A stretch of 64,000 nt of DNA from Tetrahymena thermophila SB210 (taxonomy: Eukaryota > Ciliophora > Oligohymenophorea > Hymenostomatida > Tetrahymenidae): the NCBI RefSeq assembly GCF_000189635.1, contig NW_002476011.1, positions 1-64,000 of the forward strand, given 5' to 3'. Shown here piece by piece: positions 1 through 64,000 of the stretch (its first letter is position 1; the number at the start of each line of letters is the position of its first letter). A model generated the notes under the pieces. It did not search any database, was not told the DNA's origin, and saw nothing but the letters and a program-made list of their open reading frames with translations. Both the position numbers and the translations under genes were made by a program.

Positions 1-1318
1 AATTAATTAATAATAAAAGCAAATGAATAAAATAAATGATGAGCTTAATTAAAAAAGAAAAAACAAAACAGTAAGCACGATAAAAAGAAAAAGAAAAAAG
101 AGCTTTATTGTTTTTAATTAGTTTTTATAATTAAAAATATCACAATCCAAAACAAATAAACTGTTTTTACTAAAGGTTAAGTGTCAAATTTGAGAGATTA
201 ATGCATTTTTCTAAAGCTGAACCTAAGCCTAATGCACCCATTGCACCAATTTAATTAGACCTTTTTAAATATTGAAGAAAAAATATATCATTAAATAGTT
301 AATTAGAAGGAAAAAATGAAGAAAAAATATGAAATAATAAAATTAATTAATAATAAAAGCAAATGAATAAAATAAATGATGAGCTTAATTAACAAAGAAA
401 AAACAAAACAGCAAGCACGATAAAAAGAAAAAGAAAAAAGAGCTTTATTGTTTTTAATTAGTTTTTATAATTAAAAATATCACAATCCAAAACAAATAAA
501 CTGTTTTTACTAAAGGTTAAGTGTCAAATTTGAGAGATTAATGCATTTTGCTAAAGCTGAACCTAAGCCTGATGCACCCATTGCACCAATTTAATTAGAC
601 CTTTTTAAATATTGAAGAAAAAATATATCATTAAATAGTTAATTAGAAGGAAAAAATGAAGAAAAAATATGAAATAATAAAATTAATTAATAATAAAAGC
701 AAATGAATAAAATAAATGATGAGCTTAATTAACAAAGAAAAAACAAAACAGCAAGCACGATAAAAAGAAAAAGAAAAAAGAGCTTTATTGTTTTTAATTA
801 GTTTTTATAATTAAAAATATCACAATCCAAAACAAATAAACTGTTTTTACTAAAGGTCAAGTGTCAAATTTGAGAGATTAATGCATTTTGCTAAAGCTGA
901 ACCTAAGCCTGATGCACCTTCCTCACCAATATTATTTCTACTTTTTAAATATTGAAGAAAAAATATATCATTAAATAGTTAATTAGAAGGAAAAAATGAA
1001 GAAAAAATATGAAATAATAAAATTAATTAATAATAAAAGCAAATGAATAAAATAAATGATGAGCTTAATTAACAAAGAAAAAACAAAACAGCAAGCACGA
1101 TAAAAAGAAAAAGAAAAAAGAGCTTTATTGTTTTTAATTAGTTTTTATAATTAAAAATATCACAATCCAAAACAAATAAACTGTTTTTACCCAAGGTCAA
1201 GTGTCAAATTTGAGAGATTAATGCATTTTGCTAAAGCTGAACCTAAGCCTGATGCACCCATTGCACCAATATAATTAAACCTTTTTAAATATTGAAGAAA
1301 AAATATATCATTAAATAG
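1..1318. repeat. 340-bp tandem repeat array, about 3.9 copies
   Basis: Four head-to-tail copies begin at 1, 341, 681 and 1021; the fourth stops at 1318, about 42 bases short of a full unit. The copies look nearly identical by eye, with only a handful of single-base differences, except for a patch about 30 bases long (around 918-942 in the third copy) where substitutions cluster. Most of each unit is A+T-rich; the one GC-richer stretch lies at about 210-248 of the unit. The first copy starts at the window edge, so the array may continue to the left. No telomeric C4A2 repeats are present, so a chromosome end is not shown. Confidence 0.95.
201..275 (+). other. 25-codon mini-ORF repeated in each unit (also 541, 881, 1221)
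   Basis: In every repeat copy the GC-richer segment reads, in the ciliate code, as an ATG-started 24-residue frame ending in TGA (201-275, 541-615, 881-955, 1221-1295). It is rich in Ala, Pro and Lys (core AKAEPKPDAP) and ends LFKY. The variable patch of copy 3 changes several residues but keeps the frame and the stop. The frame is also open for some distance upstream of the ATG. The 340-bp period is not a multiple of three, so the copies cannot be one continuous repeat protein without introns. It may be a fossil exon or chance. Confidence 0.25.
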
Positions 1319-1537
1319 AGTAAGTTGCCATAAAAATTTACAAAAAGCGAGTTTAATATACCAGTTTTTATATTTTATAAAATTAAAATTAAAAATTTTT
1401 TTATGTGTTTTTTTCTATCATAGGTTTTCAAAATTTATATTTTTTAAAAAAAATGATATGTTATAAGAATATGTGGGTATATATAATTTCAAATTTGACA
1501 TTTTCTGAATTCAAAGCTTTCAATTAACTCAAAAGTA

Positions 1538-1563
1538 AAGCTAATTTAAGCTAATTTAGCTTT
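1538..1563. repeat. Inverted repeat AAAGCTAA / TTAGCTTT
   Basis: Eight-base perfect arms at 1538-1545 and 1556-1563 around a 10-base spacer that itself repeats GCTAA. It could form a small hairpin or be a binding palindrome. No function is evident. Confidence 0.5.
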
Positions 1564-1592
1564 ATATCAAGTTATTAAGATATATTACATTT

Positions 1593-1616
1593 CGCCTTTT
1601 ATAAATTAAAAAGGCG
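1593..1616. repeat. Inverted repeat CGCCTTTT / AAAAGGCG
   Basis: Perfect eight-base arms (1593-1600 and 1609-1616) with an AT loop. The motif CATTTCGC occurs just before it and again just after it. GC pairs at the base of the stem stand out against the AT-rich surroundings. It lies 11 bases before the point where the 340-bp unit resumes, so it may mark the edge of the interrupting segment. Confidence 0.55.
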
Positions 1617-1626
1617 GCATTTCGCT

Positions 1627-1910
1627 CGTTAATTAGGAGGGAAAAATGAAAAAAAAAAAATGAAATAATAAGATTAATTAATAATAAATAAAATTAACAA
1701 AGAATCAAAAAATAAGAAATTATAATAAAAAGAAAAAGGTAAACAAATCAAATAAATTAAAAGAGCTTTAATGTTTTAAATTAACTTTTATAATTAAAAA
1801 TATTAAAATGCAAATCAAATAAACTGCTTTTATTAAGTGTAAATTTTAATAGCAAAAAATGAAGAAAAAGTATCAAATAATACAAAATGAATAATAAATA
1901 ATTAATTAAA
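1627..1910. repeat. Diverged partial copies of the 340-bp unit
   Basis: From about 1627 the sequence again follows the unit (GTTAATTAG, GAAATAATA, AAAGAGCTTTA, TAATTAAAAATAT, AATAAACTG in the same order) but with many substitutions and small gaps, and it lacks the GC-richer segment. At about 1855 the unit start (AAAAAATGAAGAAAAA) appears again, so two worn copies may be present. These escaped the homogenisation seen in 1-1318. Confidence 0.7.
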
Positions 1911-2751
1911 AATTTAAATGAAAATTAAGTTAAAATAATAGCTAAAAAATTTTTGTTTTAATAAAAATCATTAAATAATAATGATAATTTCTATAATAAA
2001 AATTATTTATTTAAATAAATTGAAAATTAAATATACAAAAAATATTAATAATAATAAAAATAATATCTTTTAATTAAATATACTTGAGATCAATATGTAG
2101 AATCTAATGAGGTAAATGTGAAGACCTTAAAAACTTTTTTTATAAATTAAAATAAATTTAAAGGATATTAATATAAAAATTAATAATTACTTCTTCTAAT
2201 TTTTTATATTTTTTAATCTATTATATCATTTATTTTTTTTTTTTCAAAAATATTGAATAGCAATTTATTAAATTTGATTAATTTATTAATTAATTATAAA
2301 TGGATAAAAAGAACAAATAAATATAATAATGAATTAATTATCAAATATAAATTTATAATTTGGTTTTATGAAGAGATATCACAGAAAAATTAATTTAACA
2401 TTCACTATTTAAACTTAATATTTGTATTTAAAACAAACGCTTAAAAATATATATAGTAAGAATTAGAGATGGTCAGTTATTTATTTAGTCCTATTTGAAA
2501 AAATTCTAGTTGTTAATGTTCTTAAATTTTATAAGAATAACGTTTATAAGTAGATTTTTCTGTTTTAGTTTTGTAATTTTGGGAATATTTATAATATTTC
2601 TAATATAGCAAGATGCCATACAAAAATTTCATGGTTTGTATTCCACTTTTTATGAAATATATTTTTTTATTAATTTATTAAAAAATTTAATGTATATATA
2701 TATGTATTATAATATAATTATAATTAATAAATAATTTAATTTATTTTTATT
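1911..2751. other. AT-rich spacer
   Basis: Mostly A+T with no coding signal on either strand in the ciliate code. It contains the 3' flank of the minus-strand gene ending at 2752. Confidence 0.6.
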
Positions 2752-5700
2752 TCAAAATAAATAATCTCGTTTTTTTGTAAGAATACTACTAGTTAGATTA
2801 CTTACAAGTTGAAGTAACTTTACCATATATCTATTTTCTTATTAATTACTAAAAATAATTTAAACATGAATTCCTAAATCATTTTTAAGATTTTATTTCA
2901 TTCTATTCACATCATTTGACTCTATTTTTTGGCTTTTAAAAATTGAATAAAGCTGATCAATAATTTTGTATTAAAAATGTGACATTATTCTTTTTTTCTC
3001 CTCAAATATTTTTGTTAACACATCTGCAGCGTTAAAATAGTTCTAGACATAAATAAGCTAAGCAATTTCAGCAAAATTTAGCATCAAATCTAAATTTTCA
3101 AATGAAAAGTAGTTATTTAAAAACTGTTATGCTTGTTAGTCTTATTCTTAATTTCTAAATAACTCAAATAAATTTTCTAAAACGCTTAAATTATGCTATT
3201 AAAAGGAATCTTAATAAGATTATTTTAATTAAATATCTTTAAATTTTAGTTTTTTTTGAATAGAAGAAAGCAAAATAGTTTCTAAGTGTTGATTACTCTT
3301 CAAAGATTTCCCCATTACTTTTTAATCCTTAAAATAGACTACGTCATTCTATAAATTAGTAATATTTGCATTCAAATATTAATTGCTCAAGAATAATTAA
3401 TTATAAGTTCCATCTTCTTCTTCCTCATATTTTTAAAAAATGTTAGATGTAATCTTTTGTTATTGTTAGTCTACGAGCAAAATATTTTAAGATTGATTGC
3501 CTGCTTTTTAAAATTTTATCGCTCTTGTAAACTTTTTTGTTTACTTAGAAGATAGTAAAGGGCTATATTTTTCATTAAAGCTTAAAATAGTTTGAGGACA
3601 AACTACTTGCTTTTAACTGTTTTCTCGTTCATTTATTTATATTTAACTAAGCTAATTTCTACGATATAATAACATATTTTATGATTTTGTTTGTTTATTC
3701 ATTTTAAAATAGCATCGAGACATCAATAGGTAAATTTCAACTTATAATTATTTGCTTTGTGGTAAATGCTTTGTAATTTTTATCAAACGTTTACAAAGCT
3801 ACTCTATTTCAGGCCAAAAGTTAAATTCATTTGAGCAGTGTTGTATTTGCCTTAAAGAATCAAAATGTTCTTAAAGTGCTTAAAGAGAGACAATAAAGTT
3901 TCTTTCTCTTTAGTATAAATTATTTAAAAGTTCAATTCCTTATTCTTTTAACTCATCATTGAACTTACTTTCTTATAAAATACATTCTTTGCTGTTACAG
4001 AAGCTGTCTCTCACTTTTTTAATATTATTGTTTACTCTCTCAATTGAAAAAATGCTCTTATCTTTATCCCTCGTCTTCTATTAATTAAAACTGTTTTTCT
4101 AGCTGAGCTCATAAAAAGATGTGCTTTTTTTTTTCTAGTTAAATTTGATAAAAAATAATAATTAATTACTCTAATATTAATATGAAATATTTTATTTAAA
4201 AAAATAGTCGAAATACTTACATTAATTTCTTTGTTACCATCTTACTATTTTAATTATAAATAACTGTAACTTTAGAGGGTATCAAAGAATGTGCAGCTTG
4301 GATTCTAAATTAAAAACTCTTGTATTTCATATCTAGCATAAATTATGGAAGATTAAAAATTTTCTAAAGCTTGAAAATAATGCTCTTATTTTAGTAATAT
4401 TGAACCTATGTTATTATAAGTAATTCCTACTGCTTTTATATTTCCAAACTATTTGAAAAATTCAATGTTCTCATTTAATTTCAATAACTGTTCAGTATCG
4501 TTTTAATTATAAAAATCTTCTGACGAGTAAAGCATAATTTAATAAATCTACTTGAAGCTATCATATAATTAGCTTGCATCTAAAGATAATAATTAGTCAG
4601 CGGTAATAATATCGAATATGCTTGATGATAATTTTTTGTCATTCATTTTAATTAAAATATCAGTTAATTAGTTAATTGAAATATAAAAAATATTCTTTAT
4701 TTTTGATGTGTAGTATGTGATGACTAAAATGGATATTAAGCCTAGAATGCCAAATGATATGTTGAATGCTAAAAAGTAATTTTAAAAAAAATTTTCTATT
4801 TATTATGCATGAATTTTTAAATTTTCATTTGAGATAATATTAACTTGTACATAAGGAAATTTAATTAAATACTGGCTAGCTTTTTTATTATTTTGAAGAT
4901 TTTAAAATTAGGGACTCTTATCAATAATGTAAACAGGGTTTAAAATCGCTATTGTTTTTGTTCCATTTCTATCATATGAAAAGGTTTGATTAAAAGAATT
5001 AGCTTCTTCTAAAAATTCAGTATTTAGATTGCTTATATTTTTGAAAATAGGATTAGCGTAATTCTAATTAAGAGTATTGTTAAACTTAAATGCTTCATTT
5101 TGTGATTACAAGTGTAGGTTCTAAAAAGTAAACCTATTTTGTAGAACTAGCAAAGTTCTAGAAATAATTTTGAGTTTGATTAAAATATAATCCTGAGCAA
5201 ATCACGCTTTGTAAATCGTCTGACTATGTAGTTTAGTTAAATAGCATAATCCTTTAACATGATAATGAAGATAAAGAGGGAGTAGAATATCCGTAAGTCA
5301 AGCTTGGTGGATATAATTGTACAGATTCCTATTAAGCAGTTAAAGCATACCAGTATCGACATCGAACATCATTCCCAGTCTTACAACTCGGAGCTTTATG
5401 TGAAGCTTTTAAAGTAGAATTAACTCCAGTAATAGCATATATTGCTTCATATTAAAAGGTTTCAAAGAAATCACTTATAGCTAATGTTTTTTATCTGAGA
5501 TATCTTAGTATTAAAAAGCTCTTGAAAGAACATGGTATTAATCCAATATTTTAAGTTTCTATTATCCTATCTAATCCATTTAACTTATAGTACTATAATT
5601 TGTCTAAAACCTATATTTAAAATTTGTATTTATTAACATAACATATATTTATGCTTAAGATAACTTGTTAAAAAAGCCAGTAATCTCTACTTTTTATGAG

Positions 5701-6346
5701 ATCAATAATTTTAAATTATATATAATTTTTAGCCACTAAGATTAATTTATTTTTAAATTAAAATTAATAAAATTTAAATGCTTCTAAATTTGTAATAAAC
5801 AATGACCGGAAAAATACACATTTTTGTTTTATTTTTTGAAAAAGAAATAAATACTAATTCAAATAAATGTATGAAAATGCCTTCTTTTAATTTTATTTTT
5901 AAGGTGTAAAATAAAAATATCTTTTTAGAATAGTATAATTTGAGTTTAAACACTCTTTTTTACCAGCAATTAACAAGAATACGGTTTCTCGCAAACATTT
6001 TCAATATATATGGATCAACTTGGCTATCGTGGAGCTATTATACGGGAACCATGGAGGATTTATGTTTAGGATTAGATTTGACCTAACCTTAGATGAGCTT
6101 AGCTAGAAACTAATTCAGAGTTCTAACATATAAAGGAATTTTTTGTATCTCTTAACTAAGTTAAAATGATATTTATTGACTAAAAGCTTAGCTAAGCATA
6201 ATTTAAGTTTAGAATAAATTATTTTAAATCTAATTATTGTAATCCTTTAAATAAATAAGAGCTACATACTAACTCATAATTGCAATAGTGAATACTAAAA
6301 TTATTGGTAAACTAGCCAATCCAACAACAATATACTTAATTCGCAT
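2752..6346 (-). CDS. Cache-like sensor membrane protein with TPR-like repeats
   Basis: Four-exon model, 1039 aa, stop TGA at 2754-2752. Introns: 4220-4135 (86 bp, GTAAGT..TAG), 5109-5064 (46 bp, carries the only in-frame TGA) and 5953-5611 (least certain; weak GTG donor, chosen because phases fit). A hydrophobic N-terminal anchor (residues 5-27) is followed by an ectodomain of about 370 residues with CRYWYALTA near residue 214, resembling the Cache-type ectodomains of a large ciliate-specific family. A second membrane segment lies near residues 396-418. The cytoplasmic part has a TPR-like pair of helices (GITYNNIGSILLKQEHYFQA, about 500-540) and a long helical, Gln-rich C-terminus. The likely role is sensing an external small molecule and passing the signal through the TPR scaffold. 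No kinase or cyclase domain is visible. Confidence 0.8.
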
Positions 6347-7258
6347 GGCTTGTATTAAAAAGAACTTTTTGTTTTTATGCTTATTATTAATTAATTATTT
6401 ATTTTTTTTTCTTTTTTAATCGAGTCATATAAAAACATAAACCTATAAAATCTATTCTTGAAAAATACAATATTTTATTATCCTAATTTTTTATTTTTTA
6501 TTTTCATGCATACCATAAGTAGTAAGTATCGAACTGATTTCTTCTTTGTTTTATGATTAGCCATAAAAATTTATAAATGTAAGCTGGAAATGGTATTTAA
6601 ATCCTGAACCCATCCCCCCCCCCCCCTCCATTTTCTTTCTTCTCAATTATTTCTCTGTTTATGATCAAATAAAACTTTTTTATTTGTAAACATTAAAAGT
6701 ATTTTAGATATTTTGTTGGTTTTAAAAGTACAATAGCTTTACATTATTTTTCATTAATCTTAGATTAATTTACAATACCTTTTTTAATCTGTTGTAACTA
6801 AAATTTATTTTGATAAACTTTAAATCTAAATAAATCATTATTGTTAATTGCAAATTATAAAACTAAATTTAATTAAAATTTGAATAAAGCTATAAAGTAA
6901 ATATAAATGTGGAACCTATTTAATAATATATTTTGTTATTCCTTTTGAATTAAAATACTTAAAAAAATTGTTGAAATATGATAATAAAATCAACGACTTT
7001 TAGTTTAAAATTGAAATGCTATTGAAACACGCTAAGAAATCAAAGATATGAAAATTAACATTGATTATAAATATAATATTTAATTTTTATGAACATTTGA
7101 ATTTTTTATATATTAGTTTGTTGCTTAAATTATTTAAATAAGCAAAGTAAGTTGTCATAATCATTATTAGTTTTTATAATATTACTTTTATTCTTATTAA
7201 AATTAAAGATCTTTTTATTATTTATAATTTATTTAATTTTAGAAAGCAATTTTTTTGT
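6347..7258. other. Intergenic region with a C13 tract
   Basis: Between two minus-strand genes: promoter side of the sensor gene and 3' side of the cyclic-nucleotide-binding gene. It is AT-rich with no gene. The one striking feature is the run of 13 cytosines at 6614-6626. Confidence 0.6.
6614..6626. repeat. C13 homopolymer
   Basis: Thirteen consecutive C (G on the minus strand) followed by TCC, in a region that is otherwise over 80 percent A+T by eye. It lies about 270 bp upstream of the start of the minus-strand sensor gene. The length may vary between individuals or be affected by sequencing. Confidence 0.9.
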
Positions 7259-10200
7259 TCATTTTTTTTCTACTATATTGATTTTTTTGTTTTATTTTTG
7301 AGGCAATATAGTCTCGTTATATTTTAAAAATTTAGAATATTTATATAAATAATTTAAATTTTATATTTAATGCGAACTTTCAAGTATTTGCTTCATAGCT
7401 TTAAGTCTGTACTTTGAAGTAGATTCTTAAATTAGCTTTTATTGTATGTTTGTATTTAATTTAATATTTGGTTCCTCATTAAATAATCCTATTTAAGCTA
7501 AAGTATTTTTTTAAATGAACTCTTTTAATTAACTATTATCAACTTATTCTTTTTAATCCACTACTGAGTTGGTATTTTAGATATTCCTGTTTTAATTAAC
7601 TGGGATTACTTAGTTTATCTTATCTTTTTTGTTATTTTCTTAATTGTTAGCATTTTCAATTTCACCAAAATCTGTTCTTCTTTTAGAATATGAAGTATTT
7701 ATAGAAGAGGACCTCTTCGACTTTCTTGAAATTGCATATTTTTTGTGGTTGTATTTACAGTTCATATAAAGCTATTGCAAAGGTTCATTCTCATAAATAA
7801 AAATTGTTTTAATTTTCCTTCTGTCTCCTCTGATGGGAGAATTGGTGGTGCAGTTTTGCTATTTTTTAAATGCTTTACTGAGGGAATCTAAGATTTTAGA
7901 TTTTTTTATGATAGGAGTTAGTGTATCAATATCATTAAAATTGGGTTATTTTACAGAGTTGGTTTCTGCTTCATTTAAGTCATTTTCACCATAATATTAA
8001 AGAGGATTTATGGAAAATTTATGTCTTTTACTATCTAAAGTATATACATTAGGGGAATTAATAGAGGATCTAGTTTAGCGGTTTGTACTGATTAAAGTAG
8101 AGAGCTAACTTTGATTACGTTCTTAACTTTAACTTATCAATGGGTTAAAAGGTTTGGGATTTAATGTGAGATAAGAATCACTAATCTAAGGGTTATAAGA
8201 TTCTATTTTATATTAATTTTATTCAAAGTGTTAAACTTGATGTATACTGCTATGATACGAATTGTTTCTTTCAGAAGAAGCGCTTATTGATTTTGATGTA
8301 AAATCAGTTTTTAAATATTTTTCTTATTGATGTTTTTGAGTTGGAAAATTATAAAATTCGTATGATTTAATTTTATCTAAATTCTAAGGTAAAAGTGATT
8401 TAGGGGATTAATTTAATGATGCAACGAACTCAGCAGATTAAGGAGATTAAATAGGATTAGATATATGATGTTAGAAGCTACTAATACTATTATTATGATT
8501 ATTATTATTTTAGGAGTAGCTGAATGACTAGTTTCTTGTTTAGTATTTTTAGAAAGGATTTTAAAAAGCATAAGGATCCTAATAAAATTATTTTTCTTCT
8601 TTACTGCTATTTTAAGTGTAAATCTTTTTTTCTGAGCTTATTTGGAAATTTATTAAATGATTACTAGGTAAAGATTTCAACTAATTACTGCTTATTTTTT
8701 CTATTTATTCCAATTTATTCTAAAATTCTTTTTCGCTATTTTTTTTATTGATGTGATGATCTAATTTCCCAAAATAAAAAAATATTTTAATAAATTTAAT
8801 TAAATAAATAAAAATTTGTTAAGGAATTTATTTAATTTTAAATTACTCTTTGTATTTTGCTTTGTTGGACTAAGAGGTTCTATTTAAGCTTAAGTTTGAG
8901 AATTTTCTAATATTTTTTTTACTTGCTCATGGTGGTTTTTTGTTGCAATTTGTATCTTTCTAAACCTTGACTATCTCCAACTCGATTTATTTTATCTTGC
9001 TTAGTTAAGGTTCTCTTTAAGATCTGAATTATCAAGAAGGAATTTGATTTAATTGCTATCAAAAACATAAAATATATTTGTTGTGCTAATGGTTATTGCT
9101 CTAGTAATTCTTTTTATGTCTTTTAAAATCTCTGACTCTCCAAAGATCTACCCTGGACCTATGATAGCAATCTTAAAAAACAACAAAGTTTAAAGTAAAA
9201 ATGTTATTTAAATTAAATTATTTACCTTTTATCTTCTTTGATGGAATTACTGATTAATAAAAGGGTAATCTTCAAATTTCTTTTCTGTTTCTATAATATG
9301 ATCAATCTAAATTTTTTATTATATAAATTCTATGAAAGGTGTTTATTTTAAAAATTACTTCTATTTCTCCTTCCTTTACTAAGTAAATTCTATCTGATGG
9401 ATCATCTTCCTTGTATATAATTGAATCTTTTTTGAAACTTACTGACTCAAGCTTAAGCAGTATTTATTCAATTTCAGATTCATCAAATTTGCTAAAGAGG
9501 CAATTGTTTTAAAAAAATTTAATTTCATTGATTAGCTTCTCTTCGTGATAAAGCATTAAAATCTCCTCAAAAAAGGTTTTGTCTAATATTGCTAATTTAG
9601 CCTCAACTGAATTCACAATAGCAAAAGAAGATCTCTCATGCTTATTTTCAAGCATTTCACTTCCAAACATATCACCTGGTTTATATTCGCTTACCTAATA
9701 GAAGTAGGTAAAAATAATTAATACTTAAAAAATTTTTCGTTTTTTTGTTAATACTTTATCTAGATTGCAAAAAAATGAGTTTAGACTCTTTCCTTTAAAG
9801 GATTAGTTTATATCAAAATCTTTTATTAGTAAAGATTTATTATATTAGTTATTCACTTTAAAATTGGATGGACTCTCTAAGTCTCCTATACTATTTGCAC
9901 CAATAGAGTCATCATTTTCATTCTAATTATTATTTTAATTTCCGTCATCTTCTTCAATAATAAGTTGTTACTGCTGAAAATTAGAATCATCGAAAGGGTC
10001 TTTACTTTTATTTTTCTGCTTTATTTTATTAATAGAGCTGAAAATAAGACTACCTTTATTGAATCCTCCAAACTTAGATTCAGAAAACGAGTTAAGAGTT
10101 TCATCAAAAAGTGACTATTCGCTTTTTTAATCTTTCTTTTTAATACTGCTTTCTCTATTAGTTTACTGCTTCCAATAATACCTTTAAAGTTATATTTATT

Positions 10201-11185
10201 TTTAAATTTAAGATTACTTACTCAAAATAACATTTTAAGATTATGATTTATAATACTAAATCGATAATAAATGCTAACATTAATTACCTTTTGAGAAGTA
10301 AATTATTTTCCCCTTAGTAGCTTAAAGCAGGAGAAGTCGGATTATTATCTTTTAATGGCGACTTGTTCTATTATTTTGAATTTGTTAATTCTATTTTAGG
10401 TAAAATTTAATTTGTTTGTTTGAGCTTTTAAGAGGGACTTTCTCTTTTATTGAGTTTAGGATTTAAAGTTCTACCTATGTTAGAAAAATTATTAGCTCTT
10501 CTATTACTCTCTATAATTTATTGTATTACTTTTTATCTATTTTCCATTCTTTGAATATCAAATTATATTTTCTCCTACTCTTTTTTTCTTTATTCTTCTA
10601 AGTTTTTTGCTCTTTCCCTCATCATATATCTAACTTATCTATCTAATTTTTCTTCACGCTTAAGCTTAAATCGCTATAAAAGTTCAGGGTCATTAATCAA
10701 TTTGGCTATTTCTTTATCTTCATAATAATATTATGTGCTTTTTAAAAGATTTTCATTATTTTCCTATTTAATTCCTTCTTTATCTTCTTGATCTATATTC
10801 AGGTTATTTTTTTATACATATGAATCAATTTATCCTTTCAAACAAATATAAATGGTGTCGCTAATATTGCCTTGCTCATAAATTAACTCGTGCTACTTGA
10901 AAGTTTGTATCTTAAACCCTGAATACATTTTTTTCATAATCTAGCTAGGTAATTAATATGAAAGATTTCTTATAAAAATTTATTTTTTAAGATACTTTCC
11001 TACCAATTCTAAGTCCAAATCGTTTTTCTCATCTTTCTCAATTAAAGAAATCAAAAACTAATTTTCATAAGGTAAAGGTAAAAAACAAAATAAAGTTCAG
11101 TCATGATATTGAATATAAAATTATAAGTTACATCTGCATCTTATTCATTTGAAATATCCTATTAAAGCAGTTTAAATTATTTCAT
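7259..11185 (-). CDS. Protein with two cyclic-nucleotide-binding domains
   Basis: Seven-exon model, 1164 aa, stop TGA at 7261-7259. Introns: 11131-11058, 10287-10182, 9754-9695 (60 bp, in frame, so optional), 9358-9307, 9225-9172 and 8846-8761. The first domain starts near residue 50 (LSYQLPSQ, LIYEQG, TIYICLKG), is broken by about 315 residues of charged coiled coil and Gln/Asn-rich sequence, and resumes at 418 with PGDMFGSEML and ERSSFAI. The second is compact (about 482-605): DDPSDRIYLVKEG, then GPGQIFGESEIL and ITRAIT, a phosphate-binding cassette with the usual GE and RA residues. Residues 640-1164 are low-complexity and Ser/Asn/Gln-rich. There are no membrane segments and no kinase or channel domain, so it is probably a cytosolic cAMP/cGMP-responsive scaffold or regulatory protein. 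Confidence 0.88.
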
Positions 11186-12052
11186 TAACAGCTTTTGATG
11201 GCCTTTTTAGAAAAAGATTAATTAAAATCCAATTAAAACTAATTTTTAATCAAAATTACATTTTGACAAAAAAAGATTTTTGATTCATGTAATTATTCAT
11301 AATAAGATTTTCAATGGTTTTTAAATCGCCATAAATAATACTTAATTAATAAACAAGTAAATAACCATTCAATTAATTATGATTTACATTCTAAATATTA
11401 ACTGTAATTACATATTATCAATTTGTTTAAATCAGCATGGTAACTCAATAAGAGTGTTTGTTGATTGATGCAATAAATTAATATTTTAGTAGAGAAAAAT
11501 AATTTATTTTAAAATTTATATTTTTTATTTTTATTTTTTAATATTTATTTAAAAAAATTTTTTAAATATGTTTCAATTTTTTTTTTCATGTTTTTATAAT
11601 TGTTATTATTATAAAAGTAAAATGTTTTTGTTTCTAAAATAAAATATTATTTAATATGATTTAATGAAAAAGATTTTTAAAATTCTACTAAATAATTTTA
11701 AATAAATATGTAAATTATAACTAGGTATTTATGCCATATAAATTATAACATAATAACTTATACAGATTCTTAGATAATTGATTAAAAAATATTCAATATT
11801 AATAGTTTACAAGAGGAATTACTAAATTAAAATGCAAAAAAACAACTAAATAAAATGTAAGATCAATATATTTATTCAAGTCTTTTAATTATGTATTTGA
11901 TAATTTCATTAAAAAAAATGAAATTGAAAATATAATTTAATAATTTTTTGATCTTCACAAGATATAATTTTTTAATAAATTAAATTTAGGAATTAATACT
12001 TTTTATTTTTTTTTTCAAAAGGTTTAATTTAAGGTAAAAAAAACCCTAGGTT
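11186..12052. other. Divergent intergenic region
   Basis: This gap of 867 bp separates the start codons of the minus-strand cyclic-nucleotide-binding gene and the first array gene, so it must hold both promoters. It is AT-rich with long A and T runs. No individual element can be recognised. Confidence 0.6.
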
Positions 12053-15000
12053 ATGACAAATTATTTATACTTTTTGATTTTTGTAATCAAATCAATTTTA
12101 AGCAAGTAGATTCTTGAAAATTCTATCATTCTTTAGTAAGATTCTAAACAGTATGCTTGCTTTGCTTAAAACACTTATGACTCTTTCAGTGGTGTAAGCT
12201 TATTTAAGAATTTTTAAAGCGATATTTAAAGCTTAGCAATAACAGGATGGGTATTTTTAAATGGCTTTGGCCCTGTTGCAAATTCAATAGTTTAAATTAA
12301 AGAATAAAACAATTAAATTCTAGACTTTACTTATGTCTCAAACGCAATGTTTGTTACAAGATATTTTACAGAGGATGATAAGCAATATACTTTTAATGTT
12401 AAAATAAATACATGGTATTATTTTATAGTATTTCTTTAAAAAATTGAATTAAGTGGAAGTTTTTAATATAATCTTCAAATTTAAGTTTTCTATTCAAGCG
12501 ACAACATTAACATAAATCAGTATACAATTACTTAGCAAGCAGAAAGTACTGATGTTTAATTTGATAAATCAAAATTATTACTTAATATAGGTGGGTCTGA
12601 CATTTTTAGTTAATGTTGTTGTTAGCTGTAACTTGTTTATTTGTTTTGGAATCTGTAAATGACTGATTTAGATATTTTTGGTATACTAAATGATCCCTCT
12701 TCAGGATATTACTAACAAATTTATTCTATTGATTTTTTTGGATAATTAAGTGGTTCAAACTATATATTTAACTAAGGCTTTTATTAAGATAAAATTGATG
12801 TAATATACCTTAATTAAGATCCTTCAAAACTATATTCAAATCAATATTTTGCCTTTGATACTTTTATTTCTGAAGCAAAAGGATTCACATTTTCTTTTTA
12901 TTTTAGAATGCTAGAAACTTCAAGCTTAATAAATTAAATAATGATAGTATAAAGTAATGGCAAATATATTTAGCTAAATGTAAATCCTAATAATTAAATA
13001 TTTATCTTATAGTAAAGTAGTGAAGCTCCTTATTTATTATAAACTGTTTAGCAGAATTAATGGGTTCAAGTAATATTTGTTTTCTAGCTTAAGTTAAATG
13101 CATAAATTTTTGTTTTAGTGTCATTAGGCACAGACTAAAGAACATATAAATGTGAAAATTAAAACAATTAATATTTCGATTATTTTACTATCTAATTTGG
13201 AGACAGTGTACTACATAACAAGTTTTAAATAGCTTATATAAATCTTTTTGAAGGAACTTTATTATCATAATCTCAAGAATGCAAATACTAAATTCATCTG
13301 ATTGATTCTATCAAATGTTTACAATGCAACCAAAATTATCTTTTAGATGTATAAAACGGTTATACATGTGTGCCATAAATGAACTTTTCATCTTCTATTA
13401 TTGGAGTTAAAGATTAAATGACTCCTCATATATACTGCAGCGGAGATCTTATTTAAGATCAATAATCAAACAAATGCGTATGTAGGAGATAGCATTATTT
13501 AAAGAATGGAATCTGCTATAGATGTCCTCTTTACTGTGATGGATGTGTTGATTAAAATACTTGTTTAAAAGGGGGTGATAATAGAATAAATGGAGTATGC
13601 TAAACTGGAAATTTTGATGATGGATTTTCTTGTTTATAAATAGGAAATTATTACTTTATCCCTACCAATACTAACCGAGTTTTTTCAGTAACTAATCTAA
13701 ATTTTGATCCTGAGTGCAATTAAGAAGTTAATTTGTAGTAATTTGTTTATGGAATTATAAATGATAGTTTGATTTTAAATGAAAATGACTCATTTTTCTA
13801 TGGTTTTACTATGCTTCAGAACACTCCTTCATAACCAGATTCTGTAATTTCTTACTTCAAAAATAATGGGTAAATTGCCTTTTCAATAAGATATAGTAAA
13901 GTAAATTAATGGGAGTACATTTAATTTGTAGATTATAACAATGCTGTCCTGTTAAAGTACAGATTTAATTCTTAATTTTAGTTTTGGATTGGAATTTGGA
14001 CAAATATGCAAAAAGTAATTTTTTACTTATACAATTATGGAATTTATTTCGCATAAACAATATTACTAGGATTAAGTCCATAATATAACCAACCATAGAT
14101 CTGTATAGGGCCTTGTAAAATTCCTTCCTTACCATATTTTTGTGGGTCTATGTTTGACTCCAAGGCTACTATTATAATAAATTTAAAACCTCCAAATAAT
14201 TAGCTTTAAACAGATTAACAAATTTTTAACTTAATGACACCTTTTAATTAAGTTATAAATTATTTTATCTTTGATGAAAAAGACCCAAATAATTTAACTA
14301 AAACACTAGACTAAATTACTTAAACTTATTTGCTAACATATACAGCTGGTGTTTAACAAAATGATAAATTTAAAGGATTTGCTTACTCTAAAAACTTTAA
14401 TGGTTAAGTATAAATTAATTTTGAGCATTTTGTATCTTTTTCTTGCTCGATTTATATTAGCGTTAACTAAAAAAGAAATTACTTTCAAAGTATAGGTTTT
14501 TTTAAGGTTTTATTTGTCCCTCACGAGTCTCTTTAATCCTCTCTTATATAAATTTGCAATTTTAATATTTGTTTGTCAACTTAAAAGTGCATGATATAAT
14601 TCTAAACTATCAGCTAATTATTAATAATTCATAGGCTTAAATGTAAATATTGCAATGATATAAACTCTTAAGAATTTACTGTAGTTATTAACTACTGCTA
14701 AGAGACACTAACTTTTTAATAATAATTTACTCATACCACATAAACTTAACTCAATATCGGAGTAGCATAAACTGATGATGTCATATACTTTAACTACCTA
14801 AAATATTATCAAGAAAATGGATTTTTTTATTTGAGCTATGATTTAACTGATAAGTGCTTTATTTATATAAATCTAAGTTAAATGAAATGTATTTATCCAA
14901 AATAGAATTATTATTTTTTAGGTGATTAGATTTTATCATTATAAGAATGTATAGGGAAGAGCTATTATGGAAATTATGTATATTAAATTAATGAATATTC

Positions 15001-17296
15001 AAGGGAATGTATTTAGACTTAATTAAGTAGTTAACTTTGTGTATAAATTGATTATGAAACAAATTAATGTCTAAAATGCAAGGATAATCTCAAAAGTAAA
15101 GAATCATTTTGTTTAAGCTGTATTGATCGGTATTTTTTAGATAAATCAAATTAATGTAAACCTTGCCATTTTAAATGTGTTAAATGCAAAGACTTTTATG
15201 ATAATTGCTTGATTTGTAAGTATTTAAATAGCTAAAGACCTCCTATTTGTGATTGCTTTCCATCATAATTTTTAAATAGTAATTAGTAGTGCATAAATTG
15301 TTCAAAGAAGTGTTTAAATTGTTAAGACAGTCCAGATAAATGTACTTAATGCAATAATAGAAGAGTTATTCCTCCAGCTTGTAACTGTAATGAAAAATTT
15401 TATTTATAAAACGAAAACTGCGATGATATAATTTGTGATATTCAATGCCAAACTTGTTAGTATTAATCTAGCTAATGCTTGTTGTGCAAATAAGGGAGAG
15501 AAAATCCACCTTAATGCAGTTGCCTAACTAATTATTACCCAAATATAAATGGAGATTGCCTTCCTTGCTAATAAAATTAATACTTTGATTCATAAACATA
15601 GTCTTGTAAAGATTGTGATAAAAAGTGTAGTTAATGCTAAAAATTTAAAGATTTTTGTACTGAGTGCTAATCAAACATGTATCTTTAAAATAATTAATGC
15701 CTATGTTTAGAGGGAAGTAGTGCTTATTACTAAGGATAATATACTTGCCTACAAAATATGAAAGTAAATTTAGAAATAAAGCTCATAGATAACTAGTATT
15801 ATTTATAATTCACTTTTGAAAAAAATATCATATAAATTAATTTTTAAATATTAGATATAAAGAATATAATATCTATACATTTTTCTTAAATTCCTGAAGA
15901 TTTCTACTCTCTTTCATATTTTTAAAGTACTGAAAACTAATTATTGATAAAAATTAATATTAATTAAAGCTTTTAAACATTGTAAGGAAGTGTATAGATA
16001 TTATAGCCTTATTTGTTTGTTGATATTTCTATGAAATATGTCTTAAGCAGTATTTATCAAACAAACCCATTTCAAATAAAGTTAGGTCCGTTTATGCTTA
16101 CTAAAGAATATCTATAATAATAATTCTTTGATACATTACTAAAATCTGTTTAGAGTGTTGACTAAAATTTTATAAATGTCCTTTAATAATTTTAGATAGT
16201 GTTCTATTTTTTAAACACTGTCTAACCTACAGCGATGATACTTCTATTTAATACTTAGCTTCCTCCAAATTTTTATAAATTATGCTAATTATTTGGAGCA
16301 TTTGTATTTCCATTTGTCCCTGACTATTAAATACAAAATTATAAAAACACATTTTAGTTATTTGGCTTGGTCTTATCAAACAAAGATATTTAACCAAGTA
16401 GCAATAAGATATTAAATAGATTAGGGTTTAGTAACAGCTTATTGGTAAATATGCAATTAATTTTTCTAAAATAGATAGTTATTTCTTTTATTGCATTAAT
16501 TGTAATTTTAATTAAATTCAAGCATTTCTAATTATAAAAGAGTAAAAAATCCAATTTACAAAAACTAAGTAATTTTTAAAATATTCTATTCAATAAATTT
16601 ATAGAAGAAAGTGAAATTAATTTTCTATTAACTTTATTATCAATTTTCTGTCAATTTGAAGATTTATAGCAAGACCTTTGGAGCATTAGGTATGGAATAT
16701 ACTTAACTGGTTTGCAAATAATTCTTATAGTAACATAAGCTCTTTTTATATTAAGAAATTTAATTAAAAATAAAAGTTTTTAAAGTATAAAAGTATTTAC
16801 TTCTAGAATAAATAATAACCATAAATATCTATCAAAATACTATTTCTATATCCAAATGTTGAAGAAATACCTTGTTTTATTTATTAAATTTTACATGTAT
16901 GATAATTATACTTTTGTTGGCATAGCAGTATCTCTAATATTTTTAATATCTGGTATATTATCATATATTTAATAGCCATACAAAAATTCATTTACTAGAT
17001 ATTTAAAAATATTTGGGGAATTAATACTATCTGTACTTTGGATTATATTGATACTGATAAGAAAAACAGAAGATTAATTTCAATAAAATTACTTGATTAG
17101 CTCTGATTTATTAAATAAATATCTTACTTATGGATCAGTAGCTTCTATTATGGTGATTGTATTTAATTTTTTATTTTTATTAGAGTTACTATCACCTTTA
17201 GCAAGATATTTTTACAGTATAATACTTGCTTTAAGGAAAAAATAAGAGTAAAGTACAAAAAGTAATTAACTTAAAAAAAGTATATTAAACATATGA
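12053..17296 (+). CDS. Array gene A: giant Cys-rich multi-pass surface protein
   Basis: Single exon, 1747 aa, TGA at 17294-17296. Signal peptide in residues 1-17. First lectin/LamG-like region begins near AITGWVFL (about 63); the second is at about 270-400. Cysteines follow at 408-441; the signature module lies at nt 13523-13633 (CPLYCDGC ... GNFDDGFSC). A further beta region holds the C-x-G-x-C pair CIGPC (about 682). A CxxC array fills 985-1230, with furin/EGF-like spacing and the recurrent NPPQC turn. A beta domain at 1236-1380 precedes the membrane block, with hydrophobic segments near 1382, 1462, 1553, 1606-1645, 1655 and 1696-1718 and the loop QQPYKN. It ends only about 25 residues after the last segment. 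With C it is the most diverged member. Extracellular binding is inferred; no ligand or enzyme motif is visible. Confidence 0.9.
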
Positions 17297-18554
17297 AATT
17301 TGCTATTTCAATAAAACAATAGCAATTAAGTAAAAATTATTAAAATATTTCCTATTTATTTCGATAATAGATATTATATCCTAGATGCTTTAGGATTACA
17401 CATATTTCCTATACTAATATTATTGAGTAATTTCTTAAAATTAATAATTTAGAATATCTTTTGTAAATTATACAAATATTTCTTATTATTTCTTTTATTA
17501 TGGTATGTAAATTAATATTTAAATTAAAAATATTGATATTAATTATTTGTTATAAAAAATCCGTTAATTAATTATATTTAGACAAAATTTGTATTAAAAT
17601 ATTTTAAATACATCTTTAGTTTTAGAAATCTTATTTAATAAATATAATATTAAAAATATACAAAAAAGAAACAAATTTAATAAAATATAAAAAAGGTATT
17701 TCATATGTAATTTAAATAATTGTAAGGTAAGTAAATTGTATTTCCTTTATTGTTTGTCCAATATATAATTAGCATTTTGTTGTAAATATTAAAATAAAGT
17801 TAATATTCAATATTTATGGTTGCTTAATAATTAAAAATATTTAATGACAAATAAATTATCTTGAAGGTTTTTAGAAATCTATAATTTTATGTATTAGTTG
17901 TCATTCAAAAACAAAGAAATTAGATTTTTTCTGAATGAATCTATTCTGTTTACTCTAAATTTTGTATTACTTTATATGTTTTTACAAGTAACTTTTTCAA
18001 ATAAAATTCCTAACAAATTTAATGTAAATTAAAAATAGTAATTTGTTTAAAAACAATCAAATAAAATATAAGAAGCATCAGAAATTTACTGATCATCATT
18101 AAACAAAAAGTTTTATTTGAGAATTTCCTATTTACATTTTTTAATAAGATAAATATATTTTTCTTTTTTCTTTTTATTTTATCACTGTAATATTAATAAT
18201 AAACTTATATATGGGTTTTAAAATTTATTAATATGATTGTTTTAAAAAATATTTTTACAATTTTTATATTTTTACAGGCAATTATTCAAAAATATTTATT
18301 AATTTAGAATTTAATTTTTATATGAATTGATTTATTCTACTAACTATTATGATTTATTTTTATTTTTGATTATTATAATTCCATATTTGTCATTTGAAGA
18401 TGTATATTTTCTTATTTACTTTTAGCAAATAATAGATAGTCCTAGCAATCATGTTTTTATAAAGAAAAAGAAAGAAATTATAATACTTTGTATTATTTAT
18501 TATTAATTTTTTAATTAAAAAATAAGCATTAATCAAAAATTAAAAAAATTAATT
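17297..18554. other. Intergenic A-B
   Basis: 1258 bp of A+T-rich sequence. A 77-codon open frame at 17705-17938 is within chance length when TGA is the only stop. Nothing else was seen. Confidence 0.6.
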
Positions 18555-21500
18555 ATGAAAAAGCAAACGAATTTTATCATTTTAGTATAAATGTTTTTCT
18601 TAATAAAATCAATTTATCCTAAAAACTACTTCTAATTGAATTATGATGTAAAGTTTTAATAGTCACGCATTGCTAATACACATTAGCTAATTCAAGGAAG
18701 CATTATATTTGCAGAGTCTGATTCTACTTAATCCTATGTGAGTTAACTTTCAATATCAGGGTGGTTTTTTATGAGATATTTCTATGCTAACACTTTCAAT
18801 ATTTTTACTATTTCACAAATATAATAGGAAGTTCTTAGCGTATCTTATAATAGTAGTAATCCTTATTAGATTAAATAAGTATTATTATCTTCTTTTAATG
18901 ACATTTAGAGTGGTATTCCTTTAATCAATAATTAATGGTATTTAATTACATCTTAGATAAATATCTAAAATAGTTAAATTTCTTCGGAAACTTATTTTCA
19001 CTAATATGGATAATTATTTTATGCAAGCTTAGTTTCCTAATCTTATTCTTTTAGCTAGCTTTTATTTAAGTAAGATTTAGCAATTGAATTAGGTAACTCT
19101 AAAGTTTATGGTGTAATTGAATCTCCTTTCTATTATAAATATGTTTATTTTTACTGGGATTCTAATATTAGTATCAGTAATATATCAAACTATATGGATG
19201 ATTATACTGCTCTTCAAACCTAGTTAGTATGGAATTTTGACTTCTTCTATACTAAAGCTAATCCTAAGACTTATTTTAATGTAGCTAAATAAATGAAGAT
19301 ATATCCATCTAATTATGATACAGGTGATTCTTAAATTCTACTTGTAAAATAAGGAACGGTATTTAAAACAGATTACGTTAATCCTCTTGAATTTGGAGGA
19401 TTAGTTGTTACTTTCCACTTTAAAATATCTTCTCTTTAGTTCGCAAATTTAAAATTATTTTAAATAGTAAATAACTAAGTGTAAATTAGTATATCCTTAG
19501 ATTCTTCTTAAAATATATACTTAAATACATAATAAATTTAAGGAGTTTAATATGATAAATGGAATTAAATCACTCTTATAGTTAAGACTTTAATACTAAA
19601 TCAGGTTTACCTAATTGTAAACACACTACAAAATCAAGCTTAAAATATATCTTTTAATTAGCAATTTTTACTTGGATAGCTTTAATTTGGAGATTTGTAA
19701 AACACATCAGATATCTAATTTAGTCACATTAGATATTACAAAGGAACCTTTCTCACTTCTAACGAAGGAAATTGTTTATTATAAAATTCTAGAAACACTG
19801 TTTCTTGTATAATTTGTTAATCTGGTTTTTTTATAAACTACCAAAGTAGTTTAACTTGCTCATCTTAAATATTGCCTAGCATTGATGTTAATAAAGATAA
19901 TATAATTGATTGGAATGAAAATTTTTAGAGTTGCCCTAAAGGTATGGTATATGATCCTATTTCATATCAATGTAATTGCATGAATCAATTCTACCTTTAA
20001 AGTAATAATACATGTGCAAAATGTCCAAGCTACTGTGATGGGTGTATTAACTAATAGACCTGCATTTAGTAAGATCCATAACGATTGGCAAATGGCATAT
20101 GTCAGAATGGGTATTTTGATGATGGGTATTCTTGTATTACCTAAAAACTTACTATCTTCAGCTAAAAAAATATCTTGAAAACATTCTAAGTACCTAATCT
20201 GAATCCCATTTGTTCACAATCAATAAACCCTACTGATTACACATTAAATGATAGTTCTCTAAAATTATCATCATTTGATTCTTACTCTTTTTTATTTAGT
20301 TTTACATATTAGTTTATTGATAAAATAAGCAACTCATCTATTGCAATTTTTAGAGATGGAATGAATGAAATTTTTACTTTCTCTTTTGATCTAATCTCAA
20401 ATATTTCCTATTTAAATTTTGAAGTATACGGATAAGTTAAATACAGGGCTATTATAAATTCTAATTAAACCGTTTGGATTAATTTGTGGACTGATTTAAA
20501 TTCAGTGACTATGTTAATTTAATCTTGTTCTTTATTTTTTCATACTACTATTAATGTCGATCTTAAAATTAAATTGACAAACCCATCTTTTTGTTTAGGT
20601 CCTTGCAAATCTTTTTATCATCAAGGATATTTATGTGGAAATATTTAGGATAGGCCTTTGATATTTATCTAAAATATAACAAACCCAATTTATGATTTGA
20701 TAAGTTTGCAGATGTTTTTATCAAGCACTGTAATTAATGTTGCTTTATTTAAAATTAGCTTGTTTTTAGATTTATCATAAATTTATTAAAATTAACTTCA
20801 ATCCAACCCTTCTTTGACTATAAATTTTTAAAACACACCTGTTATATTACATAAATTAAAAGGTTATGGATTTAATAAGTAAGTAAATGCAATCATTCAA
20901 AATATTAATATTTCAGGTTATTATTGGATATCCTTTTATTGCACAATTCTTCCAGTTGTTATCAATTCTTAAGTATCATTACTATCTTATACTTTGAATG
21001 GAGGTAATGTTGAGTATTTTCTTGTTCCTAATGGATAAAAAATATTAATAAGAATTTGTTTCATAACATAGTGCATAGATTCAAAATATTCTATGTTAAG
21101 CCTTAATGAAAGCAATAGTTTATTTATTTTAATGAGAAATCAAAGCTCTTTTTCTGCTGGAGTTTTTTTTATTGAGTTTGATGTGATATGCAATTATCTT
21201 AGAGAATAAATTTAGTTTTTGAATAAATTTTTTAACACCAATATACCAACTATTAATCTGAATATAGGACTTTAAACATAAGATACTGATGATTTTTTAT
21301 TCTATCTAAATTTAATTAATATAGACAAAGGTGATGGCTTGTACTACTTTGATTATAATCCAAATTAAGATTGCTTTATATTCTAGCAAATAGACTAAAT
21401 GAATTGCATTTATTATAAAAATAACTTAATAAAATATTAAGATAAATAAATAACTATTCAATAATGCTTAAGTTTTAATGATAATAATCCATTTACGTTT

Positions 21501-23720
21501 TTTATTGCTAATCTTTAGACAAAAGAATGCTAAAATACTCATTAATAATTTCCTGGTTGCCTAAACGTAGATTTTGTTAATAATACTCTTTAATGTGTAT
21601 AATGCATAAAAGATAATACTGACCCACTGAATAACTGTTAGTGCTTAGAAGGTTTTTATTATGATAATTAAAGATAACTTTGTCTTTAATGTGATATAAT
21701 TTGCTAAGCATGCGAAGGTAGTAAGAGTAATTGTACTAAATGTAAGTAGGAAAATCAAGTAATTCCTTCATGTAATTGTCTTTTAACAAATCAATTTTTG
21801 AATTAAAGTTTTGAATGCTAGCAATGCTCTTAAAAATGTGATTCTTGCTTAAAAACTTAAGATTTTTGTTTGATATGCTCAAACTATAGGATAAATCCAC
21901 CTGAATGCAACTGTGATTATGATAAATTTATGGAAATCAATGGTATATGTACCTAAATTGTGTGTGATAAATCATGTGATAAATGCTAATTTGACATTTC
22001 AAATTAAAGTATAACTTGCTTAAAATGTAAAACAGGGAGAGAAAATCCTCCATAATGCACTTGTTTGTAAAATTATGAGGAAAATAGTGATGGTAGCTGT
22101 TCTCAATAAAAATGCAATTTAGGTTATTAATATGACTCAAACACTAAAAATTGTATTGTAATAGGTTGCCCTGTTGGGAAATCCTTGACTATTTTAAATA
22201 ATTAAAAACTTTGCTTAGAAAATATGGATGTAAGTTTATCAGTTTCCTTAAATACAAGTAATTAATATATACTTTAATTTAGGTTTGATTAAACTATTTA
22301 ACAACTTGATATTAAATACCAATAAAATATTAGCAGTCTAATATAATTAAGCTTTTCTGAAATTTAAGATAACTTTTATAATTTAAGTGATCCATTTATT
22401 AAAGAAAATACTCTTTTTGTTAAATTAACTATCAATCATAGCTTTTATGCACAGCAAGGATATATCTTATTTTTAGATAATACAAAATTCGTTAGTACTT
22501 CATAACAATTTGTACTAAATTAAATTTATACAAAAAAACAAATTTAATTTGAAATAGGTCCATTCCTACTTGAAGAAAGTACTTTAGCTAATAAAATGGC
22601 TGATCAAGCAATAGACTATTTTAAAAACTAAAATTAAGATACCTTGAGATTTTTTTAAAGCTTTTAAATAATTTTGTATATTTTAAATACAGTATAACCC
22701 TCAGTACTTTTCTTGCTGCTGAAAGCTTAATTACCCCCTAATCTCTATAAATTTTATTAAATGATTGGATTGTTGATATACCCAGATGTGGTAGATTATT
22801 AATCTACAAATTTTAAGTAAGAATTTGAATTATTCTATATGGATTTGAACTCTACAGAAGTTTACTAATCTGGCAACATAATATTTAAAAAATTAGGATT
22901 TTCTAATAGCTTTTTAATAAATGTTTAAATCATAATAATCAAGTATTTATTCCTTTTTTTGTTGATTATAATTACTTCAGCAATAATATAATAAAATATT
23001 CATTAGCTAAAATACAGTAAATTTTTATAGAAATTTCAATCTATAAATTAAATTGCAAAATAAAGAATTAATTCAGAAAATGATTCAAATTTGCTGATGG
23101 TTATTCAATCAATTATGGTTTAGTTTACATTTTTAGACTAATAAAGTTGGGCAGTAAGATATGGTTATTATTTAGCAATACTTTTTCTTCTTCTTCATTT
23201 TATATCATTTTATTAGAATTTTAAATATATAAACGGGATATAAAAATATTAAGAGTAAGATTATTCATTTTAATTTGTTGAAAGACTATAAAATTAAAAC
23301 AGCAAATCAAATAAATATTATTTCTTAAGTTAACTAACTAAAAAATATTTAGTTTTGATTATATTATTTTCTTTTGTAGAGTTCCCCATCATATCTTGCA
23401 TATTAAATGCAGTAGTCTTTATTATTTCAGCAACTTTAACATATTTGCAGAAGCCTTATAAGAATTGCCTAAGCAGATACATTAAACTAATTGGTGAAAT
23501 TATTATGTCTGTTTGTTGGTTTATTCATATATTTATTGTAATATAAGAATATAAGATGGTTAAGTTGACAACATTAGATCCAAATGATTTAAACTAATAT
23601 TTAAGATATGGAGAAATAGTCATCATACTGCTAATTATATTTAATATTTTGTTTTTAATAGAATTATTTGCTTAGCTAGCTTATTTATTATAAATATTAA
23701 TTGCAAAAATTAAAAAATGA
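18555..23720 (+). CDS. Array gene B: giant Cys-rich multi-pass surface protein
   Basis: Single exon, 1721 aa, the shortest complete member; TGA at 23718-23720. Signal peptide in the first 22 residues or so (IILVQMFFLIKSI). First beta region with SISGWFFM at about 66; the second starts with GGLVVTFHFK (about 281). Signature module at nt 20022-20135 (CPSYCDGC to GYFDDGYSC). The CLGPC pair is near 682, the CxxC array at about 989-1203, and the juxtamembrane beta domain at 1223-1370. Membrane segments run from about 1371 (IILYILNTVQPS), through GFSNSFLINV, to QKPYKNCLSRYIK and a final segment; the protein ends at once after it (AKIKK), so there is almost no cytoplasmic tail. It is closest to D and E in sequence order and wording (VWNFDFFYTKANP shared), so it is probably the nearest outgroup of that pair. 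Confidence 0.9.
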
Positions 23721-24632
23721 GCAAATTAATTTATAATAAAATAATTAGAGGTGTGTGTTGATTAAAATTAATGTTTTTATTTAGTGTCCTAATTCAAATT
23801 GTCCTTTAAAATAAAATTTTATTTAATAAAGTTTAATTTAAATAACATATTTAAAGATTGTTTATCAATTCAATTTAAATATTTCTCTTTACTGTATACT
23901 CTCATTAATTAAGACCCATATTTATAAAAGTAAAATATTTTTGAATTAAGACTTTATTTTTTTACTAAAAATTTTAATTTAAAATAATATTTTTTAGAAA
24001 AATTTAGATTTACAATAAAATATTTTTGAATTGAATTCAATATTATTTTTGGTTCTTTATCTAATGATATTTCTTTTATTGAATTAATTTTCATTTTTAT
24101 TCAAAATAAAAAAATTAGAAAAAAAGTGTATGTGCTTAGCTTAAATTTTTTAAACTAATCCATACAATTATTTTTAATTTGAAAATTTGGAAAAAATAAA
24201 TTATTGATTGGATTTAGTTTAAGAAATGTTGAACTGGGTTTGTATACTTTTTTTCTAATTTTGGGTAAGACTAATTTTTCTTGCTCATTTATAAAAAGAC
24301 TTGTATTATGTGTATTAGAATTTCACCTAAAATTAGTCACGACCTGCAGATTTTAAAATGGGGCAATAAAAGTAAAATAAAATAAAATGATGAAAGCATT
24401 AGTAATTAATATCATAATTAGATTTCTCATTTGCATTGAAATTTTTTCTTATTTAAATTTTTCTTATTTTTTAATGTAAACAAAAATCAATTATTAATTT
24501 TTTGATAAAACCTATTCGTTGATATTTAATAGTATCGAATTTATTTACCATAAATTAAATAGCGCCAAAAAGGAAAAATATATGTAAAATAAATAAAAAG
24601 CTGATTAATTTTAAAACAAAAGAATTGATTTA
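23721..24632. other. Intergenic B-C
   Basis: 912 bp, A+T-rich. A short GC-richer patch around 24335-24365 (CACGACCTGCAG, GGGGC) stands out but does not fold like a tRNA. A block near 23895-23915 (ACTGTA..CTCATTAATTAAG) resembles one downstream of gene E at about 46625-46648. Confidence 0.5.
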
Positions 24633-27600
24633 ATGAAAAGAGTAAATTAAAAAGTATAAAATTTTATTTGTTTATTTTTAATAACAATTTTAGTTTCTAA
24701 CGCATAAAACTATTATAAGCTTTCAGATGGAACAAAGAATATTGACTGTGATAGATCTTTAAATTCTCAAGTAGTATAGGGTATTGATATTTTTTAAAAT
24801 ATTGGAATGAATACTCCAGCTTCAATTTTAAATATCTCTGGATGGATTTTCTTAAGAGGATTTCAACAAAAGTACTATACTATATTTTCTATACATTAGG
24901 CATCTAATTTAGTATTTAGCCTTTAATATACGCTTGTTCCATCACCAAAAATGAAAGTTAGTTTATATAGCATAGAATAAACAGCTGATTACTCATTTTT
25001 AACTTAAAAACAATGGTTATTTTTTATGACTTAAATTAATTACAGTTAAGTTTCTTTAGATTTATCATCAAATACTTATTTAATAGGAAATAACATTAAT
25101 GTTGCTCTTCCATCAATATCTTTTAACACTAATATCATCCATTTTGATAAAAATAATTTATTTATTAATTTTGGATTACCTGGAAATTCACTTTCTGTAG
25201 AATCTTCTTGTTCTTTTACTAGAGATTTTGTTATTGTATGGGACTTTGATTTTTATTAAAGTATATTAGGAGCTCGTAGATATGATCTTAGTGATTTTAA
25301 GACTTATATACTCTGGAATTATGATCTTTTCTATATTAAAAGTAATTAAGGCTAGTTAATAAGCTAATAAGTAAGGCAGAGTAAAATAAAATCTCCATTC
25401 CTTTTCTAACAAAATGATAATTAAGGGATTTTTGAAACTTTGAGGGCTGGATAAGTTTTCACTACTGATTTTATCAATGTTAGTGATGTATAAGGATTAA
25501 CCTTTTCTTTTTAAGTTTATCTAACAGGCTAAATATTGAGTGATACACAGATAATTACTTTAATTTCAGAAAATAGTTAACTTATTTTTGGATTTAATAA
25601 AGATTATAAATTTACCTTAAAAATAATCGAAAATGGAAACAAATAAGAATAATAGACTTTAACAAGAACTATATAATATTAAGAGTGGACATAATTTTTG
25701 ATGGTATTCAAAATAGGATTGTTTTAAAAGGTTGAATTTCAAATCTCTTCGAACAGTGTAATGAATAATTTTAGATTTAAATTGATTAAAATTAATAAAA
25801 ATGTTTAAGTTAAATTTGGCTCTACAGAAAATTTAATAGATATAAAATTTAATAATATCTTCATCGTCAAAGGTAGCTATTTAGGTTTTTCTTAATAATG
25901 TTTATACTTATTACCAACAAATTAATGTTTAGTTTGTAGCTAAGGCTAGTATTCAATCGATTTTTAAAATAATATGAATTGTGTTGACTAATCGACAATA
26001 ATTTAAAATCCAGATGGATTCAATCAAAAGCTATGGAATAGAACTGTATGTGCTAAGGATTAACTTAATGTAGGTAATGATTGTATTTGTAGAAATTAAT
26101 TTTACAAATAAGGAAATGAGTGTTTCAGGTGTCCATCTTATTGTAACGGATGTATAAGTGCATAAATATGTAAAGAAAAGCATATAAACAGAAACAACTA
26201 AGGATAATGTTAAAGTGGATATTTTGATGATGGTTTTAATTGTATTTTAAGAGCATTTTCTATTTAAGAATATAATTTAGCGCTAAATTATTAAAATTCA
26301 CAATATAATTGTAATCTAGCCATTGCCGATTCTAGCTTACACACATTTGATAATAATTTAATGTAGATCTAATAAAATTAATCTATCCTCTATAGTTTTA
26401 GCTTTAGCTTAACATAACAACCAGCTGATTACAGTGTTATTTCAATACTTACTGATAATGGGATAGAAGTATTTACAATTTTAGCCATAAATAAAAAAAT
26501 ACATGTATATATTTAAGGAAACGATGCCCTTTCTATCGAATTTAAGGAAAGCGAAACGACATGGGTTGCTATTTATACAAACTGGAATCTTCTTCAATTA
26601 TTTGTATTTACAGAAGCTCAAATGAATGTAAAATCTGCTCCAATTAGTCCTTCTATAGCTATTAATTCACCAAAAATTTGCGTGGGTTCTTGCTACTCAA
26701 CTGTATTCCCTAAATATATTTGCGCGAATTTAGGAGAAAGACCATTCATTTTAATTAAAGATATTTCTATAATCTAAGAAAAAACAGATATTTTATTTTT
26801 GATTTCTAAACCTATGATTAAAATCGCTCAATTTAGATCCATTAAATCTAGTTTACAGCCTGAATAAATTATACTAATTAATTAAAGCCAATAGATATTT
26901 ATTGATTTTCAAGATAGCTTGAAATATATTGATGAATTTAAAGGTTTCTTGTTTGACCAGAATACTTCAGCTTAAATTATTTTAGATACAACCTACTAAT
27001 CTCCAATTACATTTTCCACATCCATATTTATTGAAAAGATGGAAAAGACTGTTTTATTACTCAGCTATGATAATGTTCAGTATTACTTAGTTCCATAAGA
27101 AGATCTTAATAGGATTTTTATAAGGATTTGCTTCAAGCTAGATTGTGCTGATTCTAATTATTCAAGTTTAATTTTTAATGAACCTAATTTTCTATTAATT
27201 CTTTATAGAAATAAATCACCATTTACAACAGATTACAGCTTTTTATAATTTGAAGTGTATTGCAACTATAAAAAAGAATAGCTTAATATAGTTTAATCTG
27301 GATATCAAATTTCATTTTTTTCAAATTTGATGTTAGGTTTATAAAATTAATTAGACGAAACTTCTATGTTTTTGAATAATATTTCACTATATACTGGAGA
27401 TGGATACTTATATTCTGACTATACTAACCTCAATAATTGTTTTATTTATATAAATATATCACCAAGAGAATGCTTAGTTGCTAAATAAGATCATTTAGTA
27501 ATAAATGGCAAAGTAGCTTCCATTTAAGAATGCTTAAATTTAAATAAAAATTATATATAAAACTAAGGCTATTATTAAATCAATCCCTTTACAAAAGAAT

Positions 27601-29855
27601 GCTTTATTAAATGTTTAATTTAAAATGCTTTTCCTGATTAAAAAAATAATTGCATTTGTAACAAAGGATATTTCTTGTCGATAGATTAGAATGGCAATAA
27701 ATAATGTAAAAAATGTAGTAAATAATGCAAAACATGTTTAAATAATCAAGATTATTGCTTAGAATGCTAAAGCGACGATCTTATAGCCCCACAATGTTAG
27801 TGTCATAAAGATAACTTTTACTTAGATCAAAATAATTAATGTTAAATATGTTCTCCTCAATGTAAAAGTTGCGAAAAAAAGGAAAATAATTGCTTAGCAT
27901 GTACTAATGGAAGAACAAACCCTCCTTTATGTGAATGTGATCACAGTGAATTTGACATCGATGGAAATTAATGCTCAAAAAGAAATTGTAGTAAAAAATG
28001 TTAAAAATGCTTATAAGATTTAAACACATGCACTTAATGTAGTAAATTTAGAGAAAACCCTCCTATTTGTAACTGTCAATATGGTTACTTTTAAGGCATA
28101 AATGAAAATTGTGTAAAATGTAATTTAAATGAATACTTTGATAATAATTTGAAAATTTGTATTCCATGCTTATCACCTTGCTTAACTTGCAGCTAAATTG
28201 GGTCTAATTGTCAAAGCTGTATAAATGAGTATATTTTAGATGGAAATGTTTGTAAGTGTCCGAATGGAAATATTAGCTAAATATCTGAAAAAGGTGATAT
28301 TTACTGTTTAGAGCTAATGGATTTGACATGTCAAATAAAACTATAATAAAATATTTACAAAATTACTTTAACATTTGAGCATAGCTTAAGATATTTTGAC
28401 ATATAAGAAAAGAGTAAACAAATTGAAATTGTTTCTATTTATATTCCACAAATAGAATAATCAGCATTTTCAATTAATAATTTCCAAATATATAGGGAAA
28501 ATCTTTCATTTGATTTCGTACCTAAAGCTAGTTTTTTAGCTTTGTCTGCTAAAATGTATATCAAATATCCCTAAATTTTTATTAGCCAAGATAGTAAATA
28601 TATTTTATCAGATAAGTATGTTAAAAAACCTTTTGAGTTCGAAATTGGACCATATATTATATCACAACAAACTCAAGAAAGCATAGTAATAAACTCTGCT
28701 TTAGAGGTTTTAAATGATTAAAGTACAATTGTGGAAATATTTCAAAAATTACAGCTCACTTTGTACTTACTTAACACAGTATAACCATCTGCCATTTTTT
28801 TATTGTTAAATGCATAACTACCTCCTAATCTCTATCAATTCTTACAATTATTTGGACTATTTATTTACCCAAATGTCTAAAATTATCAATAAAAGTCAAT
28901 TAAAACTAAGTTTTCACTCTTAGGAATTTCAATTAGTGAAGAAGAGGTTTCTTCACATTGCAAATAGACTTATTCAAAGCTTGGATTTTCGAATAGTCTT
29001 TTAGTTAATATTTCTATTATCCTATTGAAGTATTTTTTAATAGTTTTAGCATATATTATAATTGCCCTTTTCACTTCAATTTGCTATTATAAATCTGATA
29101 AATAGATATTTTATAAAATCTAAACGTTTTTATTTTAAAGACTTAACAATGAAAACGAAATAAATTTATTAATGGTGACTCTTTCTATTTTAATTCAATA
29201 TGAGTGCATCCAATCATACTCTTGGTATGTAAGATATGGGATATATGCATCTGCTTTACTTATTGTATTAAAAGTTATTATTCTATTAAAAAATTATTAA
29301 TACATTAACTATTAAGATGATAAAGAGAAAGTAAAGTCAACTAAAAACTAAATGTTAGAAAATAAATTTTTATTTTTTACAGAAAGATTAAAAAAATCAT
29401 AAAAATATTTGATAAAAAATTATTTCTTCATTTAGATGATAAAAAAGTATATTTAGGTATTTATATTAGTTATTTTTGAGCAGCTTCCTTAGTTTTCTTG
29501 TTTAATTTGTGGAATAGTTTCACTATCATCATTTATCTTAACTATTTTAAGTAGACCTTATCAAAGTAAAAGATCAAATTTTATCAAAATCTTAGGTGAA
29601 TTTTAACTTTTCATTTGCTGGGTTATTTTTATTATTATCCTTAAAATTGAAGATAAGCTTTCCTCATAAGCAATTTTCAACTAAGATTTAGTGGAAAGTT
29701 ATTTAGAGTTAGGAAGGGTAGTAATAATATTATTAGTCACTTTTAATCTATTATATTTATTAGAATTTATAGTCTCAAATGCTCTTTAACTTTATGAAAA
29801 AGTTTTCAATAAAAAAAAAACAAATAATTTGCAATATAAAAATATGCATTAATGA
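24633..29855 (+). CDS. Array gene C: giant Cys-rich multi-pass surface protein
   Basis: Single exon, 1740 aa, TGA at 29853-29855. The hydrophobic signal core is ICLFLITILVSNA after a basic N-terminus. First beta region with NISGWIFL (about 69). Signature module at nt 26130-26243 (CPSYCNGC to GYFDDGFNC), though the middle Cys-x-x spacing differs (KEKHINRN replaces QQDPQR). CVGSC is near 682. The CxxC array is at about 966-1226 and includes several NPP-x-C turns. The membrane block starts near 1376 (LYLLNTVQPSAIF) with LPPNLYQF, GFSNSLLVN and SRPYQS in the usual order; the last motif has Ser where others have Asn. The tail after the last segment is short and basic. It is not specially close to any other member, so it is an old lineage of the array. 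Confidence 0.9.
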
Positions 29856-29951
29856 AGTAAATATTTTATTTTTCTTTTATTCAATTTATTAAAAATGCAT
29901 TTTTTAAGTTTCAATTATTTTTTAAAAAAGCAAATATTTCAATAACGTAAA

Positions 29952-30530
29952 ATGATGAATACTTTTGAATTAGTGTAATAACTTGAAGAATATGCAAAAG
30001 AGTTAATAAAAGATTAAATTTATCCTGAAAGTGATCAACTAAAAACTATTTTTGATATAAATTTATTAAAAGAAGTTTTCCTGGAACGGCTATATTAAGA
30101 CAATTATCTAATTTAAGCCTCTAATTTAAAGTAAAAATCAAAATAAATGAACTTCCCTAATTTAAGACCTTTCTCCATTAAATATCTTAATTTTTAGTTA
30201 ATGGAATTTTTGATCTTTTAAAATTAGAGTAATTACAGTACATATGTGGTTTATAAATTGATTCATATTTTTTACTATAATTTCTTGGTGTATAGCTAGC
30301 TTTATTGTATTTCTTAAATTTTCAATAAGATATTATAATATTAATAAAATTTAATTTTAATTATGATTCAGTATTTATTTAAAAAATTAAATTATATTTC
30401 TATCAATATTAATATTTAATTAAATTTCAAAAGTTATTTCAATTTAAAAATAAACAAAATTTTTTTATTATTTAGGAAATTAAATATTTTGTTAATATTT
30501 AAATAATAAATTTTATTTTACTTAATTTGA
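29952..30530 (+). CDS. Small orphan ORF downstream of C
   Basis: Ciliate-code ORF of 192 codons, starting 97 bp after gene C. Only the first 95 or so codons (to about 30240) have coding-like composition: a soluble, helical, charged start (MMNTFELVQQLEEYAKELIK). After that the frame runs through almost pure A+T and is probably non-coding; an intron or the loss of the 3' part would explain it. It shares nothing with the array proteins. I do not recognise it. It could be a small gene, the first exon of a broken gene or chance. Confidence 0.3.
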
Positions 30531-33116
30531 AAATATAATTACTAAATAAGAATACAGATTGCTTTATCCTATAAATATTCCATAAAAAACTTTTTATTAC
30601 TTGCAGTCAAGATTATTCTTTATAAAAAAATATTAAAATATACGTTTAAATGTATCAATTTCCTTAAATTTAAATACTTTTTATTTTACACTTAAAATTA
30701 AATTTTGATAATAATTTCTAATAGTAAAAGTAAATGTTACATATAAAATTTAAGAACTAAAAGAGTTAAAGTTTTAAAAAATTCATAAAATCTATTTAAT
30801 TTGAGTTACCTAATATTTATATATTTATTTATAATATCTTTAATTATAATAACCTTAAAGATAGTTTAAAAAAATTAGATTAATTAATTGTAAATTTTTA
30901 CTCAAATATCAATCTATTAATTAAATTTCTCAAAAAAATATTAGATTTTATTAATGACAGTAAAATTAATTTTAGTTTTACTAACAATTATATAATAATA
31001 AAAATCAATAAATATTTATTTTTAGCTCATATGTTTTTAAATAATACCTTTTCATAGATCATATTCAATTAAATTATTTTTTATTATTTTAGACGTTCAA
31101 AAATAGCTTTAGAACCCCTATAGGCTTTGTCTCAAAAATAGTTTTTAACTAAATTATTATTTGATTTATTTTATTTTTTCACCACTAAAAAATAAAGGTT
31201 AAATGTCACTAAATTCATAATATTTTGCTTTATAAATTAAATGTAAAATATTAATTTATTTTATTTTGTAAAAAAATCACAAAGTCTTACTAATATTAGA
31301 AATTATTCTTTGTAAATTAAAAATTTGATACAAAATATTATGAATTAAACATAGAGGCGAAGTGAGGTTAAGTTTATTAAAACACCTAATAAAAGTTTGA
31401 TGATTTGATATAGATTTTATATTAAATTTGTGCATATATATTTTTGTCAAGTTAATGAAGGTAGAGAGGGGATATATAAAGGATATTTTATGAAATAAAG
31501 AAAGCGCTGCCTATTTTTAGGTTAATATTTAAATTATTAATAAAAGAATTATAACTATGATTATTTTAAATTACTTAACATTTCTGATATAATTAGTGTA
31601 AAGAAAATAAAAATCATACTAAAAATGAATATTTAACTATGCATAATACTAGCAATGTTATTTAAATGCTAATTATAAAAATTTTAATTTTGAAACATTT
31701 TAAAATATTCTGATTAATTAATGCGCTTTAAAATTATAAATTTAGATATCATGACATAATTTTTACATTCTATAAACAAAATGCATGGCTTAAAATTAAA
31801 AATTAGATTTATAACAAATCATCTAATTATCTTGATAAAAATTAGATTATAAAGGATTACAAACATTGTCAGGCTAATAGAAGAAAAGAGGTTTTTCAGA
31901 AAATTAATAGATTACAAATATTATATTTAATTTGAAACCTTAGATAATAAAAAGCTAATTTGAAAAACTGTAAATAGAGATATAGATATCATACAATTTA
32001 TAACTTTGTAAATTAATAAATAATTGATATCCTAATCATTATTTCTCAAAAATTTTAAAAAATATTATGTAAGTAATAAAAAAGCATTTAAAAAATTTAA
32101 AAATACATTTTAAGTCAACAAATTATTGAAGAAAAATCTTTTTTAAGCTAATTAATTTTGATAAATAAGTACTTTTCTAGTAGATTTCATTAGAAAAATT
32201 TAATTTACAGTTTAAAAAAAAAATTTTTTATCAAATCTTACTAATCAAATAATTCAAACCATGCAAAACAAACTATTATTTGGACTGTGCTAAGTTAAGC
32301 GCATAGTACTCCTTAATTCATATACATATTATTTTATAGAAACTATTAGATTTAGCTTTATGAATATGAGAAAATGAAAAGCTAAAATTATAAATATAAA
32401 TAATTGACTTTTAAAGAATATTTCATCATAAATAAGGGACTTTATGAGAGTTTTTATACTTGTAAAATAAAATTCATAAATCTCATTAAAATCAATTTAA
32501 CTTCAAGCAAGAATTTCTTCTTTTTAAAGAGAGTTATGACATAACTTCAATCCATATTTTTAGTATTAAAAAATTTCAAGATTTTTCCAGATTACTACTT
32601 TATTATCATTGAATTAAATAAATTTATAAATTGTATTCAAAATTTTTATTATGAATTTTTCTTTAAAAAAGTATAAAAATTTTTAGGTTAAATCTTTAAA
32701 TCATAAAAAAATAAATACTTAAATTGTGTAATCTTAACAAAGTAATATAAGCAAGCAATTTAAAGTTAAATATTTGGCAATAACATTTCTAATAAGTATA
32801 ATTAAGGAGTTTTTGTTAAATTAATATAGCATTATTTGATATTTTATATTTATTTATCTATAATTTTATTGATTTAATTAAAAGATTTTTATTTGATAAA
32901 TCTGCATACTTTTTTATGTAATCAATAAATTTTTTTTCTATTGTTTTAATCGAGATTTAGTTTATTCATTAAAAAGTGTTTATTTTTTGATTTCTACATT
33001 TGATGAATTTATTAATAATCAATTTCAATTGAATAATTAGAAATATATGTAATACTTTTGTTTGGTCTAAGAAATAAGATAGAGCAAAATAAAGATTTAG
33101 GTTGCAAGTTATTTAA
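30531..33116. other. Intergenic C-D; left part of the D/E duplicated unit
   Basis: A+T-rich, no gene seen. From about 30865 onward the sequence is a diverged copy of 38845-41048, for example the block AGATTTTATTAATGACAG (30943 and 38925), AAAAATAGCTTTAGAAC (31100 and 39073) and a GATAGGGGATAT-type block (about 31465 and 39615). A conserved stretch of about 60 bp (TAAGAAATAAGATAGAGCAA ... TTGCAAG) sits directly before the ATG of D and of E and probably holds the 5' leader or core promoter. Confidence 0.6.
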
Positions 33117-36100
33117 ATGAATTATAAATGGATAACTTAAAATAAATTTAAGCTTTTAGCATTAGTATTTATATTAGTTAAAATGGTTCTGGGTGTTAAC
33201 TATTAGCAATTAAATTATGATTAAAGGTTTAAATAGTAGCGCATCATTCATTCGAACTAATTTTATTATGGAAATTTTTTGTTTTAAAACTCTGATCCTA
33301 CATCATCCAGCATAAACCAATTTGCAATCTCAGGATGGTTTTTTATAAGATGTTCTAGTATTGATTATTATAATTTTTTTTCATTTATACTGAAAGGATA
33401 ATAAATATTGAGCGTATCTTTTAGTTTAGGCAATTTGAAGGTTAGATAAACTCTTCTCTCTTCTAATCAAGACTAAACAGTTAATACAATTGCTTTCAAT
33501 AGTTGGTTTTTGATTAAATCATAAATAAGTGTATAGAATAATTAAGTTATTGCATAAACATCTGTTCATAGTTATGGGAATTTATTTCTGGCTAATATAG
33601 CTCCGGCACCACAAAGTTTTAATTAAATTTTTTCAAAAGCAGATATAACTCTAGAGATAGGAAATTCATCTTAATTATCAGGAATATATGAATCTTGTGC
33701 TTATTCTAAAAATGTTTACACCTACTGGGATGAAATCATTGATGATAGTAAGACTTAAAATTATGTAGATGATTTCACAGCACTACAGACCTAACTCGTA
33801 TGGAATTTTGACTTCTTTTATACTAAAGCTAATCCTAAATCTTATTTTAATACAGCTAAATCAACAAAAATATATTCAACTAATTATGATTTAGGTGAAT
33901 CATAAATCTTACTTGTAAAATCAGCCACTTAATTCTAAACAGACTATGTTAATCCACTTGATTTCGGAGGATTAGTTATTACATTCCACTTTAAATTAAC
34001 TTCTCTCTCTTTCGCAAATTTAAAATTATTTTAAATTCTAAATCAGTAGGTTTAAATTTCTATTTCAGTAGATTCCTCTTAAAATATTTATTTAAATACA
34101 TAGTAAATATAAGGAGTATAATTAAATTAATGGAATTAAGTTACTCTAATTATTAAGACTCTAATTCTTAATTAAGCTTTCTTAATAGTAAATACATTGG
34201 AGAATTAAACATAAAAAGTAACTTTAAGCTAACAGTTTCTGTTTGGCTAACTTTAATTTGGAGATGCGTCAAATACATAAGACATTTAATTCAGTCATAT
34301 CAGATATTACAAAGGAACTTTTCTTACTTCTAATAAAGGAAATTGTTTATTGTAAGATTCTAGAAACACTGTTTCTTGCATTATATGTCAATCTGGTTTC
34401 TTTATCAACTACCAAAGTAATTTAACTTGCTCATCTTAAGCACTGCCAAGCATTAATGTCGATAAGGATAATATAATTGATTGGAATAAAAATTTTCAAA
34501 ATTGCCCTCAAGGTATGGTGTATGATCAGACTACATTTGAATGCAGCTGTTTAAATTAATTTTACATGAAAAACGATAACACCTGCGCAAAATGCCCAAG
34601 TTATTGTAATGGGTGTACAAACTAATCTACTTGCATATAGCAAGATCCATAAAGATTAGCAAATGGGATATGCCAGTAAGGTTATTTTGACGATGGATAT
34701 TCTTGTATTAATCAAAAGCTAACTATTTTCAGCTTAACAAATAATATAGTGAAAATATTCAAAACACCTAATTTAAAGCCTATTTGTTCACAGTCTATAA
34801 GTCCCATAGACTATACATTAACAGAGAGTGTTCTTAATTTATCTAAATAAAATTCATACTCATTCTTATTTAGTTTTTCTTATAATTTTTAAGATTTTTA
34901 AGATAACTATTCCTTCGCTGTTTTTTCAGATGGAGCTAATGAAATATTTACTTTTTCTGTTAGCTAAACTCCAAACTATTAATTCATAAATCTTGAAGTA
35001 TAAGGATAAATAGTATATAAAACTGCTATCCTAACAAGCTAAGTAGTTTGGATTGCATTTTGGACAAACTTAAAATCAATAACTTTATTAATATAATCAT
35101 ATTCATAGTTTTTTCATACTTCAGTTAATACCAACCTTAATATGATATTAAATAATCCTTAGTTTTGTGTAGGACCTTGTAAATCTAAATACCATACTGC
35201 TGGGTATTTGTGTGGGGATCTTGAACATAGACCTTTAATATTCATATAAAATATAACTGATCCAATTTATGATTTGACAACTTTATAAATGTTTCTGTCT
35301 AATCCTACAGTAAATGTTGCTTTATTTAAAGTAGGATTATTCTCTGATTTAACACAAATTTACAAAAATTAATTGACATAAAATCCTTCATTAATTTTAG
35401 ATTTTTAAACCACTCCTGTAGAGATAAATAGACTAAAAGGTTTTGGTTTTATTAAATAAGTCAAAGCAGTTGTTTAAAATATAAACATTTAAGGTTATTA
35501 TTGGATTTCATTTTATTGCTCTATACTACCTGTCACTATTAATTCTTAAGTGTCACTTTTATCTTATCCATTGCATGGAGGAAATGTTGAATATTTTCTT
35601 GTTCCTCATGGACAAAAAATATTGATAAGAATTTGCTATATAACTTAATGCATCGATTCTAAATATTCGATGTTAAATTTGTAAGAAAGTAATAATTTAT
35701 TTATTTTAATGAGACACCAAAGTCCTTTCTCTGGTGGTATTCACTTTATTGAATTCGATGTAATATGCAATTATCTTAGAGAATAAATTTAATTTTTAAG
35801 TGTTTCATTTACTTAAAATATTCCAACGATCAGCATTAATATAGGCCTTCAAACATAAAACACAGAAGATTTTCTATTTTATTTAAATCTAATTAATATA
35901 GATAAAGGTGATGGTTAATATTACTTTGATTACAATCCTAGTTAAAATTGCTTTATTTTTTAGCAAATAGACTAAATGAATTGCATTTATTACAAAAATA
36001 ATTTACTTTTCTACAAAAATAATATGATTACAGTTTAAGAATGTTAAAGCTAAAATGATAATCAACTGACTTTTTTTATTCCAAATCTCCAAACTAGAGA

Positions 36101-38591
36101 ATGTATAAACACATAATAAACCTTTCCTGATTGTTTAAATGTAGACCTTGTTAATAACAATTTATAATGTATTAAATGTATAAAAAATAATACTGATCCA
36201 TTAAATAAATGTTCTTGTATTGAAGGATATTACTTAGATAGTTAAACATAGCTCTGCCTTAAGTGTAATCCCATTTGCCAAACATGCTAGGGCAATTAAA
36301 GTAATTGTACAAAATGCAAATATTCAAATTAGATAACACCTTCTTGTGACTGTCTTGAACCAAATTATTTTTTAGATCAAAATCTATCATGCTAAAAATG
36401 CTCATAGTAATGTGAATCATGTGCATATACTAAAGATTCTTGCTTAAAATGCTCAGTTAATAGAATAAATCCCCCTTAATGCTATTGTGATAATACAAAC
36501 TATATTGAAGTAAATGGTGTTTGTATGAAAATTATTTGTGATAATAAATGTGATAAGTGTTAATTTGACTTATCATCGAACAGTATTATTTGTTTGAAAT
36601 GTAAATCTGGAAGATAAAATCTCCCTCAATGCACTTGCATGAAAAACTATGCTGAAAATTCTGATGGTACATGCTCTCCTTGTCCACCTTCATAATTTTT
36701 AGACTAACTTACAAATCAATGCTAAATTTGCTAGTTTCCTTGTTTACAGTGCATTCACACAAAAAATTAGTGTACATTTTGCTATTAAGGATTAGAATTA
36801 GTAAATAACACTTGCAGTTGTGGATAAGATTAAGAAATAAAGTAGATATCTGAAGGTTAAACCTCTCAATTTGTCTGTATTTAAGCTATGAAGACAAGAT
36901 TATCTGTAGTACTCTAAATAACAAATTACTTATTAACATTTACTTTTGACTAGAGTTTAAAATAAATTGATTTCTTAAAAAATCCTTTTTAAAATCTTAT
37001 ATAAATTCAGTTATCAAACGTTCCCTAATCTTATTATTCATTTGAAAATCCATAAATTAATTAAAATTAACTAACATTATAAATGAATGTCAAAACAAGC
37101 TTTTAAGTTAGTAGTGGCACAGCTCTCTTTTTACAAACAAAAATATTCGAGAGCTAAGATAATAGGTTTGTTCTAAGTTCATATTATCTTACAAATCCAA
37201 TTTAATTTCAAATTGGACCATTCATTTTTACTGATTAAGTTGCTTAAAAAAACATGGCTGCGGTGATGAGTAATCTGAAGAGTAGCTAATATTAAAATAT
37301 GTTAGGAGTAATTTAACAAACATAGATATTATTTTATCTATTAAATACAGCATAACCAACATTACTATTCTTACTATTAAAAGCTACCTTTCCTCCTAAT
37401 TTATATATTTTCTACTAAATATTTGGAACATTCGTATTCCCAGGTGTTGTTAATTATTAGTCAACAGATTATAAGCAGAGTTATAGTTTATTTGGTTTAA
37501 AATTTGATTAATAGTAAGTTTTTTTAACTGATAACTAGATATTTAAACGAATTGGTTTTTCAAATACATTTCTTGTAAATACTTCTCTAGTCCTCTTAAA
37601 ATATTTTGTGCTAATAGTCATTTATGCTATACTTTATTTAATTGCTTAATTTGTATCATATTTTTCTTAAAAATCAATAATAATTATATTAAAAGTCAAA
37701 AGTAAAGTATTATAAAGGCTAAATGCTGAAAATGAGGCTAATTTACTTATTGTATTTGTGTCAATTCTACACTAGTTCACTACATTTTAACAAGAACTCT
37801 GGTCAGTTAGATATGGGTACTATTTGGCTATAACATTTTTAGTAGTATTTATAGTGTCATTTTATCAGAATTATATTTAAATAAATTATTTATAGTTAAG
37901 AAATGAATATCTTTACTCATTTTAGTTTACAAATAGATTAGCTATAGATAAAAAGAATCTTTCAGCTATAAAAAGAAACTATTTTCTTATTTAACTTATA
38001 AAAAAGTACTTAGCAGTAATAATCTTATTTAGTTTACAGAATAGTCCTTATGCTGTGTGTGTCATCCTTGGTTTATTATTTCTTATTTCTTCTTTGATAA
38101 CGTTTTATTATAAACCTTATCAGAATCTTATGAATTCGATTATAAAAATAATAGGTGAGCTTATATTTTCTGCTGTGTGGTTTCTTCATATTTACATTTT
38201 AGTAATAGAAGATTAATTAAATAGGGAACAATAATTTGAATAGAGTACAATTGAAACTTATTTAAATATAGGCAATATAGCAATAGTGCTTCTCTTTATT
38301 TTTAATCTAATTTTCTTAATTGATATCTTTATCTTCCTTTTTAATATTGTGAAAAACTTCTGCAAAAAAAAATAAAACCAAAAGTTAGAGCAGAAGCAAA
38401 AATAAAACGAAGAAAATTAATATATGGAATTAGAAAAAATCCTAAAAGAAAGTGTTAAAGTAAAATAGTTTAACAATTATATTCAAAAATTATCAATTAA
38501 GAAAGCGTAAAGTGTTGATGGAAATCAAAACTAGTAGTAATTTGTCTCTTTAAAAACAATTAATGTTAAAAGTTATTTGGAAAGTCTATGA
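30865..38591 (+). repeat. Left copy of the 7.7-kb tandem duplication (gene D unit)
   Basis: This segment, about 2.25 kb of upstream flank plus gene D, is repeated directly as 38845-46520. Flanks are clearly homologous but worn, with many substitutions and indels, while the coding part is far more alike. The edges are approximate, set where similarity fades by eye. Confidence 0.8.
33117..38591 (+). CDS. Array gene D: giant Cys-rich multi-pass surface protein
   Basis: Single exon, 1824 aa, TGA at 38589-38591; the longest member. The start at 33117 gives a signal peptide (LLALVFILVKMVLG-like core, residues 14-30). First beta region at AISGWFFI (about 72), second near GGLVITFHFK (about 284). Signature module at nt 34593-34706. 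CVGPC is near 683. The CxxC array is at about 988-1251 and carries one more CxxC block (PCLQC) than B. Membrane segments lie near 1403, 1484-1515, 1569, 1631-1670, 1674 and 1721-1745, with YKPYQN before the fifth. Unlike A-C it continues for about 75 residues after the last segment, a Lys/Gln-rich cytoplasmic tail with the helical stretch MELEKILKES. Nearly identical to E, from which it has kept an intact frame, so both copies are under selection or very recent. Confidence 0.92.
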
Positions 38592-41048
38592 ATTTATACT
38601 ATTGTATAAATATTTTATAATAGAAGTTAATTAAACTACTTAAATAATTTAAGCACATAAATTTTAATATTCTTTTTTTTTATTTAGTGTATTTTTTCCT
38701 TAGTTAATTGCGATTTATATTAATACCAAAGGTTTAAAAAAAGTGATTTTTTAAGAATTAGGTTTGGCAATAAACACTCAAAGTATTGTTTTAAAAAATT
38801 TATTATGGTATCTATTATTATATTAAAATAAATTAAACATAATTAAAAAAAATTAGATTCTTTAATTGTAAATAAATTTATACTTGATATTCACCTGTAA
38901 ATTAAATTTCTTAAAAAAAAATATTAGATTTTATTAATGACAGCAAATTAATTTTAGTTTAACTAACAATTTTCTATTAATAAAAATCAATAAATATTTG
39001 TTTTTAACTCAAATATTTTTAAATAATAACTTATTATTGATTATATTCAATAAAATTATGTTTTATTATTTTAGATACTCAAAAATAGCTTTAGAACATA
39101 TATAGGTACTTTCTAAGCGTATATATAATATTCAAAGTTAATTGGTAAACTATGTTTCTAGATGTTAGATTATGATATTTTGATTTGAGAAGTAAGATAA
39201 TAAATTAAACTACTTTAAATTTAAATAGTTTAGACTAATATTCAATATTAACAAAAAAATAATGAAGGAATATAATAACTCATAGTTTAAATAGAATTTA
39301 ATTTATTTTTTATTTGATATTTTTGAATTTATTTTATTTTCTTTAAGCTAAAAAATTAATATTAAATGTCCACATAATTTAAATAATTTCATTCATTTAT
39401 TAATTAAATATAAAATTTTAATTTATTTGATTTTGTAAAAAAATCTCTAATTTTTACTAAAATTAGAAATCAATGTTGAAATTAAAACTTTGATTTAAAT
39501 TATTATAAGCTAAATATAGTAATGAGGTAAAGTATATCAAAACACATAATAATAGTTTAATTTTATGAGATGATTTTATTAAAAACATACACATATACTT
39601 GTGAAATTAAGTAAGATAGATAGGGGATATAAAAAGAATTTTATCTGAATTATGAAATAAAGAACTTACCACTCCACCTATTTAGGTTAAGATATAAATT
39701 ATTAATAAAAGAATTATTTTTACAATTATATTAACTTACTTAGAATTTCTGATAAAATTAGTGTTAAGAACATAATAACCATACAAAAAATTAATAATTA
39801 ACAAAATTTAATTTCATCGTTAATTATAAAAATTTTTAATTTAAAAAATATTAAAATAGTCTGATTAGGTTAATCAATAAATACACTTTTTAAGACTTTC
39901 TAAAAATTATTTAATAGCTATTATGGCATAAATATTTCATTTCATAAAAAAAATGCATGGCTTACAATTAAAAGTTAGATTTATAACAAATAATCTAATT
40001 ATTTTGATAAAAAATAAATTATAAAGGATTACACTCAAGCTCATTGAAAAAAAGAGGTTTTTCATAAAATTAAAAATGTACATATTTATATTTAATTTGA
40101 AACTTTAAATTATCAAAAATTAATTTAAAAAATTAAAAAATAGATTTAATTATATATCATACAATTTATAAATTAGAAAATTAATAAAGTATTTATTCTA
40201 ATTTTCAAAAATTAAAAAAAAACTATTAAGTAATTATAAAATATTTTAAAAATACAAAATACATTTTAAGCCAATTAAAAATGGAAGAATAGGCTTTTGC
40301 TAAATAATTTTGATAATTATGTATTTTCTAGTACAGGTAAAAAGAAATATTTATCAAATCTTACTAATCAAATAATTTAAAAACACTCTAAAGTATTATT
40401 TAGAATATTCTAAGTTAAATGCAAAATATTTCTTTATTCATATTTATGTTATTTTTTCTTGTTTTTTAATGATCAATCCAAATTTTAGTATTAAAAAATT
40501 TAAAGATATTTCCATATTACTTTACTATTAAATAGATTATAAAATTGCATTAAATAAATTTATTTTGAATTTTACTTTTTTATAACTACAAAAGTTTTTA
40601 GATTAAGTCTTTTAAACATCAAAATAAAAGATAGCTAAATTATATAATCTTAGCAAAGTAAAATAAGCAAGCAATTTAAAGTTAAATGATTTGAAATATC
40701 AGCATTATTAATAAGTATAGTTAAGTCTTATGTTAAATTTATTCATTCACTTTATAAAATTTTTGATATTTTATATTTATTAATTTATAATTTTATTGAG
40801 TATATTAAAAGATTTCTATCTGGTACTTTTGCATAATAATTTATGTAATCAATAAATTCTTTTTGTATTTTATTTAATCTAAATTTAGTTTATCCATTCA
40901 TTAAAAAATTTTTATTTTTCCATTTCTACTTTGAATTAATTTATTAATATTTGATTTAATTTAAATAATTAGATATTTATGAAATACTTTTGTTTTGTCT
41001 AAGAAATAAGATAGAGCAAAATAAGGATTTAGGTTGCAAGTTATTTAA
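38592..41048. other. Intergenic D-E; left part of the second duplicated unit
   Basis: 2457 bp with no gene. From about 38845 it matches the flank upstream of gene D in the same order. It is a little shorter than its counterpart because of scattered deletions, for example around 40385-40470. Confidence 0.65.
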
Positions 41049-44000
41049 ATGAATTATAAATGGATAACTTAAAATAAATTTAAGTATTTAACATTAATAT
41101 TCGTATTCATCGAAATGATTCATGGTGTTAACTATCAGCAATTAAATTATGATTAAAGGTTTAAATAGTAGCGAATCATTCATTAGAACTAATTTTATTA
41201 TGGAAATTTTTTGTTTTAAAACTCTGATCCTACATCATCTAGCATAAACCAATTTGCAATCTCAGGATGGTTTTTTATAAGATATGTTGGTATTGATTAT
41301 TATAATTTTTTTAAATTTATATTGAAAGGACAATAAATATTGAGTGTATCTTATAATTTAGACAATAAAAATGTTAGATAAACTCTTCTCTCATATAATT
41401 AAGACTAAACAATTAATACAATTACTTACAATAGTTGGTATTTGATTAAATCATAAATTATTGTATAGAATAATTAAGTTATTGCATAAACATCTGTTCA
41501 CAGCTACGGAAGTTTATTTCTGGCTAATATAGCTCCGACAACACAAAATTTTAATTAAATTTTTTCAAAAGCAGATGTAACTCTATAGATTGGAAATTCA
41601 TCTGAATAACCAGGAACATAGGAATCTTGCGCTTATTCGAAAAATGTTTACATCTACTGGGATGAAAAAATTGATGATAGTAAGACTTAAAATTATGTAG
41701 ATGATTTCACAGCACTAGAAACCTAACTCGTATGGAATTTTGACTTCTTTTATACAAAGGCTAATCCAAAATCTTATGTTAATACAGCAAAGTCAACAAA
41801 AATATATTCAACTAATTATGATTTAGGAGAATCTTAAATCCTTCTTGTAAAATCAAACACAGAATTCAAAACAGACTATGTTAATCCACTTGATTTCGGA
41901 GGATTAGTCATTACTTTCCACTTTAAAATACCTTCTCTCTCTATCTAAAACTTAAAATTATTTTAAATTCTAAATCAACAGGTTTAAATTTCTATTTCTA
42001 TAGATTCATCTTAAAATATTTTTTTAAATGCACAATAAATTTAAGCAATTCCTTTGAATTAATGGAATTAAGTTACTCTTATTATTAAGACTCTAATACT
42101 TAACGAAGCTTTCTTAATAGTAAATACATTTGAAAATTTGATATAAAAAGTAACTTTAAGTGAACAGTTTCTACTAGGTTAACTTTAATTTGGAGATGCG
42201 TCAAATACATAAGACATTTAATTCAGTCATATCAGATATTACAAAGGAACTTTTCTTACTTCTAATAAAGGAAATTGTTTATTGTAAGATTCTAGAAACA
42301 CTGTTTCTTGCATTATATGTCAATCTGGTTTCTTTATCAACTACCAAAGTAATTTAACTTGCTCATCTTAAGCACTGCCAAGCATTAATGTCGATAAAGA
42401 TAATATAATTGATTGGAATAAAAATTTTCAAAATTGCCCTCAAGGTATGGTGTATGATCAGACTACATTTTAATGCAGCTGTTTAAATTAATTTTACATG
42501 AAAAACGATAATACATGCTCAAAATGCCCAAGTTATTGTAATGGGTGTACAAACTAATCTACTTGCATAAACTAAGATCCATAAAGATTAGCAAATGGGA
42601 TATGCCAGTAAGGTTATTTTGACGATGGATATTCTTGTATTAATCAAAAGCTAACTATTTTCAGCTTAACAAATAATATAGTGAAAATATTCACAACACC
42701 TAATTTAAAGCCTATTTGTTCACAGACTATAAGTCCCATAGACTATACATTAACAGAGAGTGTTCTTAATTTATCTAATCAAAATTTTTATTCATTCTTA
42801 TTTAGTTTTTCTTATTATTTTTAAGATTTGAATGATAACTATTCCTTCGCTGTTTTTTCAGATGGAGCTAATGAAATTTTTACTTTTTCTTTTAGCTAAA
42901 CTCCAGACTATAAATTAATAAATTTTGAAGTTTAAGGATAAATAGTATATAAAACTGCTATCCTAGAAACCTAAGTAGTTTGGATTGCCTTTTGGACAAA
43001 CTTAAAATCAATAACTTTATTAATATAGTCACATTCACAATTTTTTCATACTTCAGTTAATACCAACCTTAATATGATATTAAATAATCCTTAGTTTTGT
43101 GTTGGACCTTGTAAATCTAAATATCATCCAGCTGGGTATTTGTGTGGGGATCTTGAACATAGACCTTTAATATTCATTTAAAATATAACAAACCCGATAA
43201 ATGATTTAACAACTTTACAAATGTTTCTGTCTAATCCTACAGTAAATGTTGCCCTATTTAAGATCAGCTTATTCTCTGATTTAACACAAATTTTCAAAAA
43301 TCAATTACCATCAAATCCATCTTTAGTTTTAGATTTTTAAAACACTCCTGTAGAGATACATAGATTGAAAGGTTTTGGTTTTACTAGATAAGTCAATGCA
43401 GTAGTTTAGAATATAAATATTTCAGGTTATTATTGGATTTCATTTTATTGCTCTATACTACCTGTCACTATTAATTCTTAAGTTTCCCTTTTATCTTATC
43501 CTTTAAATGGAGGAAATGTTGAATATTTTCTTGTTCCTCATGGACAAAAAATATTGATAAGAATTTGCTATATAACTTAATGCATCGATTCTAAATATTC
43601 GATGTTAAATTTGTAAGAAAGTAATAATTTATTTATTTTAATGAGACACCAAAGTCCTTTCTCTGGTGGTATACACTTTATTGAATTCGATGTAATATGC
43701 AATTATCTTAGAGAATAAATTTAATTTTTAAGTGTTTCATTTACTTAAAATATTCCAACGATCAGCATTAATATAGGCCTTCAAACATAGAACACAGAAG
43801 ATTTTCTATTTTATTTAAATCTAATTAATATAGATAAAGGTGATGGTTAATATTACTTTGATTACAATCCTAGTTAAAATTGCTTTATTTTTTAGCAAAT
43901 AGACTAAATGAATTGCATTTATTACAAAAATAATTTACTTATCTACAAAAATAATATCACAGTTTAAGAATGTTAAAGCTACAATGATAATCAACTGATT

Positions 44001-46520
44001 TTTTTTATTCCAAATCTCCAAACTAGAGAATGTATAAACACGTAATAAACCTTTCCTGATTGTTTGATTGTGGATCTTGTTAATAACAATTTATAATGTA
44101 TTAAATGTATAAGAAATAATACTGATCTATTAAATAAATGTTCTTGTATTGAAGGATATTACTTAGATAGTTATACATAGCTCTGCCTTAAGTGTAATCC
44201 CATTTGCCAATCATGCTAGGGCAATTAAAGTAATTGTACAAAATGCAAATATTCAAATTAGATAACACCTTCTTGTGACTGTCTTGAACCAAATTATTTT
44301 TTAGATCAAAATCTATCATGCTAAAAATGCTCATAGTAATGTGAATCATGTGCATATACTAAAGATTCTTGCTTAAAATGCTCAGTTAATAGAATAAATC
44401 CCCCTTAATGCTATTGTGATAACACGAACTATATTGAAATTAATGGTGTTTGTATGAAAATTATCTGCGATAATAAATGTGATAAGTGTTAATTTGATTT
44501 TTCATCAAACAGTATAATTTGCTTGAAATGTAAATATGGAAGATAAAACCTCCCTCAATGCACTTGCATGGAAAACTATGTTGAAAATAATGATGGTACA
44601 TGTTCTCCTTGCCCAAATTCACACTTTTTAGATGTACTTACAAGTCAATGCTAAATTTGCTAGTTTCCTTGTTTACAGTGCATTCACACAAAAAATTAGT
44701 GTACATTTTGTTATCAAGGGTTAGAATTAGTAAACAGCACTTGTATTTGTGGATAAGATTAAGAAATAAAATAGATATCTGAAGGTTATACATCCTAATT
44801 TGTTTGTATTTAAGCTATGAAGACAAAACTATCTGTCGTTCTCTAAATAACAAATTATTTATTAACATTTACTTTTGACTAGAGTTTAAAATAAATTGAT
44901 TTCTTAAAAAATCCTTTTTAAAATCTTATATAAATTCAGTTATCAAACGTTCCCTAATCTTATTATTCATTTGAAAATCCATAAATTAATTAAAATTAAC
45001 TAACATTATAAATGAATGTCAAAACAAGCTTTTAAGTTAGTAGTGGCACAGCTCTCTTTTTACAAACAAAAATATTTGAGAGCTAAGATAATAGGTTTGT
45101 TCTAAGTTCATATTATCTTACAAATCCAATTTAATTTGAAATTGGACCTTTCATTTTTAGTGATCAAGTTGCTTAAAAAAACATGGCTGCAGTGATGAGT
45201 AATCTGAAGAGTAGTTAATACTAAAATATGTTAGGTGTAATTTAACAAACCTAGATATTATTTTATCTATTAAATACAGCATAGCCAACATTACTGTTCT
45301 TATTGTTAAAAGCTAACTTTCCTCCTAATTTATATATTTTCTACTAAATATTTGGAACATTCGTATTCCCAGGTGTTGTTAATTATTAGTCAACAGATTA
45401 TAAGCAAAGTTATAGTTTATTTGGTTTAAAATTTGATTAATAGTAAGTTTTTTTAACTGATAACTAGATATTTAAACGAATTGGTTTTTCAAATACATTT
45501 CTTGTAAATACTTCTCTAGTTCTCTTGAAATATTTTGTGCTAATAGTCGTTTATGCCATACTTCATCTAATTGCTTAATTTTTATTTTATTTTTCTTAAA
45601 AATCAATAAAAATGATATTAAAAATCAAAAGTAAAGTATTATAAAGGCTAAATTCTGAAAATGAGGCTAATTTACTTATTTTATCAGTGTCAATTCTACA
45701 TTAATTCACTACATTATAACAAGAGCTCTGGTCAGTTAGATATGGATACTATTTAGCTATAACATTTTTAATATTTTTTATAGTGTCCTTTTATCATAAT
45801 TATATTTAAATAAATAATTTATAATTAAAAAATGAATTTCTTTACTCATTTTAGTTTACAAATAGACTATCAAAAGATAAATCGAATCTTTCAGCTATTA
45901 AAAGAAACTATTTTCTTATTTAACTTTTAAAAAAGTACTTAGCAGTAATAATCTTATTTAGTTTATAAAACAGTCCTTATGCTGCATGTGTTATCCTTGG
46001 TTTATTATTTCTTATTTCTTCTTTGATAACGTTTTATTATAAACCATATCAGAATCTTATGAATTCGATTATAAAAATAATAGGCGAGCTTATATTTTCT
46101 GCTGTGTGGTTTCTTCATATTTACATTTTAGTAATAGAAGATTAATTAAATAGGGAACAATAATTTGAATAGAGTACAATTGAAACTTATTTAAATATAG
46201 GCAATATAGCAATAGTGCTTCTCTTTATTTTTAATCTAATTTTCTTAATTGATATCTTTATCTTTCTTTTTAATGTTTTTAAAAACTTGTTCTATAAAAA
46301 ATAAAACAAAAATTTAGAATAGAAGCAAAAATAAAACTATGAAAATTAATATATGGAATTAGAAAAAATCCTAAAAGAAAGCACTCAAGTAAAATAATTT
46401 AGCAACTATTTTCAAAAATTATCAATTAATAAAGTGTAAAGTGTTGTTGGAAATCAAAACTAGTAGTAAACTATCTCTTTAAAAACAATGAATGTTAAAA
46501 ATTATATGGAAAGTCTATGA
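38845..46520 (+). repeat. Right copy of the 7.7-kb tandem duplication (gene E unit)
   Basis: Direct repeat of 30865-38591. The start codons lie 7932 bp apart. Similarity begins about 250 bp after the stop of gene D and continues through the stop of gene E, so the unit was upstream flank plus gene. Confidence 0.8.
41049..46520 (+). CDS. Array gene E: giant Cys-rich multi-pass surface protein
   Basis: Single exon, 1823 aa, TGA at 46518-46520, one codon shorter than D (a Met codon missing near 43957). All modules sit at the same residues as in D; signature module at nt 42525-42638. The first 1.1 kb differs from D at many sites, most of them spread over the first lectin-like region. From about 42180 onward long blocks are almost identical to D (about two differences in 42182-42485). 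It has the same basic, Gln-rich cytoplasmic tail. The conserved upstream block ending in TTGCAAGTTATTTAA directly precedes the ATG, as in D. The divergent N-terminal lectin-like region is where a difference in ligand choice would be expected; that is inference. Confidence 0.92.
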
Positions 46521-47132
46521 ATATTTAATAATATATAACTATTTTATATTAAGTATAAAATTAAATTTCTTAAAAAATTTAAAACCATATTCATTTTAAT
46601 ATTATTTATATTTATTTATAATATACTGTAAATGCTCATTAATTAAGGCATTACCTAAGTATCTTTTTTACCCCAAAAAAAGTGCCTTAAATAAAATTTT
46701 TTTATATTTAAATTATTCAAAAACAATCCTTAATAATATAATTTTTGGTAAATTAAGTCAATTAAAAGAAATCAAATAAATTATGAATTGATTATTAAAA
46801 TTATATATAGGAATTTACTCACATGTTATATTTTTTAATGAATTTTAAATAAAAGATAAATTAAAATATTTCTTTAACAAATTTTTCCCATTCATTCAGT
46901 GTATAATCAATTTTACTATTTTCTTAATAAGAAATTCTGAAATATCATAATTGAATTTGAAAAGGAAAAAGATAAAAGCTTAATTGAATTAATAAAAGAA
47001 TTTTTAATGAAATTTTCCTAATTACAATTAATTGCAAACCTCTCCTTATCAAAAAATCTGATTGTAAATGATAATTAAAATTTTATTGGATTATATTTTT
47101 TTGATAAAAGAATTAATAATTGCTCACACTAA
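46521..47132. other. Intergenic E-F
   Basis: 612 bp, the shortest gap of the array. It holds the 3' end region of E with an inverted repeat (46643-46690) and the promoter of F. Otherwise plain A+T. Confidence 0.6.
46643..46690. repeat. Inverted repeat TTAAGGCA / TGCCTTAA
   Basis: Perfect 8-base arms at 46643-46650 and 46683-46690. Inside them a T run and an A run flank CCCC, so the whole can fold into a longer hairpin. It lies about 120 bp after the stop of gene E. It could act in 3'-end formation or be chance; no counterpart follows gene D. Confidence 0.4.
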
Positions 47133-50100
47133 ATGAATTTAATATTAGAAAGATATTTATTTAAATTAGTCTGTTTTCTTCTAGTTTTATGCTTATCTGC
47201 ATCTAGCTAAATTGACAATTAATACTTATGTATAGGAGACTACTTTGTTACACCCTGCTATCAGAATTTAAATAATAGAATTGATTACTTTTGCTCTGGA
47301 ACTGATGTTTTTAAATAATATTCTAGTCCCACTATTTAAAAATTCACTATCACGGGCTGGGTTTTTTTAATGGGAAATATAAATTAGAATTACAATATCT
47401 TAACGGTCCTAGAAAACAATACTTTACTTTTTAAAATTGAATATAACATACAAATGTCTGTATTTACTGGAGCATTATTATCAAACACCCCCTAATCTTT
47501 TAGTTAAAGTGGGTCTTCTTCACTAATTTCAGCATGGTACTTTATAAAATTTAAGATGGAAGTATTGGTTGGTACACAATTAAATTTATATGCAAATATT
47601 TAAAGTGGTGGAACACATTATTTTTTAACATTGTCAACTGCAACTAGAAGCAATACAGCATTCTAGGCATCTAAAATGATCTTTGACTATGGGAATGGTT
47701 AGTCATTTTCTTAATATAGCTGTTTATTGATTTTAAATATATATATTTATTGGGATTCTGACCTATCAGATTCTAGCTATTTTACACTTTTTAACGATCT
47801 TTCTGCGATGGATATTTATTTGAAGTGGAGCTACGATACTTTTTACATCCAATAAAACTAAGGCTATTTATTATAAGCTAACAAACCTAATGGTAAACTT
47901 CCTATTGGTATTAATAGAAATGAATCTTTTGTATTGAAAAGCTAAGAATAAATAGTATCAGATTTTATTAATTCTTAATCAAATAGGGGATTTGTCTTGA
48001 CTTTTCACTTTAAATTGGTTTCTTAATTGGGGAAAACTAATAAAATTGTGATTTTGGAAATAATTAACTATCCTAATTCTTAATTGATCTTCGATAATAA
48101 TTAACTATATTTCTTTAATACTCTAATGGCAAATATTTAATTAAAAAAATGGAATTAAGTAACAATAATCTGTAATAAAATTGCCTCTTAATTTTATTTC
48201 ATTCTCAATGATGATTAAACAACTTTAAATTCATTTACAAAGAATAATGCCCTCTAATTTTGTTAAATTTTGTTTGGAGATTCTAATAATACAAATTATT
48301 ATTTATATTTAAATTATATAAGAGTATATGAAGGTATGTTTTTGAGCAGCAGTCCAACCTGCTTTATGCTACAAGCTAGAGGTTAACAGAATTGTATCAT
48401 ATGTAAAAGCGGTTACTTAATAGATTACTAGAATAACATGGATTGTGTTAGCCCATCTTCAAATAGTTAGAGTACAATAATAGATAATGTTAAAGACTGG
48501 TTTCCAATATAATTCAAATGCCCTAAAAATATGATTTTGAATAGCTAAAATGTGTGTATTTGCATGTTTTAATATTACAGAGTGGGTGATGATTGTTTTT
48601 TATGCAAAAATTATTGCAAAGGTTGTTTAGATGCAGATACGTGCATATAAATGGATCCATTAAGATAAAGAAATGGAAAATGCTAAGATGGTCTTTTTGA
48701 TGATGGGTATAATTGCTACAATACTTTATATAATATTTAAAGTAGGATAAATTACATTAAAACGTTAAATCCTAATAATTTTCTTAGTGGATGCTCTTAA
48801 ATTGGAACTCAAACTTCTAATTTAATTGATAATTCTATTTTAATGCTGTAAAAAGAGAAGGCATTCTTTTTTTCTTTTAGTGTGAAAGTCTATGACTCAG
48901 TTAGTTAAGCTGCTATAGCTTTCTTGTAAGATGGAACATCTGAATTATTCACTATAATGTTTGAATTGACCTCTTATAATGGATAAAGTTTACCATCTGT
49001 AAATCTGTATGTAAAAGGCTCAAAATTACTAAGTTTAATTATAGGGTAACAATCAACAGTATGGATAGGCTTATGGACGGATTTTAACAATCTTTGCTTT
49101 TTTATTTTCTCTGATATGATTATGCAATACTAAAATATAAATGTGAATAGTTATTTCTCAAGCTATAGTGTGCAAAATCCTACTTTGTGTGTTGGAAAAT
49201 GTAGTTCTTAATTACAATCAAATTATGCATGTGCAGAGTATAGTTAAATTCTTTATATTTATAATTTAAACCAGATTAATGATTTAGCCCAAGCTAGATA
49301 TTTAATTAACCTTTACACATAAACAATTTCATTATTTAAACTAGATTTCTTTAATTTGCCAACTTCTAACAGCATTAAAGACTAATCAAATTAGTATGCT
49401 TTAATTTCAAACTCAAAAATAATATCTAATAGATTCAAAGGAATTCAATTTACTTAAAATCTTTAAGCTTAAATCTCAGGTGTTGATATTTAATAAAACT
49501 ATCCTAGTTTTTCGTGTTATATCTTTCTTGAAGAACTTACTTTTTAGCAAATGATATTTTAGATACAACTAGGATCTTCGTAATTATAGTATCATATAGT
49601 CCCATATGGTACAAAAGCTTTTGTTAGGATATGCTAATTTAACTTATGTCTTGATACAAAATACTCTATGCTTAATATTTATGAGCAAAACTTTCTATAC
49701 ATTATTTATAGAAAAATAGGAAATTTTCAAACAAATATTTATCAAGAGTTTGAAGTATTTTGCAACTATTAAAGAGAAGTCTTATTATTTTTTGTATAAT
49801 AGTAAACATATCCAGTATCATTAAACATATTTATTTTTAAGCAAATCTATCTTTCTAATTTGTAAAATCAATCAGTTTATCTTAATAAAATCAGAATCGA
49901 AGCAGGTGAAGGATTTTATTATCAAGATTAAAATCTTTCCGAAAAATGTTTTTTATTTAAAAATATTTAATAAATGGAATGCTTAATCCCAAAAAAAGGA
50001 TTTGTTTTTTATTAAGATAATTTATTAATCACAGAAGACGAATGCAAAAATTTAACAATTAAAAACAATTATTTTCATATAATAAATCCATCAACATAAG

Positions 50101-52862
50101 AATGTATTAATACTTACTTATCTCCATACTGTGAATAATTAGACGATATCGATGATTCTTTGAAATGTAATAAATGCTAATATATAGGCCAGGACCCTGA
50201 CAAGAATTGTGAATGCCCATTTGGAAGCTATTTAAATGTACAAATAATTATTTTTCTTTATTAAATATTATATAATTTTTAATTTTTTTATAATTTTATT
50301 TCAGAGTTTATCTAATCCCAAAATAAATGATTTTTTGGTTAAGATTTTGAAAATTCATAAATATAGATAATTTAATCTTAATCTAAAAATTTGTACTTAT
50401 TTCTTCCTAATTTAAAATTAAATATTAAAATTTGTAAATTAACTTGAAAAAAACCCCCTTCAATTATTTATTTTAATTTTTGAGTTTTTCTATTAATTCA
50501 TCATTTATTCAAGGACCAATAAACCGAAAAGTTTTTATTAATCTTAAAAATTTTTATAAATAACCTTTTATATCAATATACCTATTAATCTAAATTTAAA
50601 TATAAAATTTATTTATTAAAATTTATATATTCTTTTATAAATAAGATAACAAATTCAAAATGCGAATAATGCAATCCTTAATGCTAAACATGTGATGGTT
50701 CATCTAATAACTGTTTAACTTGCAAATATGCTAATTAAAATCCACCATAATGTGAATGCTTAAATTCAAATGAGTTTTTAGATGAAAATTACATTTGCAA
50801 AATTTGTTCCTATAAATGTTAAACTTGCTATTAGAGTGCTAATATGTGCCAAACTTGTTCTACTAATAGATTTAATCCACCTAATTGTGATTGTGCGCCA
50901 TAGTATATAGAGTTTAATGGTTAATGTTAGCCATTAAAATGTGAAAATAAATGTTCAAAATGTGATTAGTCTACTTCTAATTGCATTGAATGCAATATAG
51001 GTAGAGTTAATCCTCCTCTTTGCAACTGTTAGCTTAATTACATTGAAAATTAAGATGGAACTTGTTCATAGTGTATTTAAGGATATTATTATGATTAATA
51101 AAATAATAATTGTCAATAGTGCTCAATTTAGTGTCATTCTTGCATAAATTAACAATATAATTGCACTTCTTGCAATTATGGATTAATTCTTTAAAAAAAT
51201 AAATGCATTTGCTCAGATGGAACTTCTATGATTAAAAAAAATAATTAGATTTTATGCTTAAAAAATATGAATGTTAGTTTGAGTGTAATTTTGAACTCTA
51301 CCTATTACTCTCTTGTTTTCAAATTTGATTATGATATTCAATAACTAAATAACGAATATTAAAAGAATATAGCTTAATTAATTTAAATAACTTTTTAAGA
51401 AGTTCCATAAAGCTTCTTTGAAATTAGTGATCCAATTGTTTAAGGAAATACAATTAAAGTTAAACTAAATATTTTTAAAAGTTTCTAAACCTAGCAAGGT
51501 TGGGTTTAATTTTTAGACAACACACAATTTATAAGCACTTCACAAGAATTTGTACTGAATCAAAATTATACAACAAACTTAATTAGGTTTGAAATTGGGC
51601 CATTTCTTTTTGATAAGAATGTTATGGATGGAGGTTTATCAGATTAAATTATTAATCAGTTTTAGGATTCAAGCAAAGATGTAGCCTTTAATTTTATAAA
51701 ATAATTCTAAATAATTCTTTATATCCTGAATACAGCATAACCTTCAGCACTATTTTTGCTATTAAATGCTAAATTGCCTCCTAACTTATATAAATTCTAT
51801 TAGGTAATAGGATTATTAGTCTACCCAGATGTGGTGAATTATTAATCAACTAATTATAGATAAAATTTTTAATTGTTTTACATGAACTTAAATCAAAGAG
51901 AAGTTTTTTTATCTAGTGAATCAGTCTACAAAAAACTAGGTTTTTGTAATAGTTTTCTGATAAATGCATAGGGTATTATAATGAAATACTCAATTATTTT
52001 ATCAATAATAATGATTTTATCAATATTTTTATCTAAAAATTCCTTTTATCAATCTTATAAAATTAATAATAAATTGTTACGCATTAAATAGTTTTTTATA
52101 AAACTAGTGAATAGTGAAAATGATGCAAATCTTTTGTTACTGTTTTAATCAATTTTAGTCTAGTTTACATTTTATGATGATACTATATGGGCTATAAGAT
52201 ATGGATTCTATATAGCAATCTTATTTGTGTTTGTACAAATGATATCTTTTTATTTAAATATCAGATAAGTAAATGGTTAACAAGATTTTAATGAAAGGGA
52301 TTATTCTTTTTAATTTATTGAAAGGCTGCTAGATACAAAAAATAAGTTAAAAAAAAATTATTTCATCATATAATTATTCAAAAAATATTTAGTTTTATTG
52401 GTTTTGTTCTTTTTTAGATAATATCCTATACTAGTTTGTATAATAAATGGAATCACTTTTAGTTTGTCGTGTTTCTCTACAGCTTTTATGAAACCCTACA
52501 AAAATTTAATTAGTAGAATTGTCAAAATAACAGGAGATTTATTGATATCGATTAGCTGGTTTCTTCATATTCCAATACTAGTTTTAGAAAAAAATTTTAG
52601 TTAAGAAACACAAATAAATTAAATGTAAATAAATTAGTATTTATTATTAGGTAAAATAATAATTATATTGATTATTATATTCAATATTTTATTTCTTATT
52701 TTGAAAATTATTGAAATAATGATAGAAATCAAAAATCTTTGCTTTTCAAAAGCATAAAGTGAAAAAAATACTAATTAATTAAGTATTACTAAATAACAAA
52801 TTAATAACTTTAAAGATTAAAATCATATTAAATATTATAAACCTTAGACAAAAAATAAATGA
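47133..52862 (+). CDS. Array gene F: giant Cys-rich multi-pass surface protein, one intron
   Basis: Two exons (47133-50237, 50646-52862), 1773 aa, TGA at 52860-52862. Signal peptide core LVCFLLVLCLSAS. Early Cys residues (YLCIGDYFVTPCYQN) are shared with G and H, not with A-E. Beta motif TITGWVFL. The signature module at nt 48603-48716 has CKNYCKGC and GLFDDGYNC. CVGKC near 686. The 408-bp intron falls after residue 1035 inside the CxxC array, at the same codon as in G and H, but is about 340 bp longer. The frame after it (CEQCNPQCQTCDG) continues the array. The juxtamembrane domain and membrane block (from about 1386) are very like G: LPPNLYKFYQ, GFCNSFLINA and MKPYKN. The tail after the last segment is about 45 residues, ending in NK-rich sequence. 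Confidence 0.9.
50238..50645 (+). other. Enlarged intron of gene F (408 bp)
   Basis: Donor GTACAA, acceptor AATAAG before an ATA codon, matching the AATAG/ATA and AAAAG/ATA acceptors of the 70- and 71-bp introns of G and H. A second possible acceptor, TTTCAG at about 67 bp, ends a segment of the size expected for the ancestral intron, but reading on from there does not keep the downstream frame. The extra 340 bp is A+T-rich with a small C-run (ACCCCCTT) and no ORF. It looks like an insertion in or next to an old short intron. Confidence 0.65.
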
Positions 52863-53574
52863 AATGCTATTAAATTTTAATTAAAAAAATATAATATTTT
52901 GCACGAATTACTCATAATTCATATTTAAATTTATTTAAAAATATCTCTTTAAACTTTTTTGATGTAAAAGACAAAAATTATAAATAATGTAAATTTTAAT
53001 TATATATAGTTTATAAAATGTTAAATTATGAAATTAATTTAATCTGCGATTAATAAATTTTTTATTAATAATAATTGCATTCAAAAAAATTTTTAATTTA
53101 TTAATTTTAAGGTAACAAATATTTTATATTTAAAAAATTCAAAATAAAATGAGCTCCTAATTTGTAGTAATTCAAAATATATTATAATATCACAAATTAC
53201 AAAGCAAACATTCAAAGTTATTTTTGGTTAATCTAAATTTCAATTTCTTTTAAAACTTGGAAAATATCAAATTCTTTTAAATAATGTTAAGAATGTTGAA
53301 TGACAAAAACAAAACCAAGTAAACATGGAAAGTAAATTGTATAAACGTTCTATTTAAGATTAATCTAATTAAATAAATAAAATAGAAAACTCTCTAAAGC
53401 ATATTTTTGCTATTTACCTGCAAAATTCATGGTTACTTTGATAAATTATTTAATTAAATATGAATTAAATTTTATTTTTGTAATCTAATCAGCTACTCCT
53501 TTTTAAAGAATCAAAAAAATAAATAAAAATTTTGAACAAAAACAAATTATTTGATCAAAAACAATTAAAAACAA
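52863..53574. other. Intergenic F-G
   Basis: 712 bp. From about 53045 it matches the region upstream of H (from about 59380), for example ATAATTGCATTC, TTTGTAGTAATT and AGAAAACTCTCTAAAG in the same order. This conserved flank probably holds the promoter. Confidence 0.6.
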
Positions 53575-56500
53575 ATGAAATTCTTGTTCTTTTAAATTAT
53601 TATATCAATAAAAATACTAAGGTCCCTACAAGACAGCAGTCAAAACAGCTAAGCTATTAATTAATTTAGATGCTTTGGAAGATATTCATATACTCCTTGC
53701 TATCAAAATTCTGATCCTTTATCACTCTATGTAGGCCTTGGAAGTGATATTTTTGTAAGTAAAACTGATCCTACTATTCAAAACTTTGCTACTTCAGGTT
53801 GGATTTATCTACTAGGAGATTAAAGTTAAAATTATAACATTTTAACTGTTTTATAAGGTAGCTAAATTTTATTTAGTGTCCAATACAATATACCTGGCAA
53901 TTATTTCTCTGTTTAACTAAATTCTGATAGTGCTGCAAACATGGTTTATTAGAATCCTGGGATTATTGCAATAATATAATAATAGTGGTACTTTTTTTAA
54001 TTTTATATGGAAGTAACTGCAGGATCCTAACTTAATTTAAATACATATATTTTTGAATAAAATCAAAATTATTTTATCTTATAATTATCAAAACCGGGAA
54101 TAGGGTTTAATTCTTTCAAAGCTGCTGATTTAGTATTTGATTTTGGTAAAGGATAATCGTCTGTATATAGCTGTCTATTTCTACACTACGTTTATATTTA
54201 TTGGGATTTAAAACTAAATAATCCCAATTCGTTTAGCTTATTTGAAGATATTTCTGCATATGATATTTATTTAAAGTAGAATTATGATACTACTTATACA
54301 TAATAAAATAATGGATACTTAATCTAAGTAAATCTACCAAATGGAAAGCTGCCTTTACAGATTAATCAAAAAGATCATTTTGTTTTGAAAAATTAAGAAT
54401 AGATAAAAACAGATTTTATAAATTTCAAATCACAGAGAAGTTTTGTTCTTTCTTTTCACTTTAGATTAGTTCCATAAAGTGGGAATTCAAATCCTATATC
54501 AATAATGTACTTAACTTCTTAAAATAATTATTAAATTTAAGTGAGTAACAATAATTTGTATTTCATTAATAATTTAGTGAATGGATTTTAATTAAATTAG
54601 TGGAATTAAATTACTCTTATCTATAGAGAGTTTTATTATCTGACTCTTTAATTAATTTTGAATGACGATTTGGCAAACTCGATTGTAATTAATCTTAATT
54701 CTAAGCTTATCGCTTCCTAAGCAACCTTTGGTGATTCATCTATTACTAATTATTTTCTATACTTAAATTACATTAGAATATATGAAGGAGGATTTTTAAG
54801 CTAAACTAATTCATGTTTTATGCTTGCAGCAAGAAATGATTAATAATGTATAATTTGTAGAAGCGGCTACTTGTTAGATTATTAGAATAATATGACTTGC
54901 GTTACTCCATCTTCTAGTAATTAAAGTACCTTAATAAATAATGTAAAAGACTGGACACCTAAGCAGTTTACTTGCCCAAAAAATATGATCTTGGATAGTT
55001 AAGATATTTGTAAATGTTTTTTTTAGTTTTATAGAAGAGGTGATGAATGCTTTCAGTGTTAAAGTTACTGCAAAGGATGCATAGATGCAAATACATGCAT
55101 AGAAATGGATTCTTAAAGATAAAGTAATGGAATATGCAAGACTGGATATTTTGATGATGGATATACCTGTATAAAGCCTATGTTTAATATAAAAAGTAGG
55201 ATAAATTACAAAATTAATTTAAGTCAAAGTGATTTGGGTGCTGGATGCTCTTAAGAAGGTACTTAATCTTCTTATATAACTCATAATTCAGTTCTCAAAA
55301 TTTAAAAAGAAAGGGGATTCTTTTTTTGTTTTGTGTTCTCAGCGCATAATACAACTCCTTAATCCACAATAGCCTTTATATAAGATGGTGGACTTGAATT
55401 ATTTACTATAATGTTTGAGATGAACAATAATAATGGATATTCTATGCCATCTTTTAGTTTATACGTATTGGGGGTCAAACAATAGATATTATTTTCTAGT
55501 TAAACAAATTCAGTATGGATAGCTTTCTAAACAGATTTTAGTACAGCTTATTTTCATATATTTTTTTATCTTAATTTATACACAGCTGTAATAGATGTAA
55601 AGAGTTAGTTTTCAAGTTACACAGTAAATGATCCTTTTTTATGCATAGGTAAGTGCTCTTCTCAATTTTAACCATCATATGTTTGTGCTAATTATGATTA
55701 ACTTTATTACATTTATTAATTAGATCAGCTAGGGGATTATTCTTAAATTAAAAATCTTATTTAATTTTAAACAAATTAAATAGCATTTTTTAAGCTAGAC
55801 TACTCTAATCTTCCTACTTCTAATTATATTATTGACCCTATTTCTTCTCTCAAACTATAATCAAATATAAATTTAATTATCAAGAGATTTAAAGGAATTC
55901 AATTTACTTAGAATATAAATGCTTTAATTTAAGGATTAATATTAAATTCTATTTATCCCACATTTTCTTGCAATATCTTTATTGAAAAGCTTACTATGGA
56001 GTAAATGATATTTAATATTTAAGCAGGATCATTGTATCTTTAATACTTTTTAGTTCCTTATGGGGAAACAAAAGCTTAAATAAGAATGTGTCATGCTAGT
56101 TTATGCATTGATACTAAATATGCTATGTTAAATATCAACTAATAAAATTTTTTATATATCATATATAGAACAAGAGGATAAATATAATAAAAAATATTTG
56201 AAGAATTTGAAATATTTTGCAATTATCAAAGAGAAGTAATATAATTTAATAATCCGCCTCTACCAGATAATAATCCAAAAACGGCTCTTATCTTTTATTA
56301 AGTTAATTAATTAAATTTATAAGACTAATCTCTTTACATAAATAAAATAAGAATTGAAATAGGTTAAGGATCGTATTATTATGATTATGATAATTCTGAA
56401 AAATGCTTTTTATTTCGTAATATTTTGTAAATGGAGTGCCTGATACCTAAAAAAGGTTTTGTATTCTATTCAAACAATTAAATCATATCAGAAGATGAGT

Positions 56501-58927
56501 GTAATAAAATGACTTCAATTTTAAAATTGTTTCATACAATAGACTCTTCTGCTTATGAATGTGTAGATACAAGGCTATCTCCTGATTGCATAATGCTAGA
56601 TGATAGTAGTTAAAATTTCATGTGTATTAAATGCTAATATAGTGGCTAAGATCCAAGTATAAATTGTGAATGCCCTTTTGGTTCCTTTTTTAATGTAAAA
56701 TTATTTTAATTACTAAATAAAAATGTTAAATTTTAATATTTAAAAAATTTTTTTAAAGTAATAGATACTTTCATGCTAAAAATGTAGCCCAAATTGCTTG
56801 ACTTGTATTAATACTTTTGATAATTGCATAAAATGTGTGAATTCTAATCAGTCTCCGCCATAATGTTCATGCTAATAGTAGAATTATTATTTGGATGAAA
56901 TTTTTACATGCAAAATGTGTTCATATTAGTGTGATACATGTATTTAAAATTCTAATTATTGTCTAACTTGCTCAAAAGATAGAGAAAATCCTCCTATATG
57001 TAATTGCTAGCAATAATTTAATGAAGTAAATAAAATATGTGAAAAAATTGAATGTGATTAGAAGTGTTTAACTTGTGCCTCATCATCTTCTAACTGTACT
57101 CAATGCAAAAATGGAAGAGTAAATCCTCCTTAGTGTAATTGCTAGGATTAATTTGTAGAAAATTAAGATGGAACTTGCTCATAATGCAACTAAGGATACT
57201 ATTATGATTTTAAAACTCAAAATTGTTAATAATGCTCATTGTAGTGCTTATAATGTGTGAATTCAAAATCAAACTGTATTGTTTGTAAAAGTGGTTTATT
57301 TTTAAATAATAATGATTGCTTTTGCTCGAATCGAACATCTCTAGCTTTGGTTGATAGACAGCTAATCTGCTTGAAAAGTATGGATGTAAATTTAAAAGTT
57401 ACTTTAGATACTGATCATTATGTTCTCATATTTAGTTTTGATCATGATATCTAATAGATAGATAGTCGCTTTTATTAAGACATCAGCTAGTTAATATATT
57501 TAAGATTCTAAGAAATTCCAACAAATTTATATAATTTAAGTGATCCAGTTATAAAAGGGAAAACACTCACTATTAATTTAAATGTGAATGAAAACTTTCA
57601 AACTTAACTTGGATGGGTTTAGTTTTTAGATAATACCAAATTTATTAGCACCTCCTAAGAATTTATTCTTGATTATATTTACACTAAAAAATATATTGAT
57701 TTTTCAATTGGACCATTTTTATTTAAAAAAAATAATTTGGATTCTAGCATCACAGATCAAATAAAAAACAATTTCAAAAACTCGAATTAATATGTATTTA
57801 ATTTTGTAAAATATTTCTAAATAATACTATACATATTGAATTCAGCTCAACCAACAGCATTGTTTTTATTATTGAATGCAAACTTACCTCCTAATTTGTA
57901 TAAATTCTATTAAATGGTAGGAATGGTTGTATATCCCGATGTGGTTGATTATTAATCTACAGATTTTAAGGAAGACTTTAATTTATTTTATATGAATCTC
58001 AATTAGACAGAAGTATTTAAATCTAGTGATTAAATATACAAAAAGCTAGGATTCTGTAATAGCTTTTTGATAAATGCTTAAGGAGTGATAGTGAAATACT
58101 TGTTTTTATTTATTTTTATAATTATAACTCAATTAATTGTTTAATTATGCAAAGAATTTAATAGAAATAAGTTGCAATAAAAGTGTAAGCGATTTAATTA
58201 AAAATTAAAATAAGCAATTAACTCTGAAAATGATACTACTTTATTAATAATAGTTTAATCTATGCTTGTTTAATTTACCTTTATTGACTAATAGATATGG
58301 GCAGTAAGATATGGATATTATTTAGCAATTATTTTTTTAATAGAATTAATAGTATCACTCTATATAAATATTCAACAAATAAATAGTAAATAAAAGTATG
58401 ATGAATCAGATTATTCATTTTAGTATACTGAAAGAATCTTAAATTAAACAAATAAATTAAGCAGGTATTATTTCATATTTTAACTGATTAAAAAATATAT
58501 TCTATTAATAGTGTTATTTGCTTTTAAAAAGTACCCAAATTAAACATGTATAATAAATGGTATTTTAATAATTTTTTCAGTAATCTTATCAATAATCCAA
58601 AGGCCATATAAATATATAGTTAGCAGATATATAAAGGTTATTGGAGAACTTATTTATTTTGTTTGCTGGTTTCTACATATCTTTATTATAGAAAAAGAAG
58701 CTAAAATGATGAAATAAGTAATTTTAGATGCAGATGATGTTAGTTAATATTTGAAATTAGGTTAGATAATAATAATTCTATTATTAATTTTTAATATACT
58801 GTTTTTGATTGAAAAATTAATATAAATAGTTTCACTTATTTTAAAGATTGTAAGCAAAAATAAAAAAGATAATAAAAAATCTATTATATTTTTCTAAAAA
58901 AACGAAAGAGCATAATTAAAACTTTGA
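53045..58927 (+). repeat. Left copy of the 6.3-kb tandem duplication (gene G unit)
   Basis: About 530 bp of upstream flank plus gene G is repeated directly at 59380 to beyond 64000, with start codons 6314 bp apart. Coding identity is high throughout and near-complete in blocks such as 54540-55030 against 60850-61340. Confidence 0.85.
53575..58927 (+). CDS. Array gene G: giant Cys-rich multi-pass surface protein, one intron
   Basis: Two exons (53575-56694, 56765-58927), 1760 aa, TGA at 58925-58927. The acceptor at 56764 (AATAG) was preferred over AAAG at 56758; both keep the frame. Signal peptide core FLFFQIIISIKIL. ATSGWIYL marks the first beta region. Signature module at nt 55057-55170 (CQSYCKGC to GYFDDGYTC). 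CIGKC near 688. The CxxC array spans the intron (about 1010-1240), with NPPICNC and NPPQCNC turns. The membrane block includes LPPNLYKFYQ, LGFCNSFLINA and QRPYKY, where Tyr replaces the usual Asn. The tail is about 35 residues, Lys/Asn-rich. Coding follows the ciliate code throughout, with no broken frame. Confidence 0.92.
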
Positions 58928-59888
58928 ATGGCTTAATTATTTTACAAAAGGTAAAGCAAACTACTTTATAAAAAATGGTCCTAAAATTAAATTTTTTTAA
59001 TATTATAGTTTTTATCTATTTATAAAATGTAATATGAAATTAAATAAAAATGTTTGAAATTGAAATAAAAATTTTTAGTAAAATGAATTTGAATTAAAGA
59101 AAACATTTAAAATTTGATAAAAATAATAACTTTTCTTGATAAATTGTTAATTTATAGGTATATGACTTATTTTAAGATATACCTCTGCACATTTAAATTT
59201 TTAATTTTATTCATTATTTTAAATAAAAATGTTGAAGTGTTTCTTTAAAATTAATAATTTACAACTAAAAAAAATATCAAAAATATATTATTGTAAACTT
59301 TTTATTTTAATTGAATTCATAAAATAAATAAAATTTTCAACACTTCTAAAGTTGAATAATAATTTTAAAATTATAAAATTAATAATATTTTTATTAATAA
59401 TAATTGCATTCCTGAATTTTAAATTAGTTAATTTAAAAATAACAAATATTTTATAATTAAAAAATTCAAAATAAAAAGTGCTCTTAATTTGTAGTAATTT
59501 AAAATAAATTATAATATTATAAAATATAAAGCAAACATTGAAAGGAATTTTTTAAATCCAAATTTCTACCCTTTTAAATTTGGAAATCATTGAATTCTTA
59601 ACTAAAACTAAAAATGTTGAATGACAAAACAAAAACTAAGTAAACTTGGAAAGTAAATTGTATAAAAGTTCTATTTAGATTAATGAAATGAATTATATAG
59701 AAAACTCTCTAAAGTGTATTTTTGTTATTTGCAGGCAAAATTAATGATTTTTTTGATAAATTATTTAATTAAATAAGATACAAAGTTTTGTTCTTTTAAT
59801 CTAGCCATATATCTTTTTTAAGACATCAAAAAAGTAAAGAAAAAGTTTGAAAAATACAAATTATTTGAACATAAACAATTAAAAGCGA
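58928..59888. other. Intergenic G-H
   Basis: 961 bp. The first 450 bp or so is plain A+T. From about 59380 it is the duplicated flank shared with gene G, including AAAGTTCTATTTAGATTAAT and AAAACTCTCTAAAG blocks that also precede G. Confidence 0.6.
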
Positions 59889-62800
59889 ATGAAATTATTG
59901 TTATTTTAAATTATTATATCAATAAACATACTTAGATCCCTACAAGACAGCAGTCAAAACAGCTAAGCTATTAATTAATACAGATGCTTTGGAAGTTATA
60001 CATTTACTCCTTGCTATCAAAATTTCGATCCTTTCGCAAGCTTTTTATGCACTGGAAATGATATTTTCTTAACTTATACTAATCCTACTATTCAAAATTT
60101 TGCTACTTCAGGCTGGATATTTTTAAAAGGAAATGAAAATTAAAATTATAACATTTTAACTGTCTTATAAGGTAGCTAAGTTTTATTTAGAGTCAAATAT
60201 AATATACCAGGTAATTATTTCTCTGTCTAACTGCATTCTAATAGTGCTGTAAATATGATTTATTCTAGTTTTGCACCATATACAATAAAATAATAGTGGT
60301 ACTTTTTATAATTTTATATGGAAGTAACTACAGGATCTTAACTTAATTTAAATACATATATTTATGAAAATAAAAATAACTATTTTAGCTCATAATAATA
60401 AAAATTGGGAATAGGATTTAATTCTTTCATAGCTGCTGATTTAGTATTTGATTTTGGTAACGGATAGTCGTAAGTATATAGCTGTCTCTTTGTATATTAA
60501 GTTTATATTTATTGGGGTTTACAACTAAATAATCCCAATTAGTTTAGCTTATTTGAAGATATTTCTGCATTTGATATTTATTTAAAGTAGAATTATGATA
60601 CTACTTATACATAATAAAATAATGGATACTTAATCTAAGTAAATCTACCAAATGGAAGGCTGCCTTTACAGATTAATCAAAAAGATCATTTTGTTTTGAA
60701 AAATTAAGAATAAATAAAAACAGATTTTATAAATTTTAAATCATAAAGAGGTTGTATTCTTTCTTTTCACTTTAGATTGGTTCCATAAACTGGGTTTTCA
60801 AATAATATACTAATTATGTACTTAACTTCTTAAAGTAATTACTACATTTAAGTGAGTAACAATAATTTGTATTTCATTAATAATTTAGTGAATGGATTTT
60901 AATTAAATTAGTGGAATTAAATTACTCTTATCTATAGAGAGTTTTATTAACTGACTCTTTAATTAATTTTGAATGACGATTTGGCAAACTCGCTTGTAAT
61001 TAATCTTAATTCTAAGCTTATCGCTTCCTAAGCAACCTTTGGTGATTCATCTATTACTAATTATTTTCTATACTTAAATTACATTAGAATATATGAAGGA
61101 GGATTTTTAAGCTAAACTAATTCATGTTTTATGCTTGCAGCAAGAAAGGATTAATAATGTATAATTTGTAGAAGCGGCTACTTGTTAGATTATTAGAATA
61201 ATATGATTTGCGTTACTCCATCTTCTAGTAATTAAAGTACCTTAATAAATAATGTAAAAGACTGGACACCTAAGCAGTTTACTTGCCCAAAAAATATGAT
61301 CTTGGATAGTTAAAATATTTGTAAATGTTTTTTTTAGTTTTATAGAAGAGGTGATGAATGCTTTCAGTGTTAAAGCTACTGCAAAGGATGCATAGATGCA
61401 AATACATGCATAGAAATGGATTCTTAAAGATAAAGTAATGGAATATGCAAGAATGGATATTTTGATGACGGATATACCTGCTTAAAGCCTAAGTTTATTA
61501 TAAGAAGTAGGATAAATTAAACAATTAATTTAATTGCAAGTGATTTGGGTGCTGGATGTTCTTAAGATGGTACTTAACCTTCTTACATAACTGATAATTC
61601 AATTTTGAAAATTTAAAAAGAAAGGGGATTCTTTTTTTGTTTTATAATCTTAGGATATAATTTACTTACTTAATCCACAATAGCCTTTATATAAGATAGC
61701 GGGATTGAATTATTTACTATAATGTTTGAAATGAACAATAATAATGGATATTCTATGCCATCTTTTAGTTTATTTGTATAGGGGGTCAGAAAATAAATAT
61801 TATTTTACAATTAAAATAATTTAGATTGGTTATGGATAGCTTTTTAAACAGATTTTAATACAGCTAATTTTCATTTATTTTCTAATTTGAATTTATACAC
61901 AGCTGTAATAGATGTAAAGAGTTAGTTTTCAAGTTACACAGTAAATGATCCTTTTTTATGCATAGGTAAGTGCTCTTCTCAATTTTAACCATCATATGCT
62001 TGTGCTAATTATGGTTTGCTTTATTACATTAATTAATTAGATCAGCTAGGAGATTATTCTTAAATTGAAAATCTTATTAACCATTTAACAAACTAAGTAG
62101 CATTTTTTAAGCTAGACTACTCTAATCTTCCTACTTCTAATTATATTATTGACCCTATTTCTTCTCTCAGACTTTAATCAAATTTAAATTTAATTATCAA
62201 GCGATTTAAGGGAATTCAATTTACTTAGAATATAAATGCTCGAATTGAAGGATTAATATTGAATTCTAATTATCCCACATTCTCTTGCAATATCTTTATA
62301 GAAAAACTTAGTATGGAGTAAATGATATTTAATATTTAATCAGGATCATAATATCTTTAATACTTTTTAGTTCCATATGGGGAAACAAAAGCTTAAATAA
62401 GAATGTGTCATGATAGTTTATGCATAGATACTAAATATTCTATGCTAAATATCAACTAATAAAATTTTTTATATCTCATTTTTAGAACAAGAGGATAAAT
62501 AAATTCATAAACATTTGAAAAATTTGAAATATTTTGCAATTATCAAAGAGAAGAAATATAATTTGCTTATCCATCACCAGACAATAATCCCAAAACAGCT
62601 CTTATCTTTTAATAAGTTAATTAATTAAATTTATAAGACTAATCTGTTTACATAAATAAAATTAGAATTGAACTATAATCAGGGTCGTATTATTATGATT
62701 ATGATAATTCTGAAAGGTGCTTTTTATTTCGTAATATTTTGTAAATGGAGTGCTTAATACCTAAAAAAGGTTTTGTATTCTTTTCGAACAATTAAATCAT

Positions 62801-64000
62801 ATCTGAAGATGAGTGTAATAAAATGACTTCAATTTTAAATTCATTTCATACTATAGACCCTTCTGCTCATGAATGTGTAGATACAGGGTTGTCTCCTTAT
62901 TGCATAATGTTAGATGATAGTAGTCAAAATTTCATGTGTATTAAATGCTAATATAGCAGCTAAGATCCAAGTAAAAATTGCGAATGCCCTTTTGGTACCT
63001 TTTTAAATGTAAAATTATTTTAATTATAAAATAAAAATGTTAAACTTTAATATTTAAAAAAATTTTTTTAAAGTAAAAGATACTTTCATGCTAAAAATGT
63101 AGCCCAAATTGCTTAACTTGTATAAATACATTTGATAATTGTATAAAATGTGCGAATTCTAATCAGTCTCCACCATAATGCTCATGCTAAGAGTAGAATT
63201 ATTATTTGGATGAAAATTTTACATGCAAAATGTGTTCATATTAGTGTGATACATGTATTTAAAATTCTAATTATTGTCTAACTTGCTCAAAAGATAGAGA
63301 AAATCCTCCTATATGTAATTGCAAGCAATAATTTAATGAAGTAAATAAAAAATGTGAAAAAATTGAATGTGATTAGAAGTGTTTAACTTGTGTCTCATCA
63401 TCTTCTAACTGTACTCAATGCAAAAATGGAAGAGTAAATCCTCCTAAATGTAATTGCTAGGATTAATTTGTAGAAAATTAAGATGGAACTTGCTCATAAT
63501 GCAACTAAGGATAGTTTTATGATTTTTAAACTTAAACTTGTTAATAATGCTCAATATAGTGCTTATAATGTGTGAATTCTAAATCAAACTGTATTGATTG
63601 TAAAAGTGGTTTATTTTTTAATAATAATGATTGCATATGTAAAAATGAAACATCTCTAGTTATGATTGGCAATCAGTTAATTTGCTTGAAAAATATGGAT
63701 GTAAATTTAAAAATTATTTTAAGTACTGATCATTATGTTCTTATATTTACTTTCGATCATGATATCTAATAGATAGATATTCCATTTTAGTAAGACATTA
63801 GTTAGTTAATATATCTAAGGTTCTAAGAAATTCCAATGAATTTATATAATTTAAGTGATCCAGTGATAAAAGGGAATATGCTCACTGTTACTTTAAATGT
63901 GAATGAAAACTTTCAAGCTTAACTTGGATGGGTTAAGTTTTTAGATAATACCAAATTTATTAACACCTCCTAAGAATTTATTCTTGATTATATTTACACT
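59380..64000 (+). repeat. Right copy of the 6.3-kb tandem duplication (gene H unit), partial
   Basis: Direct repeat of 53045 onward; it runs off the window end. The intron is at the same codon and is 71 bp against 70 in G. Confidence 0.85.
59889..64000 (+). CDS. Array gene H (5' part): giant Cys-rich surface protein
   Basis: Two exons so far (59889-63008, 63080-64000), 1347 codons inside the window with an unbroken frame to the last base. It is a near copy of G: same signal peptide type, ATSGWIFL, signature module at nt 61368-61481, CIGKC and CxxC array. It is cut in the juxtamembrane beta domain, so the membrane block lies outside the window. Against G, differences gather in the first lectin-like region (for example FDPFASFLCTGND, with an extra Cys, where G has DPLSLYVGLGSD) and in the third beta region around 61640-61860. 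The extra Cys matches gene F, so H may have kept or regained the ancestral state by exchange with F-like sequence. Confidence 0.92.

Follow-up and report, generated by a model that had tools for sequence, protein, structure and literature searches.

Thirteen tandem genes for large, predicted multi-module membrane proteins in Tetrahymena thermophila, one of them a chimera

The window analyzed here is the whole 64,000-nucleotide stretch formed by positions 1 to 64,000 of contig NW_002476011.1 (C400) of Tetrahymena thermophila SB210, in which GC content ranges from 16.6 to 25.9% in 2-kb steps. A telomerase fragment from the same genome agrees letter for letter, wherever it aligns as exons, with the telomerase chain of PDB 6d6v, a T. 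thermophila protein, and genetic code 6 and the GC content fit this species. When open reading frames (ORFs) were read under genetic code 6, a tandem array of giant paralogous genes on one strand was found from position 12,053, as an earlier note on this DNA had described. That note counted eight genes. Using the gene 4 protein as a query against its own genome (445 contigs, 101.0 Mb), matches on C400 were found to reach 97,970, and with splice modeling a total of 13 paralogues could be placed between contig positions 12,053 and 98,069, so that the array continues well past the window edge, with all 13 genes on the plus strand (Table 1). The ATG preceding a signal-peptide-like stretch was taken as the start of each gene; further in-frame ATGs are present in genes 9 to 12. 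The 12 ungapped proteins are 1,721 to 1,828 aa long, with masses of 200.1 to 212.3 kDa, including 210.6, 211.4, 212.2, and 212.3 kDa for genes 4, 5, 12, and 13, respectively. The length range of 1,721 to 1,824 aa given in the earlier note is right within the window, except that gene 3, read from its signal-peptide ATG, encodes 1,740 rather than 1,822 aa. A search of a limited collection of papers found none whose title or abstract describes the array.

Table 1. Positions on contig C400 of the array genes, the modules of gene 6, and the exchange place in gene 2, with partial matches elsewhere in the genome
Feature	Position	Strand	Remarks
Array gene 1	12053..17296	+	1,747 aa, single frame
Array gene 2	18555..23720	+	1,721 aa, single frame, chimera
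Gene 2 exchange place	22035..22155, breakpoint near 22,095	+	Cys-rich stalk; approximate
Array gene 3	24633..29855	+	1,740 aa, single frame
Array gene 4	33117..38591	+	1,824 aa, single frame
Array gene 5	41049..46520	+	1,823 aa, single frame; 91% identity to gene 4
Array gene 6	47133..52862	+	1,773 aa, two exons, predicted intron 50238-50645
Gene 6 LamG-like domain 1	47214..47918	+	boundaries read from model
Gene 6 LamG-like domain 2	47919..48356	+	boundaries read from model
Gene 6 Cys module	48357..48812	+	
Gene 6 LamG-like domain 3	48813..49337	+	boundaries read from model
Gene 6 LamG-like domain 4	49338..50102	+	boundaries read from model
Gene 6 furin-like CxxC stalk	50103..51215	+	split by predicted intron
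Gene 6 membrane-proximal Ig/macroglobulin-like beta domain	51216..51635	+	
Gene 6 polytopic membrane module	51636..52760	+	5-6 hydrophobic segments array-wide
Array gene 7	53575..58927	+	1,762 aa, two exons, predicted intron 56695-56758
Array gene 8	59889..65236 (window edge cuts at 64000)	+	1,760 aa, predicted intron 63009-63073
Array gene 9	66676-72208	+	
Array gene 10	72846-78314	+	
Array gene 11	79069-84630	+	includes 100-N gap
Array gene 12	86160-91832	+	
Array gene 13	92396-98069	+	
Partial matches	C208 (two), C210 (three), C13 (three), C267, C381, C418, C138, C405		

The gaps between array genes measure 563 to 3,261 bp and have a GC content of 14.5 to 17.4%. Small genes were considered in the two largest gaps, which hold ORFs of 252 and 343 aa, and rejected, as these ORFs have 15% GC, compared with 25% for the gene 4 coding sequence, and no Pfam match; the view that no unrelated gene lies between the members was thus upheld. 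These two ORF-bearing gaps share homologous DNA (73 to 82% identity) and are therefore duplicated flanks. Degenerate extra gene copies in the gaps were also discounted, with just four weak matches (E = 0.009 to 0.78). The flanks of gene pairs 4/5, 7/8, and 12/13 can be aligned, so that each pair was born by duplication of a gene together with its flank. Intergenic palindromes lie upstream of genes 3 and 9, at 24111-24262 and C400:65904-66103 (74 and 68% self-complementary, respectively).

The reading frames had been described as unbroken, which holds for genes 1 to 5, each a single ORF, but not for genes 6, 7, and 8, where the frame shifts at one homologous place. GT-AG splice pairs were scored against gene 4, and introns of 408, 64, and 65 bp, respectively, were predicted from the sequence of these three genes, with further introns of 196, 108, 204, and 187 bp predicted at the homologous place in genes 9, 10, 12, and 13. 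One predicted phase-0 intron of 64 to 408 bp, just within the CxxC array, is therefore common to all seven ungapped genes from gene 6 onward, and its position would leave most of the stalk and the entire membrane part in the last exon of genes 6 to 10, 12, and 13. As genes 1 to 5 are without the intron, this terminal-exon layout is not array-wide. Gene 11 carries an assembly gap of 100 N near the intron place (C400:82091-82190) and was left out of the dN/dS, hydropathy, and breakpoint analyses.

Signal-peptide-like starts are found in the array genes, and structure models of gene 6 suggest a plan of four LamG-like domains, a Cys module, a furin-like stalk, an Ig/macroglobulin-like domain, and five to six hydrophobic C-terminal segments. 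This agrees with the multi-module build noted earlier, in which a signal-peptide-like start was followed by LamG-like, Cys-rich, and polytopic parts, and the build is of a recognition type. In the model the beta regions appear LamG-like, as had been proposed, but four sandwiches are seen, one pair before and one pair after the Cys module, in lieu of two and a "third beta region"; this count and the domain boundaries are a reading of the strand pattern of the model. The models were built with alignments of 15 (ectodomain) and 22 (terminal exon) sequences and have pLDDT values of 73.5 and 77.4, respectively. From 192 Foldseek matches to the ectodomain model at an E value of ≤0.001, the top PDB match was LNS1-LNS6 of neurexin 1-alpha (E = 7e-16), followed by laminin LG strings and tandem galectins. 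As the neurexin match has, along its full length, approximately 8% identity and a high rmsd, it is read as indicating a string of LamG-like sandwiches and not the neurexin arrangement. For the terminal-exon model, none of 154 Foldseek matches had an E value of ≤0.001; furin repeats of RSPO2 (probability, 0.98; E = 0.05) and an MG fragment of alpha-2-macroglobulin (probability, 0.98; E = 0.14) were matched, and no convincing Foldseek match was obtained for the helical part.

Profile searches gave fewer matches. Laminin_G_3 (PF13385) was found by Pfam in 3 of 15 ectodomains at an E value of ≤0.1, scoring under the cutoff in gene 1 (24.8 versus 27.6 bits), and in the 22 terminal segments five families were matched, each in a single member, with a best E value of 0.0022 (DUF1125). 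Profile matches to solved structures were confined to the Cys-rich part, comprising 15 sequences at an E value of ≤1 (best, 0.083). By hydropathy, five to six C-terminal hydrophobic segments are present in all 12 proteins analyzed; some ectodomains also hold hydrophobic 19-mers. According to the models, strings of LamG-like beta sandwiches would be common to the array proteins, neurexins, and laminin LG regions. Neurexins have a single transmembrane (TM) helix, whereas the array proteins would combine four domains around a Cys module with a furin-like stalk and a multipass anchor. A LamG-like head, a membrane-proximal beta domain, and several TM helices are also features of CELSR-type adhesion G protein-coupled receptors (GPCRs), and CELSR1 was among the ectodomain Foldseek matches. 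However, with five to six hydrophobic segments and no 7TM or GAIN match in the Pfam scan, the adhesion GPCR reading was rejected. The array would also provide strings of LamG-like domains on a multipass anchor, here outside animals.

To what extent relatives of the array occur elsewhere was assessed by searches of the same genome. At least seven full-length relatives, each in one open frame, were identified off the array, two at C33 (whose starts are provisional) and one each at C288, C39, C220, C154, and C126, and the Cys-rich part, the membrane part, or both are matched at no fewer than 13 additional places (Table 1). Distant relatives of the membrane module or stalk form small tandem groups at C81:553804-572334 (minus strand), C13:1253959-1265549 (plus), and C210:2544-19381 (plus). 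Repeated furin-like stalk matches at approximately 661 to 696 kb of C114 (plus) may represent a further tandem array that encodes Cys-rich proteins.

The three recent pairs have dN/dS values of 0.27 (genes 4/5), 0.43 (7/8), and 0.46 (12/13). This purifying selection bears out the earlier suggestion that the genes are probably functional. Pooled by module, dN/dS was 0.25 for the membrane module, 0.27 for the stalk, 0.34 for the beta domain, and 0.53, 0.36, 0.49, and 0.31 for LamG-like domains 1 to 4, respectively, with a value of 0.57 (interval, 0.29 to 1.13) for the Cys module. Seven of the eight modules are clearly under constraint, and in none of the eight did dN/dS exceed 1, as adaptive diversification might give. 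Synonymous differences are unevenly spread within the pairs, their dispersion being matched by 0, 2, and 0 of 2,000 shuffles for 4/5, 7/8, and 12/13, respectively, and the longest run free of differences was unusual for 4/5 (1/2,000) and 7/8 (0/2,000) but not for 12/13 (431/2,000). Gene conversion is the likely cause of this unevenness, though uneven constraint on synonymous sites could also produce the clustering.

Judged from its sequence, gene 2 is a chimera, a new finding of this analysis, in which an ectodomain and most of a Cys-rich stalk of the gene 4/5 type are joined to a membrane module of the gene 6 to 13 type. In 50-aa windows, its identity to gene 4 is 40 to 44% over the first 200 residues and 50 to 88% up to residue 1200, falling thereafter to 23 to 54%, while identity to gene 6 rises from 10 to 55% before residue 1200 to 39 to 64% after it, the exceptions being the last two windows but one (42 to 48%) and the tail (14%). 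The best split was found after residue 1180 (1160 with gene 10 as the partner). Sites telling gene 4 from gene 6 are divided 445:43 before residue 1180 and 48:115 after it (Fisher P = 3e-52), and with gene 7, 9, 10, or 12 in place of gene 6, P ranged from 4e-39 to 1e-60; these P values belong to the best split among 160 points and are uncorrected for that choice. By module, the nearest relatives of gene 2 are genes 4 and 5 through the stalk and genes 6 to 10 for the beta domain and membrane module.

Phylogenetic analysis gave the same division. In the ectodomain tree (15 rows; genes 10, 11, and 13, C33b, C39, and the C208/C210 genes left out), gene 2 groups with genes 4 and 5 (SH-aLRT, 98), and placing it with the intron-bearing clade was rejected by the AU test (P = 5e-103). 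In the terminal (TM-exon) tree (22 rows; gene 8, which crosses the window edge, and the gapped gene 11 left out), gene 2 lies inside the intron clade (SH-aLRT, 99), and both a clade of genes 2, 4, and 5 (P = 4e-114) and the same clade with C33a and C33b added (P = 0.0005) were rejected; the clades subjected to the AU test were named after the trees had been inspected. The split is on the 3' side of the intron place, in keeping with the possession by gene 2 of an intron-clade membrane module without the intron of that clade.

On balance, there is about an even chance that the array encodes 13 paralogous cell-surface adhesion or recognition receptors and that these have diversified through duplication, gene conversion, and module exchange. 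Each protein would enter the secretory path and sit in the cell membrane, where its LamG-like head may bind glycans or proteins of another cell, be it a mating partner, a sister cell, or prey. Together, the furin-like stalk and beta domain would keep the head off the membrane, and the membrane module would anchor the protein and either signal or assemble with other membrane proteins into a complex. The array would gain new receptors as genes are duplicated in tandem, through gene conversion, and through recombination within the Cys-rich stalk, the last of these pairing the head of one lineage with the membrane module of another. In this way the array may serve as a source of new cell-surface receptors, and the swap in gene 2 would offer a natural experiment on which part, head or membrane module, sets specificity.

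The closest described parallel is the mating-type recognition system of this organism. In PMC3608545 and PMC10901506, MTA and MTB are described as having a mating-type-dependent head, with five TM helices and a GFR domain encoded together in the terminal exon; their masses (161 and 194 kDa) and those features of MRC1, a member of the mating-type recognition complex with 212 kDa, five TM helices, and a GFR domain, are from the latter source. The array proteins resemble MTA and MTB in their predicted extracellular head, furin-like/GFR stalk, and about five TM helices and in their large size (200 to 212 kDa), and genes 6 to 10, 12, and 13 share, by their predicted introns, the terminal exon of stalk and helices. 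MRC1 is close in mass to the products of array genes 4, 5, 12, and 13 (210.6 to 212.3 kDa), though mass alone is not identifying. Tandem arrays occur in both systems, but the germline arrays of MTA and MTB consist of gene pairs and the two genes lie head to head, whereas all 13 array genes point in one direction, and no sign of programmed assembly as in MTA/MTB was seen in the array sequence examined. The array thus appears to share a build with MTA, MTB, and MRC1, and no membership is claimed. By analogy with this shared plan, the array proteins probably work in a similar way. Furin-like domains abound in this genome (at least 165 PF15913 matches), which, like the one-way gene order, speaks against kinship and makes the combination of a stalk with TM helices weak evidence that the role is shared, and the report in PMC10901506 that MTA and MTB are the only mating-type-specific proteins of strains II to VII counts against heads in the array that differ between types.

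Other functions can be weighed against adhesion or recognition. The heads could instead bind bacterial or environmental glycans in the growing cell, with no role in cell-cell recognition; the fold likeness of the models to the glycan-binding sandwiches of LamG domains and galectins, the large set of genes with diverged heads, and the report in PMC6564038 that genes with a GFR domain form one of the main classes of species-specific genes in Tetrahymena are consistent with such food or environment receptors, but the proteins of this plan described in PMC10901506 act in mating, and this role is considered rather unlikely. A variable surface coat, with the 13 genes expressed singly or a few at a time and switching altering the cell surface, might be expected from tandem surface-type paralogues that range from near-identical to strongly diverged and from the clustering of synonymous differences in the recent pairs. 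However, each gene has its own upstream gap (563 to 3,261 bp) and is complete or nearly so, and the array showed neither an expression site nor an arrangement of silent copies. Furthermore, the variable Ser (immobilization) antigens of this species are GPI-linked Cys-rich proteins, according to the abstract of PMC4136848, and the array proteins have polytopic C termini, so that assignment to the Ser antigens was rejected and switching in general is judged very unlikely.

Least probable of all is a family of TRP-like ion channels or sensors carrying a large extracellular sensor, an idea that arises from the polytopic C terminus and from one insignificant Foldseek match (TRPML2; E = 3.4). The TRP-like C terminus suggested in the earlier note was not recovered: neither a TRP nor any other channel family was found in the Pfam scan of all 22 terminal segments, no Foldseek match to the terminal model had an E value of ≤0.001, and matches to solved-structure profiles fell only on the Cys-rich part, although a missing profile or fold match does not prove that the membrane part has a non-TRP fold.

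Adhesion and recognition receptors thus being the preferred reading, the 20 full-length proteins of the recognition plan are candidates for missing adhesion partners and bear on self/non-self discrimination in ciliates that have many mating types. A bolder version, which we consider unlikely, would make the array a second, undescribed recognition locus near the stock of the MTA/MTB/MRC1 plan, with MRC1 as a member or close dispersed relative and exchange of the gene 2 type as a slow analogue, over evolution, of the programmed linkage of mating-type heads to TM exons. In the matches listed from searches of this genome with eight proteins and one Pfam family, no convincing head-to-head pair was identified, and MTA and MTB may lie beyond the reach of these searches. 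At C185, the one candidate, furin-like matches lie on both strands approximately 9.4 kb apart. In the 2 kb examined there, hydrophobic stretches come after the furin-like repeats but in a different frame, so that introns would separate repeats from helices, unlike in a single TM exon. Among matches to the 20 family proteins, a single one had an E value of ≤0.001, and it fell on the Cys-rich part of gene 12 (E = 4e-5). C185 was thus set aside, not disproved, as an MTA/MTB-like pair.

Upstream of the array, a 340-bp unit is repeated 3.9 times at 97% within window positions 1 to 1318, and a minus-strand frame in this region reads as leucine-rich repeats (LRR), perhaps the end of an LRR gene with 90-bp exons, of the kind described in PMC6564038. 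Overlapping minus-strand frames at approximately 2752 to 6424 resemble one multiexon gene, with no Pfam match in the four scanned. Those at approximately 7259 to 11096, also on the minus strand, are probably the exons of one gene, and one of them contains a cyclic-nucleotide-binding domain (PF00027; E = 4.9e-9).
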